From the IMG/VR virus record IMGVR_UViG_3300047546_001245, positions 1 to 36,460 of that record: 36,460 bases of DNA. One strand, 5' to 3'. Numbering within the stretch: position 1 is the stretch's first letter; the number at the start of each line of letters is the position of its first letter. This stretch comes from a virus. Below the pieces are notes generated by a model. That model made no database searches. It was not told the DNA's origin and saw only the letters and a list, made by a program, of their open reading frames with translations. The translations under genes and the position numbers were made by a program. Positions 1 through 36,460 of this stretch are shown one piece after another.

Positions 1-9
1 GCGTACTGA

Positions 10-1941
10 CTAGGGGCTGATTGGTAGCTGGGGGCTGCCTGAGGTACCGCTTGGGGGTAACTGGTACCCACCTGATACTGAACCGGAGCCTGGGGTGCTG
101 CCTGTTGAGGAGCCGCCACCACGTAGCTGCTCGGAGCGACGGCTGCGGGTACTTGGCTCGTCTGTGGGATCGATTGGACGGTAGCGTCCTGCATAACTCA
201 TCTCCTTTTGTAAGGCCTCTAATGTTCGATACAGATATGGGGTTAAATCCAATCTTGGATCCGCAGCCATCGGTAAGTCCGGTGATTGCGGGTGAGGGGT
301 CTGCATCATGCCCCCCACTAAACGAGCGAAAGAAGAATATGCATTCTGCAATTCGCCCACCATCCTGAATGGGAACCCAGATAACATCTCGGCTCTTTCC
401 TCATCCGTCTTAGACGGGAAGAGGTATTTCAGTGCCTCAATGCTATCAACACCTAATTCTTGCAAGTTTCTTACCACAATGGAGTTATTCAGGATGTCCT
501 GAGTTGAGTCTTCGTATACGGGACCCAACCAACGCCATTGAACTGTAATGTCACCATCGGGAATTAAGCCCAGAACTCCTGGAGGAATTTGCTGGGTTCT
601 GACACAAGCCATCATTAATTGTTTGACTTGATCCTCAAATGCACTAAGTGCATCTTGATACATTAACAACTCATTCTCATCTGCGTTCTCTTCTGGTTCC
701 ACAGGCTTTTCAAGTCCTGCAGCGGCCGCCAAAGTCGTACGGAAGATCTGCTCTTCTTGGTAAATAATCAACTCAAGGCAACGGCAAAAGCCATACGTGT
801 AAATGGCATTTGCTTTTTTCTTGGAGGTTGCGGAAACACGGCCAAAGAGTGACTTGTATTCAGTCGCAGTCACACCAGCAGAAATAGAAAGCTCGTCAAC
901 ACCGCCAAGAGCAGTACGAATTTCTTCCCGATACTGACGTGCAAAACTATTTTGGTCACCAGTAATTGCGTCCGGAACAATGTAACCAACTCGGTCGTTT
1001 GGCTCCAGGTTTGCAATAACGCGTGGAACACGGATCTGACCATCCATACCACGTGAAAGAGGATCTGATTTAAACCGTGATTGGCTCAAAGAACCCATCC
1101 CGGTAAAGCCTGAGTTTGCCGCAATAGAAGGACGCTGGATAACAGTGTCACTTCCGGCTTCCATCAGGTCTGTCTTGGGACGAGACGAAAGAAGAGTGGG
1201 GTTGCCAAAGAACTGAACGTTCTTCCGCATCGTGCGAACCATTTCGTCATGTGTGACGATGTGGTTGGCAAGAGCGTCAAACTCACCAAAGCCTTCAGTT
1301 GAAAAACCCTTGGGGTTATTGAAGATCTCTACGCAGGGGATAAAGCCGAGAGTATTACGAAATGTTTTGGTTTTGCCAGGGACTGTATAGCTGGGCTGAT
1401 CAAAGGAAATTTCACCCTCTGCATGGGTTTCTTCAATCGTCTTTCTCTTGATTGAAAGCTTAATGTATCTCCTGGCTCCTTGTCCCAGGGATGCTGGTCC
1501 AGTGAGAGTAGTGGCGTTAATATCCTGGTCAAAGCCAAGACCACGCCTCACCTTATAGCTGTAGATGATTACGACTTCATCAAGCTCGCCATCAATGTTG
1601 TAATAAGTTCTGTATTCGTGCTTACGAAAGTAATAAAGCCTGTAGTTGCTATCGGTAGGACGAATGTAAAAAAGACCTTGACCATCACAAAGGAAATAAT
1701 CCCAGATTGAATCCAAACGTGTATCAATTTGATTGTATTTGAGAACCCTGGTGAGGAAGTCTTTTCTCTGATTACCAAAGTTATCTTGCGCCGGAAAGAA
1801 CTCAACTCCTTGGCGGATACCAAAGAGTTTCATCTGAGCGAGGTGAGAAGCAACGACGCCAGTATCCACCATGGAGCCACCTTCTCGCTCAAGGTAGCTG
1901 TCGATAATTTCTTTAAGGCGGGGCTTAGCGTCGACGGCCAT
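10..1941 (-). CDS. phage portal protein
   Basis: This 643-residue protein is probably the portal, the dodecameric ring at the capsid vertex through which DNA is packaged and ejected. It has the usual portal length and composition: a polar N-terminus, an aromatic-rich N-terminal region (YYFRKHEYRTYYNIDGELDE, about residues 103-122), a long mixed core, and a Ser/Gly/Pro-rich tail from about residue 590. The ATG at 1941 is preceded by AAAGGTAA, a usable ribosome site. It is the last gene of the minus-strand block inside the window and lies close downstream of the large terminase, the standard order. No catalytic motif is expected for a portal, so the call rests on length, composition and position beside the terminase. 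A different large structural protein is possible but less likely. Confidence 0.8.
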   Translation of the reverse strand: MAVDAKPRLKEIIDSYLEREGGSMVDTGVVASHLAQMKLFGIRQGVEFFPAQDNFGNQRKDFLTRVLKYNQIDTRLDSIWDYFLCDGQGLFYIRPTDSNYRLYYFRKHEYRTYYNIDGELDEVVIIYSYKVRRGLGFDQDINATTLTGPASLGQGARRYIKLSIKRKTIEETHAEGEISFDQPSYTVPGKTKTFRNTLGFIPCVEIFNNPKGFSTEGFGEFDALANHIVTHDEMVRTMRKNVQFFGNPTLLSSRPKTDLMEAGSDTVIQRPSIAANSGFTGMGSLSQSRFKSDPLSRGMDGQIRVPRVIANLEPNDRVGYIVPDAITGDQNSFARQYREEIRTALGGVDELSISAGVTATEYKSLFGRVSATSKKKANAIYTYGFCRCLELIIYQEEQIFRTTLAAAAGLEKPVEPEENADENELLMYQDALSAFEDQVKQLMMACVRTQQIPPGVLGLIPDGDITVQWRWLGPVYEDSTQDILNNSIVVRNLQELGVDSIEALKYLFPSKTDEERAEMLSGFPFRMVGELQNAYSSFARLVGGMMQTPHPQSPDLPMAADPRLDLTPYLYRTLEALQKEMSYAGRYRPIDPTDEPSTRSRRSEQLRGGGSSTGSTPGSGSVSGGYQLPPSGTSGSPQLPISP

Positions 1942-1982
1942 TAACTATTACCTTTATCTAATTAGTTTATCAAGAACAACGA

Positions 1983-2240
1983 TCAAACTTGCCTTAATTG
2001 AGAACCAAAAATCTGTGGGTACTGATTACGAAAATTTTGCATTTTTTGCTTTAACTCTTGGCCAGCAGGAGTATTGTCCATGCCGTACCTAAAGAGACGA
2101 TCTTGAATTTCTTTATCTTGCATGAAATATCCAGGGCTACCAGCCAGGGGTACGCCAGGTTGCCCGAGTGGCATGGGAACGTTTTGCCCCATCAAATTAC
2201 CGGGAGCTCCGGGTACGTTTTGCAGGCCGCTATAAAACAT
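1983..2240 (-). CDS. small Pro/Gly-rich protein, unknown function
   Basis: This 85-residue protein has two parts. Residues 1-40 are rich in Gly, Pro, Asn and Gln (GAPGNLMGQNVPMPLGQPG). The second half is helical and charged, ending near PQIFGSQLRQV. It sits between the AbrB-like gene and the portal, in the same direction and with short gaps, so it is probably expressed with the virion genes. I do not recognise a family. The low-complexity N-terminus resembles the disordered arms of small virion proteins, but that is only a resemblance. Confidence 0.7.
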   Translation of the reverse strand: MFYSGLQNVPGAPGNLMGQNVPMPLGQPGVPLAGSPGYFMQDKEIQDRLFRYGMDNTPAGQELKQKMQNFRNQYPQIFGSQLRQV

Positions 2241-2266
2241 TTCTCTTGCTCTTAAGTATTTCTATT

Positions 2267-2449
2267 TTAATCGTCCAGTACTTCGTATCCAGCCGGATCA
2301 TTGACTCTTGTCAACACAATACCTTCGTTTTGGACATCCCAATTCAAGATATCTCCCTCCTGCCATCCCAACTCTTCAATAATTTCCTCAGGAAACGTAA
2401 GGAAAAGATCGCCGTTCTCGTCTTCTTCCAGCTCAAGAATGTAGCTCAT
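2267..2449 (-). CDS. AbrB/MazE-like swapped-hairpin domain protein
   Basis: This 60-residue protein resembles the SpoVT/AbrB swapped-hairpin fold. The pattern FPEEIIEELGWQEGDILNWD (residues 19-38), followed by a short beta strand (GIVLTRV), matches the 'P..l...lgl..Gd.l......g.i.l' signature of that family. Members bind DNA as dimers or act as antitoxins. Its start codon overlaps the stop of the preceding membrane-protein gene by 4 bp (ATGA), so the two are translationally coupled. No toxin gene is adjacent, so a regulatory role in late expression is more likely than an antitoxin role. The acidic N-terminus (LELEEDENGD) is unusual for a DNA binder. Confidence 0.7.
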   Translation of the reverse strand: MSYILELEEDENGDLFLTFPEEIIEELGWQEGDILNWDVQNEGIVLTRVNDPAGYEVLDD

Positions 2450-2739
2450 TTGGTCAAAAGCTTTTCCATAAGCTTATCAAGTTTAATGTTGATTTGTCTA
2501 AAGTTTTCGTGCATTTCTTGAATTTCTCTTAAAAAATCCACTTTCAAGACGTAGTCCAGGGGCATGCGATTGATCTGATCTTGCATGTGATTTAATCTTG
2601 TCGATTGCTGAAAGATGTCTTCAGAAAGTTGAGAAACCCGCTGGTGAGCGCGACCAAGTATTTTGTTTGCAACCCAGGAACCTCCCGTAAAAGCCGAAGC
2701 CACGGCGGTTACGGCGATTGCCAAATATTCGGGACCCAC
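2446..2739 (-). CDS. small membrane protein with coiled coil (holin-like architecture)
   Basis: This 97-residue protein begins with a hydrophobic segment (about residues 4-22, YLAIAVTAVASAFTGGSWVA) and continues as a long charged coiled coil to the C-terminus (QLSEDIFQQSTRLNHMQDQI...). One membrane segment plus a cytoplasmic helix, next to the terminase, is the layout of several podovirus class-II holins and of small membrane proteins of unknown role. The start is GTG at 2739. No endolysin gene is visible nearby, so the holin assignment is only a possibility. It overlaps the AbrB-like gene by 4 bp. Confidence 0.65.
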   Translation of the reverse strand: MGPEYLAIAVTAVASAFTGGSWVANKILGRAHQRVSQLSEDIFQQSTRLNHMQDQINRMPLDYVLKVDFLREIQEMHENFRQINIKLDKLMEKLLTK

Positions 2740-2770
2740 TTTTTGAAATGCTTTTTTCTAATTTTAAGAC

Positions 2771-4297
2771 TTAGAAATCAAGCTGAAGTTGACCCTTGCG
2801 TGCGAGACCTGTAACAAGCCAGACGAGGGAATCTACACAGTCATCGTGACTACTGACACCAAAGTTGGTCAGCTCTTCAAACATAGTCGTGAAGTTACGG
2901 AAACGATTGAAAATAATTTTTCTATCTTCAAACATGCCAATAATCCCACGGAAGCGAGCAAGTTTATCAGCCCTGAAACCTTTAACAGGATGCCAAATTA
3001 AGTTGTATAAGCCTTCATTGTTAAGACAGATACGTTTGAAGTCTGCTTCCAGGGATGCCTGATACTGGACTGCTTCAGACCAAATATCACACGTGGAGTA
3101 TGTAGGGAAATAATTTCCGTTGTCATCCTTGCCAACAATAGACCAATCGTTAAGAAGTTCTTTTAATGCATCAAGTTTCTCAAGGTTGCCCATAACGCGA
3201 ATGCGTCGGTAATCAATAATATGAATACGATCTCCGATGCGTCCCCCCAGAACCATAACCGTGTAATCGTTCTTTTCTTTTACGCCAGCGGAAAGGTCAA
3301 CACCAATGCCAAGGGCATCAAATTCAGTTGCAATCTCCGCTTTGACAATCAACTCTGGTGCAAGAGAAAGTTCATTCTGTCGAATGATCTGATTCATGTA
3401 CTGGAAAGAAAAAGCAATGGGAGCTTGCCGTTTCTTTTCCTTTAGATATTCCAAAGACCACATCTCTGGCCAGTAAGACAATTCATCTCCGGTTACAGGA
3501 TCGTTATTGATTGCGGAGAGAATAATTTGAGACCAATTGTTTTGTTCATTGAATGTTGTGGCATGGATGTCGTCATGGCGGAAGCGGGTACCAAGGCAGA
3601 TCGCCCGTGCACCTTCAAACATGGTGGGAGCAATAACAGCATTCCAGTTATCCTGCATCATCTTTCGGATGTCAGGGTTTGAAATGTCTGCGGCAGATTT
3701 GATGGGGTCGTCAATAATAACCAGGTGTGAACGCTTGGAGGTCACCGAACCTTTAAGGCCTGCCGCACAAAGAGTAAACTGCTCATCACCGGTTACGTCA
3801 ATGCCAGCAAACTTGTGATCAATTGACCAGTACTCGTTGCTGGTGACGTTCTTCAACAAACGCACCTTGGGAAATACCTCTTGATATCTCTTGCTTTCAA
3901 TGATGCGTTTAATAGTTGCAGATTTTGAACGCGCAATATCAACCGTGTAAGACAGATAAAGAATCTGTAGCGGTAATTGAGATTGTGTATGGATACCAAT
4001 GGCCCAGGCAGTGAACAAACCCAAGACAGTACTTTTAGCTGATCCCCTGGGACCAAGCAAGTCAACGTTGGGACCGGCGATTTTAATTAGACAAGAGCTG
4101 TCTTGGTCGGTAACAAAGTGTTGATGCCATTCTTTGTGATGCCGTGCCGGAGGTTTATCGGCAACGTAATCACAGAAAAAACCAAAATCTTCCCTGGCTC
4201 GATCCAGGTCTTCTTGGTTTTGCGGAATACGGATCTGATGGTTTTTTGCTGCAGCCTTTGCGTTGCGTCGATAAGCTAAATGAACGTAAGAAGGCAC
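2771..4297 (-). CDS. terL: terminase large subunit
   Basis: This 508-residue protein is the ATPase-nuclease motor that packages DNA into the prohead. Visible motifs, in order: Walker A GPRGSAKS at residues 82-89; Walker B LVIIDD at 192-197; a coupling-like segment GTRFRHDDIHA near 236-246; the RNase H-type nuclease domain opening with GIGVDLSAG (about 330-338), which supplies the first metal-binding Asp; and a C-terminal HDDCVDSLVWL (last about 20 residues) with further acidic ligands. Length and motif order fit a complete large terminase. The reading frame starts at GTG 4297 with no better ATG. It is followed by small genes and then the portal. Confidence 0.95.
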   Translation of the reverse strand: MPSYVHLAYRRNAKAAAKNHQIRIPQNQEDLDRAREDFGFFCDYVADKPPARHHKEWHQHFVTDQDSSCLIKIAGPNVDLLGPRGSAKSTVLGLFTAWAIGIHTQSQLPLQILYLSYTVDIARSKSATIKRIIESKRYQEVFPKVRLLKNVTSNEYWSIDHKFAGIDVTGDEQFTLCAAGLKGSVTSKRSHLVIIDDPIKSAADISNPDIRKMMQDNWNAVIAPTMFEGARAICLGTRFRHDDIHATTFNEQNNWSQIILSAINNDPVTGDELSYWPEMWSLEYLKEKKRQAPIAFSFQYMNQIIRQNELSLAPELIVKAEIATEFDALGIGVDLSAGVKEKNDYTVMVLGGRIGDRIHIIDYRRIRVMGNLEKLDALKELLNDWSIVGKDDNGNYFPTYSTCDIWSEAVQYQASLEADFKRICLNNEGLYNLIWHPVKGFRADKLARFRGIIGMFEDRKIIFNRFRNFTTMFEELTNFGVSSHDDCVDSLVWLVTGLARKGQLQLDF

Positions 4298-4325
4298 AAC
4301 AATAACTCGGTGTATTAATTAAATA

Positions 4326-5159
4326 CTAACCGAAAGCTGCACTTCTGAACGGATCTTCGACTTGCCCAGCGCGACGGTACTCTTTTGCGGCGGTAGCTGC
4401 TGCTTTAGCTTTTTGCGGATCAAACTCAGATTGATAAGTTTCAATACCCTTTTGATCATCAGCAGTAGCAGAAGCAACTTCAATTGCTTTTTCTTCTGTT
4501 TGTGAAAGTCCTGGCCCGGTTTGTGGTGAGCGACCAAAAGGATTTTGAATCATATAACCTTCTCCTGGACGCCAATTAGAACCAGGGGTTTGCAATGGAA
4601 TTATGTTGCCGGGATGATAGGTTCCAGGATTGCGATCCATGCCCCGAGGACCTACTGGCAGAGCTTGTGCAATATCTTCGCCACGGGGACCGGTTGATGC
4701 AGTTTTTAAAACACTGTTTAATAAAACCTTACCTGGATCAACGTATGGCACATATTGCTTCATTACCGGGTCATATTTGATTCGTGTAAATTGACCCTTA
4801 AGTTCTTCAACAGGCTTTACTTGTGCAATTTCTTGAGACTGCATAAACATTTCTTTTGATTCAGGGAAAGAGGTTTCGGTCTCTGATTCAGACCAGTCAA
4901 CAGCTTCGCCTTTTGCTTGATCAAGTAATTTATTTTGAAACTCTGCAATTTTTATATCAGCTGATTGTTCAACAGAAGGAGAAGCAACCGTTGGTTCCGT
5001 TAAAGAAATGAAATTTTTATCGTAAGCTAAACCGGGAAATTTTCTTAACGCTTCTTCCTGAGAAACTGTATAGCTTCCAGTGGGAGTTAACCCGACGACA
5101 CTGCTGGCCCAGAACTCTGGGCGCTCCATGCCTCCAGGATATCTCAGAATTTTAATCAC
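4326..5159 (-). CDS. hypothetical protein, probably virion-associated
   Basis: This 277-residue protein has no family I recognise. It begins MIKILRYPGGMERPEFWASS, has a polar, proline-rich middle (QTPGSNWRPGEGYMIQNPFG near residues 189-208) and an Ala/Lys-rich helix near the end (PQKAKAAATAAKEYRRAG). There is no signal peptide or membrane segment. It lies directly upstream of the terminase in the same transcription unit with a 28-bp gap. A structural or packaging accessory role is inferred from position only. Confidence 0.7.
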   Translation of the reverse strand: MIKILRYPGGMERPEFWASSVVGLTPTGSYTVSQEEALRKFPGLAYDKNFISLTEPTVASPSVEQSADIKIAEFQNKLLDQAKGEAVDWSESETETSFPESKEMFMQSQEIAQVKPVEELKGQFTRIKYDPVMKQYVPYVDPGKVLLNSVLKTASTGPRGEDIAQALPVGPRGMDRNPGTYHPGNIIPLQTPGSNWRPGEGYMIQNPFGRSPQTGPGLSQTEEKAIEVASATADDQKGIETYQSEFDPQKAKAAATAAKEYRRAGQVEDPFRSAAFG

Positions 5160-5171
5160 TGTTTTGCGTTT

Positions 5172-5324
5172 TTATTTTTTACGTTTTTGCTCTTGATATT
5201 TACGAGCTTTATCTAAAGCTGCTTTACGCTTTTCTTTATCTGACATCTCAGTGCCGTCTTCTTTTTTGGCTTCTTTCTTCTTGAAGTGCTCAAGAAGTTG
5301 AGGAGGCATTTTACCTTTTGCCAT
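5172..5324 (-). CDS. short basic protein (MAKGKMPPQLLEHF type)
   Basis: This 50-residue, Lys-rich protein starts at ATG 5324, one base after the stop of the preceding gene. A longer in-frame version from 5414 is unlikely because it would run through the neighbouring gene. The sequence MAKGKMPPQLLEHFKKKEAK followed by a charged helix is a type I have seen repeatedly next to terminase genes in marine and freshwater phages. Its function is not known. The net positive charge would suit DNA or scaffold contact. Confidence 0.7.
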   Translation of the reverse strand: MAKGKMPPQLLEHFKKKEAKKEDGTEMSDKEKRKAALDKARKYQEQKRKK

Positions 5325-5325
5325 A

Positions 5326-5628
5326 TCAGCGACCCAAATTGCGAACGCGATTAACCAGCGACTGATACTCAGGAGTACCACGCTCAGGCATTCTGTTGGC
5401 ACGGCCAGGACCAAACATAATGCCAGGATTTACTTGGGGAGCAGGAACACCGGGAATGACAGAAGCCGGACCTTTCTCATCCTGTGCAGCAGCCATTTGA
5501 GGTGACTCAGGTGTCATCTGTTGTTGACGCTCTTGACCTCGTTGACCAATTGCAGCACGACGCTGGCGAATCCCTTCTGCAGCCATTGCACGCTGCTCGG
5601 GGCTCATGGCTCTGGATTCTGCACCCAT
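5326..5628 (-). CDS. hypothetical Gln/Met/Pro-rich protein
   Basis: This 100-residue protein has a helical N-terminal half rich in Arg, Gln and Ala (SPEQRAMAAEGIRQRRAAIG) and a Pro/Gly-rich linker. It ends in a short module (GTPEYQSLVNRVRNLGR). It abuts the next gene with one intervening base, which indicates coupled translation. I recognise no family. Its place between the probable small terminase and the large terminase suggests a packaging or head role, but the sequence itself shows no function. Confidence 0.65.
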   Translation of the reverse strand: MGAESRAMSPEQRAMAAEGIRQRRAAIGQRGQERQQQMTPESPQMAAAQDEKGPASVIPGVPAPQVNPGIMFGPGRANRMPERGTPEYQSLVNRVRNLGR

Positions 5629-5667
5629 TGTTATGAATAAATTTTCTTTACAGCTATCCTAACGCAA

Positions 5668-6285
5668 TTATTCTTCCATATTCATGCGAGACCATACACT
5701 CATTGATGCTTCTTGCAAAGGACCTTCAATGGGATCATCTTTGAAGATAAACATCAACTCACGAATGGCTCGATCAGCCCCAGCAAGCAAAAGACCTTTG
5801 CGATCTTTGGCAGCCGTAAAAGATTCAATCTGTGCAATGGTGCCACGCAATTCTTTCTCCATGGCAGCAATACGAGCGACACCCGTATCACGTTTCACAC
5901 CATAGTTCTCGATATCTTCACGCAATTTGCGAATGTCTTCTTGCATCTCATCGATCTCGATTAGGAGAGTCTTGCGATGATCCGGTTTTTTGTACTTGGA
6001 TTTAATCCAAGCTTCGCACGCAACAACGCCTCCTTTGTAACCAAGGAAACGAGCATAGATATAGCTTTCAATAATTGAATAGTTAGCTTTTGCAAAAGCG
6101 CAGAAAGCTTCCTGGGTTGCGCTATCTAAGTTATCGACCCACTGGTCAAATACTTCAATATCGATAAGCTCGTTGGGCCTGAGAGTAGTCTCGGGCTTCG
6201 TCGGCTTGTCGGAACTGCTGGGATTGCTCGGAAGAGGTTCGCTGCTCTTCAGCTCCTTTACCGATAGTTTCGCGTTCTTGTTCAC
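5668..6285 (-). CDS. probable terminase small subunit
   Basis: This 205-residue protein has a disordered Ser/Pro-rich N-terminus (residues 1-40), then an aromatic, helical segment ending in AWIKSKYKKPDHRKTLLIEI (about 93-112). A long coiled coil follows (MQEDIRKLREDIENYGVKRD and on), then an Ala-rich helix. That layout fits podovirus-type small terminases, which recognise the DNA end and assemble as a ring. It lies upstream of terL in the same unit. The N-terminal 131 bp overlap the 3' end of the preceding gene in another frame, so the true start may be later, but no better ATG exists before the conserved-looking LIDIEVFDQWVDNL. Confidence 0.55.
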   Translation of the reverse strand: MNKNAKLSVKELKSSEPLPSNPSSSDKPTKPETTLRPNELIDIEVFDQWVDNLDSATQEAFCAFAKANYSIIESYIYARFLGYKGGVVACEAWIKSKYKKPDHRKTLLIEIDEMQEDIRKLREDIENYGVKRDTGVARIAAMEKELRGTIAQIESFTAAKDRKGLLLAGADRAIRELMFIFKDDPIEGPLQEASMSVWSRMNMEE

Positions 6286-6403
6286 CAGCAGTCTCCATTT
6301 TTTTCTTGGAAAATTCGTAAGCCACGCCAGCCGCTTGACGATACTTGTCTAAATCAAACCAATCGTCAACGTCAACTTGTCCGGAGGGAACGGAACTGGT
6401 CAT
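6155..6403 (-). CDS. small charged helical protein, paralogue of the next upstream gene
   Basis: This is an 82-residue product from ATG 6403; a TTG three codons earlier is less likely. The N-terminus MTSSVPSGQVDVDDWFDLDK is closely similar to that of the neighbouring gene at 6429-6608 (MTSSVPVGQTTGDDYFDINK), so the two arose by duplication or share a docking motif. The rest is a Glu/Gln/Arg-rich helix with no membrane segment. The last 131 bp overlap the probable small terminase gene out of frame. Function unknown. Confidence 0.65.
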   Translation of the reverse strand: MTSSVPSGQVDVDDWFDLDKYRQAAGVAYEFSKKKMETAGEQERETIGKGAEEQRTSSEQSQQFRQADEARDYSQAQRAYRY

Positions 6404-6428
6404 GGCTAACAAATCTTACAAGAAAAAA

Positions 6429-6608
6429 TCAGAAATTGCTCATCATGGAAGCAAGACCCTGGGCGAAAATGTCGCGGCGGCTTTCCAGGGATTTTTGACG
6501 CTGCTGACGGCCCTTGGAAGACTCAAGACGCTCAAGCAATTGCTCGAATTTATTGATGTCAAAATAGTCGTCGCCAGTCGTTTGACCAACAGGAACAGAG
6601 GAAGTCAT
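6429..6608 (-). CDS. very small protein, paralogue of the 6155-6403 product
   Basis: A 59-residue reading frame starts at ATG 6608 and ends with TGA at 6429. Residues 1-20 match the start of the 6155-6403 product in register (MTSS, VP, GQ, DD, hydrophobic pair). This similarity argues that both frames are translated. The remainder is a charged helix (EQLLERLESSKGRQQRQKS) ending ASMMSNF. It is too short for a domain call. The pair precedes the terminase genes and may supply adaptor peptides, but nothing in the sequence proves it. Confidence 0.65.
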   Translation of the reverse strand: MTSSVPVGQTTGDDYFDINKFEQLLERLESSKGRQQRQKSLESRRDIFAQGLASMMSNF

Positions 6609-6651
6609 TGGTAACTAACTTACTAAAGTAATTATATCAAGCAATATTTAA

Positions 6652-7536
6652 TTAAAAGCTAAAGGAGCCCACCAGGGTTTGATAAATACTGCCCTGAGAT
6701 TGGATCTTAGCCAGTTCTTTGGCACCTTCAGATTTAAGTTTTGTGGTTTCTTTGTCAATTTCACCTTGAAGATTGGTGAGGCCAGCACTGTAAAGATACT
6801 GCCTGGTATCACGGACATTCTGGAGTTGCTGCTCAATTTCAGCAGGAGTTCCAGAGAACTTATCGCCGAAATTTGGGGTGGTCACTTTGGTGCGACCAGC
6901 CAGATCTCCGCCGTAAGCAGGGAGGAGATTCTTATCAAAAGTAAAAGTACGCTTTCCAGTACGCTCACCAGCCGTGTCAAGCTCTTGCTTGCCAAACATG
7001 GTGTCGTAATAATTATCTAAATAGCTCTGATTAAATTTCTTTTGGTACTCAGAACCCTTGGTAAGCGAATCTTTAAGATCAGAGACGTTTGAATAATATC
7101 CCTGGTTGAATCGCTCCAATGCCGTTTTTTGTTCTGATTCGGTTGCCTGACGGCCAAGAATTTCTTCATAAGCAGCGCCAATACCAGTCTTCCTCTGACC
7201 GGGAAGCAACTCTTTGGTATAGATGTCGGTAAACCGAGAGATATCCTCTTCAGGCGGAGTTAAGTCGTAACGACTTGCGTAATCCCGCAATTGGGAAGTT
7301 ACATCGCCGTAGCTGACAAGACCTTGACGAAGTTGAGATTCCAGGCCACGGGTCAAACCTGAATAAGCTGCAGCACCAGAAGCTTTACGCGCTTGTTCTT
7401 TTGCGGCTGTCTCTGCACGCTCTTGTGCTGCACGAGCTTCGGCAGCAGTTTCTTTCTGTTGCTGATACGTTAAAAACTTTTCGAAGCTATCGTCTTTGGG
7501 GACGGGAGCTGGAGTGTAATGAGTAGTTCCGCCCAT
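6652..7536 (-). CDS. virion-type protein with DUF4214-like segment
   Basis: This 294-residue protein has an N-terminal Ala/Glu/Gln coiled coil (QQKETAAEARAAQERAETAA, about residues 27-46). A central region, GIGAAYEEILGRQATESEQK then ...GYYSNVSDLKDSL...SEYQKKF, follows the pattern of DUF4214 ('vr.lY..iLgR.pd..gl..f...l..G....l...l..s.E.'). That module occurs in phage tail and surface proteins. No catalytic residues are evident. It lies two bases from the next gene in the operon. A tail or internal virion component is my inference. Confidence 0.65.
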   Translation of the reverse strand: MGGTTHYTPAPVPKDDSFEKFLTYQQQKETAAEARAAQERAETAAKEQARKASGAAAYSGLTRGLESQLRQGLVSYGDVTSQLRDYASRYDLTPPEEDISRFTDIYTKELLPGQRKTGIGAAYEEILGRQATESEQKTALERFNQGYYSNVSDLKDSLTKGSEYQKKFNQSYLDNYYDTMFGKQELDTAGERTGKRTFTFDKNLLPAYGGDLAGRTKVTTPNFGDKFSGTPAEIEQQLQNVRDTRQYLYSAGLTNLQGEIDKETTKLKSEGAKELAKIQSQGSIYQTLVGSFSF

Positions 7537-7538
7537 GA

Positions 7539-8111
7539 TTAAATATTAGTGAAACGACGGCTGAAAGAAGTAGGTCCGAACATTCCCTCCATTTGGGCAG
7601 CTTGTTGAAAACCAGTTCTCTTCATATTAAGAAGGTTTTCAAACATTGAAGCTTCTTTGGATTCCGGAGAAATACGTGCAAGGCGTTCCCGGCGAGAACG
7701 TTCAGACATCAAAGCTGTTTCCTTGGGGGCAAGTTCGCTAAAAGCAGTGCCAATTGCACGCCTTTGACGAGCTTCTTCAATGTCTGAACCAGTGGTGGAC
7801 TGATAAAGAGGACCCCACATCCCCATGCCCATCTGGGCTTTAGCGGTATCCCTTGCGACTTGAACGTCAGAGAGACGTTTTGCATCCGCAGCGGCAAGCT
7901 GTGCCTGCATTGCAGAAGCAGTACTTTGTTGGCCCAGCAAACCACCAAAGAGGCTGGAACCGATACCGGCTATACCTAATCCAAAAGTTAAAGGATCCAT
8001 GCCACTTTTTAATTTACTGCCCCAAGAAGTACTGCCCGAACCACGGCCGATAGCTGACGTAAAACGTTCAGTATCAAGACCTAAATCAAACCCAGGTGAC
8101 CATGGATTCAT
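7539..8111 (-). CDS. hypothetical virion-type protein with Gly-rich hydrophobic segment
   Basis: This is a 190-residue product from ATG 8111 (MNPWSPGFDLGLDTERFTSA). A longer frame from 8222 would overlap the upstream gene by 110 bp and adds an implausible leader, so I rejected it. The region LTFGLGIAGIGSSLFGGLLG (about residues 39-58) is a glycine-rich hydrophobic stretch able to enter a membrane. It is followed by an Ala/Gln helix and a basic C-terminal half. Gly-rich membrane-active segments recur in four neighbouring genes and suggest internal or ejected virion proteins. Confidence 0.65.
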   Translation of the reverse strand: MNPWSPGFDLGLDTERFTSAIGRGSGSTSWGSKLKSGMDPLTFGLGIAGIGSSLFGGLLGQQSTASAMQAQLAAADAKRLSDVQVARDTAKAQMGMGMWGPLYQSTTGSDIEEARQRRAIGTAFSELAPKETALMSERSRRERLARISPESKEASMFENLLNMKRTGFQQAAQMEGMFGPTSFSRRFTNI

Positions 8112-8112
8112 T

Positions 8113-8574
8113 TTAACCGAGATAATTTCCGTAGTATTTGGTGGGTTCGAAATTATATCCAGGAGCCGAGACGTCCATCCGATAAGGATTAGGTTGAGCG
8201 TAAATATTTGCGATGTTTCCACCAGCGGCTAACTGGATTGCTGCTTGAGCGCCAAAAGCATTTGCAATTGACTGAGGAATGGTTTTGAAAAGAGCGCCGT
8301 ACTTGGCAGTCTCTTTCATGCTTTGCATGCCAAGTTCTTGGGCACGTTGGGCACGGCGTCCCTCAAACTCTTCAAAACGCTTTAATTCTTCTTCAGTCGG
8401 AAGCGTATTTTGCTGACGACCAAGGTTGCTAAAAGCTTCGCCAAATGCGCGAGTTTCAATTAAGTTTTTAAGAGCAGAAGCACGATCTTGCTCCGGCAGC
8501 AAGCCAAGCATTTGCTGGATTTCTGGAGAAAATCCTAAGAGTTTGTTTTGAAATTCACCAGCAAATTGATTCAT
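8113..8574 (-). CDS. hypothetical virion-type protein
   Basis: This 153-residue protein is mostly helical: LLGFSPEIQQMLGLLPEQDR near residues 12-31, then EEELKRFEEFEGRRAQRAQ. It ends in an aromatic Asn/Pro/Tyr-rich tail (YNFEPTKYYGNYLG). The ATG at 8574 has a strong AGGAGG upstream, one of the clearest Shine-Dalgarno sites in the window. It ends one base before the next gene. I do not recognise a family. Confidence 0.7.
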   Translation of the reverse strand: MNQFAGEFQNKLLGFSPEIQQMLGLLPEQDRASALKNLIETRAFGEAFSNLGRQQNTLPTEEELKRFEEFEGRRAQRAQELGMQSMKETAKYGALFKTIPQSIANAFGAQAAIQLAAGGNIANIYAQPNPYRMDVSAPGYNFEPTKYYGNYLG

Positions 8575-8585
8575 GTTGCCTCCTA

Positions 8586-9485
8586 TTAGAAGCTAATGCT
8601 GGGAGCTTGAACAATTGCACCAGCGTAAGGATTTTGGCTAATAGCGGTACGGAATGTTGCGCCACGCTCTTGCTGACCTTCCCGAGCCAACGCGCCCATT
8701 GTGGCTTGACGACCAAGAGTCTGATAAGAGGAAGTCTGGCTTGCCAGAAGCGACTGTTGATTAACAAGTTGCTGACGTTGCAGGCGCTCAATCAAGGGGA
8801 GTTGAGCTTTTTGCATTTGGAGTTCTTGCTGCATTTGGTATTGCAGCATTTCTTTATCTAATGCAAGACCTGCTTGACCAAGACGTGTTGCTTGATCAAC
8901 GGCAAACTGAAGATCGCGGCGGCGAACATCCTCTTCCCGAGCAGCTTCAGTGATCGGAATATTGCCAAGGGGAGTCGGAATCGAAACAGCAGGGCCACTG
9001 GGGCGCTCACCAGCAGTCATTGATTCAGGCTTAGGCTGGCCTGTGGGACCGACGCCACGCACCTGCTGAACACCTGCCGTCGCTGCCTGCTGTGCAAGGC
9101 CACCGATAAGAGCGGGAGCCGCAAAACGCAGACCCATGCCAAGAGCCTTGGCGGGACCAGGGCCTGCCATCAAACCTTGCGTCGCTGCATTGATGAGTGG
9201 ATTAGCGACAGCACCAGCGCCAATTCCAACGGGAGCTGCAATTGCGGCACTCATAGGATCACCCGAAAAAGCAGTGCCTAAACCAGAGAGCAATGCACCG
9301 CTTCTGCCACCAGCTGCACTTCGGAAGTTGCCAACTTGGTTAACAAACAGACCACCGGGTTGCGTTACTGCTTGCTGGGCTTGTTGACCAGCACCACCCA
9401 TGAACTCACCAAGACGGCGCTGGTAATAACGGGAACGCGCACCCAGAGCCGCTAATGGGTCGTCCATTGGGTATTGATTCGCCAT
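8586..9485 (-). CDS. Ala/Gly-rich probable internal virion protein
   Basis: This 299-residue protein has a long Ala/Gly-rich hydrophobic centre (about residues 75-140: IAAPVGIGAGAVANPLINAA ... FAAPALIGGLAQQAA). A helical Gln-rich segment follows (KEMLQYQMQQELQMQKAQLP, about 209-228). The combination of membrane-active glycine-zipper segments and coiled coil is typical of podovirus ejection proteins, which line the DNA path into the cell. No lytic transglycosylase motif is visible. Its partners would be the similar neighbours at 9507-13653. Confidence 0.65.
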   Translation of the reverse strand: MANQYPMDDPLAALGARSRYYQRRLGEFMGGAGQQAQQAVTQPGGLFVNQVGNFRSAAGGRSGALLSGLGTAFSGDPMSAAIAAPVGIGAGAVANPLINAATQGLMAGPGPAKALGMGLRFAAPALIGGLAQQAATAGVQQVRGVGPTGQPKPESMTAGERPSGPAVSIPTPLGNIPITEAAREEDVRRRDLQFAVDQATRLGQAGLALDKEMLQYQMQQELQMQKAQLPLIERLQRQQLVNQQSLLASQTSSYQTLGRQATMGALAREGQQERGATFRTAISQNPYAGAIVQAPSISF

Positions 9486-9506
9486 ATTTAACAGTATTCT
9501 GTATGT

Positions 9507-10454
9507 TTAAATTTTACCAGTAGTATTGCTTTGGTATTCTTGAGTCGTCGGTAATTTTGGACGATTAGCAGCGGCAACAGCTTCGTTAACTACGTTGCCA
9601 CCTGCAATACCTGTCAAGGACCCAGACAAGCCGCCAACCAAAGCGCGAACTGCTTTTTGGCGAGGAGAAGTAGCAGTACGTGCCGCAACATTTGCAGCAA
9701 GGGTTCCGGCAGCAAAGCCGCCAACCATCGGTGCGTTAACAGGGAAGCCCAACATGCGAATCTCTGGTTTTCCTTCCAAGTTCTCCATCGTTCCTTTGAT
9801 AATCCCTAAACCACCAAGACCCTTTTCTTGGTACAAGAAATTCATGTAATTGCCGTAACGCTCAGGCGTTAAATCAGGAATCTCTTGCTTAGCTGTTGCA
9901 TATTTCAAGGGATCACCCGTGCGACCAAGGAAAAAGCGTTCAAACAATTCTTGAGTTGGTTGAGCAGTTTGACGGCGATCTTCTGTGCCCGTAGGGGAAT
10001 AGGTCTGGGCGTAACCTCTGGGGCGAAATTGTTCTTCCGGATTAGTGATGTCATAAGTACCAGCTGCTGCAATGGCTGGCGTTGCAATACCAAGAGCAAC
10101 GGCTGCCCGTGCAGTAGGAGATTTAAGAACATTCTTGTTCACTCCCATCTCTATACCACGTTGAGCAATGGCTAAAGGATGGTTCCAACGCCACCAATAA
10201 GTGCGTGTACCGTCATTAGCAACGTCAATCAGAGCCCTGGACGTATATGCACCAAGGAATTGAGCGGGCGTCTGCCTTGCGGTAATTCCAGCTCCTTTTA
10301 ATTCTTTTTTGAAGCCTGGACCAAGAATGCTCTCTCCGTATCCCGTTCCTTGCTCTTTTGCTTTTTGCAGTAAACGAACTTGGATGTCATCGGCAGTACG
10401 AAAACCCTGCTTGTAATCGCCCGCAAGTTGCTGAGCCTTTTGAAAAAGATTCAT
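9507..10454 (-). CDS. Ala/Gly-rich probable internal virion protein
   Basis: This 315-residue protein begins with a helix (MNLFQKAQQLAGDYKQGFRT). It contains hydrophobic patches near residues 113-130 (AAVALGIATPAIAAAGTY) and a long glycine-zipper stretch near 244-295 (MVGGFAAGTLAANVAARTAT ... LVGGLSGSLTGIAGGNVVNE). Its ATG overlaps the stop of the upstream gene by one base (TAATG), so the two are coupled. The features suit a protein that inserts into or spans the host envelope during DNA delivery. I found no enzymatic motif. Confidence 0.65.
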   Translation of the reverse strand: MNLFQKAQQLAGDYKQGFRTADDIQVRLLQKAKEQGTGYGESILGPGFKKELKGAGITARQTPAQFLGAYTSRALIDVANDGTRTYWWRWNHPLAIAQRGIEMGVNKNVLKSPTARAAVALGIATPAIAAAGTYDITNPEEQFRPRGYAQTYSPTGTEDRRQTAQPTQELFERFFLGRTGDPLKYATAKQEIPDLTPERYGNYMNFLYQEKGLGGLGIIKGTMENLEGKPEIRMLGFPVNAPMVGGFAAGTLAANVAARTATSPRQKAVRALVGGLSGSLTGIAGGNVVNEAVAAANRPKLPTTQEYQSNTTGKI

Positions 10455-11011
10455 TACGCTTGCCTCATTGCCGCAAGGACTTCAGGCGGAAGCGTAACGC
10501 CAGGATAATGGAACGTCTGCTCGATTCCCTGCATTTGAAATTGAGTGCCAGGAGCAAGCGCTTGTTGCCCCAGGTTGTTTACTGCCTGGCGTTGCAGAGC
10601 TTGTTGATAAATTTGTTGCTCTTGCGAAATGTTGGTGGGTTCAAGCACTTGTGCATTTTGATAAAGAGCACCTTGTGTAGCAAGGTCCACAATTGGCATT
10701 GACGCAAGAGAGGCCCCAAGGTTTATTGCTTGCTCAACTTGAGAAGGTGCATAAGGCACTTTCGTTGTAATTTGTTGGCCCTTAGGAGTCGTGATAACTG
10801 CTTGCCCTCCAGGGGTGCCAGGGAATTTTTTACGCGCTAAACCTACAAGTGGATAGTTAAGTAAAAAGTCTCCTGCTGCATATGCCGCACCCGCAGCTGG
10901 GCCTTGTGCCAGAGTACCAACTGCGAAGTTAAGTGCTGCGCCAGGGATTGCAGCCTTTGCCGCTTGACGGGAAGTTTGGCTTCCAATAAGTTGTCCGAGA
11001 CGCGCAAACAT
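10454..11011 (-). CDS. small hydrophobic virion-type protein
   Basis: This 185-residue protein has an Ala/Gly-rich amphipathic start (SRQAAKAAIPGAALNFAVGT, residues 14-33, then GPAAGAAYAAGDFLLNYPL). The second half is polar and Gln-rich (QEQQIYQQALQRQAVNNLG). It forms part of the coupled run of Ala/Gly-rich genes. No family recognised. An ejection or internal head role is inferred from composition and neighbours. Confidence 0.65.
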   Translation of the reverse strand: MFARLGQLIGSQTSRQAAKAAIPGAALNFAVGTLAQGPAAGAAYAAGDFLLNYPLVGLARKKFPGTPGGQAVITTPKGQQITTKVPYAPSQVEQAINLGASLASMPIVDLATQGALYQNAQVLEPTNISQEQQIYQQALQRQAVNNLGQQALAPGTQFQMQGIEQTFHYPGVTLPPEVLAAMRQA

Positions 11012-11036
11012 ATTTCTTTTTATTTTTTATTTTAAT

Positions 11037-11672
11037 TCAACCAACAGTTTTTCCTGGCGAAACATTTTCCGACCTAACGGTATCTTCACCTTCTCGTTCT
11101 TCTTCTGCCGAAGATTGATAAAGATTTTTGCGCTCCAGCAATTGAGCAACTGAAACATTGCCGTCTGCTTCATTCTCGACACGCTGCTCAGCAATAGACA
11201 TCAGGTATCCATTGGGATCCGGATTTTTCATCCGAGGCATTGGGTTGCGTGCAACTTTTTGAGGATTGAGTGTAGGACTAATGCGATATGCTTCAACCCA
11301 AGCAGGATTGAAGTCAGGTTGATCTTGAGGACGTTGAGCAGTCATTGCCCGTCCTTCATTAAAGTCGTAATCTTCTGGTCGATTAAAACGACCTAAACCT
11401 TCAAAAAGCTCATAGCTTTGATTAACTTCTTCGTTGTTGTCAAAAAAAGGTGAGTTGGGAATGAAATTGAGATCCGGGTTGAGTTGCCTCTTCCGGGTCA
11501 TCATTTTTCTCAATAGATCCGTTTCGTCAAAACGTGATGGGTTCCAAGGATATTGACCTGTAGATGCTTTTGCACGAAACAAATCGTCAAAGTTAAGTTG
11601 CTTCTTAACTTGACTTTTTTGATTAAACGGGTTGGTAATGTAACGACCAAGATCTAACCGTTGGTCTCTCAT
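11037..11672 (-). CDS. hypothetical polar protein
   Basis: This 211-residue protein is rich in Asn, Pro, Arg and acidic residues with little hydrophobic core (ITNPFNQKSQVKKQLNFDDL, residues 12-31; PDFNPAWVEAYRISPTLNPQ in the middle). It is probably extended or disordered in part. Its start overlaps the stop of the 72-residue gene by ATGA. No domain, signal or membrane segment is seen. Unknown function. Confidence 0.65.
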   Translation of the reverse strand: MRDQRLDLGRYITNPFNQKSQVKKQLNFDDLFRAKASTGQYPWNPSRFDETDLLRKMMTRKRQLNPDLNFIPNSPFFDNNEEVNQSYELFEGLGRFNRPEDYDFNEGRAMTAQRPQDQPDFNPAWVEAYRISPTLNPQKVARNPMPRMKNPDPNGYLMSIAEQRVENEADGNVSVAQLLERKNLYQSSAEEEREGEDTVRSENVSPGKTVG

Positions 11673-11887
11673 TCTTTCTTAGCCTTTTTCTTTTTTAATC
11701 CTACTAAAGTTTTGCGTAAATTTGCTTGCTTCACCGTTTTCTCGTCATATTTTTCAGGATTGGCAAGAACGTTTTCCTGAAGCTGGGCACTGGTAATGCC
11801 ACGGCGTTTGGCCTTGGCAGTAAAAGCGCCCTCCTTTATTTCAGTTCCCTGAATCCATTTTTTATCTTTCTTTTTTTCTTCAGCCAT
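11669..11887 (-). CDS. small Lys-rich protein
   Basis: This 72-residue protein is strongly basic, with Lys clusters at both ends (AEEKKKDKKW and LKKKKAKKE). A short helical motif lies between them (ITSAQLQENVLANPEKYDEK). It lies two bases after the 587-residue gene and overlaps the next by 4 bp. Charge and size would fit a nucleic-acid-contacting or head-interior peptide. No family recognised. Confidence 0.65.
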   Translation of the reverse strand: MAEEKKKDKKWIQGTEIKEGAFTAKAKRRGITSAQLQENVLANPEKYDEKTVKQANLRKTLVGLKKKKAKKE

Positions 11888-11889
11888 GT

Positions 11890-13653
11890 TTAAATACCGC
11901 CACCAAAGTTCCGAAGGAATTCCTGCGGATCGCGTCCCTCGATTCTAGCTCGACGTAACACTTCGCTTACCGCAATACTTTCTTTAGTTTTTTGACGACG
12001 TTCCAGCTCACGTTGAATTGCCAATGAACCAGACTTAGTTGATTTGCCAAGTGCAGCCTCAAGGCCTGCAGACGAAACTGTTGAGAAAGGAGTTTGCTCT
12101 TGCTTAAGAATCCACTTGGGAACGTCAGTTGGTTTGCGTCCAGCAGCAGCCGAGTACTCACCAGTAGCTTTACTCATTGCGCCTGGAACGTACCCACTTT
12201 CAATTCCGTAAACACCGATGCCAGCAGCACCGCCAGGAACTTCAGGTTCCGGAGGACGATTCAAACTGCTGTACTGAATTTCTTGCTTTGATTGAGCTGA
12301 AGTTGGAAGATCGGCTGGCATTGCACCACGAACACGCAACTTCCCAGGAATATCTGGACCCATTTCAGAAGGTGCTCCAGGAACTAAAAATTCTTTTGTC
12401 CCATAAAGCTGGCGTAGTTCTTCTTTGGGAGGAACTTCTTGCAAGCTGGGAGATGCCCCACGAATTGCCGTACCTGCAGACGTAGATTCAATCTGAGCCT
12501 CAGGGCCAATATTGATAAGAGTACGTTCTTTTAAAAGACCCAGGGGATCTGCGCCTGCACTTGCAGCCTCTACAGCTTTACGTACAGTAGTCGGTAAAGA
12601 TACGTCAATCTTCCCCTGTGCTTGCAACTCTTTAAACTTTTGAGTTCCAGGTGCTGCACCTGAGATTGATTTATCGGTCCAGGCTTGGGCAAGTGCCCTT
12701 TCAAACCTTTGAGTACCAGGGCGCAAACCACGAGATGTCACTTCTTGCCGAAGGGCAATCATTTCATTCTTGGCAATATCAGCCAATTCCTGCGAGCTTA
12801 ACGGGCGTGCGGTCTCAACCTGATCAACGGGAACACCATCAGGAAGTTGAGCGGCAACAATGTCAATAGGCTCATCTTGCTCCATGGCAAGAATACGATT
12901 TTGTTCCGCAATTTCTTCTAATACTTCAATTTGCGTACCGTCGTAATCTTCATTGCGTTGAAGCATTTGTTTTGTACGGCCAGTCATCTGATCTTCACCA
13001 GATTCGACCGCATTAATTTTTTGATCAATAATTAATGGTTCTTGGGCTTGTTTAAATTCGGTTAATGTTTGTGTTGGCTCCAAGGCACCGGTTGATTCCA
13101 GATAACTGCGGGGATTGAAACCTGTGGCACCCGTTGAACGAATTTCGTTTAAAACTTCATCAACTTGACGCTCAAGCCCTTGGACTTGCAGCGCTTGACG
13201 ACGCATTTCCGCTTGGGTTGACCGACCAGTTTCCAAACGTTTAGCTTGTTCGTAATCTGGGCGGTACTTTTCAATAATGTCACTGACTACATCTCGCGTG
13301 GGCGCCGGTTGAGACGGGACTGGCTCGGTTGGTACTGCGGCACGACGCACAACAGGCTCCATTTCCGCCAGGTTGACTTGACGCACGCCAGCAGTTGCGG
13401 ACTTTGGGGGTCCTTTCAGTAAACGACGGGCGCCAAGTAGGGCGGCTCCGCCACCAGCAAGGGCTAAACCAAGACCAACACCCACAGATACGGGATCAAA
13501 CCCTTGTTGCTTCTGGGATTCTGGGGCTTTGAGTTGATTACGCCGGAATTCAAGCACTTGAGGCGCAAGTTGGGCGCGTTCTTCCGGTGATTCGGGGACT
13601 GGGTTGCCGGTTGCGCGGCTATAAGCGTAAAAATCAGCCGGAGAGAGGGCCAT
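11890..13653 (-). CDS. large virion-type protein with one hydrophobic segment
   Basis: This 587-residue protein is the first gene of the minus-strand block. A single glycine-rich hydrophobic stretch lies at about residues 50-76 (FDPVSVGVGLGLALAGGGAA, then LLGARRLLKG). The remainder is polar, with helical and Pro-rich parts (TEPVPSQPAPTRDVVSDIIE near 102-121). There are no enzyme motifs that I can see. It is probably a structural or ejection protein because it heads the operon of Ala/Gly-rich genes. The start is ATG 13653. Confidence 0.65.
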   Translation of the reverse strand: MALSPADFYAYSRATGNPVPESPEERAQLAPQVLEFRRNQLKAPESQKQQGFDPVSVGVGLGLALAGGGAALLGARRLLKGPPKSATAGVRQVNLAEMEPVVRRAAVPTEPVPSQPAPTRDVVSDIIEKYRPDYEQAKRLETGRSTQAEMRRQALQVQGLERQVDEVLNEIRSTGATGFNPRSYLESTGALEPTQTLTEFKQAQEPLIIDQKINAVESGEDQMTGRTKQMLQRNEDYDGTQIEVLEEIAEQNRILAMEQDEPIDIVAAQLPDGVPVDQVETARPLSSQELADIAKNEMIALRQEVTSRGLRPGTQRFERALAQAWTDKSISGAAPGTQKFKELQAQGKIDVSLPTTVRKAVEAASAGADPLGLLKERTLINIGPEAQIESTSAGTAIRGASPSLQEVPPKEELRQLYGTKEFLVPGAPSEMGPDIPGKLRVRGAMPADLPTSAQSKQEIQYSSLNRPPEPEVPGGAAGIGVYGIESGYVPGAMSKATGEYSAAAGRKPTDVPKWILKQEQTPFSTVSSAGLEAALGKSTKSGSLAIQRELERRQKTKESIAVSEVLRRARIEGRDPQEFLRNFGGGI

Positions 13654-13696
13654 TTGCAGTTATTACAGGTACTTTTTACCTTTTGTCATTCTATTG

Positions 13697-13726
13697 TTGA
13701 CAAATCTTAGGTGTGCCAGCTTTATA
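13697..13726 (+). promoter_or_regulatory. candidate sigma70-type promoter
   Basis: A consensus -35 box TTGACA lies at 13697-13702, and a -10-like TTTATA at 13721-13726 gives an 18-bp spacer. It precedes the 70-residue gene at 13757. The first gene of the minus block starts only 44 bp to the left, so this short stretch separates two divergent units. Seen by eye only. Confidence 0.5.
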
Positions 13727-13756
13727 GTAAGGAAAATACGGTCAAAAGTTCCAGGG

Positions 13757-13969
13757 ATGGACGCTGGTACCAGGCAAAAACGGGTAGAAGCGCTCGAAAA
13801 GATTAAAGATCGGGCGTTATCGATGGCGAAAGAAGGGCGCGACTCTCTAGAAGTGCGTGATTTTGTTACCAGCGCCAAAAAAGAATTGGCTTATGAGTTG
13901 CCTGACGAAGATTCTTTTAAAAAAGCAATGTCGGCAACGTTGGCTTACAAACGAAAGAAAGCTGAATAA
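13757..13969 (+). CDS. small charged protein, possibly early regulator
   Basis: This is a 70-residue product from ATG 13757. An upstream in-frame start would place the candidate promoter inside the gene, so I rejected it. It is highly charged (RQKRVEALEKIKDRALSMAK, residues 6-25; C-terminus TLAYKRKKAE) and helical, with no membrane segment. It has its own promoter-like site and terminator, so it is a single-gene unit between the structural block and the early-type region. That position suggests a regulatory or DNA-binding role, but no helix-turn-helix motif is clear. Confidence 0.7.
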   Translation: MDAGTRQKRVEALEKIKDRALSMAKEGRDSLEVRDFVTSAKKELAYELPDEDSFKKAMSATLAYKRKKAE

Positions 13970-13994
13970 TTAAAGATTAATCAAATAATTAAAC

Positions 13995-14018
13995 GCGGAG
14001 CCAAAACTCCGCTTTTTT
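13995..14018 (+). terminator. Rho-independent terminator
   Basis: The stem GCGGAG (13995-14000) pairs perfectly with CTCCGC (14007-14012) around a six-base loop and is followed by six T. It lies 26 bp after the stop of the 70-residue gene. Confidence 0.88.
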
Positions 14019-14201
14019 GGCTGGTTTTTTGGGCTAATTAGGGAAAATAATTACAAAAATTAAATTTTTTTTATTTAAAGTGCGCCCTGTATTGGCTGAT
14101 TTGGGTGCATAGTTACTTGACTCTTCTCCCACCGCCCGTGCGGAAGTAAATGTGGAGAGAAAAAAAAGAAAGTACGGGGGTGGTCAGAAGTATGCTGCGT
14201 T

Positions 14202-14228
14202 GTCAGGGATAACGGGAGGTTACCTGAC
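14202..14228. repeat. imperfect inverted repeat
   Basis: GTCAGG, a two-base bulge and TAAC (14202-14213) mirror GTTACCTGAC (14219-14228) across five bases. The right arm overlaps the first of the three direct repeats, so a protein binding site or a hairpin is possible. Confidence 0.6.
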
Positions 14229-14297
14229 TACGTTGAATGCATAAGTTTAACTTATCTGACTACGTTGGATGGCAGCCGAAGGTTGCCTGACTACGTT
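14224..14297. repeat. three iteron-like direct repeats
   Basis: CTGACTACGTT occurs exactly at 14224, 14256 and 14287. The spacing of 32 and 31 bp is close to three helical turns, which places the copies on the same DNA face. Flanking bases are partly conserved (GAATG, GGATG, CAAGA after the copies). This fits a cooperative binding site of an initiator or regulator. Confidence 0.75.
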
Positions 14298-14540
14298 CAA
14301 GATACTTCACTGCCTCCGTTTACCCTCAACCTAGTTTCTTTTGCCTACATTTATTTGATTTCGCACGCAATCATTACTGATTTGTGATACGAATTCATAT
14401 CGGTCGAATGCATAATCGTAATTCTGATCAGCCTTTTGGCGAATCGCGGCCCCTCATGGGCGTTACAAAACGGTTCAGCCAAAGGGTTGACAAATTGCGA
14501 CACATGTGCATTCGTTTGTTGTACTCATTTATTTCCTGTC

Positions 14541-14654
14541 ATGGCACAAGAAACTTACACAGATCTTTGCGAAGAATACATCACCGAAGATGAACAAGCT
14601 TTCATCGAATGGTGGGAATCGCAACACCAAGATCTTGATACGGCTGAGGATTAG
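14541..14654 (+). CDS. very small acidic protein
   Basis: A 37-residue acidic product from ATG 14541 (MAQETYTDLCEEYITEDEQA) ends DLDTAED. An in-frame extension to 14436 would add a Cys-rich leader of poor quality. The stop codon TAG (14652-14654) lies inside a tRNA-like element that begins at 14643. No family is recognised. It is the first of a run of short genes separated by structured RNA. Confidence 0.55.
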   Translation: MAQETYTDLCEEYITEDEQAFIEWWESQHQDLDTAED

Positions 14655-14689
14655 GCGTGATGCCGGGGGATCGAATCCCCCACTCAGCA
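14643..14689 (+). ncRNA. mini tRNA-like element 1
   Basis: The acceptor-like stem GCTGAG (14643-14648) pairs with CTCAGC (14683-14688). A small hairpin GGC-GTGAT-GCC occupies 14654-14664. A T-arm-like hairpin has stem GGGGG/CCCCC (14665-14669, 14677-14681) and loop ATCGAAT. A discriminator-like A follows at 14689. There is no anticodon arm and CCA is not encoded. The 5' strand of the acceptor is coding sequence of the preceding gene. Elements 2 and 3 have the same plan with compensatory changes. Confidence 0.75.
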
Positions 14690-14690
14690 T

Positions 14691-14715
14691 TGCCTTCAGC
14701 GGAGATAGGCACCGC
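14691..14715 (+). ncRNA. hairpin after tRNA-like element 1
   Basis: TGCCT (14691-14695) pairs with AGGCA (14707-14711) around an 11-base loop containing GCGG. That loop motif could pair with CCGC at 14712-14715. The loop is almost identical after element 2, while the stem differs by two compensatory changes there. Confidence 0.65.
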
Positions 14716-14731
14716 ACTATCGTTCAGCACA

Positions 14732-14902
14732 ATGCAAATTACCTACGGTCAACTCTTTAAATTTATGGGTACCTTTACCAACCAGCAGTTGGATGATGCC
14801 CAAGTGATTGCAGAAAATCTGCATGAGCGTTTGGGTAAGTCCTACAACCAATGCTTGGTTGACATCCTAGTTGAAATACGCAAGGAACAACTTGCAAGCT
14901 AA
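14732..14902 (+). CDS. small protein, unknown function
   Basis: A 56-residue product from ATG 14732 (MQITYGQLFKFMGTFTNQQL). The middle is helical (DDAQVIAENLHERLGKSYNQ) and it ends EIRKEQLAS. An upstream in-frame start at 14657 would run through the tRNA-like element and is rejected. The stop TAA (14900-14902) lies inside the acceptor stem of element 2. Unknown function. Confidence 0.65.
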   Translation: MQITYGQLFKFMGTFTNQQLDDAQVIAENLHERLGKSYNQCLVDILVEIRKEQLAS

Positions 14903-14946
14903 GTCCGTTAAAGCGGCATGCCTGGGTGCAAACCCCAGGCTTAGCA
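14898..14946 (+). ncRNA. mini tRNA-like element 2
   Basis: The acceptor-like stem GCTAAG (14898-14903) pairs with CTTAGC (14940-14945); a T-G pair can extend it. A small hairpin CCG-TTAAAG-CGG lies at 14905-14916. The T-arm-like hairpin has stem CCTGGG/CCCAGG (14921-14926, 14934-14939) and loop TGCAAAC, close to the tRNA T-loop. A discriminator-like A follows at 14946. The sequence differs from elements 1 and 3 at most stem positions but keeps the pairing. Confidence 0.75.
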
Positions 14947-14947
14947 T

Positions 14948-14972
14948 TACCCCCAGCGGAGATGGGTACCGC
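14948..14972 (+). ncRNA. hairpin after tRNA-like element 2
   Basis: TACCC (14948-14952) pairs with GGGTA (14964-14968) around a loop with GCGG, followed directly by CCGC (14969-14972). This is the covarying counterpart of the hairpin at 14691-14715. Confidence 0.65.
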
Positions 14973-14986
14973 ACAGCAGAAGGGCC

Positions 14987-15223
14987 ATGATTAAGACCCA
15001 GCAGCTTGCACTCGATGCTCAACGCAAAGCTGAATCCATGGGATGGGAAACTTGCATCATATTGGATCAGTCCGATGTCGTTGACTTAGCAACTGTTGTT
15101 GCATGGGCACCAGGTGCAACCCAAGCTCGTTACATTTCCTTCATGGAAGGAAGTGAGAACTGCAAGGGTTGGGTACCTGTTAAGCACATGCATGACAAGC
15201 TTGCGTTTTGGCAAGCACTCTGA
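14987..15223 (+). CDS. small protein, unknown function
   Basis: This 78-residue protein has mixed alpha/beta character: LALDAQRKAESMGWETCIIL (residues 7-26), then strands and a C-terminal KHMHDKLAFWQAL. No signal peptide or membrane segment. The ATG at 14987 follows the hairpin after element 2. The stop TGA (15221-15223) lies inside the acceptor stem of tRNA-like element 3. I do not recognise a family. Confidence 0.7.
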   Translation: MIKTQQLALDAQRKAESMGWETCIILDQSDVVDLATVVAWAPGATQARYISFMEGSENCKGWVPVKHMHDKLAFWQAL

Positions 15224-15265
15224 GTATCAGGCGGGATGCCGGGGGATCGAATCCCCCACTCAGCA
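15220..15265 (+). ncRNA. mini tRNA-like element 3
   Basis: CTGAGT (15220-15225) pairs with ACTCAG (15258-15263). A small hairpin GGC-GGGAT-GCC lies at 15230-15240. The T-arm-like hairpin GGGGG/CCCCC (15241-15245, 15253-15257) has loop ATCGAAT. The T-arm matches element 1 exactly, while the 5' acceptor strand is again supplied by the end of a coding sequence. Confidence 0.72.
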
Positions 15266-15267
15266 TT

Positions 15268-15286
15268 GCTGCTCACTAAGAGCAGC
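15268..15286 (+). ncRNA. hairpin after tRNA-like element 3
   Basis: GCTGCTC (15268-15274) pairs perfectly with GAGCAGC (15280-15286) around ACTAA. It takes the place of the GCGG-loop hairpins found after elements 1 and 2. No T-run follows, so it is not a standard terminator. Confidence 0.65.
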
Positions 15287-15302
15287 TCACTGAACACAAC
15301 TC

Positions 15303-15530
15303 ATGTTCATCTACCAACCTAATATCTACTCCAACGACCGTGTCGTCTGGTATGGAGGTGAATCTACTCAGCTCCATTACGAGACCGAGTCGGTGGATAA
15401 TCACGGCAACCCCCAGTAGGTTGACCGTGCAGTGCGTACTCTTGGCAGTGGTATCCCAACGAGTGTCAGCGAACTTCACGCTGACCTCGTTGATTACTAC
15501 AATTACTGCCAGGTATACGACTTCGAATAA
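15303..15530 (+). CDS. small protein gene interrupted by an in-frame amber codon
   Basis: From ATG 15303, preceded by CACAACTC, the frame encodes 38 residues (MFIYQPNIYSNDRVVWYGGE ...) and meets TAG at 15417-15419. The same frame then stays open for 36 more codons (VDRAVRTLGSGIPTSVSELH ...) to TAA at 15528-15530. The composition after the amber codon remains protein-like and acidic/aromatic. Options are readthrough, a recent nonsense mutation, a sequencing error, or a 38-residue protein with unused downstream sequence. Function unknown. Confidence 0.5.
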
Positions 15531-15531
15531 T

Positions 15532-15585
15532 TCCTGCACTTAGCCCTGTCATTGCACAGGGTTCTCTGCAGGACTTTATATCCTG
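15532..15585 (+). ncRNA. duplicated switch-like RNA element, copy 1
   Basis: The outer stem TCCTGCA (15532-15538) pairs with TGCAGGA (15567-15573). The inner hairpin CCCTGT/ACAGGG spans 15544-15561. The bases CAGGA (15569-15573) can instead pair with TCCTG (15581-15585), which makes a mutually exclusive fold. It begins one base after a stop codon and ends 25 bases before the next ATG. Confidence 0.65.
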
Positions 15586-15610
15586 TTCACAACTCAACTT
15601 AATTCAACTC

Positions 15611-16012
15611 ATGGCTTACGCTGATCTTCAAACCACTACCCTTGTCGGTCGCATTGCCGATCTCACTGTCATTCGCACAGAAGATGATCGGGAATGCCTG
15701 GTTGTTACTGTGTATCACCGCATCTCCTCCGATGCCGTGGTCACAATCAAGTTCCTCAACAGCAACGGATTGCTCACTGCTTACGGCAATGAGAATCTGA
15801 TTGTTGGCCAAGAACTTACCATCAGCGGCAAAATTCAAGGCATTCGTTCTTTCTACATGAAAGACGATGAACTGGTGCCGCTCAAGCAACCAGAACTCCA
15901 AATGAAAGTCACTGATTATGCTTTTGGTTCCAAGCCTCAACCGAAGCCTGAACCCAAAGCTACCTCCAAGAAATCAACGGCACAGCCTACGCTGGAGCCG
16001 ATTGAACTCTGA
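15611..16012 (+). CDS. OB-fold, SSB-like protein
   Basis: This 133-residue protein resembles single-stranded DNA-binding proteins. It opens TTTLVGRIADLTVIRTEDDR (residues 8-27), continues with alternating beta strands (ECLVVTVYHRI, VVTIKFLN), and has GQELTISGKIQ near 66-76, the usual place of the 'G..v.v.G.l' strand of an SSB OB fold. A Pro/Lys-rich linker and an acidic end (TLEPIEL) follow, like a short SSB tail. It would coat single-stranded DNA during replication or recombination. The start ATG follows AATTCAACTC. A second, larger SSB-like protein is at 29688. Confidence 0.6.
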   Translation: MAYADLQTTTLVGRIADLTVIRTEDDRECLVVTVYHRISSDAVVTIKFLNSNGLLTAYGNENLIVGQELTISGKIQGIRSFYMKDDELVPLKQPELQMKVTDYAFGSKPQPKPEPKATSKKSTAQPTLEPIEL

Positions 16013-16017
16013 TTGAT

Positions 16018-16071
16018 TCCTGCACTTAGCCCTGTCATCGCACAGGGTTTTCTGCAGGACTCCACATCCTG
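16018..16071 (+). ncRNA. duplicated switch-like RNA element, copy 2
   Basis: It repeats copy 1 almost exactly: outer stem TCCTGCA (16018-16024) with TGCAGGA (16053-16059), inner CCCTGT/ACAGGG at 16030-16047, and alternative partner TCCTG at 16067-16071. The loop regions differ (ATCG for ATTG; CTCCACA for CTTTATA), whereas all pairing strands are kept. It again lies just after a stop codon and upstream of a start. Confidence 0.65.
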
Positions 16072-16100
16072 CTCATTATTCACACCCAACATCTCACATC

Positions 16101-16295
16101 ATGAAACAAGTAATCAAGCTTGGCATCAACCGTTACATTCATCTTGATTCTTACGGTGAGTCTTATGAGACTCGACCCATTGTCAACTTCCTCGTCTTTC
16201 TCCTTGCCACAGGCATTGGAGCAATGACGGTAGGCGCCACCGTTGGCGTTGACATCACCAACTTCAATTCAACTAACATCCAGAGGATTAAATGA
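16101..16295 (+). CDS. small single-pass membrane protein
   Basis: This 64-residue protein has a polar N-terminus (about 26 residues) and one hydrophobic segment (PIVNFLVFLLATGIGAMTVG, about residues 26-45) with a polar end. There is no cleavage-type signal peptide. Its stop overlaps the next start by 4 bp, so the two are translated together. Role unknown; host membrane modification is one possibility. Confidence 0.65.
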   Translation: MKQVIKLGINRYIHLDSYGESYETRPIVNFLVFLLATGIGAMTVGATVGVDITNFNSTNIQRIK

Positions 16296-16642
16296 CTACA
16301 GCACTGCAAGAACACACAGAATTATTGAATACACGCATCAAACAACTTATTGCTGCTCTCATTGCAAATTATGAGAAGCAATACAACAATTCAAGTTACT
16401 ACCAGAAGGAAGACTTCGATTTCGAAGTTGTCCCTGGGACCAAATACCTGAAACTTATCATGGTTCAGCGTGGTTCCAGGTCCGTTCATGCGTTCATCAA
16501 CAAACAGACTGGTACCGTTTACAAGCCAGCCAGTTGGCGTGCCCCTGCAAAGCATGCACGTTACCAACTGATGGATGACGCATCATTCGAGGAGTGTCTC
16601 AAGCGTGCTGACTGGGCTGGTGGGTATTTATACCTATCGTAA
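16292..16642 (+). CDS. conserved-looking phage protein, unknown function
   Basis: This 116-residue soluble protein has a helical N-terminal third and a compact C-terminal part, with GTKYLKLIMVQRGSRSVHAF (residues 50-69) and TVYKPASWRAPAKHARYQLM (about 75-94), ending in DWAGGYLYLS. I recall proteins with the VYKPASWRAPAK pattern in many phages, all without assigned function. It is coupled to the membrane peptide upstream. Confidence 0.75.
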   Translation: MTTALQEHTELLNTRIKQLIAALIANYEKQYNNSSYYQKEDFDFEVVPGTKYLKLIMVQRGSRSVHAFINKQTGTVYKPASWRAPAKHARYQLMDDASFEECLKRADWAGGYLYLS

Positions 16643-16700
16643 GCCCTGGCTTGCACCTTGACTAGACTCCGCTATTTTAACTTCGTTCCCTACTCAACTC

Positions 16701-17126
16701 ATGGAACTGCTCTCTCAACTCGACGTGGCAAACCCTGATCACGTCTCTGTTATTACCCAGCGTGGTCGTGTTGTGATCTCTGTCCGCAAGGATGGAGCCG
16801 ATGTCACAGTCGGCTTTCCCATCAGTGCGGCAACCTTTGACACAACCCCCAGACCCCCGCTGCAACAGCCACTACCAGTACTTAAATCTATTAGTACTGA
16901 ACCTATGAAACAGTCAGCTGCCACTCGTATGGCAAGAGCTGCTCGTTTCAATGCCAAACTCACCAATCAAACCGCACGTCAAATCAAGGACATGCTGCGA
17001 GACAAAGACATCATGTCGAAGTTTCGCTCCAAGCACCAGGCATACATTCAAATTGGACAGGCTTATGGCGTGAGCAATCACACAGTCCGTTCAATTGACA
17101 ATGGTATTGCCTGGAAAAATGTTTGA
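16701..17126 (+). CDS. probable DNA-binding protein with C-terminal helix-turn-helix
   Basis: This 141-residue protein has an N-terminal beta-rich part (VSVITQRGRVVISVRKDGAD, residues 15-34) and a Pro-rich linker. Its C-terminal module, LTNQTARQIKDMLRDKDIM then IGQAYGVSNHTVRSIDNGIA, matches the helix-turn-helix attached to homing nucleases and phage regulators ('a..ygvs..tv..I..g..W'). There is no nuclease motif, so a DNA-binding regulator is more likely. A later ATG at residue 69 would give only the helical part. The start at 16701 follows CTACTCAACTC. Confidence 0.6.
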   Translation: MELLSQLDVANPDHVSVITQRGRVVISVRKDGADVTVGFPISAATFDTTPRPPLQQPLPVLKSISTEPMKQSAATRMARAARFNAKLTNQTARQIKDMLRDKDIMSKFRSKHQAYIQIGQAYGVSNHTVRSIDNGIAWKNV

Positions 17127-17140
17127 TAGTTCTTTGTAAC

Positions 17141-17231
17141 TACTCAAACCTGGGGTGGTATCACCCACGTCCTGAGTACGCAAAGCGTAGCAAAATTTAA
17201 TGGATTGACTTTGATCTATCTAAGTCAATCC
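17141..17231 (+). ncRNA. structured leader with several hairpins
   Basis: TACTCA (17141-17146) can pair with TGAGTA (17173-17178) around an inner hairpin GGGTG/CACCC (17153-17166). TACGC-AAA-GCGTA (17177-17189) competes with that outer stem. A 10-bp perfect hairpin GGATTGACTT/AAGTCAATCC occupies 17202-17231. The region lies between a helix-turn-helix gene and the gene at 17283. Confidence 0.55.
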
Positions 17232-17244
17232 TTGCTACCTTCGG

Positions 17245-17260
17245 TGACGTTAAACTGCTC
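17245..17260 (+). repeat. degenerate copy of the pseudoknot leader
   Basis: TGACGTTAAACTGCTC is identical to the right half of the pseudoknot at 19628-19654. The upstream TCCTGAGCA is missing, so neither stem can form as in the other copies. The bases before it (TTGCTA, CCTTCG) also resemble that copy, which suggests deletion in a once complete element. Confidence 0.6.
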
Positions 17261-17282
17261 AATTCAATTATCAACTCAGATC

Positions 17283-17489
17283 ATGACCACAAATCAACTC
17301 GACAACAACTACAACGCTGATTTGCTTGATGCCATGGCTGACATGGCGGAAGAGCAATATCAAGCAATGATTGAAACCGATCAGTCCGAATGGACTCTTA
17401 TTGAAGACAATGGCAAGTTCATTGGATTCAACGTTACAAATCGAGAATCTCAATGGGAGGGCGTCATCTATGACGACGAAGATTATTGA
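17283..17489 (+). CDS. small acidic protein
   Basis: A 68-residue product from ATG 17283 (MTTNQLDNNYNADLLDAMAD ...) ends WEGVIYDDEDY. It is strongly acidic. An upstream in-frame start at 17205 would run through the hairpin region and is rejected. The DNA after position 17470 also encodes a hydrophobic frame in another register (see findings). No family recognised. Confidence 0.65.
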   Translation: MTTNQLDNNYNADLLDAMADMAEEQYQAMIETDQSEWTLIEDNGKFIGFNVTNRESQWEGVIYDDEDY

Positions 17490-17567
17490 GAACAATTCTC
17501 AACAAGCAGATGACATTATCATTGTCATCCTCACCATCATCTCAATAATTATCACGGAACTCATCTC

Positions 17568-17903
17568 ATGCTTCACCCAGTCACCCAAGAAATCGCACAA
17601 AGCTTTGGCTATGTCCCTTTCTCAGATGAGGAGGGGCAAGAACAATACCAAGCCGAAGTCACTTACGACAGCAAAAATGGTGGACAGCCTCGTAATGGCA
17701 GCGTCTACCGCAACAAACGAGGCATCCTTCGGTGCTATTGGAAACCCAAGTGCACCGATAAAACTCTCGAAGGTTGGTACGACATCCCAACCAACGAGGA
17801 AATCGAGGAGTGGTCGTTCGACTCAATCTGCTTCACCCCAGGGGAAGACGAAGTCGAACCTGACCATCCCGACAGCTGGCTCTCAATCCTTGGCTTGATC
17901 TAA
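17568..17903 (+). CDS. hypothetical soluble protein
   Basis: This 111-residue protein contains a basic, Cys-containing beta-like centre (NGSVYRNKRGILRCYWKPKC, residues 43-62) and an acidic end. Two cysteines eight or fewer residues apart are not enough for a zinc call. The ATG at 17568 follows GGAACTCATCTC. The next gene starts three bases after its stop. An alternative long frame (17371-17898) covers the same DNA in another register and looks less protein-like. Confidence 0.65.
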   Translation: MLHPVTQEIAQSFGYVPFSDEEGQEQYQAEVTYDSKNGGQPRNGSVYRNKRGILRCYWKPKCTDKTLEGWYDIPTNEEIEEWSFDSICFTPGEDEVEPDHPDSWLSILGLI

Positions 17904-17905
17904 CC

Positions 17906-18172
17906 ATGAATGAATACACACTTATTGAAAACATTCTCAATGAACTCAAAGGAGTTGTCCAACGAGAAGACAAGCGTCATGAAATGGATTGTCATCTGAC
18001 TCCATCCATGCTTGCTCTGTTGGAAGGAGAGATCATTCCTCTGCTTGAGAATGAACTCGACTATGACCCAACTCCTCAACATCTCTATGACAATAACGGT
18101 GGTGAACCAGTGATGTTAGCAGGTGAAATTCATCATGCTGCATGGGTTCAACACCAAGCTCTACACAGTTAA
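17906..18172 (+). CDS. hypothetical acidic protein
   Basis: This 88-residue, Glu/Leu-rich helical protein has NILNELKGVVQREDKRHEMD near residues 9-28 and LLEGEIIPLLENELDYDP near 38-55. It ends HHAAWVQHQALHS, with several His. No family recognised. It is the last gene before the structured RNA region at 18173-18398. Confidence 0.65.
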   Translation: MNEYTLIENILNELKGVVQREDKRHEMDCHLTPSMLALLEGEIIPLLENELDYDPTPQHLYDNNGGEPVMLAGEIHHAAWVQHQALHS

Positions 18173-18184
18173 TTAACTGTTAAT

Positions 18185-18239
18185 GCAAAGGGCTGGTTCG
18201 CATTAGAACCTAAGTCTGGTGCGGCCAGACGCCCTTTGC
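18185..18239 (+). ncRNA. three-way-junction RNA
   Basis: The outer stem GCAAAGGGC (18185-18193) pairs perfectly with GCCCTTTGC (18231-18239). Inside are two perfect hairpins: GGTTC/GAACC (18195-18210) and GTCTGG/CCAGAC (18214-18230). Only four bases are unpaired at the junction. No T-run follows, so this is not a plain terminator. Confidence 0.72.
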
Positions 18240-18249
18240 TTCATCTCCG

Positions 18250-18363
18250 GTGGTTGCCTGCCAACCAACGGAATCCCTTAAACAAGCCACTGGCCAGTGG
18301 GTCTCTGCAGGAGACTCGCTCATTGTAACTCAGTTGCAATGTCCATGGCCGGTGCTTGACATC
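18250..18363 (+). ncRNA. run of further hairpins before the 18399 gene
   Basis: Consecutive pairings after the three-way junction include TGGTTG/CAACCA, the palindrome CCACTGGCCAGTGG, GTCTC-TGCAG-GAGAC, and CATTGTAAC/GTTGCAATG with loop TCA. ATGTC/GACAT is an alternative to part of the last stem. No gene fits in this stretch. Confidence 0.55.
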
Positions 18364-18398
18364 TCTGATAGACTCCAACTTCCATCACACTTCAACTC

Positions 18399-18617
18399 AT
18401 GTCCAAACTCAACGATGCACCCAAGCCACGCATCCCTGATGCAGTGGACTCCCAAAGGCTGCAGGCAATGCAAATAGTTGCCAAGATGAAAGAATCTGCC
18501 GACAAATACGGCATCGGTTTTGTCGGTGGATTCGTCACACCAGACGGTGAAAAGTTTGTGATGTCCAATATGTCTGACGAAGAAACTGAAATGCTTCTTC
18601 CTGAGAACCTCCAATGA
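18399..18617 (+). CDS. small soluble protein
   Basis: This 72-residue protein has a helix (DSQRLQAMQIVAKMKESADK, residues 17-36), a Gly-rich strand pair (YGIGFVGGFVTPDGEKFVMS) and an acidic end. The ATG follows CTTCAACTC. The stop overlaps the next start by ATGA, so the genes are coupled. No family recognised. Confidence 0.7.
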   Translation: MSKLNDAPKPRIPDAVDSQRLQAMQIVAKMKESADKYGIGFVGGFVTPDGEKFVMSNMSDEETEMLLPENLQ

Positions 18618-18925
18618 TCACACCAATGCAACAAGACATGATCGATCAAGTGATCGACATGTTTAACTTTGAGAAGGTACTAATCACAATGCATGCGCTT
18701 GACTGGAAGTGGGTCGAAGAATCAGGTAAAGCTGGTCATTCGGTCCCTTCTATCAAACGCATGAAGAATGCAGCACTCAGATTATTAACCCGCTCTGTTG
18801 CAGACACTTGTTGTGGCAGTGGTGGATTCGAAGCAACTTACTATCCTCCAGATGAGGAGAACAAAGATGGAGCCTTTGCGCTTCGCTTTGTTGTGACGCA
18901 ATCGTTTAGCACAAACGATTGGTAA
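18614..18925 (+). CDS. hypothetical protein
   Basis: This 103-residue protein is helical in the first 65 residues (QQDMIDQVIDMFNFEKVLIT, 6-25). A Cys/Gly patch follows (ADTCCGSGGFEATYYPP, about 63-79), then a beta-like C-terminus (AFALRFVVTQSFSTNDW). No domain I can name. It is coupled to the gene before it. Confidence 0.65.
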   Translation: MITPMQQDMIDQVIDMFNFEKVLITMHALDWKWVEESGKAGHSVPSIKRMKNAALRLLTRSVADTCCGSGGFEATYYPPDEENKDGAFALRFVVTQSFSTNDW

Positions 18926-18930
18926 CCACT

Positions 18931-19131
18931 ATGACTCAAGACAAATCACCCATCAACTTTGATCGCACAATCGCAGGTTTTAACCTGACTGAACGTGGGA
19001 TCAAATCATTTACAAAATCAATCAAACTTGGACCATTTCAACTGACGTTGAATGCCCGTAAGTCGGGTGTGCTTGGATCTGTATCTATCCCAGGCACAGG
19101 CTTGTCCAAGCGAAACATTCACATTATCTAA
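18931..19131 (+). CDS. DUF4236-like protein
   Basis: A 66-residue product from ATG 18931. The C-terminal half (SFTKSIKLGPFQLTLNARKS, then GSVSIPGTGLSKRNIHI) follows the DUF4236 signature 'rkSiklgpg.rlnlsksG...svg.pGtGlsy'. That domain usually forms the N-terminus of larger bacterial proteins of unknown role. Here it is the last part of a short protein, with a replaced N-terminus (TQDKSPINFDRTIAGFNLTE). Confidence 0.6.
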   Translation: MTQDKSPINFDRTIAGFNLTERGIKSFTKSIKLGPFQLTLNARKSGVLGSVSIPGTGLSKRNIHII

Positions 19132-19140
19132 TTCAATCTC

Positions 19141-19338
19141 ATGAACACATCTGAATTCACCGCCATGACATTGCTCATGCAATCCTGTGGCGGTTCATTT
19201 GTTGACGCACTGGCACAAGCTATGCGCTATGCAGATCCAGTGAATCGTCAACGCCTGCTTGACGCATTCCCTGACATCATTGAAAAGTATGGTCCTACAT
19301 CAGACTTCATGAAATCAAAGCAATTGACGGAGGTCTAA
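19141..19338 (+). CDS. small helical protein
   Basis: This 65-residue protein begins MNTSEFTAMTLLMQSCGGSF and continues as VDALAQAMRYADPVNRQRLL and IIEKYGPTSDFM. Short proteins of this kind, with an 'AMR.AD..NR.rL..AFPd...kY' pattern, recur in phages and I know no function for them. It follows the DUF4236-like gene by nine bases with an ATCTC leader. Confidence 0.7.
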   Translation: MNTSEFTAMTLLMQSCGGSFVDALAQAMRYADPVNRQRLLDAFPDIIEKYGPTSDFMKSKQLTEV

Positions 19339-19341
19339 CCC

Positions 19342-19590
19342 ATGTCAGTCCTTGTTGTTGAAGACATCATTATTCGAGAAGACTATGTCACAGTTGTCGC
19401 AATGGTTGAGGATGCTCGCATCCTTTACCAACAAGATCTCATTAGCCCTGCAGAATACTGTCCTGCATTGTGCCAGGCATCTTTCTACGTGGATGAAGAT
19501 GAACAAATCCCTACTGATGAAGGGAGCTTCATTGATTATCTTAATGAGCTCGATTTGGACTGGCAACTCCTACCCAACGATTACTTCTAA
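19342..19590 (+). CDS. small acidic protein
   Basis: This 82-residue protein is strand-rich and acidic (MSVLVVEDIIIREDYVTVVA, residues 1-20), with two Cys in YCPALCQASFYVDEDE and an acidic C-terminus. It is separated from the preceding gene by three bases. Unknown function. Confidence 0.65.
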   Translation: MSVLVVEDIIIREDYVTVVAMVEDARILYQQDLISPAEYCPALCQASFYVDEDEQIPTDEGSFIDYLNELDLDWQLLPNDYF

Positions 19591-19627
19591 TGATTGGCTT
19601 ATTGCCTAAATCAATTTGCTAATCCTT

Positions 19628-19654
19628 CGTCCTGAGCATGACGTTAAACTGCTC
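19628..19654 (+). ncRNA. H-type pseudoknot leader, copy 1
   Basis: Stem 1 is CGTC (19628-19631) with GACG (19640-19643). Stem 2 is GAGCA (19634-19638) with TGCTC (19650-19654). Loop 3 is TTAAAC. Loop lengths of 2, 1 and 6 are suitable for a classical H-type pseudoknot. It ends 29 bases before the ATG of the PcfJ-like gene. Confidence 0.75.
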
Positions 19655-19683
19655 AACACTACGAACTCAACTCTGAACTCACC

Positions 19684-21405
19684 ATGGAATTTCGTCTCCC
19701 AACTAACTTGCAAACTGAGCTGATCGCTTATGATCCACAGCTCAAGGCATTGGCACGTCAAAAGACTGACAAGAAACCAACCAAGAAATCCAAGTATCCG
19801 CTCGGCAATGTTCCCCATCTGATTCCTTACAACATCATCAGGGAATCATTGCAACAAGATGCAATCGATAACATCAATGCTAATCAAGCTCGTCATCGAT
19901 TCAGAAGGTTTACAAGGCCTGTGGACGTTGCAACTCCGCAGGCTCGACTCGTCACCAAAGCCATCATTTATCACTACGAACAATGTTGGTATGCTGCATG
20001 GCTTCCCGATAAAGACGATGACTACATTTATGGTTATGCCGTTGCATTCAAAGATACTGCTACCGTACGCAAGGTTCTTTCTCGTTCAATCCTCAACAAG
20101 ATTGATACTTACGAGGAAGTACCCGTCGGTCGTACCAAATTCTTTGTCAAGCGTCATCTTGTAACGAAAGCCGACATTCAAGCTGGTATGACCCAGCACC
20201 ATTGGCGTGCTGAACATGTTGCTGTTTATTACGACAAAGCTCGTGAATTGGCTCCAGCATTGGATGAGTTTCGCAAGGCATTGCAAGAAACGATTCCTGT
20301 CTGGGATGATCACCGTGAGTTATTCTCACGCATGCGCTGTAAAGAAATTTGGGAAGCACTGGAAATCTACAAAGACTTGATTCCAGAACATAAACAAGAT
20401 GGTTGGCAACTGACCGTTGACAATCTTCTGGAAGCTCTTGATCGCACAACGACTGTTTACGGTGCTGAATCTTATCGTGATTTTGAATATACATATGTAA
20501 CCAGGAACCTACATGTGTTCAATACTCCGTTCTTCCGTAAGTGGATGCAACAGGAGTTAGACACATGTACTAACAACTTCAATGATCCAGATAATCGTCA
20601 ACACAAGGATGTAGTCCGTGGTTTTAAACGTATATTGAAACTTGCTCAGTCCATCGAATACATCCGTTGTATATGGCCTGATTGTCCTATTGATTATTAC
20701 CAAACACATATTGAAGAATTGATGTCGATTCGTTTGAATCAACGTCCTCATTCAAATGTAAATGAATGGCTCAAGCAACACATGCCCGTTGCTTCATTCT
20801 TCAAAATCCTTGATAAATACTATGAACAAGAACTAAGTAAAGACAAGAAAAGATTTATTAACAGCGCCAGCGAAGACACAGGCTTGCCCGTGTTTTGGTT
20901 TTCAGATTGGAACGATACGATGTCCATGCTTGGACGTATCATCAACGCTGACAAAACAATTGATCCACCTAAGCGTTGGCGCCTTAATGAATTCCATGAT
21001 TATGTTCAGGCAGAATCTTGGAAGATCAGTAACCCCAATGAGACATTGCCCCAGGACTTGTTTCCTGAACCGATCAAGGTTCAACACAATAACAAGTCAT
21101 GGTCATTTTTCCAGCCACATGACACTCATCAGTTGGCAATGTGGGGCAGGGCTGTACGCAATTGCGTTGGCTCAGCATCTGGTTACGCCGAAGGTGTACG
21201 CAAGAAGCAACACTTCATTGTGTTGTGCATGCTTGATGGCCAACCACATTTCACAATTCAATTGCGTGTCAGCAACGGCATGATGTCCGTTGATCAGATT
21301 CGTGGCCTGTGTAATTCCACACTTACTGCAGAGAACAAAGATGAATACACAGAAGTCTTCCGGATTGCATTGCAAAACCGTGAAGCTGCGCTAAAGTCTG
21401 CCTAG
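19684..21405 (+). CDS. PcfJ-like domain protein
   Basis: This 573-residue protein carries a C-terminal region like PcfJ, a domain found in plasmid and phage proteins. Visible features are a His-containing turn and the conserved centre AMWGRAVRNCVGSASGYAEG (about residues 487-506), then strands (HFIVLCMLDGQPHFTIQLRV) and QIRGLCNSTL. The first 430 residues are mixed charged helices without a motif I can name. PcfJ was named in a conjugation locus; its biochemical role is unclear, and an RNA- or nucleic-acid-related role is only a guess. The gene is the longest between 14 and 27 kb and is preceded by the pseudoknot leader. Confidence 0.65.
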   Translation: MEFRLPTNLQTELIAYDPQLKALARQKTDKKPTKKSKYPLGNVPHLIPYNIIRESLQQDAIDNINANQARHRFRRFTRPVDVATPQARLVTKAIIYHYEQCWYAAWLPDKDDDYIYGYAVAFKDTATVRKVLSRSILNKIDTYEEVPVGRTKFFVKRHLVTKADIQAGMTQHHWRAEHVAVYYDKARELAPALDEFRKALQETIPVWDDHRELFSRMRCKEIWEALEIYKDLIPEHKQDGWQLTVDNLLEALDRTTTVYGAESYRDFEYTYVTRNLHVFNTPFFRKWMQQELDTCTNNFNDPDNRQHKDVVRGFKRILKLAQSIEYIRCIWPDCPIDYYQTHIEELMSIRLNQRPHSNVNEWLKQHMPVASFFKILDKYYEQELSKDKKRFINSASEDTGLPVFWFSDWNDTMSMLGRIINADKTIDPPKRWRLNEFHDYVQAESWKISNPNETLPQDLFPEPIKVQHNNKSWSFFQPHDTHQLAMWGRAVRNCVGSASGYAEGVRKKQHFIVLCMLDGQPHFTIQLRVSNGMMSVDQIRGLCNSTLTAENKDEYTEVFRIALQNREAALKSA

Positions 21406-21416
21406 CCCCCACGGCT

Positions 21417-21448
21417 TACCGGTCCTAGCCTCGATACTGGGGCCGGTA
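21417..21448 (+). ncRNA. 12-bp hairpin after the PcfJ-like gene
   Basis: TACCGGTCCTAG (21417-21428) pairs with CTGGGGCCGGTA (21437-21448), with two T-G pairs, around an eight-base loop. It starts 11 bases after the stop codon. No T-run follows, so it may protect or process the mRNA end instead of terminating transcription. Confidence 0.6.
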
Positions 21449-21475
21449 CAATTCTTACTTTAATCACATTTACTT

Positions 21476-21673
21476 ATGACTGATCTTACTTATGATTGTT
21501 TAATGTCCAAAGCAATTCAAAAGATGCTGTCTTATAAAGGATGTATTCCGTCTACAGATATGAATTCATTTCATTACTCACTTTATCTTAAAGTTGCTCC
21601 TCCTCATGAATTAGAAAAAGATATTATTAGCGAAATGACGATGCGTAAAATGATTAATGAAAGTGCTTTGTAA
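21476..21673 (+). CDS. small protein, unknown function
   Basis: This 65-residue protein (MTDLTYDCLMSKAIQKMLSY ...) is Ser/Met/Lys-containing, with a C-terminal helix (HELEKDIISEMTMRKMINES). The DNA is more AT-rich than its neighbours and uses several TTA codons, which the phage tRNA-Leu(UAA) would read. No family recognised. Confidence 0.6.
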   Translation: MTDLTYDCLMSKAIQKMLSYKGCIPSTDMNSFHYSLYLKVAPPHELEKDIISEMTMRKMINESAL

Positions 21674-21682
21674 CGTAACGTT

Positions 21683-21895
21683 GTGACGGACTACACAGAC
21701 GATCAACTCCTTGCCATGGCACTTGGCAACATCGGTGATTTTCTCCATGACAATTCACCGCATTACGTGTTGATTGAAAATGATCCTCGCAATGAGGATG
21801 ACTACGACACATGGAGTTACGGTACTGAGCCGTTACCCCATGATCACACTTGGCGTTCAATGTCAATTGATGTAAGTCCAAGTGAGCCCGAGTAG
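21683..21895 (+). CDS. small acidic protein ending inside a tRNA gene
   Basis: This 70-residue protein starts at GTG 21683. It is acidic (NDPRNEDDYDTWSYGTEPLP) and ends SPSEPE. The last codons and the stop TAG (21893-21895) lie in the first ten bases of the tRNA-Leu gene, so the 5' acceptor strand of the tRNA doubles as coding sequence. The arrangement repeats that of the three tRNA-like elements at 14.6-15.3 kb. Confidence 0.65.
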   Translation: MTDYTDDQLLAMALGNIGDFLHDNSPHYVLIENDPRNEDDYDTWSYGTEPLPHDHTWRSMSIDVSPSEPE

Positions 21896-21962
21896 CCCAG
21901 CGGTAGTAGGCAAACGACTTAAAATCGTTCCAGCGTGGGTTCGAATCCCACCTCGGGTACCA
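21886..21962 (+). tRNA. tRNA-Leu (anticodon UAA), short variable loop
   Basis: A full cloverleaf: acceptor GCCCGAG (21886-21892) with CTCGGGT (21952-21958, first pair G-T); D arm 21895-21911; anticodon arm AACGA/TCGTT with loop CTTAAAA (anticodon TAA at 21920-21922); five-base variable loop CCAGC; T arm GTGGG-TTCGAAT-CCCAC; discriminator A and encoded CCA (21960-21962). Anticodon UAA reads UUA leucine codons. Leucine tRNAs normally carry a long variable arm, which is absent here. Confidence 0.92.
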
Positions 21963-21983
21963 ATTCAATTACTCAACTCAATC

Positions 21984-22349
21984 ATGATTCAAATCTTTAG
22001 TGCATTCAAACATTTCGTCCCTGAGTTCCATGCATTCTCAGATGATGAGAAACGTTACAACATTGGTGCGACATGGACTGCTGCCGATGGCCTCCAGGAT
22101 TATCACAACTTGGAACTGCGGTACGTTCGTAACTCAGAACGTCTTGCGCTCCAAGGTGATCCACAGCCTGATGGCAGCTGGCGTTATGTCGAACCCAGTG
22201 GTCGTGTCCATACCATGACCGCAGATCGAGCCAAGCTATTCATGGAACAAACCCATGCCCATGCCACCATCATGTGTGGAATGCTTGATCGTCTAAAAGA
22301 TGCAGGACTTATGGAGCAAGTGGTTGACACCAGTGCTCAACCTGCGTAA
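21984..22349 (+). CDS. hypothetical soluble protein
   Basis: This is a 121-residue product from ATG 21984 after CTCAACTCAATC; a longer in-frame start would lie inside the tRNA. It has aromatic beta-like parts (YHNLELRYVRNSERLALQGD, about residues 40-59; GSWRYVEPSGRVHTM) and a helical end (ATIMCGMLDRLKDAGLMEQV). No named domain. A strong terminator follows. Confidence 0.7.
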   Translation: MIQIFSAFKHFVPEFHAFSDDEKRYNIGATWTAADGLQDYHNLELRYVRNSERLALQGDPQPDGSWRYVEPSGRVHTMTADRAKLFMEQTHAHATIMCGMLDRLKDAGLMEQVVDTSAQPA

Positions 22350-22373
22350 TCTGCATCTGACTTACTACATAAG

Positions 22374-22400
22374 CCCCTCGCAACAGCGGGGGGTTTTCTT
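22374..22400 (+). terminator. Rho-independent terminator
   Basis: CCCCTCGC (22374-22381) pairs with GCGGGGGG (22386-22393), one T-G pair, around AACA, and is followed by TTTTCTT. It separates the RNA-rich small-gene region from the cassette cluster. Confidence 0.88.
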
Positions 22401-22408
22401 CTCATCAC

Positions 22409-22738
22409 ATGGATTCATCAACTAAATCACAAGCAGTTGATCTCAACCTCGTTGATCAAATGTATGACTTAATTCCAGAATGGACATGGAATTTAGTTAA
22501 AGATCATCTTGTCAATTTATTGGTAGACATTATGCCTACAACAATACTTGAACGATTGACGGGTGATCCAACAGGTGATGAACGTGCACTGGAAATCCTT
22601 GATGATTACTACAAATCATCTGATATGAACAAAGAACTGCTCATTGATTCATTTAAAATCTTGGGCTCTGAACAAACAGCTTATGCATTAGATTCTCTTC
22701 AGCTCAACAAAATTTCCAACCCAAACTCCAATGACTGA
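22409..22738 (+). CDS. hypothetical helical protein
   Basis: This 109-residue acidic, helical protein has MYDLIPEWTWNLVKDHLVNL (residues 18-37) and RALEILDDYYKSSDMNKELL (about 59-78). It ends NPNSND. Its final codons AAT GAC TGA contain the ATG of the next gene, the same stop-start junction used throughout the following cluster. No family recognised. Confidence 0.7.
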   Translation: MDSSTKSQAVDLNLVDQMYDLIPEWTWNLVKDHLVNLLVDIMPTTILERLTGDPTGDERALEILDDYYKSSDMNKELLIDSFKILGSEQTAYALDSLQLNKISNPNSND

Positions 22739-23075
22739 TCATCTGATTACTATTCCAGAAGAACTAATTGACTTATGGGTGTCTCAATTCAATTCCCATA
22801 CTGATGAAGAAGTATTTACTAATATTGCCCAATGGGCTGCAGACCAGGAGTTGGAGGCGTGCTGCGAGTGGCTTGCTTCCTTGCCAAACAACTGGACATC
22901 GACTGCCCTTAAACGTGTTTCCGACCTCCGCGCCGTTCGCCGCCCCAAGCCGCCGAGCTTGAAGGAGCAGGCGTTAGCAGCATTGAAACGTCAAAGGACA
23001 AGATCAGTCCCGTCAATGGTTTCATTTGAAGATTGCGAAACCATCCGTCGCGCCCTGGAGCAACTCGATGACTGA
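22731..23075 (+). CDS. cassette family protein 1 (DQELEAC ... RRALEQLDD)
   Basis: This 114-residue protein belongs to a family with five members in this window. Shared blocks are WAADQELEACCEWL (residues 33-46), the linker RRPKPPSLKEQAL (about 68-80) and the end IRRALEQLDD. The family is one I have seen in cyanophages and picocyanobacteria without known function. The N-terminus is acidic and gene-specific. Start and stop overlap the neighbouring genes by 8 bp. Confidence 0.75.
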   Translation: MTDHLITIPEELIDLWVSQFNSHTDEEVFTNIAQWAADQELEACCEWLASLPNNWTSTALKRVSDLRAVRRPKPPSLKEQALAALKRQRTRSVPSMVSFEDCETIRRALEQLDD

Positions 23076-23319
23076 CTTTCGAGTGCTGTGCGCTGAGCTT
23101 GTTGACGAGCTTGAAGACTGGATTGCTTACGGCGATGAGGCCGACTGTGCCGATGCACATGCGGTTGTAGACCGCGCCCGAGCCGCCCTGTCCCAGCCCG
23201 AGCCGCATAACCTAAAAAAGCAGGCGCTAAGTGATCTCACTCACGCCTACAACGCAGACAAGATTGACGACACGACGTTTGAAAACCTCCGCCGCGCATT
23301 GGAGCAACTCGATGACTAA
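23068..23319 (+). CDS. cassette family protein 2
   Basis: This is an 83-residue product from ATG 23068 inside the previous gene's last codons. It lacks the DQELEAC block but keeps a shortened linker (NLKKQALSDL) and the ending LRRALEQLDD. The first half (CAELVDELEDWIAYGDEADC) is acidic and helical, and DRARAALSQPEP marks the middle. Base composition is richer in G and C than the flanking genes. It is probably a recombined or truncated family member. Confidence 0.7.
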   Translation: MTDFRVLCAELVDELEDWIAYGDEADCADAHAVVDRARAALSQPEPHNLKKQALSDLTHAYNADKIDDTTFENLRRALEQLDD

Positions 23320-23632
23320 CAATCAACAACATCCCATCACCCCACCGCCAAAGCTAATGAAGGAGTGGCTTGAAGAGTTGGATACGTCTGCTCCCCAAGA
23401 TGTGCTGCTGGCCGTTGTTCAATGGGGCGCCGACCAGGAGCTGGAGGCATGTGCTCAATGGGTGGATTGGCGTTGGTCGGGAATCAAAAGCAGGGAACTC
23501 CGCGCCGCCAGACGCCCCAAACCTCCGAGCTTGAAGGAGCAGGCGCTGGAGGAACTAGCTGAATGGGAGAACGTTATGGACATTGCACCCGATAGCCCCA
23601 TCCGCCGCGCCCTGGAGCAACTCGATGACTAA
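23312..23632 (+). CDS. cassette family protein 3
   Basis: A 106-residue product from ATG 23312 (MTNNQQHPITPPPKLMKEWL). It has the complete pattern: QWGADQELEACAQWV (about residues 39-53), RRPKPPSLKEQAL, and IRRALEQLDD at the end. The N-terminus closely matches that of the distant copy at 33327 (TNQQQHPIAPPPELVEKW), which shows that cassettes move within the genome or between related phages. Confidence 0.75.
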   Translation: MTNNQQHPITPPPKLMKEWLEELDTSAPQDVLLAVVQWGADQELEACAQWVDWRWSGIKSRELRAARRPKPPSLKEQALEELAEWENVMDIAPDSPIRRALEQLDD

Positions 23633-24017
23633 ACAAATTAACGGTGACAAGTTGTTTGTTATTGATCATCATCCTGCTATTCCACCTTCTGATTTATTAA
23701 AGAAGTGGGAAGATGCCTGGTTTGATGAAGAAGAACATGCTGATGTTCTATTGATCCAGGCATTTCAAGCAGGAGCTGACCAGGAGTTAGAGGCGTGTAT
23801 TGATTGGCTTGCCAATGCACGCAACCATTCTCTTGATTGGGACGAAGCTACTTACTTCTCTGCCAACCTCCGCACTGCTCGCCGTCCTAAGTTGCAGAGC
23901 TTAAAAGAACGAGCGTTGGAACTAGCAAAACCACCAGGAACAGAAGGTGCTTATGTCACGTTTGGTCCTGAAGAACTTGCACTTATTCGCCGTGCACTAG
24001 AGCAACTTAATGACTGA
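23625..24017 (+). CDS. cassette family protein 4
   Basis: This 130-residue product starts at ATG 23625. It carries AGADQELEACIDWLANAR (about residues 47-64), RRPKLQSLKERAL and the end IRRALEQLND. Codon use is more AT-rich than in the preceding two members, so it has probably been in the genome longer. Its stop overlaps the next ATG by 8 bp. Confidence 0.75.
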   Translation: MTKQINGDKLFVIDHHPAIPPSDLLKKWEDAWFDEEEHADVLLIQAFQAGADQELEACIDWLANARNHSLDWDEATYFSANLRTARRPKLQSLKERALELAKPPGTEGAYVTFGPEELALIRRALEQLND

Positions 24018-24423
24018 ACCAACAATGGACAACAAAATTATTTTTCAACAAGACTCTCCCAATGGAATGGAAGAAGTACTACGTCTTGACAAAAAAGGTT
24101 TTCATTACAAAGATCAGTTCATTGCTGATGCTGGTGAAGCTTACCGCTTAATGGTGGAATTCCTTAAACCAGCTAGTCAGCCAAAGGAAAGTTTAATGAT
24201 GAAACTTTCTCCTACTACTCAAAAAGTTTGGAATGCATTTAAAACCAATGGAATATGCGCAGAAGAAAAACTTGCTGTTGCTTTGGAAACTATTACCAAA
24301 CAATTAGAAAGTCACATCGACTTACCAAATGTTGATGGCAGTAAGTATGCAGGAATATGGCATTGTATTGATTACCTTTCAGACATCGCTAACGAACTAA
24401 AAGATAACGATGAAATGCCGTAA
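24010..24423 (+). CDS. hypothetical phage protein
   Basis: This 137-residue protein has a short beta hairpin (GMEEVLRLDKKGFHYKDQFI, residues 19-38) and a helical C-terminal part with a single Trp/Cys/His motif (GIWHCIDYLSDIANELKDND). The N-terminal element resembles short phage proteins with a 'LrldkdGf.ykg..v.D..eay..f..fl' pattern, whose function is not known. It overlaps both neighbours and is part of the coupled run. Confidence 0.65.
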   Translation: MTEPTMDNKIIFQQDSPNGMEEVLRLDKKGFHYKDQFIADAGEAYRLMVEFLKPASQPKESLMMKLSPTTQKVWNAFKTNGICAEEKLAVALETITKQLESHIDLPNVDGSKYAGIWHCIDYLSDIANELKDNDEMP

Positions 24424-24757
24424 GTGCAATTCAAAAAACACTCGTGTCATTGTCACTGAACATCAAGGAAATGAAACTTGGCGTTACTGCCGGTGTCTCG
24501 ATTGCAACACCAAGTACAAAACAATTGAAACTTACGCCGTCAAAAAACGTGGTTCAATACCAGGAAAACCACAACATGTCAATTGCATTAAACGTGGAGA
24601 AGAAGTTGGTTCATCTGTGTTAACAGAAATGAATGTCAAACAGATCAGGCAATTGGCATTAGACAACGTCAAGTACGATGTCATTGCCCATAAATTTGGC
24701 ATTCACAAATCAACTGTCTATCGCATTATCAAACGTAAACTTTGGAGTCATGTCTAG
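24410..24757 (+). CDS. zinc-ribbon plus helix-turn-helix regulator (NrdR-type ribbon)
   Basis: The 115-residue protein starts with a zinc ribbon: C3 and C6, then C29 and C32 within RYCRCLDCNTKYKTIETY. This is the NrdR pattern ('RR...C..C..rf.T.E'). The ATP-cone domain of NrdR is absent. Instead the C-terminus (VKQIRQLALDNVKYDVIAHK, then GIHKSTVYRIIKRK) is a helix-turn-helix. It is therefore a phage DNA-binding regulator. Its position two genes from thyX suggests control of nucleotide genes, which is inference. Confidence 0.7.
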   Translation: MKCRKCNSKNTRVIVTEHQGNETWRYCRCLDCNTKYKTIETYAVKKRGSIPGKPQHVNCIKRGEEVGSSVLTEMNVKQIRQLALDNVKYDVIAHKFGIHKSTVYRIIKRKLWSHV

Positions 24758-25052
24758 AAAAGCAAAGCCTCCTGCATTCAAGATCGGTGATCGTGTTGCA
24801 GAAAAACCAAAGCCTCGTGCAATGTTAACAAACAGTGCAGAAACCAAAGAACGTATTAGTGCTTATCGATCCCAGAGATATGGCACAGTCCTTGATACGG
24901 TCTATAAGCAAAACGCAAGAGGATCCAAAGTCCCATATGTAAAAGTTATATGGGATGGTGGACAATCACCATCGCTTCATTCACAGAATAGACTTTGCCC
25001 TGAAAAAGATTTGTCTTTAGAAATGCAAAGTTATTTCAATGGGAATGATTAA
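24750..25052 (+). CDS. hypothetical basic protein
   Basis: This 100-residue product starts at ATG 24750 inside the end of the regulator gene. It is basic, with FKIGDRVAEKPKPRAM (residues 9-24) followed by a beta pattern YGTVLDTVYKQNARGSKVPY and VKVIWDGG. This is the look of a small SH3- or KOW-like barrel ('GdrV...G.v......v.V.WD.g'). The fold is inferred from pattern only. It is followed at once by thyX. Confidence 0.6.
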   Translation: MSRKAKPPAFKIGDRVAEKPKPRAMLTNSAETKERISAYRSQRYGTVLDTVYKQNARGSKVPYVKVIWDGGQSPSLHSQNRLCPEKDLSLEMQSYFNGND

Positions 25053-25055
25053 GAC

Positions 25056-25709
25056 ATGGCAGTGAATTTAATTTGGGTAACACCCAACGCAGAAGAGATG
25101 ATTGTCAAGATGGCTCGGGTTTCCGCTCCGAAAAATCAAGACAATATGGATACAGCTCCACGGTTACTGCAGTATCTCGTTAAGCACAAGCATTGGTCCC
25201 CATTTGAAATGGGCAACATGTGCGTTGAGATCAATACAACGCGTGCAATCTCGCCTCAGATATTGCGCCATCGTTCGTTTTGCTTCCAGGAATTTAGTCA
25301 GAGGTACGCAGACATCACTGATGTAGGCAGTATCACCATGCCGCACCTGCGTAGCCAAGACTACAAGAACAGACAGAATTCCAATGACGATCTAAAGGAA
25401 CGTCTTGGTGGTGACAAGCTTGCTGCCTATTACAGGCGCATGGCTAACATCCTGGAAGATTCCAAACATCTGTACCAAGAGATGATCAGTGAAGGTGTCG
25501 CAAAAGAGTCAGCGCGTTTTGTATTGCCTCTTGCAACACCTACTCGTCTTTATATGAATGGTACAATCAGGTCTTACATACACTATTTACAACTTCGTTG
25601 TGACTCAGGAACCCAACTCGAACACCGAGAAATTGCAGAAGAAATCAAAGGAATCTTCTGTAAACAATTCCCTGTCATCGGACAGGCTGTGTTCTCAGCA
25701 GATCAATGA
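25056..25709 (+). CDS. thyX: flavin-dependent thymidylate synthase
   Basis: This 217-residue protein converts dUMP to dTMP using methylene-tetrahydrofolate and FAD with NADPH. The diagnostic RHR-x7-S motif is present (RHRSFCFQEFS, residues 71-81). HKHWSPFE (residues 44-51) and the C-terminal block LRCDSGTQLEHREIA, with the substrate-binding Arg and Gln, are also visible. The length is typical for the family. Phage ThyX supplies thymidine for genome synthesis and is common in cyanophages. It starts four bases after the previous gene. Confidence 0.96.
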   Translation: MAVNLIWVTPNAEEMIVKMARVSAPKNQDNMDTAPRLLQYLVKHKHWSPFEMGNMCVEINTTRAISPQILRHRSFCFQEFSQRYADITDVGSITMPHLRSQDYKNRQNSNDDLKERLGGDKLAAYYRRMANILEDSKHLYQEMISEGVAKESARFVLPLATPTRLYMNGTIRSYIHYLQLRCDSGTQLEHREIAEEIKGIFCKQFPVIGQAVFSADQ

Positions 25710-25950
25710 CATTATTGAAAAGTACAGTGAACCAGAACAAGCTCGCCGGTTTTTAATCAATGCTGGCATCATTGATGAAAACGGAGACTTGATGCCGCAG
25801 TATCAGAATCTTCCGGAAGAATCAAAAGATTCAAATGAAGACGATGCTCCGTGGCTTGATTGTATGGATGCCTTTCAGCAATTGGAAGACAACGAACAAT
25901 CAGAAACGGATCGTTGGCAATCAGAAGGAAGAGGTCGGTTGTTTTTCTAA
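25702..25950 (+). CDS. small acidic protein, start uncertain
   Basis: The protein-like part is INDIIEKYSEPEQARRFLIN followed by AGIIDENGDLMPQYQ and an acidic end with GRGRLFF. Proteins with 'ARRFLi.AGIID..G.LmpQYq' are familiar from cyanophages without known function. No ATG fits: the first in-frame ATG is at 25558, deep in thyX. CTG 25687, ATC 25702 and ATT 25711 are the candidates next to the thyX stop, so a non-standard start or coupling is needed. I chose 25702. Confidence 0.55.
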   Translation: MNDIIEKYSEPEQARRFLINAGIIDENGDLMPQYQNLPEESKDSNEDDAPWLDCMDAFQQLEDNEQSETDRWQSEGRGRLFF

Positions 25951-25962
25951 TTCCTTTTTAGC

Positions 25963-25999
25963 GTGCGTCGATTCAATCAATTGACGCACTTTCTTTTTG
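25963..25999 (+). terminator. Rho-independent terminator
   Basis: GTGCGTC (25963-25969) pairs with GACGCAC (25983-25989). The stem can extend inward by four more pairs. A T-rich tail TTTCTTTTT follows. It closes the thyX unit. Confidence 0.75.
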
Positions 26000-26117
26000 C
26001 GTTGATCCACAAGATAAATAATCAGTGCTTTGTTCATTGACTTTACTTTCAATAACAAAATGCTAATTCACTGTGTGGATCCAAGTCGTTCAGCTGGTAA
26101 CATAACGGCAATCTCCC
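26000..26117. other. intergenic stretch without a clear gene
   Basis: This is AT-rich DNA between the terminator and the second pseudoknot. A TTGACT-like -35 occurs near 26037 but has no convincing -10 at the right distance. The segment GTTCAGCTGGTAACATAACG resembles a tRNA D arm, but no other tRNA part follows. A promoter for the GP88-like gene probably lies here because a terminator precedes it. Confidence 0.4.
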
Positions 26118-26143
26118 TGTCCTAAGCACGACATTAAACTGCC
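26118..26143 (+). ncRNA. H-type pseudoknot leader, copy 2
   Basis: Stem 1 is TGTC (26118-26121) with GACA (26130-26133), a compensated change from CGTC/GACG. Stem 2 is short here: GCA (26126-26128) with TGC (26140-26142). Loop 3 TTAAAC is unchanged. It lies 62 bases before the GP88-like start. Confidence 0.6.
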
Positions 26144-26204
26144 AATCACATATAAGTTTTACTTATGTGCTGGTGTCAATTCAACTCAACTCAACTGCAC
26201 TCCA

Positions 26205-26972
26205 ATGAAACTACTTAAGTTCTCCACTGGTAATGCCAAGCTGGGCAAGCGTCTAATCTTTAACTTGCCCGCTGGCTACTCTTGTCCTAACGCTGGTGTA
26301 TGCAAGACATTTGCAGATCGCACCACAGGAGCAATCACTGACTTGCCGCAGCTCAACGGTACAGATGCTGCGGAATTCCGTTGCTTTGCTGCAATGGCAG
26401 AGACCAGGCCAACAGTACGAGATGCACGTTGGCACAACTGGGATTTGCTGCGGGAAGTAATGTATGAAACCACTGATCAACTCGATGCACTCACTTCAAT
26501 TCTTGAACGATCACTTGCAGTTCAACCAGAGCTAGAGCTGTGTCGCATCCATGAGTCAGGCGACTTCTGGACTGAGATGTACATGAAGGCATGGGCTAAT
26601 GTTGCACGAAACAATCGCAACAGAAAGTTCTATGCCTACACCAAGTCTTTGGGAATGTGGTTGTCTTTGCACCAAGACTTGCCTGACAACCTGTACCTCA
26701 CAGCGTCATGGGGTGGTACGCTCGATTACCTGATTCCAAAACACACAGAGATCTTCCGTCGCATTGCTTACGTTGTGTATTCGGAAGAGCAAGCAGAACA
26801 CATGAAGCTGCCAATCGATCACGATGACAGCCACTGCTTAGGTGACAAGCCGTTCGCACTTCTGGTACATGGCTCCCAGAGGGCTGGCTCTGCCGCAAGC
26901 AAAGCCATATCTCAACGTAAGTCTCAAGGTAAATTTGTTGGTTACGGCAAATCAAACCAAATAAAAGATTAA
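26205..26972 (+). CDS. GP88-like phage protein
   Basis: This 255-residue protein matches my memory of the phage 'gene product 88' family. It begins KFSTGNAKLGKRLIFNLPAG (residues 5-24) and has paired cysteines in SCPNAGVCKTFADR (C27, C33) and FRCFAAMAE (C60). The block RIHESGDFWTEMYMKAWANV (about 118-137) precedes FYAYTKSLGMW. Conserved Cys and Asp/His residues suggest metal binding, but I know no proven function. Length fits a complete member. The leader holds a pseudoknot copy and the start follows CAACTGCACTCCA. Confidence 0.65.
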   Translation: MKLLKFSTGNAKLGKRLIFNLPAGYSCPNAGVCKTFADRTTGAITDLPQLNGTDAAEFRCFAAMAETRPTVRDARWHNWDLLREVMYETTDQLDALTSILERSLAVQPELELCRIHESGDFWTEMYMKAWANVARNNRNRKFYAYTKSLGMWLSLHQDLPDNLYLTASWGGTLDYLIPKHTEIFRRIAYVVYSEEQAEHMKLPIDHDDSHCLGDKPFALLVHGSQRAGSAASKAISQRKSQGKFVGYGKSNQIKD

Positions 26973-27022
26973 AGCACTTGCTATTAATAGAAAAGTAAGT
27001 ACCATCTGTAGGTCCTTTTACC

Positions 27023-27066
27023 TCCCCCTGACCCCCACTCGGGACCACCAGGGGGATACTTCTTTC
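27023..27066 (+). terminator. probable terminator hairpin
   Basis: TCCCCCTG (27023-27030) pairs perfectly with CAGGGGGA (27049-27056) around an 18-base loop that contains CCC/GGG. A pyrimidine-rich tail (TACTTCTTTC) follows. The tail is not a clean T-run, so termination efficiency is uncertain. Confidence 0.55.
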
Positions 27067-27083
27067 TTATAGGACTTTCTTTT

Positions 27084-27317
27084 ATGTCTTACATCATTGC
27101 TACTTGGAAAGACAACATGCCTTACGGTGTTACAGCCGATAAAGCATCCAATTCATTTCAATTAATTCCGCTAGTATCAGATGTAGCTCTTGGCCAGGTT
27201 TACTCCTCGCCATACCAATCAGGAGCTAAATCAATACTTAAGTGGATCAACGCAAATGACGCAGTCCTCTCCTGTGAAGAACTCCAAGTTTGCGATGAAG
27301 GACGATTCAGGAAATGA
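27084..27317 (+). CDS. small protein upstream of DNA polymerase
   Basis: This 77-residue protein (MSYIIATWKDNMPYGVTADK ...) is beta-like with a short helix (SGAKSILKWINANDAVLSCE). Its 3' end overlaps the polymerase start by 62 or 23 bp, depending on the polymerase start used. An AGGA lies 11 bases upstream of the ATG. Unknown function; possibly a polymerase partner, judged only from position. Confidence 0.65.
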   Translation: MSYIIATWKDNMPYGVTADKASNSFQLIPLVSDVALGQVYSSPYQSGAKSILKWINANDAVLSCEELQVCDEGRFRK

Positions 27318-29121
27318 ACACTGGTTTGTAGTTGACATTGAAACAGATAACCTCTATGACAATGTCACTACAATCCACTGTCTGGTCCTGCATGATATCC
27401 ACGGAAACAAAACTTTTACTTATGGGCCTGACCGCATTAATGACGGTCTTGAGCATATGGCTCGCGCTCATGTGCTCATTGGCCACAACATCATTTTTTA
27501 TGACGTTCCAGTGATCCAAAAGCTTTATCCGTTCTATACGTTTAAAGCTGCACGGATCATCGATACACTCATTTGCACTCGACTCATTTGGCCCAAGGAG
27601 GTACTCTATGATCTTGACACAGAACAATATCAGGAAGTTCCACCGAAGCTGCGTGGTTCGGCCTCGCTCAAAGCATGGGGTTATCGACTGGCTGATTACA
27701 AAATTGAATTTAAAGACTTTTCGGAATACTCAGAGGAGATGGCTGCTTACTGCAGACAAGACGTTAATGTTACCCTGCAACTTTTTAAACTCATCCAAAG
27801 TCAAAACTACCAGGAGTCAGCGCTCAGGCTTGAGCATGACTTTGCCTTGGCAATTAACAGACAAATTAGAACAGGTTTTCCTTTTGATGTTGATGCATGC
27901 CTTGATCTGGTGGATGGTCTCCGAGCAAAAGAGACAGAACTTGAAACACGCTTAAAACAAATCTTTCCACCTGTCGAACACAAAACAGTGTTTGTTCCAA
28001 GGGTCAATAATAAGAATCGTGGTTACGTCAAAGGCGTACCATTTGAAAAGATTCATGTGGAAGAGTTTAACCCTGGATCCAGGCAGCAAATTGCAGATCG
28101 TCTTAAACAAAAGTACGGATGGAAACCTGAGAAGTTAACAGCGAAAGGTAATCCAGTTCTCGATGATGAAGTAATTGAGAAGCTGCCGTATCCGGAAGCT
28201 AAACCATTGGCTGAATATATGTTAATTGAAAAACGTCTTGGTCAAATTGCTGATGGTAATAATGCTTGGCTCAAACTTGTAAACAATGAAACCGGATGCA
28301 TTCACGGTGACTTAATTACAAATGGCTGTATTACGGGACGTTGCGCACACCGAAACCCCAACATGGGGCAAGTGCCCGCAAGCTATTCGCCCTACGGAAA
28401 AGAATGCCGCAGTCTGTTCCATGCACCACACAACTGGACTTTAATTGGCGTTGATGCCAAGGCATTGGAACTTCGTTGCCTTGCTGGTTATCTTGCTTAT
28501 TGGGATGGTGGTGAATACGCATCCATAGTCACCAATGATGAAATTGATATTCATACATACAACCAAGAACGGTTTGGTGTAGCCACCAGGGACATCAGCA
28601 AGCGTTTGTTGTATGGGCTTTTGTATGGATGTGGTGCACTAAAGGCTGGAACGATTATTGATCCGAATGAAAAAGATGAATTTGTTCTGCGTAAAGCAGG
28701 AAAAAATGCAATCGATTCATTCATGAACAGCGTGCCAGCGTTGCGTAAACTCAAACAACAAATTGAATATACGATTCAAGAACGTAACTATCTCAAAGGA
28801 TTGGATGGACGTGCACTCTTCTGCAGGTCTGAGTTCAAAGGTTTGAATGTTTTATTGCAATCATCTGGTGCATTAATTATGAAACAAGTTGTCATTGAAT
28901 TACACAAGACAATGGAAGAACAGAATTATGTTTATGGAACTGATTGGCAACAAAATGCCATGATCCATGACGAAGTTCAGTTGTCTTGTCCGTCTCACAT
29001 GGTTGAGACAGTGAGACAAACTGCGTTGGCAGCGTTTCCTAAAGCACAGAAATTTTTTGGTTTCCAGTGTTTAATTGAGGGCGACGCCCACGTAGGATCA
29101 CGCTGGTCTGAAACCCATTAG
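27256..29121 (+). CDS. family A DNA polymerase, T7 type
   Basis: This replicative polymerase has 621 residues from ATG 27256; ATG 27295 is also possible and the TTG at 27190 is unlikely. The 3'-5' exonuclease motifs are VVDIETDNL (about 25-33), IGHNIIFYDVP and YCRQDVNV. The polymerase motifs are A, VDAKALELRCLAGYLAYWDG; B, RDISKRLLYGLLYGCG; and C, IHDEVQL. The Lys and Tyr of motif B are kept, and T7-like RCAHRNPNMGQVPA is present. No 5'-3' exonuclease domain is present, as in T7. Length and motif order suggest an intact enzyme. It would act with the SSB at 29688; no primase-helicase is seen in this window. Confidence 0.96.
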   Translation: MTQSSPVKNSKFAMKDDSGNEHWFVVDIETDNLYDNVTTIHCLVLHDIHGNKTFTYGPDRINDGLEHMARAHVLIGHNIIFYDVPVIQKLYPFYTFKAARIIDTLICTRLIWPKEVLYDLDTEQYQEVPPKLRGSASLKAWGYRLADYKIEFKDFSEYSEEMAAYCRQDVNVTLQLFKLIQSQNYQESALRLEHDFALAINRQIRTGFPFDVDACLDLVDGLRAKETELETRLKQIFPPVEHKTVFVPRVNNKNRGYVKGVPFEKIHVEEFNPGSRQQIADRLKQKYGWKPEKLTAKGNPVLDDEVIEKLPYPEAKPLAEYMLIEKRLGQIADGNNAWLKLVNNETGCIHGDLITNGCITGRCAHRNPNMGQVPASYSPYGKECRSLFHAPHNWTLIGVDAKALELRCLAGYLAYWDGGEYASIVTNDEIDIHTYNQERFGVATRDISKRLLYGLLYGCGALKAGTIIDPNEKDEFVLRKAGKNAIDSFMNSVPALRKLKQQIEYTIQERNYLKGLDGRALFCRSEFKGLNVLLQSSGALIMKQVVIELHKTMEEQNYVYGTDWQQNAMIHDEVQLSCPSHMVETVRQTALAAFPKAQKFFGFQCLIEGDAHVGSRWSETH

Positions 29122-29135
29122 ACATTCCTACTTCT

Positions 29136-29363
29136 ATGTCTGAACTTTCCCCCGCTACCATCGCCATAGTCGCAGCATTCCGCGAGCGTTACGCAGAGTG
29201 TTGGCGCCCTGGACCTTCACCCGACTACTGGCAGGAAGCATGCCTAGCTGCTGCCCTTACATCCTTGGCGGTCCGCATCAAGAACGCTCCTGAGATTCGC
29301 CAAGACGTGCTCGACATCGTGAACGAGCTGGAAGAGTTACCGCTTTACGAACTTGGAGAATAG
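29136..29363 (+). CDS. small helical protein
   Basis: This 75-residue protein (MSELSPATIAIVAAFRERYA) is helical with Trp/Pro turns (CWRPGPSPDYWQEACLAAAL) and an acidic end. It starts 14 bases after the polymerase stop and so is probably part of the replication unit. Higher G and C content than the next gene suggests separate acquisition. No family recognised. Confidence 0.65.
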   Translation: MSELSPATIAIVAAFRERYAECWRPGPSPDYWQEACLAAALTSLAVRIKNAPEIRQDVLDIVNELEELPLYELGE

Positions 29364-29387
29364 TAGTCACCTTCACTAATAAACACC

Positions 29388-29633
29388 ATGACAACTAAAC
29401 GCAAGCCAACTCTTAAACAATTGTTTACTGCCTGGAAAAAATATGAAAAGAAATCTGAAAAAATACGGCAAGAAAAATGGAGGCTTGAATCAATAGCAAA
29501 AGAAATTGGTTATAGCACTGAATTAATAAATGATGGTGAATATATTTATCGAATTACAATTACAAATTACTGCGGTTCTCCGTACAAAGTTGAACGTATT
29601 GCTAAGGCAGATGAATTAAACAATATTAAGTAA
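29388..29633 (+). CDS. small Lys-rich protein
   Basis: This 81-residue basic protein has a helix (FTAWKKYEKKSEKIRQEKWR, residues 13-32) and a beta-like C-terminal part (EYIYRITITNYCGSPYKVER). Strongly AT-rich codons with several TTA and ATA. It precedes the third pseudoknot. Unknown function; DNA contact is possible from charge. Confidence 0.65.
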   Translation: MTTKRKPTLKQLFTAWKKYEKKSEKIRQEKWRLESIAKEIGYSTELINDGEYIYRITITNYCGSPYKVERIAKADELNNIK

Positions 29634-29640
29634 TTGTTTT

Positions 29641-29667
29641 TGTCCTAGGCATGACATTAAACTGTCT
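29641..29667 (+). ncRNA. H-type pseudoknot leader, copy 3
   Basis: Stem 1 is TGTC (29641-29644) with GACA (29653-29656). Stem 2 is AGGCA (29647-29651) with TGTCT (29663-29667), five pairs including one G-T. Loop 3 is TTAAAC. The ATG of the SSB-like gene lies 20 bases downstream. Confidence 0.75.
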
Positions 29668-29687
29668 TTCACTACACTTCTGTACCC

Positions 29688-30491
29688 ATGAACTTTGTAA
29701 GTGTTTGCGCTCAAACCACCGAGACACCTCGGGAGGTTTACACCAGCGCTACTTCAACTGCAATGCGTTGTGCCCTATTGTTGCCGCCTGTTGGTAACAA
29801 AGCACCAACGCCTATTGAAATCAACATCTATGGCAAAAGTGCAGAGCGTTTCGCTCGGATCTCCAAGAACTCGCAAATCTTTATTCATGGCTCAAAGTTA
29901 CGTTTCGACCTTGACTCCAGAACGTATTCGCTCCATGGAGGAATTGTCGCAACGGTTGATGAAACGTTCCCTCTCTTTAACACAGTCATCCTCGGTGGTC
30001 GTTGCGTTAAAGACATCCACCGCGATGACGAACGTGCTTTTAAAACGACAGCCGATGGCTTGATGATCTGTAACCAAACGCTTTCAGTAAGCACTGGTAA
30101 AAACCAAGCAGATCTTTTTAACTTCTATGCCATCAACACAAATCAAGACAAATTAAACAACGCCGAACTGTTGGTGAACTTCACCCGCAAGGGTGTGGGA
30201 CTCACCATTAACGGTCGATTGATTACCGATGAATGGACTGATTCTCAAACTAAAGAGCGTAAGCACGCCACCAAGATTCAATTGGTAAGTATGACGCTGG
30301 CTCCCAAGGCATCGTTGCCTGGTAAAGAAGAGCGTCCCATTCAACCTCAAACAACAGTCAACGGCGAAAACAAAGTTGCATCGCTGTGGGGCGGTAAAAC
30401 TATTGATGACAACCCTTGGAATGACGGCGGCCTGCCCGATCTCCCTGGTCATTACGGCACCGCACCTGATCTTGAAAACGCACCTTTTTAA
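29688..30491 (+). CDS. ssb: tandem OB-fold single-stranded DNA-binding protein
   Basis: The 267-residue protein appears to contain two SSB-type OB folds. Domain 1 is residues 1-100. Domain 2 (about 101-205) has the classical order VILGGRCVKDI, ...CNQTLSVSTG, NNAELLVNFTRKG, LTINGRLITDEWTDSQTKER and IQLVSMTLAPKA. A flexible tail ends TAPDLENAPF, like the acidic ...PF tip by which SSBs recruit replication proteins. It would protect single-stranded DNA during synthesis by the nearby polymerase. The leader carries a pseudoknot; T4 gp32 provides a precedent of an SSB regulating its mRNA through a pseudoknot, but that parallel is inference. Confidence 0.8.
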   Translation: MNFVSVCAQTTETPREVYTSATSTAMRCALLLPPVGNKAPTPIEINIYGKSAERFARISKNSQIFIHGSKLRFDLDSRTYSLHGGIVATVDETFPLFNTVILGGRCVKDIHRDDERAFKTTADGLMICNQTLSVSTGKNQADLFNFYAINTNQDKLNNAELLVNFTRKGVGLTINGRLITDEWTDSQTKERKHATKIQLVSMTLAPKASLPGKEERPIQPQTTVNGENKVASLWGGKTIDDNPWNDGGLPDLPGHYGTAPDLENAPF

Positions 30492-30493
30492 TT

Positions 30494-30724
30494 ATGAATT
30501 CCAAGCTGGTATTTACTTATCAAGATGAAGATTCAAAGATTACTTATGAATCTTTAGGTGTGACTACGGATGAAGTAATGAATCAATTTGTTTGTTTTTT
30601 GCTTTCGATGGGTTATGCCAGAGAAAGTATTCATTCTGCAATGCAAGAAATTGTGGAAGAGCATGAAGATTACTTACAGAACAAGCCAGATTACAAACTG
30701 GAACTTGCTCTTGAATTAACCTGA
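30494..30724 (+). CDS. small acidic protein
   Basis: This 76-residue acidic helical protein (TYESLGVTTDEVMNQFVCFL, residues 17-36) ends in DYKLELALELT. It begins two bases after the SSB stop, so translation is coupled. No family recognised; a partner of the SSB-like protein is possible only by position. Confidence 0.65.
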   Translation: MNSKLVFTYQDEDSKITYESLGVTTDEVMNQFVCFLLSMGYARESIHSAMQEIVEEHEDYLQNKPDYKLELALELT

Positions 30725-30729
30725 GTGTT

Positions 30730-30756
30730 CGTCCTGGGATGACGTTAAAAGCATCC
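30730..30756 (+). ncRNA. H-type pseudoknot leader, copy 4
   Basis: Stem 1 is CGTC (30730-30733) with GACG (30741-30744). Stem 2 is GGAT (30737-30740) with ATCC (30753-30756), a completely different sequence from copy 1 that still pairs. Loop 3 begins TTAAA. It starts five bases after a stop codon and ends 22 bases before the next ATG. Confidence 0.7.
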
Positions 30757-30778
30757 GCCGTTCCATTACGAACTAACC

Positions 30779-31879
30779 ATGACAGCCACTCCGACTGACA
30801 TGATGAGTGACACTTGGATGGATGAAATCCAGGCTGAAACTCAATCCAAAACTTCAACGAAAACTATTACGACCATGACTGTGAAGAAAACTTCTGCCCT
30901 TGCTACCCGTGGTCTGGATTCCTTTAAACTTTTTCAAGACAAAAGGTTTGTCTCTGGATACCAGAATCTCGTCACAATTCAACCTCTTAACAAATCCAAG
31001 ACACGAGGTTGGTTCGTGCGGAAGTCAGACCTTGATGCTTGTGGATGGAACGCTACTGAAAGTGACTTTGCTAAAGGTTCAGTTATCTGGGACTACAAGC
31101 AAACTTTTGGTATGGCTCCCAATACTTCAGTGGAAGAAGGACTCAATTTCGTTGAGCCTCGCATTCAAATCCTTTTACGTTCTCCCCTCATGGTTGAGGA
31201 AACCACAGGGATGAGGCAAACGATTGGCACGTTTGATAACCCTGAAGTTAAGTCTTTGTTTGAAGCTGACAAGATTGCATCAGATCTTGCCAATAGCAAA
31301 GGCGAAATGTACAAGCGTAAGTACAGCGTGCGCACCAAATATCTGGTGTACGTGTTGACCCAGGAAAACAAGCGTGCTCATAAAATCCCAATGGTTCTTA
31401 CCTTGAAGGGATTGAATGGCACTGACATTTCTGAAAAAGTACGTATGTATGAAAAAGAAATGTCCAAGTGCTTGAGCAAAGCTTTGGATTCGGAAGTGCC
31501 TCTTGCTTTCAATGAAAAGTTCTACGCCACTACCGTTTTTGCTCCGGTACTTGCCAATGAAATGCGTGGAGCCAACAACGTTGAGATCTGCGCAATTGAA
31601 TCTTTTGACATTCCTGATTACAGCACCCAAGAAGAAGCGGTCGAATCACTGAATCGCATGTCGATTCCTGATGAAGATCGTGAATCAACCTGGAAGTACC
31701 AGGAAATGTTTAACGATTACATCAACGTTCATGCCAAGCAGGATGCTGAAAAGCTGAATGGTGCTTATGGCATTAAAGAAGGTGTTGAAATTCTGCCTGT
31801 GTCTCGCACCACAGATCCTGTGGATGTAAAAGCTCTTCCTGCTCGGGATCCTTTGACTGGAGAAGACGACTCACTTTGA
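30779..31879 (+). CDS. DUF5895-like protein
   Basis: This 366-residue protein resembles DUF5895, a family I associate with cyanobacteria and their phages. Supporting segments are KTRGWFVRKSDLDACGWNAT (about residues 74-93), NFVEPRIQILLRSPLMVEET, and KYSVRTKYLVYVLTQENKRA. The C-terminal third is acidic (NRMSIPDEDRESTWKYQEMF). There are no enzyme motifs. Its position after the SSB and its own pseudoknot leader suggest a role in replication, by association only. Its end overlaps the oppositely directed gene by 9 bp. Confidence 0.6.
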   Translation: MTATPTDMMSDTWMDEIQAETQSKTSTKTITTMTVKKTSALATRGLDSFKLFQDKRFVSGYQNLVTIQPLNKSKTRGWFVRKSDLDACGWNATESDFAKGSVIWDYKQTFGMAPNTSVEEGLNFVEPRIQILLRSPLMVEETTGMRQTIGTFDNPEVKSLFEADKIASDLANSKGEMYKRKYSVRTKYLVYVLTQENKRAHKIPMVLTLKGLNGTDISEKVRMYEKEMSKCLSKALDSEVPLAFNEKFYATTVFAPVLANEMRGANNVEICAIESFDIPDYSTQEEAVESLNRMSIPDEDRESTWKYQEMFNDYINVHAKQDAEKLNGAYGIKEGVEILPVSRTTDPVDVKALPARDPLTGEDDSL

Positions 31880-32128
31880 CGGAATGTCTGGGTTAGTCAG
31901 GTCATCTTGTTCAACTGCAACATTGTTAAAGATGAACATGTCTTGAACTAACCCACGAATCACACCTTGACGTTGAGTGGCGATCCTTGCTAAGAGGGTC
32001 GCCATTTCTTTCAACACACTTACCGAGTTACATTCTTCTATTGACCTTTTAATCTTTTCTTCCCAAAACTTATCCTCCATTGAAGGTTCGATTTGGAATT
32101 GATTAAGTGGAACGTACTTGATTTCCAT
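31871..32128 (-). CDS. small helical protein on the opposite strand
   Basis: This is an 85-residue protein, the only minus-strand gene right of 14 kb. It is mainly helical: MEDKFWEEKIKRSIEECNSV (about residues 17-36), then VLKEMATLLARIATQRQGVI and a polar end. I recall similar 'LLaRIATQRQgvIrGLv' proteins in cyanophages, without function. It is convergent with the DUF5895-like gene and overlaps its stop. Confidence 0.7.
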   Translation of the reverse strand: MEIKYVPLNQFQIEPSMEDKFWEEKIKRSIEECNSVSVLKEMATLLARIATQRQGVIRGLVQDMFIFNNVAVEQDDLTNPDIPSK

Positions 32129-32147
32129 GGGTACACCACTGGATAAT
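32118..32147 (+). promoter_or_regulatory. candidate promoter
   Basis: TTGATT (32118-32123) and GATAAT (32142-32147) are separated by 18 bp. It lies upstream of the plus-strand gene at 32206, after a change of coding direction where a new promoter is needed. Confidence 0.4.
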
Positions 32148-32205
32148 TAATTCTACTTCTATATAGAAAACTAATTTACAACTTTATGTTGTATTAAGGA
32201 TCACC

Positions 32206-32346
32206 ATGGAACCACTTACAAAAACAATGATCTTTGTCTTGGTTGGAGTCCCAGTAATTTTATTGGGATATGGTTTTAAACGCCTGTCCAATGCCAGAGC
32301 TTCTGCTAAGCTGGCACCATCAGAGGAAGATGAACTCTTCATTTGA
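32206..32346 (+). CDS. short membrane peptide
   Basis: This 46-residue protein has one hydrophobic segment (MIFVLVGVPVILLGYGF, residues 8-24) and a basic then acidic tail ending EEDELFI. The ATG has a clear AAGGA upstream, in contrast to most plus-strand genes. The positive residues (KRLSNAR) after the segment predict the C-terminus inside the cell. Function unknown. Confidence 0.65.
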   Translation: MEPLTKTMIFVLVGVPVILLGYGFKRLSNARASAKLAPSEEDELFI

Positions 32347-32376
32347 TTTCAAGTCAACTTCAATTCAAAACAAATC

Positions 32377-33330
32377 ATGTCAACGCAAACGCAGGCGTCG
32401 CTCAACACGGCGCAACAATCGATTTACTCACGTTCAAACATCCGGCGTGCGTTCCAGGACTTTGATGATACGGATGTCGCCGCAATTAATTTGCGAGATG
32501 ATTCTTGCATTGTGGTGTATCGCGATGGTTGTGAGCGTGTGTTCCCAAAGCAATTAATCAAAGATGCCTTTGTTGCTTACACGCATCGCCTTAAAGATTT
32601 CTTTTCTTACTTAGGACCTAACTACCGTGGCCCATCCATTTGGCACAACAACTCTTACGTCTTATTCAAAGGCTGGTGTTATCAACATGCTCTCGGGCAC
32701 TTGTCCTCCAATGCTCATCTGCAAGCGGCGTGGGCAGACAAGTTCATTCACCTCAATGAAGCTGAAAAACTTAAAGCTTTATTGCAATCGGATCAAACTG
32801 ATCTTGGTTATCTCGTTGCTCCAGATGGCTTTAGATATGTGCACTCGCCTGAGCTGGGTTCTTCTTTTGATGATGAGGAGAATGATACGGCTGATGTACA
32901 CAAAACTCCGGAGCCTACGCCGTATTGTTCCTGTGGTTCATTCCAAAGACAACTGAATAATCTTGCTGATTTCCAGCAGGAAATCGCTGGTTACAAACCC
33001 TGGTGTATTCATTTGACTTGGTTCAAGAAGTACAGGGATTTGTTATCAGAAAGAGCTCGTGTCCGTTCGGAATCTCGTGGTCAAGCACCTGAGAAATGTG
33101 TGGCATGGTGGTACGCACCGCCTTCTGATCACACAGGGGATGGACGTTTTGTGTTGCTGCATACCAAGTCAGGGGCTCAAGCTCCGTTGACTCATTGGAA
33201 ACTCTACAAACCAAGTGAGGTATTTACCAAAGACAATGCATGGGATCTATTTTTTAATATGATGGCTGCAGACTATGTCCCATTTCCTGGGACTGCACTA
33301 CCACAACTTTCATCTTTTGCTAAGAAATGA
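32377..33330 (+). CDS. SWIM-type zinc-finger protein
   Basis: This 317-residue protein contains the SWIM pattern CxC...CxH: C184 and C186 (PYCSCGSFQRQ), then C210 and H212 (KPWCIHLTWF). The N-terminal region has a helix followed by strands (IRRAFQDFDDTDVAAINLRD). The C-terminal part is Trp/Pro rich (CVAWWYAPPSDHTGDGRFVL). SWIM domains bind zinc and mediate DNA or protein contacts. No transposase catalytic core is attached. The last codons overlap the ATG of the next cassette gene (AAATGA). Confidence 0.65.
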   Translation: MSTQTQASLNTAQQSIYSRSNIRRAFQDFDDTDVAAINLRDDSCIVVYRDGCERVFPKQLIKDAFVAYTHRLKDFFSYLGPNYRGPSIWHNNSYVLFKGWCYQHALGHLSSNAHLQAAWADKFIHLNEAEKLKALLQSDQTDLGYLVAPDGFRYVHSPELGSSFDDEENDTADVHKTPEPTPYCSCGSFQRQLNNLADFQQEIAGYKPWCIHLTWFKKYRDLLSERARVRSESRGQAPEKCVAWWYAPPSDHTGDGRFVLLHTKSGAQAPLTHWKLYKPSEVFTKDNAWDLFFNMMAADYVPFPGTALPQLSSFAKK

Positions 33331-33728
33331 CTAATCAACAACAACACCCCATTGCCCCACCGCCGGAGCTGGTTGAAAAGTGGGCAAATGATTCGGTTCC
33401 CATGAGGGCCAATGCAACAGCCCGAGACTGGGAGATTGTTTTTGCCACCCGAGCCGCTCAATGGGGCGCCGACCAGGAGCTGGAGGCGTGCTGTAAGTGG
33501 CTACGCGAAGCCAAAAATCATGGTCTTGGTTATGAGTACGGGCAGGAGCTTGCCGACAGGTATCGCGCCGCCCGCCGCCCATCTCCTAAGCCACCAAGCG
33601 CTGTTGCGCAAGCAAAAGCATTGATTGAGCGCCACGAGGATGGTTGGTGCCCAAGCGACGCTGAATGGCACGTTATCCAAGAGGGACTGGCCGAAGGACT
33701 CTGTGCACTGGAGCAACTCGATGACTAA
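33327..33728 (+). CDS. cassette family protein 5, distant copy
   Basis: This 133-residue member of the DQELEAC family lies 10 kb from the main cluster. It starts TNQQQHPIAPPPELVEKW, has QWGADQELEACCKWLREA (about residues 45-62), a shortened linker (RRPSPKPPSAVAQAKAL) and the end LCALEQLDD. It is richer in G and C than its neighbours. The same ATGACTAA junction joins it to the following gene. Function unknown. Confidence 0.75.
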   Translation: MTNQQQHPIAPPPELVEKWANDSVPMRANATARDWEIVFATRAAQWGADQELEACCKWLREAKNHGLGYEYGQELADRYRAARRPSPKPPSAVAQAKALIERHEDGWCPSDAEWHVIQEGLAEGLCALEQLDD

Positions 33729-33924
33729 CTCTTTTCTTTCATCAGAATCTTATTGGATGGGTCCAGGTGTTATCTGTCCTAAACATGGAACACATCCACA
33801 TACTATTGTAAGTACCATTAAAGGTCATGAAGGACATTGGTGTATGATTTGCGCCCTTGAAGCGCTTGGAAATCCATTACCAACAATCACACAAGAAGAG
33901 TATTTAAAACAAAACAATGACTGA
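33721..33924 (+). CDS. small zinc-binding-like protein
   Basis: This is a 67-residue product from ATG 33721 inside the last codons of the cassette gene. Cys/His spacing is suggestive of a metal site: GVICPKHGTHPHTIVS (residues 13-28) and HWCMICALEALG. With a CxxH pair and a CxxC pair it could hold one zinc ion. It ends QNND with the next ATG overlapping by 8 bp. No family recognised. Confidence 0.65.
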   Translation: MTNSFLSSESYWMGPGVICPKHGTHPHTIVSTIKGHEGHWCMICALEALGNPLPTITQEEYLKQNND

Positions 33925-34168
33925 CCTTTGGCCATCGCCGCCAAGCTGGAGAGTGCCAATGACTTATGACATCCTTGAATACGCCCGTCAACTTGCAACC
34001 CAACCACGCATGGCCAACAACACACGTTATGAACTTGAGCTTCCAGAAGATATCCATTGGGAGCTTGTAAAACTAGCTGCAGACCTTAGGATGCATCATG
34101 AAGATTACGCACAAAACATTCTAATTGGTCATGTTGAACAACAACTGGATCGAAAAGCTAACGATTGA
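33917..34168 (+). CDS. small protein, possible ribbon-helix-helix
   Basis: This 83-residue protein starts at ATG 33917 within the previous gene's last codons. The C-terminal half, NTRYELELPEDIHWELVKLA then a second helix (HHEDYAQNILIGHVEQQLDR), has the strand-helix-helix order of ribbon-helix-helix repressors. The first part is Pro-rich. The fold is a guess from pattern only. Confidence 0.6.
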   Translation: MTDLWPSPPSWRVPMTYDILEYARQLATQPRMANNTRYELELPEDIHWELVKLAADLRMHHEDYAQNILIGHVEQQLDRKAND

Positions 34169-34193
34169 ATGTATTGATGAAGAAGGTGGTGGC

Positions 34194-34334
34194 ATGACCA
34201 TTCAAATCGAATGGGATGAAACCGATCCTGATCTTCAATACTGGAATGACCTTGGCACAAAAGGTCAAGAACGTTTTATTATTGATGCGTTGACTCAAGC
34301 CCTTGAACCTTACCGCAATTCTGATGGCATTTGA
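34194..34334 (+). CDS. short acidic protein
   Basis: A 46-residue product from ATG 34194, which has AAGGTGG upstream. Earlier in-frame starts lack such a site. It is acidic with WDETDPDLQYWNDLGTKGQE and a helical end. The 3' end overlaps the next start by 11 bp. Unknown function. Confidence 0.5.
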   Translation: MTIQIEWDETDPDLQYWNDLGTKGQERFIIDALTQALEPYRNSDGI

Positions 34335-34707
34335 AACCTACGGTCTTGAAAAAGATCAGTACAGGAAAATCTTCCTGGAAAAAACTGAGTTCATGGTGGA
34401 TTTATTTCTTGCTATGAAACTAAAAGCCGAAGCAAAAGGCTTGAATCTGGATCATTACGACAACAAATTTGTTTGGAATTTGTTCCAGGAAATTGGCTAC
34501 GGAACAGAAGAAGCTGCTCGCGTTCATCAAAAAAAGAATGATCCAGATGCTTTACTGGAACGCAGCTATGACCCAGTCGGCATGCCCTCCAGGGTAGAGC
34601 TGGCAGAATCTCTTGCTTCTGTCAATGCCAAGGTTGAGTCGCTAACTGATTATGTAGCAACGTTGGTGCAGGCGTTGCAAAATGGATTGACAAAGCTGGT
34701 AGACTAA
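34324..34707 (+). CDS. hypothetical helical protein
   Basis: This is a 127-residue product from ATG 34324 (MAFETYGLEKDQYRKIFLEK). It is mainly helical, with LFLAMKLKAEAKGLNLDHYD and a C-terminal coiled coil (ESLASVNAKVESLTDYVATL) that suggests oligomerisation. It starts inside the preceding frame. No family recognised. A pseudoknot element starts six bases after the stop. Confidence 0.65.
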   Translation: MAFETYGLEKDQYRKIFLEKTEFMVDLFLAMKLKAEAKGLNLDHYDNKFVWNLFQEIGYGTEEAARVHQKKNDPDALLERSYDPVGMPSRVELAESLASVNAKVESLTDYVATLVQALQNGLTKLVD

Positions 34708-34712
34708 TTGCC

Positions 34713-34739
34713 CGTCCTGGGTAAGACGTTAAACTGCCC
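34713..34739 (+). ncRNA. H-type pseudoknot leader, copy 5
   Basis: Stem 1 is CGTC (34713-34716) with GACG (34725-34728). Stem 2 is GGGTA (34719-34723) with TGCCC (34735-34739), compensated relative to copy 1 (GAGCA/TGCTC). Loop 3 is TTAAAC. The next ATG lies 25 bases downstream. Confidence 0.75.
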
Positions 34740-34764
34740 CACACTTTACATTTCATTTCAAATC

Positions 34765-34887
34765 ATGTTTGAATTTTTTACTTCTGTCATTGCTCCCAAG
34801 CTTGCCGAGATTATTACCGAACTTGCATGGACAGCATGCGCAGCAATGCTGGCCTACATGGTAAATAAAGTTTGGAAGTCTGCATGA
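34765..34887 (+). CDS. 40-residue membrane peptide
   Basis: From ATG 34765, after TTTCAAATC, the frame encodes MFEFFTSVIAPKLAEIITEL and then AWTACAAMLAYMVNKVWKSA. The second half is a membrane-type or amphipathic helix with a basic end. It is short enough to be missed by length filters. A pseudoknot leader directly upstream supports expression. Unknown role. Confidence 0.6.
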   Translation: MFEFFTSVIAPKLAEIITELAWTACAAMLAYMVNKVWKSA

Positions 34888-34922
34888 ACTTTTAATTAAT
34901 TCAACACATTGCATTGTTACCC

Positions 34923-35642
34923 ATGACTCAAATCACTCAAACAAAACTTGATAAGTTAACAGTCCTGCAACTGTACGAACACTATGGTGCCCTGGAGCGG
35001 TCTCTTCCTCTCCTCACTCCTGAATCCCAGGAGCTGGCAAAGGCAGAGCTGGAGACTTGTCTTGCCTTACGGTCTGAAAAAATTGATCGCATCTATTACG
35101 CGTGGGCACACCATGAAGATGCGGTAGAGCGTGCCAAGGCTGAGCAGGAGCTTTTATCGGCTGCCAGGAAACATCATGAGTCTCAAGTCACACAGATCAA
35201 GGGACTTATTAATTGGTTGCGTCGTGTCGCACCATTGGATACAAACAAGATTACAGGCAAAGATTATGAATTTACATTAAGTAAAAAGAAGAATCTGTCC
35301 GTCACCATTACGTCTGATGTAAGTGACTGGTCTGAAAAAGAACAAAAGAAATTTTGTTTGGTTGAAACAGTCACCACAACTAAACATCATGTGGTAACTT
35401 CTATAGATGGTGAAGTGCTACAAGAAAGCACATCGCCCATCACTAAAACTGAAATTATTCCCAACATCAATGCCCTTATCGATGCCTACCAAGCAGGACA
35501 AGAAGTTCCCCATGGAGTCAAAATCCAACAAGATTACAACATCCGACGAGCAAGAGTCCTTGTCAAGCGCAAAGTGGACTCACTTTCACCCGCATATCCA
35601 GCAGAGTTTCTATCAGAACTTGAAGGCGCCGACCAGTCTTGA
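34923..35642 (+). CDS. Gp157-like protein
   Basis: This is a 239-residue product from ATG 34923. The layout fits siphovirus Gp157 proteins: an N-terminal helical region (LTVLQLYEHYGALERSLPLL), a coiled coil (AVERAKAEQELLSAARKHHE, then VTQIKGLINWLRRVA), and the beta segment GKDYEFTLSKKKNLSVTITS. Gp157 relatives were linked to phage resistance in streptococci; their role in phage growth is not settled. The last 131 bp overlap the next gene in another frame. Confidence 0.6.
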   Translation: MTQITQTKLDKLTVLQLYEHYGALERSLPLLTPESQELAKAELETCLALRSEKIDRIYYAWAHHEDAVERAKAEQELLSAARKHHESQVTQIKGLINWLRRVAPLDTNKITGKDYEFTLSKKKNLSVTITSDVSDWSEKEQKKFCLVETVTTTKHHVVTSIDGEVLQESTSPITKTEIIPNINALIDAYQAGQEVPHGVKIQQDYNIRRARVLVKRKVDSLSPAYPAEFLSELEGADQS

Positions 35643-35877
35643 TGACGCGCACATCCGTTGCCGTTGTCATGAGCAGGCGATTGAAGACTTCCAGCTGCAA
35701 ATCGAGATGATTGATTTAGAACTGGCAATGCTTTCAGATGATGGAGACATCCTTCCTTATAACGAAATCAAAGCGCAAGATCTGGAAGAAAAGAAACTCA
35801 AGCTGATGGTTGGCAAACGCTTTCAAATCAATGCTCGTAATTGTTATTGGTATCACCTCATGAAAGCAAAAAGTTAA
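35512..35877 (+). CDS. hypothetical protein overlapping the Gp157-like gene
   Basis: A 121-residue product from ATG 35512. The first 43 codons lie over the end of the Gp157-like gene. The later part (DDAHIRCRCHEQAIEDFQLQ, then EMIDLELAMLSDD) is a convincing helical protein with a Cys-x-Cys pair. A start nearer 35640 would need a non-ATG codon, so the overlap is likely genuine. No family recognised. Confidence 0.6.
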   Translation: MESKSNKITTSDEQESLSSAKWTHFHPHIQQSFYQNLKAPTSLDDAHIRCRCHEQAIEDFQLQIEMIDLELAMLSDDGDILPYNEIKAQDLEEKKLKLMVGKRFQINARNCYWYHLMKAKS

Positions 35878-35908
35878 AGTTGTAAACTAAAAGAAAGGCA
35901 CGGGTTCC

Positions 35909-36172
35909 ATGGCGGATAAAGAACAGTTGGTTAATTTGATCGCTGGTTTTACCAACGATGGGACCCCTCTGCAGGCAATCGTTGGCAGTAAGTCGGAATG
36001 GATGGTAACTATTCTGACTGCTGCCATGCTTGCTAATGAAAACCTTGCAGCTTCAATGGATGCACAAGAAATGGTTGATGCATCCATTAATTACATGCAT
36101 GTGATCCAAGAACGGCTTGGATATTACCAGCAACATCAATCACATTCTCTTGAAAGACTGTTGGGCAACTGA
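35909..36172 (+). CDS. hypothetical helical protein
   Basis: This 87-residue protein (MADKEQLVNLIAGFTNDGTP) has a hydrophobic helix (WMVTILTAAMLANENLAASM, about residues 31-50) that is amphipathic and not clearly membrane-spanning. A His/Gln-rich end follows. It lies just before a fibre-like gene and may belong to that later unit. Unknown function. Confidence 0.65.
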   Translation: MADKEQLVNLIAGFTNDGTPLQAIVGSKSEWMVTILTAAMLANENLAASMDAQEMVDASINYMHVIQERLGYYQQHQSHSLERLLGN

Positions 36173-36207
36173 CATTAAAATAAAAGAACTGGAAATGTTC
36201 TTTAGAA

Positions 36208-36460
36208 ATGTCGCAAACAAAAGCACAGTTAATCGATAATTTAGTTCAACCTATTACCGGTGCGCTGGGCAGCGCATCTGCACCGACATTTAGTTTTACT
36301 GCAGACCCAAATACTGGTTTGTATTCTCCAGGGGCAGATCAATTAGCCATCTCAACTAATGGGTCCAAAAGACTTCACGTAGACGCAAGTGGCAACGTTG
36401 GGATTGGCATGACACCCGTTTATGCCTTTGATGTAACCGCCGGTAATGGCAATGCAATTA
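36208..36460 (+). CDS. tail fibre-like protein, 5' part only
   Basis: An open frame starts at ATG 36208 and runs off the right edge after 84 codons. It contains ADPNTGLYSPGADQLAISTN and DASGNVGIGMTPVYAFDVTA. Both match the 'NTGlyspg.d.laist.G..rl.vd..GnvGIGt..P' repeats of phage fibres and of surface proteins that carry an intramolecular chaperone. It probably forms part of the host-binding apparatus. The C-terminus is not in the window. Confidence 0.75.
   Translation, partial: MSQTKAQLIDNLVQPITGALGSASAPTFSFTADPNTGLYSPGADQLAISTNGSKRLHVDASGNVGIGMTPVYAFDVTAGNGNAI

Follow-up and report, generated by a model that had tools for sequence, protein, structure and literature searches.

The window, that is, the whole stretch of DNA analysed here, is a 36,460-base virus record that encodes a terminase, a DNA polymerase of the pol I type and a thymidylate synthase, and whose array region resembles that of Synechococcus phage S-EIV1. 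Within the array, three small open reading frames (ORFs A to C) follow one another, and the stop codon of each lies in a tRNA-like structure (TLS), designated W1, W2 and W3 (Table 1). ORFs A to C and a 133-amino acid protein had no Pfam match above cut-off, ORF C and the 133-amino acid protein had none in PHROGs, and no consensus promoter was detected ahead of ORF A, the first gene of the array. Homologues of the next gene, ORF D (family F7), seem to continue in frame past its internal TAG to 15530; this TAG may be an assembly error, an amber mutation or a site of readthrough. The window also carries a genuine tRNA-Leu(UAA), found again in many related phages, which has no pseudoknot downstream but likewise contains the stop codon of the ORF preceding it (TAG, about 21893-21895). 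A second structured repeat (15520-15596 and 16006-16082, 83% identical) lies at the stop codons of the two genes that follow and folds as CCTGCA/TGCAGG around CCCTGT/ACAGGG, with a further hairpin after; it is present in S-EIV1 too (locus L001, about 5205-5262) and once lies directly 5' of a pseudoknot (L056, about 2460-2530). Repeated segments D1-D3, at 22829-24018 and 33458-33729, resemble a family of small paralogous genes.

Table 1. Features of the small-gene array and the tRNA gene of the window.
Feature	Position	Strand	Details
ORF A (37 aa)	14541-14654	+	stop TAG 14652-14654 inside W1; from sequence
W1 TLS	14643-14689	+	acceptor 14643-14648/14683-14688; N73 14689
W1 arms	14654-14664; 14665-14681	+	small hairpin; T-arm
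Pseudoknot 1	14692-14715	+	S1 GCCT 14692-14695/AGGC 14707-14710; S2 GCGG 14699-14702/CCGC 14712-14715
ORF B (56 aa)	14732-14902	+	stop TAA 14900-14902 inside W2
W2 TLS	14898-14946	+	acceptor 14898-14903/14940-14945; N73 14946; 79 bits, E 1e-15
W2 arms	14905-14916; 14921-14939	+	D-like hairpin; T-arm
Pseudoknot 2	14949-14972	+	S1 ACCC 14949-14952/GGGT 14964-14967; S2 GCGG 14956-14959/CCGC 14969-14972
ORF C (78 aa)	14987-15223	+	stop TGA 15221-15223 inside W3
W3 TLS	15219-15265	+	acceptor 15220-15225/15258-15263
W3 arms	15230-15240; 15241-15257	+	small hairpin; T-arm
Plain hairpin	15268-15286	+	GCTGCTC/GAGCAGC; replaces pseudoknot after W3, 2 nt past A15265
ORF D	15303-15530	+	next gene of the array; in-frame TAG 15417-15419
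tRNA-Leu(UAA)	21886-21962		CCA encoded; ARAGORN/Rfam tRNA searches

As a preliminary description of the sequence had proposed, the three segments fold into an acceptor-like stem, a small hairpin and a T-arm, with predicted energies of -25.0, -20.9 and -21.3 kcal/mol (z of -3.8, -2.6 and -2.7); 0, 1 and 2 of 200 shuffles, respectively, folded as well. Some details of that description needed revision. Its acceptor pairing holds overall, that of W3 being corrected to CUGAGU/ACUCAG, and the stop codon that it placed in or beside the 5' acceptor strand lies inside the strand in W2 and W3, while the TAG of W1 spans the linker into the small hairpin. The features of the top half of tRNA, a 12-bp acceptor/T-arm stack and a 7-nt T-loop, are present; the loop is more certain for W2 (UGCAAAC) than in the class of W1 and W3 (RUCRAAY), where it is doubtful, because in the latter positions 54 and 60 covary as Watson-Crick pairs (A-U or G-C, with 0 mixed among 26) and RNAfold closes the loop to a CGA triloop, which it may be. 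Acceptor and T stem in the W1/W3 class are 7+5 bp, as in tRNA. W1-W3 matched neither RF00005 nor ARAGORN as canonical tRNAs, the sole match in the window being tRNA-Leu. ARAGORN and Rfam were negative for tmRNA also, and the elements have neither CCA nor a tag frame.

W1 and W2 run directly into an H-type pseudoknot, which the preliminary description had not reported and in which AGAT separates S2 from S1'; W3 is followed by a plain hairpin, and in all three the next stem begins two bases (UU) after the discriminator base. The earlier suggestion that a pseudoknot belongs with the TLS therefore applies to two of the three window copies and to most homologues, with W3 as the exception, and S-EIV1 has two TLS copies, one with a pseudoknot and one with a hairpin. 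A covariance model (R1), built with the pseudoknot included, gave W2 a strong score of 79 bits and W1 a weak one of 38.5; W3, lacking the pseudoknot, was detected by structure only.

Relatives were collected mainly by DNA patterns, which were far more productive than protein-anchored searches (zero relatives with ORF C and two loci only with the 133-amino acid ORF). IMG/VR was searched with a short pattern for each of pseudoknot and TLS, the matches listed being a lower bound in both cases. In the pseudoknot-anchored set, a TLS lies upstream in at least dozens of sequences that had not been selected for one. A structural descriptor found at least 184 unique TLS in the collected loci and 2 in the same DNA reversed, an enrichment that is expected because the loci were fetched by motif; many of the variants that it recovered are absent from the fetch patterns. 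Columns fixed by the patterns (part of the pseudoknot in the first set, GAGAT in the second) were not counted as evidence. In the 5+7 class (36 homologues, 828 pair cells), pairing is kept in 99.0% of the cells, double changes number 127 (41 in shuffles) and fall in 13 of 23 pairs, and the covariation score is 0.445, compared with 0.156 when shuffled and at most 0.116 with the 3' partners slid. Both pseudoknot helices carry double changes as well (49 cells versus 9.4 in shuffles; 42 pseudoknots, 41 distinct). In the TLS-anchored set the downstream S2 varies in step (GCGG/CCGC, GTGG/CCAC, GCAG/CTGC, GAGG/CCTC, AGGG/CCCT, GCCG/CGGC), and hairpins and pseudoknots substitute for each other downstream of the TLS. 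Covariation in homologous phages, on which the preliminary description had let its reading depend, is thus found for the helices of both TLS and pseudoknot, and W1-W3 are members of a large cyanophage family of anticodon-less tRNA-like structures. The strict pattern of TLS plus pseudoknot had no match in 84,980 prokaryote species genomes, nor did model R1 in a shallow first scan of five host genomes. Near the end of one array (L033, 7427-7500), a match to the type II hammerhead ribozyme fell below threshold (30.3 bits, cut-off 37).

The likeness to tRNA extends to tertiary structure. Among cleanly parsed copies of the U54 class, to which W2 but not the W1/W3 class belongs, the two 3'-terminal bases of the loop in the small hairpin covary with T-loop positions 55 and 56; the comparison leaves aside copies in a shifted register, whose outer U-G pair makes the loop seem to finish with GC, as well as a small number that parsed poorly. 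For 19-56, a loop ending in G occurs with C56 and one ending in A with U56 (43 distinct hairpin/T-loop combinations G-C, 6 A-U and 0 mixed; Fisher p 7e-8, uncorrected for relatedness), and for 18-55, U55 occurs with G18 and G55 mostly with A or C. Since these contacts match those of tRNA, the small hairpin of the U54 class is a D arm with a tRNA-type elbow. Overall, the tRNA-like reading of W1-W3 is strongly supported.

The dimensions of the fold are held within narrow limits. With lengths of 9-15 allowed, the acceptor and T stems sum to 12 in 59 of 75 copies and to 13 in 12, and the sum of 12 is kept though the split shifts between 5+7, 6+6 and 7+5. In nearly all copies UU comes after N73, which is mostly A, and a stem begins right after the N73-UU (offset 3 or 4) in 151 of 168 TLS versus 44 of 168 random sites, the TLS having been located irrespective of downstream sequence and pseudoknot or plain hairpin counted alike. 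This junction looks like that of CCA-less host tRNA genes: CCA is absent in 28 of the 29 WH7803 tRNAs examined, and the trailer begins with U in 22 of those 28 and in 13 of 13 from other cyanobacteria. As an argument for tRNA-type cleavage the junction has a weak point, in that the UU could be conserved for the pseudoknot and not for an enzyme.

The position of the elements relative to genes is equally regular. Of the 179 TLS listed, 173 have the end of an ORF, 35 codons or longer, in the interval -20 to +30 around their start, as against 23% of random sites, and in 111 of the 179 the stop codon is exactly at +2/+3, in the 5' acceptor strand; a start codon follows 170 of the 179, at a median of 42 nt past N73. 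The overlap may reflect compactness, or a switch in which the terminating ribosome briefly unfolds the TLS. An alternative to cleavage is translational coupling, in which a terminating ribosome would melt the TLS, and TLS and pseudoknot, mimicking a tRNA close to the P/E site, would then hold or re-recruit it so that it reinitiates at the next start codon, about 42 nt downstream. Both sets of counts favour such coupling, as do the many starts inside a small Shine-Dalgarno hairpin, and cleavage alone leaves the stop-codon overlap unexplained; that a hairpin can replace the pseudoknot argues against it, and with the evidence from T7-like phages given below we consider coupling rather unlikely. 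The hairpins in question enclose the Shine-Dalgarno sequence and start codon just 5' of many genes, for example CAGGAGATTCCTGTG, ATGGAGTTATCCATGG and ACGGAGAACACCGTG.

Among 20 phage records selected for carrying the TLS, copies number 1-8 per phage and lie in a single cluster of up to about 2.3 kb. The neighbouring genes are shuffled, with 128 distinct pairs among 163 junctions and 11-18 partners on each side for families F1 and F2 (families were defined by protein clustering with starts trimmed, since the pseudoknot itself gets translated). TLS sequence tracks the upstream gene (mean identity 0.617) and not the downstream one (0.533; baseline 0.520). Shuffling and clustering of this kind would be expected if the elements were mainly DNA-level junctions for the recombination of small-gene cassettes, a reading that we regard as very improbable: the compensatory changes point to selection on RNA, structure is kept as sequences diverge, T7-like phages were found with one copy, and RNA boundaries that are portable may bring about the shuffling incidentally.

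The TLS pattern also matched contigs with genes for PsbA and for a capsid protein of T7-like type, and an unannotated element was found between a short ORF and the capsid gene in P-SSP7, P-SSP2/3, S-TIP37, S-SBP1, S-RIP1 and other T7-like marine cyanophages, one TLS copy being found in each. Model R1, made from copies of the S-EIV1 type, detects several of these (P-SSP7, E 2e-4; S-SBP1, E 4e-6). Downstream come UU, a stem-loop domain and then a pseudoknot-like block, GUCUAGACGGUGGGAUAGACCAC, which resembles the S-EIV1-type knot by eye and whose own helices barely vary. In loci L124, L131, L150, L205 and L210-L212, a tiny ORF with a YRGVxY motif, which we take to be DUF4278-like, ends inside the TLS before the capsid gene.

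A census anchored on block GUCUAGACGGUGGGAUAGACCAC alone gave 105 unique sites, at which the upstream module is a mini-TLS (47), a hairpin that keeps the 12-nt ruler, with loop UCAGAGUC or close variants (51), a tRNA-Gly-like RNA with an anticodon arm and a poor D arm (5) or a true tRNA-Gly(UCC) (2), one of the last being annotated in NATL1A-7. From the hairpin loop to the UUGG is 14 nt in 43 of 50, and about 13-14 for TLS and tRNA. Parsimony on a capsid tree of 95 phages requires a minimum of 26 switches of module type; if only well-supported branches are considered, the TLS label must still change 14 times. Because the type switches repeatedly before the same fold and capsid gene, the upstream module has been swapped and the downstream fold kept. 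At about half of the sites the module is a hairpin with a sequence unlike that of tRNA, so that tRNA identity can be dispensed with here. A hairpin with a near-invariant octaloop (TCAGAGTC/TCAGTGTC, between CACC and GGA), seen in L207, L208, L213 and others, lies about 40 nt before the TTGG block in about half of T7-like cyanophages, and its distance to the junction nearly equals that of the TLS. These phages speak against translational coupling in three respects: 105-139 nt lie between the module and the capsid start, the preceding ORF in NATL1A-7 ends 31 nt short of the tRNA-Gly, and the module has been exchanged for a real tRNA that, once excised, would be unable to act in cis on a terminating ribosome.

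The exchange of mimic and tRNA at one site suggests that host tRNA-cutting enzymes separate viral messages. A true tRNA needs cutting at N73 to function, and therefore the capsid message in the tRNA-Gly phages must start with UUGG; that the mimics would be cut likewise is the simplest reading, because the same 12-bp stack, elbow, discriminator and UU stand at the same junction. For the mechanism we infer three things, cleavage, the identity of the enzyme and protection of the new 5' end. W1-W3 would serve as punctuation marks in a polycistronic phage RNA, being tRNA mimics that have the 12-bp stack and elbow but neither anticodon arm nor CCA. The host machinery that matures tRNA 3' ends, most likely RNase Z, of which cyanobacteria have a single gene, would cut after N73, giving the upstream message a stable tRNA-like 3' end, while the downstream message would begin with UU and pass immediately into a pseudoknot or hairpin. 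This structure would keep RNase J or RNase E away from the freshly made monophosphate 5' terminus for as long as no ribosome has loaded at the start codon, which lies about 42 nt downstream. Cyanobacteria possess RNase Z and RNase P, together with an RNase J that is essential and attacks RNAs whose 5' ends lack a triphosphate (PMC10989914). To tRNA-type cleavage after N73 by RNase Z, perhaps with RNase P, separating cistrons and leaving mRNAs with a structured 5' end, we would give an even chance on these comparative grounds.

Two further alternatives bear on the enzyme and on cleavage itself. Cleavage of RNase P type at the 5' side could be the main event, so that the downstream mRNA would open with TLS and pseudoknot; RNase P, too, recognizes its substrates by a 12-bp ruler and elbow, and minihelix-like hairpins occur at the same T7-like site. 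We think this decidedly unlikely, as the conserved junction is on the 3' side and in most copies the upstream mRNA would lose its stop codon through the cut, so that RNase Z fits the stop-overlapping copies better. Alternatively, there may be no cleavage, TLS and next stem either forming a roadblock in whose shelter 3' and 5' decay intermediates persist, or recruiting a tRNA-binding protein. The great stability of the folds and the mutual replacement of hairpins and pseudoknots agree with this, but it is quite improbable, leaving unexplained the elbow covariation, the 12-nt ruler and the exchange with intact tRNA-Gly.

Several known systems invite comparison. A 2017 survey by Weinberg and colleagues reportedly described motifs named TLS-PK from metagenomes, apparently viral; the name joins tRNA-like structure and pseudoknot, an order of elements seen here in two of three window copies and most homologues, and the likeness is one of name and general layout. 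The preliminary description had suggested that the three elements may belong to these motifs or be new. No Rfam 15 family matches the window, its genuine tRNA-Leu aside, or 18 copy-rich loci at gathering or relaxed thresholds, and literature searches on TLS-PK, cyanophage tRNA-like structures, P-SSP7 processing and phage tRNA punctuation found no direct report. If the TLS-PK motifs are the same elements, the structure is already known, and what is new would be the elbow covariation, the fixed N73-UU junction, the T7-like site, the tRNA exchange and the cassette shuffling. In mitochondrial tRNA punctuation, RNase P and RNase Z release mRNAs at tRNA-shaped units that lie between genes and abut stop and start codons, and at one cyanophage site a real tRNA occupies this place; the cyanophage units differ in being anticodon-less mimics with a pseudoknot or hairpin, for which cleavage is predicted. 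The mascRNA of MALAT1/MEN-beta, which is excised by RNase P and RNase Z and receives CCA, shares the use of a tRNA-like fold in processing a non-tRNA transcript, whereas the cyanophage TLS overlaps the stop codon and repeats between cistrons. The tRNA-like domain of tmRNA has an acceptor and T-arm without an anticodon arm and linked pseudoknots, from which the present elements differ in having neither CCA nor a tag frame and in drawing no tmRNA call from ARAGORN. Plant-virus 3' TLS of the TYMV type share tRNA mimicry in viral RNA with a pseudoknot nearby; those RNAs are aminoacylated and build their acceptor from a pseudoknot at the 3' terminus, whereas the cyanophage pseudoknot is separate and downstream.

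That portable mini-tRNAs act as punctuation, host 3' processing turning arrays into single-gene mRNAs that each carry a tRNA-like tail and a 5' pseudoknot, with the boundaries making small genes exchangeable as cassettes and real tRNAs interchangeable with mimics, is a proposal to which we give somewhat less than an even chance. As carriers have been cultured (S-EIV1, P-SSP7, S-TIP37, S-SBP1 and NATL1A-7), it can be tested at once, and controls exist already in nature, where mimic, real tRNA and hairpin replace one another at a single site. If true, it would place tRNA punctuation outside organelles, in widespread viruses of Synechococcus and Prochlorococcus, and also ahead of the major capsid gene in phages of the P-SSP7 type, and it would explain both how a long transcript of tiny genes becomes separate stable messages and how such genes come to be shuffled.

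Follow-up and report, generated by a model that had tools for sequence, protein, structure and literature searches.

We describe here a family of small, structured RNAs shaped like the upper half of a tRNA, which lie at gene ends in widespread cyanophages. About 190 members were observed in IMG/VR phages, in S-EIV1 and in the marine T7-like cyanophages P-SSP7, S-SBP1 and S-CBP42; most of these sequences are related, so that their counts do not represent independent events. The window, that is the whole stretch of 36,460 nt analysed in this work, belongs to an S-EIV1-like cyanophage and carries three of these mini-tRNAs, at the first three junctions of a zone of small genes between 14.5 and 18.4 kb. 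As the best explanation we infer that host RNase Z cuts the mini-tRNA after its discriminator base and thereby splits the phage message, a reading for which we see the chances as evenly balanced.

All three mini-tRNAs of the window are encoded on the plus strand and lack an anticodon. Each has an acceptor stem and a T-arm with 12 bp between them, a T-loop of seven bases and a small hairpin that resembles a D-arm. Copy 1 (14643-14689; MFE -25.0, z -3.78) has an acceptor stem with six of seven positions paired (14643-14649/14682-14688), a D-like hairpin at 14654-14664 and a T-stem (14665-14669/14677-14681) closed by the T-loop AUCGAAU, and it ends with the discriminator A14689. It contains the stop codon TAG of the gene 14541-14654 and is followed by UU and a pseudoknot with a GCGG loop (14690-14715, the body of the element being 14692-14715), whose stems are S1 (14692-14695/14707-14710) and S2 (GCGG 14699-14702/CCGC 14712-14715). 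Both stems covary and are 100% paired in the 25 distinct sequences of this pseudoknot family. Copy 2 (14898-14946) is recognized by model R1 with 65.6 bits (E 2.2e-16 in a search of 404 kb), a score that is not independent, as copy 2 is one of the 55 sequences used to build the model. Its P1 (14898-14902/14941-14945) holds the stop codon TAA (14900-14902) of the gene 14732-14902, P2 is the hairpin CCG-UUAAAG-CGG (14905-14916), and P3 (14920-14926/14934-14940) carries the T-loop UGCAAAC; the discriminator is A14946. UU and a pseudoknot of the same family follow at 14947-14972 (ACCC/GGGU and GCGG/CCGC, body 14949-14972). In copy 3 (15220-15265; MFE -21.2, z -2.53), which has an acceptor at 15220-15225/15258-15263, a T-arm at 15241-15257 and the discriminator A15265, the stop codon UGA (15221-15223) of the gene 14987-15223 is enclosed, and the pseudoknot after UU is replaced by a simple hairpin (15266-15286, GCUGCUC-ACUAA-GAGCAGC). 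Read-through of the stop codons was considered and rejected, since the frame closes shortly past copies 1 and 2.

Model R1 misses copies 1 and 3 of the window, with copy 3 scoring only 4.0 bits. A pattern search with the T-arm placed both, together with relatives, in a separate subfamily with a 7+5 layout. Copy 2 belongs to the main 5+7 subfamily, in which the acceptor stem has 5 bp and not 7 and the strand break is shifted. At least 25 relatives of copy 1 share the 7+5 layout and show compensatory changes.

The stems of the family are strongly supported by comparison. In the 55 sequences, 98.1% of the stem cells are paired, with 189 double-change cells compared to 50 in shuffles and a covariation of 0.634 compared to 0.183. 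The tertiary contact of the tRNA elbow is retained as well: position 19-56 is G-C in 137 of 145 elements and A-U in five, and thus covaries from G-C to A-U, and G18 accompanies U55. The 3' strand from the T-loop to the discriminator is exactly 12 nt long in 137/150 elements and 13 nt in 11/150. The mini-tRNAs therefore share with canonical tRNAs the 12-bp acceptor/T stack, the 7-nt T-loop and the 19-56 elbow pair, and they do not form a cloverleaf with an anticodon arm; ARAGORN and Rfam report just a tRNA-Leu (21886-21962) in the window. A search against Rfam 15 at gathering and permissive thresholds gave zero matches to any element of the zone. Likewise, no match was obtained at E<=5 in 14000-18700, including glutamine riboswitches and tmRNA, or at E<=2 at the elements of L232-L235, L043 and L110. 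Bacterial genomes scanned for the motif yielded 62 pattern hits and no convincing copy; the best one (36 bits, in a Desulfatibacillum MAG) resembles chance sequence. A description of these elements was not found in the open-access journal literature.

The elements are always located on the coding strand and at stop codons. With open reading frames of at least 20 codons and stop codons from -6 to +13 around the element start being counted, the stop of the upstream gene is found within the element or next to it in 130 of 140 cases, compared to 12.9% in the control, and 105 of these 130 stops fall at one of two adjacent offsets. In the 7+5 subfamily the stop directly precedes the T-arm in 26/26 scored cases (20 with a common offset), and in a subfamily with a canonical T-loop it lies in or beside the element in 19/19. 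In S-EIV1-like phages the elements are grouped in one stretch per genome, which in the window and in S-EIV1 comprises the junctions with which the rightward operon begins. The element of S-CBP42 is found at the scaffold/capsid junction, and those of P-SSP7 and S-SBP1 lie ahead of the capsid gene, marine copies preceding it by about 100-170 nt. In several marine T7-like cyanophages the capsid leader also contains a glutamine-II riboswitch (RF01704), located just 5' of the mini-tRNA; it is a separate element, and the mini-tRNA matches neither RF01704 nor other Rfam models.

On the 3' side, one base and then UU come after the acceptor in 141/145 elements, although the regular expression that found some of the relatives itself demanded TT[GA]CC, and the profile of model R1 takes in five bases 3' of the acceptor, from which only part of its score derives. 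A hairpin or a covarying pseudoknot starts right after UU in 139/140 elements. As a sequence signature, the absence of CCA together with a U-rich start of the trailer corresponds to an RNase Z-competent 3' end. The same signature is found in the tRNAs of Synechococcus 1G10, a freshwater, host-like strain that is not proven to be the host of this phage: 39 of its 40 tRNAs are encoded without CCA, and 38 of these 39 have U within the first two bases of the trailer. RNase Z cleaves directly 3' of the discriminator, and C residues that follow there suppress it (PMC7479834); cyanobacteria possess one RNase Z gene (PMC10989914), and the elbow, for which the roles of the individual positions have been explained, is read by both RNase Z and the CCA enzyme (PMC4810234). 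A true tRNA, the tRNA-Leu(UAA) with encoded CCA mentioned above (plus strand), also occupies a gene junction in the window; the stop UAG (21893-21895) of the ORF 21683-21895 falls in its acceptor/D region, and this overlap recurs in relatives.

With regard to the remainder of the zone, the distinct folds that the original prediction had placed at its junctions are present and real as RNA folds, with z-scores of single elements from -2.5 to -5.7. Their types differ, the junctions beyond the first three carrying folds unrelated to the mini-tRNAs. Bistable element 1 (15532-15585, plus strand as for all following elements; z -4.76) has a P1 of UCCUGCA (15532-15538) and UGCAGGA (15567-15573) that encloses AGCCCUGU/ACAGGGUU; alternatively, the 3' strand of P1 pairs as CAGGA with UCCUG at 15581-15585. 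By eye, S-EIV1 has an equivalent competing pairing with different letters. Bistable element 2 (repeat D2, 16018-16071; z -4.21) is a repeat of element 1, being 83% identical over 77 nt. A perfect 10-bp hairpin, GGAUUGACUU.../...AAGUCAAUCC, is located at 17202-17231 (z -5.12), and no homologue was seen by eye at the corresponding site of S-EIV1. Finally, a three-way junction (18185-18239; z -5.72) is formed by P1 (18185-18193/18231-18239), P2 (18195-18199/18206-18210) and P3 (18214-18219/18225-18230) and has 11 homologues, nine of them distinct, with compensatory changes in seven pairs. Ribozymes of the hammerhead, pistol and HDV types were considered and rejected, as no conserved core was seen.

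The contrast with junctions elsewhere in the window, described as tight and unstructured, holds in its first part only. Outside the zone 39/54 junctions are shorter than 30 nt, and the lengths differ between the zones (p = 0.001); as genes were called by eye from the ORF list, some of these outside junctions may contain uncalled genes. When junctions of at least 30 nt were folded whole, z was below -2 in 7/9 within the zone and in 8/15 outside, a difference that is not significant (p = 0.056). The compensatory changes in mini-tRNA, pseudoknot and three-way junction are stronger evidence than the folding z-scores. It had also been suggested that the peptides may be less important than the RNA. 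This is not supported, the small proteins being kept as proteins in relatives: two of them share 59-60% identity with their counterparts, MFIYQP...WYGGESTQLHYE represents a conserved family, and one is a DUF7717 member according to a Pfam search. The other suggestion, that RNA elements divide a long early transcript into parts that are each stable on their own, appears from the sequences to be the best-supported reading at the mini-tRNA boundaries.

The mechanism that we propose starts from the boundary element as a mimic of the tRNA top half, in which acceptor and T-arm stack over 12 bp, the T-loop docks on the D-arm-like hairpin, and a discriminator and UU come next. The element is set such that its 5' strand holds the upstream stop and a hairpin or pseudoknot follows UU. 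Host RNase Z, which in cyanobacteria is obliged to cut CCA-less pre-tRNAs, would cleave 3' of the discriminator. The upstream mRNA would retain its stop codon and end in a tRNA-like structure that could gain CCA and withstand 3' exonucleases; the downstream mRNA would begin with UU and a 5' hairpin and could withstand RNase E. A ribosome that terminates at the stop codon would open up the acceptor stem and so delay cutting until it has gone. In its full form this is a tentative model, possible rather than probable: stop-in-acceptor mini-tRNAs would make RNase Z cutting await the last ribosome, and each small early gene, as well as the capsid gene in T7-like cyanophages, would become its own structure-protected and possibly CCA-tailed mRNA. 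Against cleavage by RNase Z, it can be argued that the enzyme may not accept the acceptor of the main subfamily, with its 5 bp and shifted strand break, and that the conserved UU may serve as a linker within the structure.

Cleavage would be unnecessary if element and hairpin acted on the intact message, either by blocking read-through or reinitiation or by linking upstream termination to downstream initiation. The stop codon fixed within the structure, the next start codon at a median of 37 nt downstream, and the palindromes of many relatives with GGAG in one arm and the start codon in the other would fit such a role. Neither a 12-bp ruler nor the tRNA elbow nor the base followed by UU would be needed for a translational device, and marine copies lie about 100-170 nt ahead of the capsid gene; we consider it rather unlikely. 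RNase P, which likewise reads the acceptor/T stack and the elbow, and which acts on the P1/P7 C4 precursor RNA and T4 gene 32 mRNA (PMC11143913), might excise the element alone or together with RNase Z, freeing the downstream mRNA and leaving the upstream one without a stop. Such a cut would strip the strictly placed stop codon. Furthermore, among 134 elements the first acceptor pair is A-U in 79 and G-U in 26 (105/134 together) and G-C in only 8/134, and does not resemble the G1-C72-like pair of C4-type substrates, so that excision by RNase P appears improbable.

The position of the single cluster, close to where the early operon begins, would also suit a cis-acting transcription element whose nascent folds let RNA polymerase pass terminators. 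In HK022 put RNA, two specific stem-loops act on RNA polymerase in this way. The fold described here is tRNA-like and not put-like, it is tied to stop codons, and it occurs in single copy before the capsid gene, in the late regions of T7-like phages, which makes a put-like function very improbable. Least credible, and disfavoured by us, is a feature at the DNA level, such as tRNA-gene fragments serving as attachment sites or linkers for recombination that shuffle small genes. Other viruses commonly use tRNA 3' halves as att sites (PMC8707807), and near-identical copies are found beside different genes; on the other hand, many stem sequences with compensatory changes occur per genome, invariably on the coding strand and at stop codons. 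An attP, for which one copy that matches a host tRNA exactly would be expected beside an integrase gene, was rejected for these multi-copy elements with compensatory differences.

Independent of its mode of action, this structured RNA family without Rfam entry has members in the laboratory phages P-SSP7, S-SBP1, S-CBP42 and S-EIV1 and can be tested in cultured phage-host pairs. If the elements are cut by RNase Z, these phages would have evolved a mitochondria-like tRNA punctuation of bacterial polycistronic mRNA by means of a housekeeping enzyme. This would account for how a compact operon tunes individual mRNA levels, e.g. of scaffold versus capsid protein, and would provide a compact, portable part for splitting mRNA.

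Several known systems resemble the cyanophage elements in part. TYMV-type tRNA-like structures also imitate the tRNA elbow almost perfectly while their body is reduced (PMC4810234), but they are aminoacylated and located at the 3' terminus of a genomic RNA, whereas the cyanophage elements are internal to mRNAs of a DNA-phage operon and thus fall outside this plant-virus class. With phage RNAs that RNase P processes (P1/P7 C4 antisense RNA, phage M3 RNA, T4 gene 32 mRNA) they share an acceptor/T-domain shape, which would here, too, be read by a tRNA-processing enzyme; they differ in having neither a G1-C72 preference nor an encoded CCA, in forming a multi-copy array and in their fixed overlap with stop codons. 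In phage T7, RNase III cuts intergenic structures in the early polycistronic transcript to give stable monocistronic mRNAs. The division of one early transcript at intergenic structures, as proposed here, would be common to both, with long duplexes as RNase III sites in T7 and a tRNA mimic, probably cut by RNase Z, in the cyanophages. In the mascRNA/MALAT1 type and in mitochondrial t-elements, a small tRNA-like fold without coding function steers tRNA enzymes to form an RNA end. The cyanophage elements would be end-forming signals of the same kind, but they occur one to seven times per genome at the stops of short genes, and after an RNase Z cut the tRNA-like part would stay attached to the upstream message. 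In the tRNA punctuation of mitochondria, RNase P and RNase Z excise tRNAs and thereby release the mRNAs. Here as there, tRNA-shaped units on the coding strand between genes, which in many cases overlap the upstream gene at its end, would set the mRNA ends. The cyanophage units, by contrast, are not tRNAs, have no anticodon arm and operate in a phage-infected bacterium, and only 3' cutting is sensible for them, because excision at the 5' side would destroy the stop codon.

The same kind of element, a mini-tRNA, is found at three gene junctions (copy 1, 14643-14689; copy 2, 14898-14946; copy 3, 15220-15265) of the zone 14541-18398, which forms the beginning of a long rightward operon of short genes starting at 14.54 kb; genes left of about 13.7 kb are oriented leftward. 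The closest sequenced isolate to this 36,460-base virus record is the freshwater Synechococcus phage S-EIV1, with 73% DNA identity across parts of the region and 74% protein identity in the DNA polymerase. A pattern from copy 2 and S-EIV1 matched more than 100 IMG/VR contigs, and a covariance model yielded 150 matches (145 distinct) in the 135 contig stretches searched. An alignment of 55 sequences comprises an acceptor stem of 5 bp (P1), a D-arm-like hairpin (P2, CCG-UYAAAG-CGG) and a T-stem of 7 bp with the loop UGCAAAC (P3). Paired cells make up 98.1%, compensatory changes occur in 5/5 pairs of P1 and 6/7 pairs of P3, and covariation amounts to 0.634 as compared to 0.183 for shuffles and at most 0.167 for slid controls. 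Copies 1 and 3 represent a sister subfamily whose proportions are those of a true tRNA (acceptor 7 bp, T-stem 5 bp, loop AUC[G/A]AAU) and which occurs at about 24 further places; its compensatory changes include GAGGG/CCCUC and AGGGG/CCCCU, and the wholly different acceptor AGCAGAU/AUCUGCU is also seen. A further set carries canonical T-loops (UUCGAUU and the like). The 2.04 Mb of phage loci, which had been chosen for related motifs, contain 183 instances of the T-arm pattern followed by a UU[GA]CC tail; the 0.47 Mb of bacterial control loci contain none. The family has no match in Rfam 15, and the open literature searched yielded no description of such elements.

The 3' strand from the T-loop to the discriminator, the base after the acceptor, is exactly 12 nt long in 137/150 matches and 13 nt in 11/150; 12 nt is the length of the tRNA acceptor/T stack, in both the 5+7 and the 7+5 division between acceptor and T-stem. 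The tertiary Watson-Crick pair 19-56 of the tRNA elbow (PMC4810234) has a counterpart between the base before the P2 3' strand and the third T-loop base (G-C 137, A-U 5, mismatch 3; n=145), with the A-U cases falling into about three sequence groups (L173/L201, L104 and L063). The base preceding the 19-like place is G together with U55, and A or C together with G55. The elements have no anticodon arm and were not called as tRNAs by ARAGORN or Rfam.

An ORF with 20 codons or more terminates within -6 to +13 of the element's first base in 130/140 cases, versus 12.9% of displaced control sites, and in 105 of those 130 the stop codon starts within the P1 5' strand, at either of two neighbouring offsets. 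In the 7+5 subfamily the stop is located just 5' of the T-arm in 26/26, at one shared offset in 20; the canonical-T-loop set likewise has an upstream stop in 19/19, at more varied offsets. A single base, A in most cases, and then UU follow the acceptor in 141/145, and a hairpin or pseudoknot begins immediately thereafter in 139/140. Both stems of the pseudoknot GCCY-N3-GCGG-AGAU-RGGC-A-CCGC covary (25 sequences); its third loop has only one base, and two alternating hairpins are possible instead. The downstream gene starts a median of 37 nt past the element. In relatives with the pseudoknot, the next feature is often a palindrome whose two arms hold GGAG and the start codon, respectively, e.g. 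CACGGAGAACACCGTG (L077 9424-9450, L052 near 10560, many relatives), and in those with the simple hairpin an unstructured CUCAACUCAUG-like leader. The strong copies all lie within one stretch in S-EIV1-like genomes.

Judged from the sequences, a tRNA top half with discriminator, no CCA and UU would correspond to the layout of the ordinary pre-tRNAs met by cyanobacterial RNase Z. In Synechococcus sp. 1G10, a host-like freshwater genome, 39/40 examined tRNAs have no encoded CCA, and 38/39 of the CCA-less ones have U in the first two trailer bases. Pellegrini and colleagues reportedly found in 2012 that B. subtilis RNase Z is activated by downstream U's. Cyanobacteria possess a single RNase Z gene (PMC10989914); the enzyme cuts directly 3' of the discriminator, with following C's suppressing cutting (PMC7479834), and, like the CCA-adding enzyme, recognises the elbow (PMC4810234). 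On an even balance of probability, the mini-tRNAs may thus serve as RNase Z punctuation of the viral message. A cut between discriminator and UU would leave the stop codon and a tRNA-like 3' end on the upstream mRNA, and the downstream mRNA would begin two bases 5' of the hairpin; in E. coli, a stem-loop at the very 5' end makes an mRNA more stable (Emory 1992; Bouvet and Belasco 1992, both listed in PMC3997798).

Translational insulation by the element is a rather unlikely alternative, and its excision by RNase P appears quite improbable. Cutting at the 3' side alone is preferred, since the 5'-side cut of RNase P would take away the stop codon and the usual G-C first acceptor pair is missing (A-U 79, G-U 26, G-C 8; n=134).

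Copies of the mini-tRNA are also found in other phages. In S-SBP1 it occupies 1322-1376, with the annotated end of gp02 at 1330, and in S-CBP42 it lies between the major capsid gene and an ORF which stops inside the element and, by its place, probably encodes a capsid-assembly protein. P-SSP7, S-SBP1 and IMG/VR marine contigs contain a short YRGVxY peptide gene, then the mini-tRNA, then the capsid gene; S-RIP2 has no copy at the corresponding place. The peptide gene is preceded by a glutamine-II riboswitch in P-SSP7 and the contig L043, and by a partial, sub-threshold match in S-SBP1. The complete row up to the major capsid gene spans L232 2889-3189, L043 243-540 and L233 2842-3163, the L233 riboswitch being a partial, sub-threshold match. 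This row hints that nitrogen status may influence capsid expression in marine T7-like cyanophages.

The structures listed in the original prediction for the zone are present, with single-element z values between -2.5 and -5.7 relative to dinucleotide shuffles. Junctions elsewhere had been described as tight and unstructured: 39/54 are indeed shorter than 30 nt, but 8/15 of the longer ones are structured. With gene boundaries called by eye, on which the junction statistics are based, z is below -2 in 7/9 zone junctions of at least 30 nt, and zone and remainder differ in junction length (p = 0.001) but not significantly in folding z (p = 0.056). The contrast is therefore weaker than had been stated. 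In two bistable hairpins, the strand UGCAGGA can pair with either upstream UCCUGCA or downstream UCCUG; by eye, S-EIV1 has the same competing pairing with different letters, and ribosomes translating the upstream gene could therefore plausibly set a switch here. Among 11 homologues (9 distinct) of the three-way junction at 18185-18239, 7 pairs show double changes and the loops hardly vary; our guess is a putative protein- or ligand-binding leader. No homologue of the 10-bp hairpin was found.

Within the zone, gene 15303-15530 has an in-frame TAG at 15417-15419, a position that codes for tryptophan in relatives (NPDWID, window NPQ*VD), reflecting a nonsense change, a pseudogene or a sequencing error, and gene 16292-16642 belongs to the DUF7717 family (PF24835, E 4.5e-34), with members in other cyanophages. 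The divergent noncoding region carries GGTTACCTGACTACGTT repeats (14217-14300), conserved in S-EIV1 (L002 2430-2490), possibly promoter or replication-origin repeats. A hairpin or promoter-like motif, CCUGAGCAUGACGUUAAACUGCUCA, recurs 5' of right-arm genes (~19637-19665, ~26130, ~30745) and upstream of S-EIV1 genes (L002 7263, 7987).

A true tRNA, tRNA-Leu(UAA) with encoded CCA (21886-21962), is also located at a gene junction. The stop codon of the upstream ORF (21893-21895) lies within its 5' part, and a similar overlap occurs in 5/8 examined relatives' loci with tRNA-Leu. A second recurrent RNA motif, a stem CUNGG/CCNAG around GCAUCC...GGUGUAAGU whose third pair covaries (G-C, U-A, A-U), is present at 21842-21884, at L002 5320-5360 and 6010-6070 and in many relatives, in several copies per genome, one of them immediately 5' of tRNA-Leu.

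In principle, the mini-tRNA system resembles the tRNA punctuation of mitochondrial transcripts and RNase III processing in T7. Its novelty relative to both lies in the proposed agent, the lack of an anticodon and the stop codon built into the element.

Follow-up and report, generated by a model that had tools for sequence, protein, structure and literature searches.

What does a phage genome keep in a stretch that holds no gene but an unusual density of hairpins? The stretch in question is a 226-nt gap on the plus strand (18173-18398) of a 36,460-base virus record, a fragment of an S-EIV1-like cyanophage that we refer to as the window. The minus strand of the window carries terL and structural genes, while the plus strand encodes thymidylate synthase ThyX, a family A DNA polymerase, an SSB and one tRNA-Leu. 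The nearest named DNA relative at the gap region is Synechococcus phage S-EIV1, with 73% identity over half of an 801-base query, and when phages and plasmids were searched with the gap by blastn, S-EIV1 was the sole real match. An earlier note on this DNA had described the gap as gene-free, and it does lie between two reading frames (Table 1), neither of which matched a Pfam or PHROGs family.

The plus strand RNA of the gap has a minimum free energy of -89.7 kcal/mol, compared with a mean of -61.5 (sd 4.5) for the shuffled controls that the earlier note had proposed; this corresponds to a z of -6.3, with 0 of 200 shuffles as stable. The complement of the gap gave a z of -3.4. A 9-bp outer stem that encloses two hairpins (P1, P2 and P3) was located where the note had placed it, and the further hairpins it had listed in a row follow downstream of this junction as P4, P5, P6 and P7. 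The stems had been called perfect, which holds for P2 and P3; however, P7, the hairpin of 9 bp with a three-base loop, includes a single T.G pair, and a mismatch interrupts P4 internally. No T-run follows the element on the plus strand, again in line with the note, and a search for terminator-like sites on that strand found none within the gap, where nothing qualifies as an intrinsic terminator.

Table 1 Features of the gap and its flanking reading frames, in window coordinates.
Feature	Position	Strand	Description
Upstream neighbour ORF	17906-18172	+	88 aa, without family
Whole element	18173-18374	+	Three-way junction, hairpin series and a promoter-like motif after them; z -6.3; homologous copies present in S-EIV1-like and S-CBS4-like cyanophages
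P1 outer stem, 5' strand	18185-18193	+	Pairs with 18231-18239; double changes at 9/9 pairs, 48 sequences
P2 hairpin	18195-18210	+	GGTTC-GCATTA-GAACC; loop GCNNYA with few exceptions; stem covaries freely
P3 hairpin	18214-18230	+	GTCTGG-TGCGG-CCAGAC; TGCGG loop invariant
P1 outer stem, 3' strand	18231-18239	+	Partner of 18185-18193
P4 hairpin	18247-18271	+	CCTGCC loop, in relatives CCTGAA or CCTTCAA; stem highly variable, 89.9% paired
P5 perfect palindrome	18287-18300	+	CCACT-GGCC-AGTGG; centre GGCC kept, arms covary; 98% paired
P6 hairpin	18301-18315	+	GTCTC-TGCAG-GAGAC; centre mostly TGCA in relatives
P7 hairpin	18321-18341	+	CATTGTAAC-TCA-GTTGCAATG; only in S-EIV1-like relatives
Promoter-like motif	18355-18374	+	CTTGACATCTCTGATAGACT; promoter-like by position only
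Downstream neighbour ORF	18399-18617	+	72 aa, without family

S-EIV1-like relatives were collected through the flanking genes and with a pattern taken from the core, and 13 copies, that of S-EIV1 among them, were aligned. The loops are kept and the stems change in concert: the P2 stem occurs as GGTTC/GAACC, GGTAC/GTACC, GGGTC/GACCC and GGATC/GATCC, and that of P3 as GTCTGG/CCAGAC, GTCAGG/CCTGAC and GCCTGG/CCAGGC. Compensatory double changes were found at 12 of the 20 junction pairs, amounting to 34 double-change cells against 10.9 in shuffles, and none of 500 shuffles reached the covariation score. Each of the 11 S-EIV1-like contigs searched whole contains exactly one copy of the element. A pattern scan gave one real new copy among the matches listed, at locus L169, the others being mostly chance; a match at L041 was likewise dismissed as chance.

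The earlier note had named loss of the stems in homologous gaps among the findings that would refute it. A compensated fold is indeed found in relatives, but the junction is present at just 9 of the 80 S-EIV1-like loci reached via the downstream gene. A different hairpin-bearing sequence, built around GGGGAGTACCAGG, fills the gap in 27 of 75 distinct S-EIV1-like slots, and L018 and L169 carry both it and the junction element, which marks the slot as a site of exchange of structured elements. This second structured-looking element has a C-rich arm, GGGGAGTACCAGG and often CTTCTATTAGAT (L018, L003, L005, L022-L030, L169 and others); it sometimes lies beside the junction element and occurs elsewhere in S-EIV1-like contigs too.

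A covariance model of the junction trained on the S-EIV1-like copies (R1) gave a single match in a scan of 386 cyanobacterial genomes, on a 7.6-kb contig whose terL and portal genes are related to those of the Synechococcus siphovirus S-CBS4. The junction is present in 61 of 80 loci fetched with the terminase of this contig, at 31-48 bits, and in cultured S-CBS4 at 4530-4586, where it was seen by eye and scored E 2.7e-6 with a second model (R2) that had S-CBS4 outside its training set. Each model thus recovered the junction in copies on which it was not trained, R1 in S-CBS4-like phages and R2 in S-CBS4. The S-CBS4-like siphoviruses are a lineage unrelated to the S-EIV1-like phages, with which they share few genes. 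In sampled cyanobacterial genomes (386, 217 and 388, in overlapping draws, under strict filters that may miss weak copies) no copy was found besides the one on the phage-like contig, so the element looks phage-borne rather than a captured host RNA of wide occurrence. A search of S-CBS1, S-CBS3, PSS2, P-SSP7, Syn5, S-SRM01 and Syn19 found no related element, with a lossy filter that missed the true copy of S-CBS4, and a match in S-CBS2, within a structural gene, was chance. Matches to the abiF RNA family (RF03085) at 49-51 bits were seen on the minus strand of two S-CBS4-like contigs (L463, 4496-4532; L464, 3841-3877), the one in L463 adjoining a tRNA match.

Over 48 distinct copies from both lineages, 95.1% of the junction cells are paired and double changes occur at 18 of the 20 junction pairs; fitting the 48-copy alignment to the model biases it towards pairing, yet the controls lie far off, with 311 double-change cells observed against 102.6 +/- 10 in shuffles (0 of 500) and pairing below 50% once the partner is slid by one column. 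The hairpins P4, P5 and P6 are common to both lineages and likewise exceed their shuffles in double-change cells (101 versus 30, 15 versus 3.3 and 16 versus 5.9, respectively), and a further hairpin, P4b, which occurs in L278 and many S-CBS4-like copies, covaries as well. The loops are kept throughout, mostly as GCNNYA in P2, as TGCGG in P3, CCTTCAA or CCTGAA in P4, TGACGAGG in P4b, GGCC in P5 and TGCA in P6. P5 and most copies of P6 are perfect palindromes, and in the few copies where the centre is altered it stays palindromic (GGCC to GGCGCC; TGCA to GGCC or TCGA). Since concerted changes of paired bases occur over at least 48 distinct cyanophage copies from two unrelated lineages, the gap holds a real conserved folded element. 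The suspicion of the earlier note that so many stems are no accident is borne out by compensatory changes in the junction, P4, P4b, P5 and P6, and the comparison of homologous gaps that it had suggested came out strongly positive in these same parts.

An Rfam search had also been suggested. At gathering score, the sole Rfam 15 match anywhere in the window is the tRNA-Leu at 21886; within the gap no family matched even at E=10, and at eight related loci no match overlapped the element up to E=1. A search of the open literature returned no description of it. We regard this conserved folded element, without an Rfam match and present in two little-related cyanophage lineages, as a new family of structured nucleic acids.

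In S-EIV1-like phages small co-directional genes flank the element, which mostly comes after the 88-aa gene but follows the 72-aa gene in L034 and L042; a gene other than the 72-aa one comes after it in L009 and L040. The motif CTTGACANNNCTGRTAGACT stands after the element and just before the next gene in these phages, and in most of them CTTGACATCTCTGATAGACT precedes the next gene, and CTTGACANNNCTGRTAGACT the 72-aa gene, whatever element comes before; in the window, CTTGACANNNCTGRTAGACT occurs at 18355-18374 and again at 34686-34705. In S-CBS4-like phages the element lies downstream of nrd, phosphoesterase and gp005-like genes that run in the same direction, while gp008-gp009-terL converge head-on upon it and no same-strand gene is nearby downstream. 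In every copy for which an upstream protein gene was identified, the plus strand of the element is co-directional with the nearest one. An element that closes a transcription unit at its 3' end, or an RNA that stands alone, would fit both lineages.

Several features of the surrounding DNA were recorded alongside. In 11 S-CBS4-like copies the strand opposite the element carries a tRNA-Leu at a distance of 3-7 nt, and the sequence before the copy of S-CBS4 reads by eye as a minus-strand tRNA-Thr and matches tRNA-Thr genes of other phages. By eye, a tRNA-like remnant adjoins the element upstream, opposite its strand, in L496, L500, L502, L512, L495 and L499; it comprises a T-arm-like hairpin and an acceptor-like stem, apparently without an anticodon arm. 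Directly before the element, at window 18168-18184, there is a GTTAAG/GTTAAT tandem with a spacing of about 11 bp, found also before the element or its substitute in L018, L019, L033, L035, L039, L005 and L003, which on its other strand we take to resemble a Pho box of cyanobacteria. A repeat close to GTCCTRRGCAYGACRTTAAACTGYC occurs five times in the window (17225-17266, 19619-19660, 26109-26150, 29632-29673 and 34704-34745), between genes and shortly ahead of plus strand ones, and S-EIV1 has six related copies on the coding strand of the same module; this repeat is probably a phage promoter or operator. The window also contains two repeat pairs, 14644-14693/15220-15269 (94% over 50 nt), which includes GGGGGATCGAATCCCCC, a hairpin resembling a tRNA T-arm, and 15520-15596/16006-16082 (83% over 77 nt), as well as tandemly repeated small ORFs at 22731-24017 and 33327-33728 with the common motifs DQELEAC and RRALEQLD.

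Taken together, the element is probably a non-coding RNA. The explanation we favour, at a probability of about 0.5, is a trans-acting structured RNA of cyanophages, 3'-terminal or stand-alone, that presents conserved loops to a partner. It would be read from the plus strand, either at the tail of the upstream transcription unit or from a start of its own, and would fold into the three-way junction P1-P3 followed by the hairpins P4, in some copies P4b, P5 and P6. As the stems are interchangeable while the terminal loops (GCATTA, TGCGG, CCTTCAA/CCTGAA, TGACGAGG, GGCC and TGCA) are kept, these loops are presumably what the partner recognises; kept loops on changing stems are the pattern expected if a partner reads the loops. 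With the element carried by two lineages that share few genes, its most likely role is that of a trans-acting scaffold or sequestering RNA and not of a leader for the next gene, and its partner is most likely a host protein or host RNA. A phage partner seems less likely than one from the host, since S-EIV1 and S-CBS4 share few proteins, none of which looks like a dedicated binder, and their replication proteins differ; indeed, when S-EIV1, the window and S-CBS4 were compared, no common phage-encoded binding protein stood out. A shared type of primase was considered and dropped, with a PrimPol-D5 type in S-EIV1 and, in S-CBS4, a RecA-type ATPase that weakly matches a zinc ribbon. The covariation supports a conserved structured element that is no terminator and probably acts in trans; the phage small RNA, protein-binding scaffold or decoy of the earlier note are candidate roles for it. 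Counted against our explanation are the absence of the junction from the slot in most S-EIV1-like phages and the scarcity of G.T pairs; in addition, the opposite-strand tRNA-Leu of the 11 S-CBS4-like copies is compatible with minus-strand transcription there, which speaks against a plus strand RNA.

The wobble evidence bears on whether the fold acts as RNA at all. Among 906 stem cells, 25 are G.T and 27 A.C, whereas tRNAs of the same contigs have G.T at 59 of 854 pairs, in a small control whose finder drops mismatches so that A.C goes uncounted. By parsimony, 105 double changes stand against 10 steps to G.T and 19 to A.C, and within helices changes to A.C outnumber those to G.T by 15 to 5. Wobble pairs this scarce are unusual for RNA, and the excess of A.C over G.T within helices points, if anything, to the other strand. 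This is a hint and not proof, as the tRNA control omits A.C and the copies are related, but with wobble pairs so rare it leaves room for a fold on the other strand or at the level of DNA. In the latter case single-stranded or extruded hairpins would form a site recognised by a host factor for replication priming, nicking or recombination in both lineages. Stems with hardly anything but Watson-Crick pairs, in which G.T is as scarce as A.C and double changes far exceed single steps, would suit such a site, as would the palindromic P5 and P6 with centres that remain palindromic even when changed and the single copy per genome. However, a fold that works as DNA would be indifferent to the direction of transcription, and the element is always co-directional with upstream protein genes. 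The plus strand RNA is also more stable than its complement for the 57-nt core in 44 of 48 copies (mean z for full elements, -2.95 for plus and -2.20 for minus), the primases of the two phages differ as described, and the tRNA control is limited by its size and construction. We consider a DNA-level function a possible but doubtful alternative. Rather improbable, too, is a cis-acting structure at the 3' end of the upstream transcript, serving termination without a U-tract or protecting the mRNA from exonucleases. In both lineages the element does close a set of co-directional genes at its 3' end, lying between convergent units in S-CBS4-like phages and ahead of the promoter-like motif in S-EIV1-like ones; but a roadblock or stabiliser needs no kept loops on freely varying stems, there is no T-run, and the element is found between co-directional genes as well.

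A 5' leader or riboswitch for the 72-aa gene is suggested by the order of the two in the window and by the P5 segment of S-EIV1-like copies, in which 18287-18300 may pair with itself or with 18346-18358. The convergent genes of the S-CBS4-like phages, with no same-strand gene nearby downstream, make a leader unlikely, and it loses further ground with the loci where the element follows the 72-aa gene or precedes another one. The P5 switch is apparently confined to S-EIV1-like copies, its partner segment not being seen in S-CBS4-like ones, and we give a leader only a slight chance. Barely credible is an attachment site copied from the anticodon arm of a host tRNA-Leu. This idea arises from GCATTAGNNCCTAAGTC, which in S-EIV1-like copies is the reverse complement of the tRNA-Leu(UAG) anticodon arm, and from the tRNA-Leu that adjoins the element in many S-CBS4-like phages; the same resemblance was the only lead from a short-pattern scan of genome contigs, whose matches were mostly chance and tRNA-Leu, and it was later rejected. 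In L278 and the S-CBS4-like copies stem and linker have changed, so that the sequence identity is lost while the fold is retained, which largely refutes such a site; furthermore, the annotations of S-EIV1 and S-CBS4 contain no integrase, and no host copy was found in the sampled cyanobacterial genomes.

The trans-acting RNA that we favour can be compared with several known systems. GOLLD, ROOL and OLE are large ornate RNAs, the former two found in phages, and GOLLD often lies near tRNAs. The likeness extends to a structured non-coding nature, conserved loops and occurrence in phages or prophages, but they measure 600-800 nt compared with about 200 nt here, and the element has no Rfam match. 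Sequestering RNAs of the CsrB/RsmZ type share a series of hairpins with conserved loops and variable stems; unlike these, the loops of the element differ between hairpins, a three-way junction stands at its head and there is no repeated binding motif. The packaging RNA of phi29 is also a phage RNA around a three-way junction, one that acts together with its ATPase at the end of the genome, whereas the element is internal in S-EIV1 and lies 14 kb from terL in the window. Integron attC and other folded single-stranded DNA sites are similar in that fold is conserved over sequence and wobble pairs are few; an attC site, however, consists of one imperfect hairpin that has extrahelical bases and a conserved core, in contrast to a three-way junction with separate hairpins in one copy, with no integrase seen in the annotation of S-EIV1 or S-CBS4. 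Finally, comparative genomics has uncovered other structured cyanophage elements: manA RNA in potential 5' UTRs, wcaG RNA, an apparent regulator of exopolysaccharide or high-light genes, and PhotoRC-II RNA, associated with psbA-type genes (PMC2864571). Unlike these, which are linked to metabolic or photosynthesis genes, the element has no leader position and no Rfam match, and it is none of the three, since Rfam would have shown them.

The presence of the element in two cultured phages, S-EIV1 and S-CBS4, makes its function directly testable. That loops are kept on changing stems in phages with few genes in common suggests a shared host target, and the element could thus point to a host process that is manipulated by several cyanophages.

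Follow-up and report, generated by a model that had tools for sequence, protein, structure and literature searches.

Two small H-type pseudoknots offer points of comparison for a structured RNA lying upstream of phage genes, namely that in the leader of T4 gene 32, a single site on one transcript in T4, and the preQ1-I riboswitch, whose loop is A-rich. A third relative is coremin, an Xrn1-resistant RNA (xrRNA-C) of BNYVV, cucumoviruses, hypoviruses and other RNA viruses of plants and fungi (PMC10520033, PMC5869530), for which Xrn1 assays identified the pentaloop as a non-functional length and which also stalls scanning eukaryotic ribosomes. The xrRNA of flaviviruses blocks the bacterial RNase J1 in vitro (PMC5760640). 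Searches of the CC-licensed papers in PMC found none on a phage or bacterial coremin, an earlier report elsewhere being possible.

Here we analysed a window of 36,460 nucleotides of viral DNA (IMG/VR record IMGVR_UViG_3300047546_001245) in which five H-type pseudoknots of 26-27 nt each, all on the plus strand, are located exactly where a preliminary description of this DNA had placed them. Copy 1 (19628-19654) pairs 19628-19631 with 19640-19643 (CGUC/GACG) as stem 1 and, with CU as loop 1 and UUAAAC as spacer, 19634-19638 with 19650-19654 (GAGCA/UGCUC) as stem 2; it lies 29 nt 5' of a PcfJ-like gene (19684-21405; PF14284). Copy 2 (26118-26144) has the stem 1 UGUC/GACA and, as had been noted before, a weak stem 2 with three of five pairs, and is found 60 nt 5' of the ATG of a GP88-like gene (26205-26972; PF17338). 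Copy 3 (29641-29667; UGUC/GACA, stem 2 AGGCA/UGUCU) begins 7 nt past the stop of the upstream ORF 29388-29633 and precedes by 20 nt the gene for a single-strand DNA-binding protein, SSB (29688-30491; phrog_44, PF00436). Copy 4 (30730-30756; CGUC/GACG) is a variant with a 7-nt loop, a 4-bp stem 2 (GGAU/AUCC) and the spacer UUAAAA, beginning 5 nt past the stop of the ORF 30494-30724 and ending 22 nt 5' of a DUF5895 gene (30779-31879; PF19247). Copy 5 (34713-34739; CGUC/GACG, stem 2 GGGUA/UGCCC) begins 5 nt past the stop of the ORF 34303-34707, and 25 nt separate it from the ATG of a gene for a membrane peptide of 40 amino acids (34765-34887; S-EIV1 homologue AHV82166). All five genes are on the plus strand, and their earlier naming is borne out by four Pfam matches and by the 40-residue peptide. 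Stem 1 has 4 bp and stem 2 has 5 bp in copies 1, 3 and 5.

Comparison with the Synechococcus phage S-EIV1 showed that all five copies are retained at the orthologous genes, the proteins being only 46-80% identical. The counterpart of copy 1 (at 38810) reads TGTC/GACA and GAGTA/TGCTC, that of copy 2 (at 33603) has a 6-bp stem 2 (CAAGCA/TGCTTG), that of copy 3 (at 30514) differs in both stems on both sides (CGTC/GACG and AAGCA/TGCTT) and that of copy 5 (at 25920) has the stem 1 AGTC/GACT. The variant form of copy 4, with its 7-nt loop and 4-bp stem 2, recurs elsewhere (L179).

Searches of other phage and bacterial genomes found the motif in IMG/VR, INPHARED and GTDB records with both stems covarying strongly, and yielded the consensus NNNN-CU-RRRYA-H-N'N'N'N'-UUAAAM-UGYYY. 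In 131 nonredundant copies selected without regard to stem 2, this stem in its register formed 4.47 of five pairs (1.6-2.4 at other registers), amounting to 585 pairs against 491.8 ± 5.5 after permutation. Stem 1, tested separately, was fully paired in 392 of the 404 copies with YGTC/GACR, and also in 25 of 30 copies that lack YGUC/GACR and have at least four stem-2 pairs, whereas it looked random in those lacking YGUC/GACR and with a poor stem 2; nine different compensated stem-1 helices were observed. For the nine-pair structure including the pseudoknot, in which some rows had been chosen for pairing, 95.5% of the cells were paired (75.9% when shuffled) and 67 cells were double changes (18.2 when shuffled). 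When stem 1 was left free in the pattern, 16 multi-copy viral records gave 60 matches, with no record having them on both strands, against none with the reversed control, and among all fetched loci the real spacer gave 473 fully paired copies while nine control spacers gave none and a tenth gave one. These repeats are real RNA pseudoknots occurring far beyond chance. The same covariation bears on a site acting as DNA, either a promoter, which the preliminary description had also considered, or a repressor site: such a site would agree with the palindromic stem 1, with the shortness and conservation of the motif and with a BPROM promoter call over the copy of a Staphylococcus phage, but the orientation of the motif tracks the genes, and a duplex-DNA site leaves the covariation of an interleaved stem 2 unexplained. 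We therefore rejected the DNA site, to which we attach hardly any probability.

Comparison with Rfam at curated thresholds identified only tRNA-Leu in the window and no family matching the pseudoknot; relaxing the search around copy 5 to E values up to 10 produced no match, and a set of other loci gave tRNAs and one Lacto-phage-1 RNA some 400 nt from the motif. The earlier remark that no named riboswitch with this consensus was known agrees with the absence of a matching named Rfam family. Strictly conserved loop bases, and a size and topology similar to those of preQ1-I, are what a small-ligand riboswitch of that kind would offer; however, the consensus differs from that of preQ1-I, Rfam is silent even at E up to 10, the downstream genes share no pathway and a genome may carry as many as seven copies, making this reading very improbable.

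The motif is not private to the phage of the window. Its carriers include phages of Bacillota, Actinomycetota, cyanobacteria and others as well as bacterial chromosomes, and the genes 3' of it are unrelated. In the Methylophilales phage Melnitz a stop codon is followed after 5 nt by a clean copy, a crAss-like phage has a version with 3 bp, and chromosomal copies are present in Omnitrophota. In 28 Gb of E. coli the form with an 8-nt loop (octaloop) was not found, and the hexaloop is represented in E. coli by a degenerate near-match only; a comparison of host classes for the hexaloop gave one match in 399 genomes of one class and none in 369 of another, numbers that carry no information on the hosts. 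A Stenotrophomonas record, as an exception to RNase J as a predictor of hosts, is doubtful, since the named relatives of its scaffold protein, Stenotrophomonas-labelled records aside, are phages of Bacillota, and so is a Vibrio match, because the motif there faces genes on the opposite strand and chance alone should produce such matches in 2.3 Gb.

This spread is hard to reconcile with the phage-specific regulon under a shared translational operator that was originally proposed, as the motif stands before unrelated genes in phages of many bacteria. An operator bound at all copies by a phage protein, for example SSB, repressing translation as gp32 of T4 does on its own leader, would suit the conserved loop bases as a recognition site and the copy found 5' of SSB both in the window and in S-EIV1, an arrangement like that of the H-type pseudoknot 5' of the T4 SSB gene. 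The T4 element is nevertheless restricted to the SSB transcript, while the motif of the window lies at five or more different genes there and at others elsewhere, in many phage lineages and with strictly conserved loop bases. The same fold and loop bases recur in unrelated phages and chromosomes at different genes and around tRNAs, and we know of no common phage protein that might be the ligand. A protein-bound operator appears to us improbable.

The closest match is instead with coremin, an RNA known to block an exonuclease, and this match too speaks against the shared operator or ligand-binding element. All five copies of the window have the 4-bp YGUC/GACR stem of coremin (hp1), their loops open with C and close with A-(A/C/U), the spacer UUAAACU directly follows hp1 in copies 1, 2, 3 and 5 (UUAAAAG in copy 4), and both elements are compact and sit between genes and after ORFs. 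Loop lengths in phages were 6 nt (n = 17), 8 nt (n = 51), 9 nt (n = 20) and 5 nt (n = 2, the background level), and because loops of 6 and 8 nt are common and those of 5 nt are at background, phage lengths follow the experimental rule for coremin. With the loop left free in phages, the canonical coremin hexaloop YGNNAD fitted 41 of 67 cases, against 2.3% by chance. The window copies depart from coremin in several respects, however. Their loops are CU-RRRY-A-H (8 nt) or the 7-nt variant, with U at position 2 where the experimental rule wants G, and the lp1 rule YGAD/YGNNAD describes a separate class of phage hexaloops rather than these copies; they have no separate hairpin hp2, the bases after the spacer pairing with the loop, such that stem 2 would have to stand in for the second hairpin of coremin. 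The phage element is moreover carried by DNA phages and by chromosomes of bacteria, and coremin by eukaryotic RNA viruses. With the flaviviral xrRNA, a larger ring-like fold of dissimilar sequence, the phage element would share its proposed function, in which a pseudoknot mechanically halts 5'->3' exonucleases.

The placement of the motif agrees with such a function. The commonest position is exactly 5 nt past the upstream stop codon (68 of 337 copies, with only 11 of 337 at 4 nt or less), and the sharp spacing is to this stop and not to the downstream start, which in the window lies 29, 60, 20, 22 and 25 nt beyond copies 1 to 5; this, and the adjacency of copies to tRNAs, again disfavour an operator or ligand element. 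The motif lies directly 3' of tRNAs in some phages and directly 5' of them in others, hexaloop copies following tRNAs by 0-1 nt, and terminator-like hairpins stand directly 5' of it in 29 of 159 cases (two in a control window). A stop-to-pseudoknot spacing like that of recoding pseudoknots might suggest a stimulator of readthrough or frameshifting in the gene 5' of it. Such a role would be meaningless for copies after tRNAs, and among the three near-stop copies the readthrough frame is open only in copy 5, for it shuts inside the pseudoknot, within six codons, in copies 3 (TAA TTG TTT TTG TCC TAG) and 4 (TGA GTG TTC GTC CTG GGA TGA). This closure led us to reject recoding, whose chance of being correct is slim.

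Taking the coremin match and the placement together, we infer that the phage element may block a 5'->3' exonuclease to the benefit of downstream expression. In this model the compact pseudoknot immediately follows a stop codon, a tRNA or a terminator-like hairpin in a polycistronic phage mRNA and shortly precedes a gene. Once an endonuclease has cut farther 5', the exonuclease, in most hosts RNase J, would degrade what lies 5' of the fold and come to a halt there, and the remaining message, now beginning with the pseudoknot, would persist. At the preferred distance of 5 nt from the stop, the fold would lie immediately outside the footprint of the terminating ribosome. We assign this protection of a downstream mRNA segment a probability of about one half. 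The close resemblance to coremin suggests that phages may shield parts of their messages from a host enzyme digesting RNA, but since coremin stalls scanning ribosomes, the same resemblance also favours a role based on the ribosome. The main rival is indeed a ribosome block, in which the pseudoknot halts just-terminated ribosomes that would slide or reinitiate and so makes translation of the next gene independent; besides coremin's effect on scanning, the sharp 5-nt distance from the stop and the start codons 20-60 nt 3' of the window pseudoknots agree with it. Against it, no ribosome terminates in the vicinity of copies beside tRNAs or terminator-like hairpins, about half of the copies with an octaloop lack a long-ORF stop within 20 nt, and a fold that only needs to escape melting would predict the 5-nt spacing just as well. 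We regard this insulator as unlikely.

RNase J is unevenly distributed among the carriers. Of 50 carrier genomes, 32 had the enzyme above the curated cut-off, among them the named genomes of Bacillota and cyanobacteria that were searched, but none of the ten Omnitrophota genomes with chromosomal copies had it. Carriers in settings that lack RNase J, or in which it was not detected, such as Omnitrophota and phage Melnitz, count against the exonuclease block, and, with the crAss-like phages, make RNase J too simple as an all-or-none predictor of hosts. That DNA phages of many bacterial phyla carry exoribonuclease-resistant RNAs built on the coremin core, which stop RNase J and split polycistronic mRNAs into protected segments, seems to us slightly short of an even chance.

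Were the exonuclease block true, RNA structures against 5'->3' decay, nearly identical in core sequence, would be common to the RNA viruses of eukaryotes and the DNA phages of bacteria, providing a prokaryotic counterpart of the eukaryotic viral xrRNAs and raising sharply the issue of whether they converged or were transferred. The block would also explain differing mRNA levels within one operon of compact phage genomes, as before the genes for scaffold and capsid, offer genetically portable 27-nt elements that stabilise transcripts in Gram-positive bacteria and cyanobacteria used for expression, and open to test whether phages act against RNase J, which bacteria also employ for defence. Should the exonuclease block not hold, a widespread, strongly covarying pseudoknot absent from Rfam is still a new family of structured RNA. 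Besides the spacing of copies 3-5 from the upstream stop and the occurrence in other phages, the preliminary description had passed over a degenerate sixth copy in the window, at about 17238-17262 on the plus strand, which reads CCT...GACGTTAAACTGCTCAA and has no left stem-1 strand to match.

The five H-type pseudoknots that the preliminary description had reported are all present on the + strand of the window, a complete virus record of IMG/VR (36,460 bases), and have the architecture described there. They start at 19628, 26118, 29641, 30730 and 34713, upstream of the PcfJ-like gene, the GP88-like gene, the SSB gene, the DUF5895 gene and a gene for a 40-aa peptide, respectively. A sixth, degenerate copy that lacks stem 1 is located near 17238. 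In every copy a left strand of four bases (CGTC or TGTC) is followed by CT and a purine-rich strand ending in A (in AT in the fourth copy), one or zero loop bases, the complementary right strand of stem 1 (GACG or GACA), the spacer TTAAAC (TTAAAA in the fourth copy) and the pairing partner of the purine-rich strand. Stem 2 has five pairs in the first, third and fifth copies, three in the second and four in the fourth, whose loop measures 7 nt. The leaders from pseudoknot to ATG (window 19655-19683, 29668-29687 and 34740-34764) are G-poor, with many CAACTC/CACTAC-like repeats and without an obvious Shine-Dalgarno sequence, as in related phage contigs.

Analysis of pairing demonstrates that the motif is an RNA structure. 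Among 131 nonredundant copies from IMG/VR scans in which stem 2 was unconstrained, this stem formed 4.47 of 5 pairs in the predicted register against 1.6-2.4 in other registers, the total being 585 pairs compared with 491.8 ± 5.5 when partners were permuted (2,000 permutations, maximum 512). When stem 1 was left free, 25 of the 30 copies with other stem-1 sequences and a good stem 2 had 4/4 pairs, and stem 1 looked random where stem 2 was poor. GGAC/GTCC, AGTC/GACT, GGTC/GACC, TGAC/GTCA, CGAC/GTCG, AGAC/GTCT, TCAC/GTGA, TCTC/GAGA and GCTC/GAGT were all seen as stem 1. An alignment of 37 sequences, some rows of which were chosen for pairing, had 95.5% of cells paired and two-sided changes in 67 cells, compared with 18.2 when shuffled and 0-15 with slid partners. 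Nine-base loops have a matching 6-bp stem 2. A site in duplex DNA is disfavoured, since an interleaved, covarying inverted repeat would be unexpected there.

The motif is conserved within this phage group. Synechococcus phage S-EIV1 carries it in the orthologous place at each of the five window genes (38810, 33603, 30514, 29170 and 25920), with two extra copies at 43013 and 39529; the proteins at these genes are 46-80% identical, yet the motif is kept, and the copies before SSB differ on both sides of both stems. Related viral records can hold as many as seven copies, which share one strand within a record, and the reversed control pattern had zero matches in the multi-copy ones. The motif is also widespread. 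Among named phages it occurs, for example, between head genes and scaffold/capsid genes in those of Staphylococcus, Streptococcus and Lactobacillus, and in phages of Moorella, Mycobacterium, Arthrobacter, Corynebacterium, Paracoccus, Nostoc and Microcystis; a scan of 84,980 species genomes from bacteria and archaea yielded 116 stretches (Bacillota most, Omnitrophota next).

A literature search with sequence strings yielded a single paper matching the motif core within an RNA element, that on coremin, an Xrn1-resistant RNA (xrRNA) of plant and fungal RNA viruses. Coremin (PMC10520033, PMC5869530) consists of a 4-bp hairpin with a YGAD or YGNNAD loop, a UUAAACUA spacer whose C and U are essential, and any small second hairpin; pentaloops are dead and some 7- and 8-nt loops active, Xrn1 halts one base ahead of the element, and scanning ribosomes stall at it too. 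Stem 1 and the spacer UUAAACU are common to both elements, as are the C that opens the loop and the A just before its last base, whereas loop position 2 is U in the window motif and G in coremin, and a pseudoknot strand stands where coremin has its second hairpin. Because the window copies agree with coremin in stem 1 and spacer and depart from it in loop consensus and separate second hairpin, we do not classify them as members; they are a pseudoknotted, coremin-like variant that probably works in the same way. The canonical hexaloop, too, is frequent among phages and prophages, where the class matches the coremin consensus at the sequence level: when the loop was unconstrained, YGNNAD fitted 41 of the 67 nonredundant hexaloops (2.3% by chance). 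Loop lengths in the phage set (6:17, 8:51, 9:20, 7:6, 5:2, 4:3, 3:1) therefore avoid five bases, the length at which the element does not stop Xrn1. In searches of CC-licensed papers in PMC, coremin was not described from any phage or bacterium.

The common rule of placement is that the motif begins right behind an upstream functional unit. In 337 nonredundant copies the distance from an upstream stop codon had its mode at exactly 5 nt (68 copies; 21 at 6 nt and 11 closer), and 29 of the 159 copies without a near stop had a terminator-like hairpin directly upstream, compared with 2 for a control window. A number of hexaloops start 0-1 nt 3' of tRNAs, those at loci L553, L554, L578, L628 and L657 being of the coremin type; this position suggests that they protect the RNA remaining after tRNA excision. 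Other motif copies are found 3-15 nt upstream of tRNAs.

We favour a role of the motif in blocking 5'->3' decay, as a putative exonuclease stop. The enzyme would start where the RNA has been cut farther upstream, or at the monophosphate end that excision of a tRNA leaves, and would be halted at the motif so that the downstream message remains; the 5-nt minimum from the stop codon would fit a fold kept outside the terminating ribosome. Bacterial RNase J1 halts in vitro at a structured flaviviral xrRNA (PMC5760640), and such a block therefore needs no Xrn1-specific contact. Counting against a decay block, none of ten Omnitrophota genomes with chromosomal copies had RNase J above the curated cut-off, and phage Melnitz, whose host is a betaproteobacterium, has a clean copy. 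A block to ribosomes, compatible with the same facts as the decay block, is rated second. As host exceptions, Vibrio is doubtful owing to motif orientation, and Stenotrophomonas because, once other records labelled Stenotrophomonas are set apart, the named relatives of the scaffold protein belong to Bacillota phages. In the 'Stenotrophomonas' phage BUCT702 (L658, OM735687.1) these relatives are mostly Streptococcus, Lactococcus, Brevibacillus and Enterococcus phage proteins, and its host label hence looks questionable.

On the chromosomes of Omnitrophota and Deltaproteobacteria, a small conserved ORF (for example, MDITIKYMLRPVAHCKEGCSxLSWARR*; loci L418, L427, L439, L441, L444, L448, L475, L478, L482, L488, L496, L500, L502, L503, L517, L527 and L529) extends with its 3' end into the pseudoknot, which contains the stop codon. 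A gene for an Rrf2-type regulator or a desulfoferrodoxin-like gene often lies downstream. Two MAG contigs, L471 and L446, labelled Gammaproteobacteria and 'bacterium LLD_282', resemble viral contigs of the window's group, probable binning errors; L471 has an upstream ORF resembling the window's PolA C-terminus, then 5 nt, the pseudoknot and a likely SSB-region gene. Within the window, a phage tRNA-Leu (TAA) at 21886-21962 separates the PcfJ-like gene from a small-ORF cluster, and four small paralogous proteins (22731-23075, 23231-23632, 23583-24017 and 33327-33728, the last matching phrog_32006) share the signature ADQELEAC ... ARRPK/SPKPPS.
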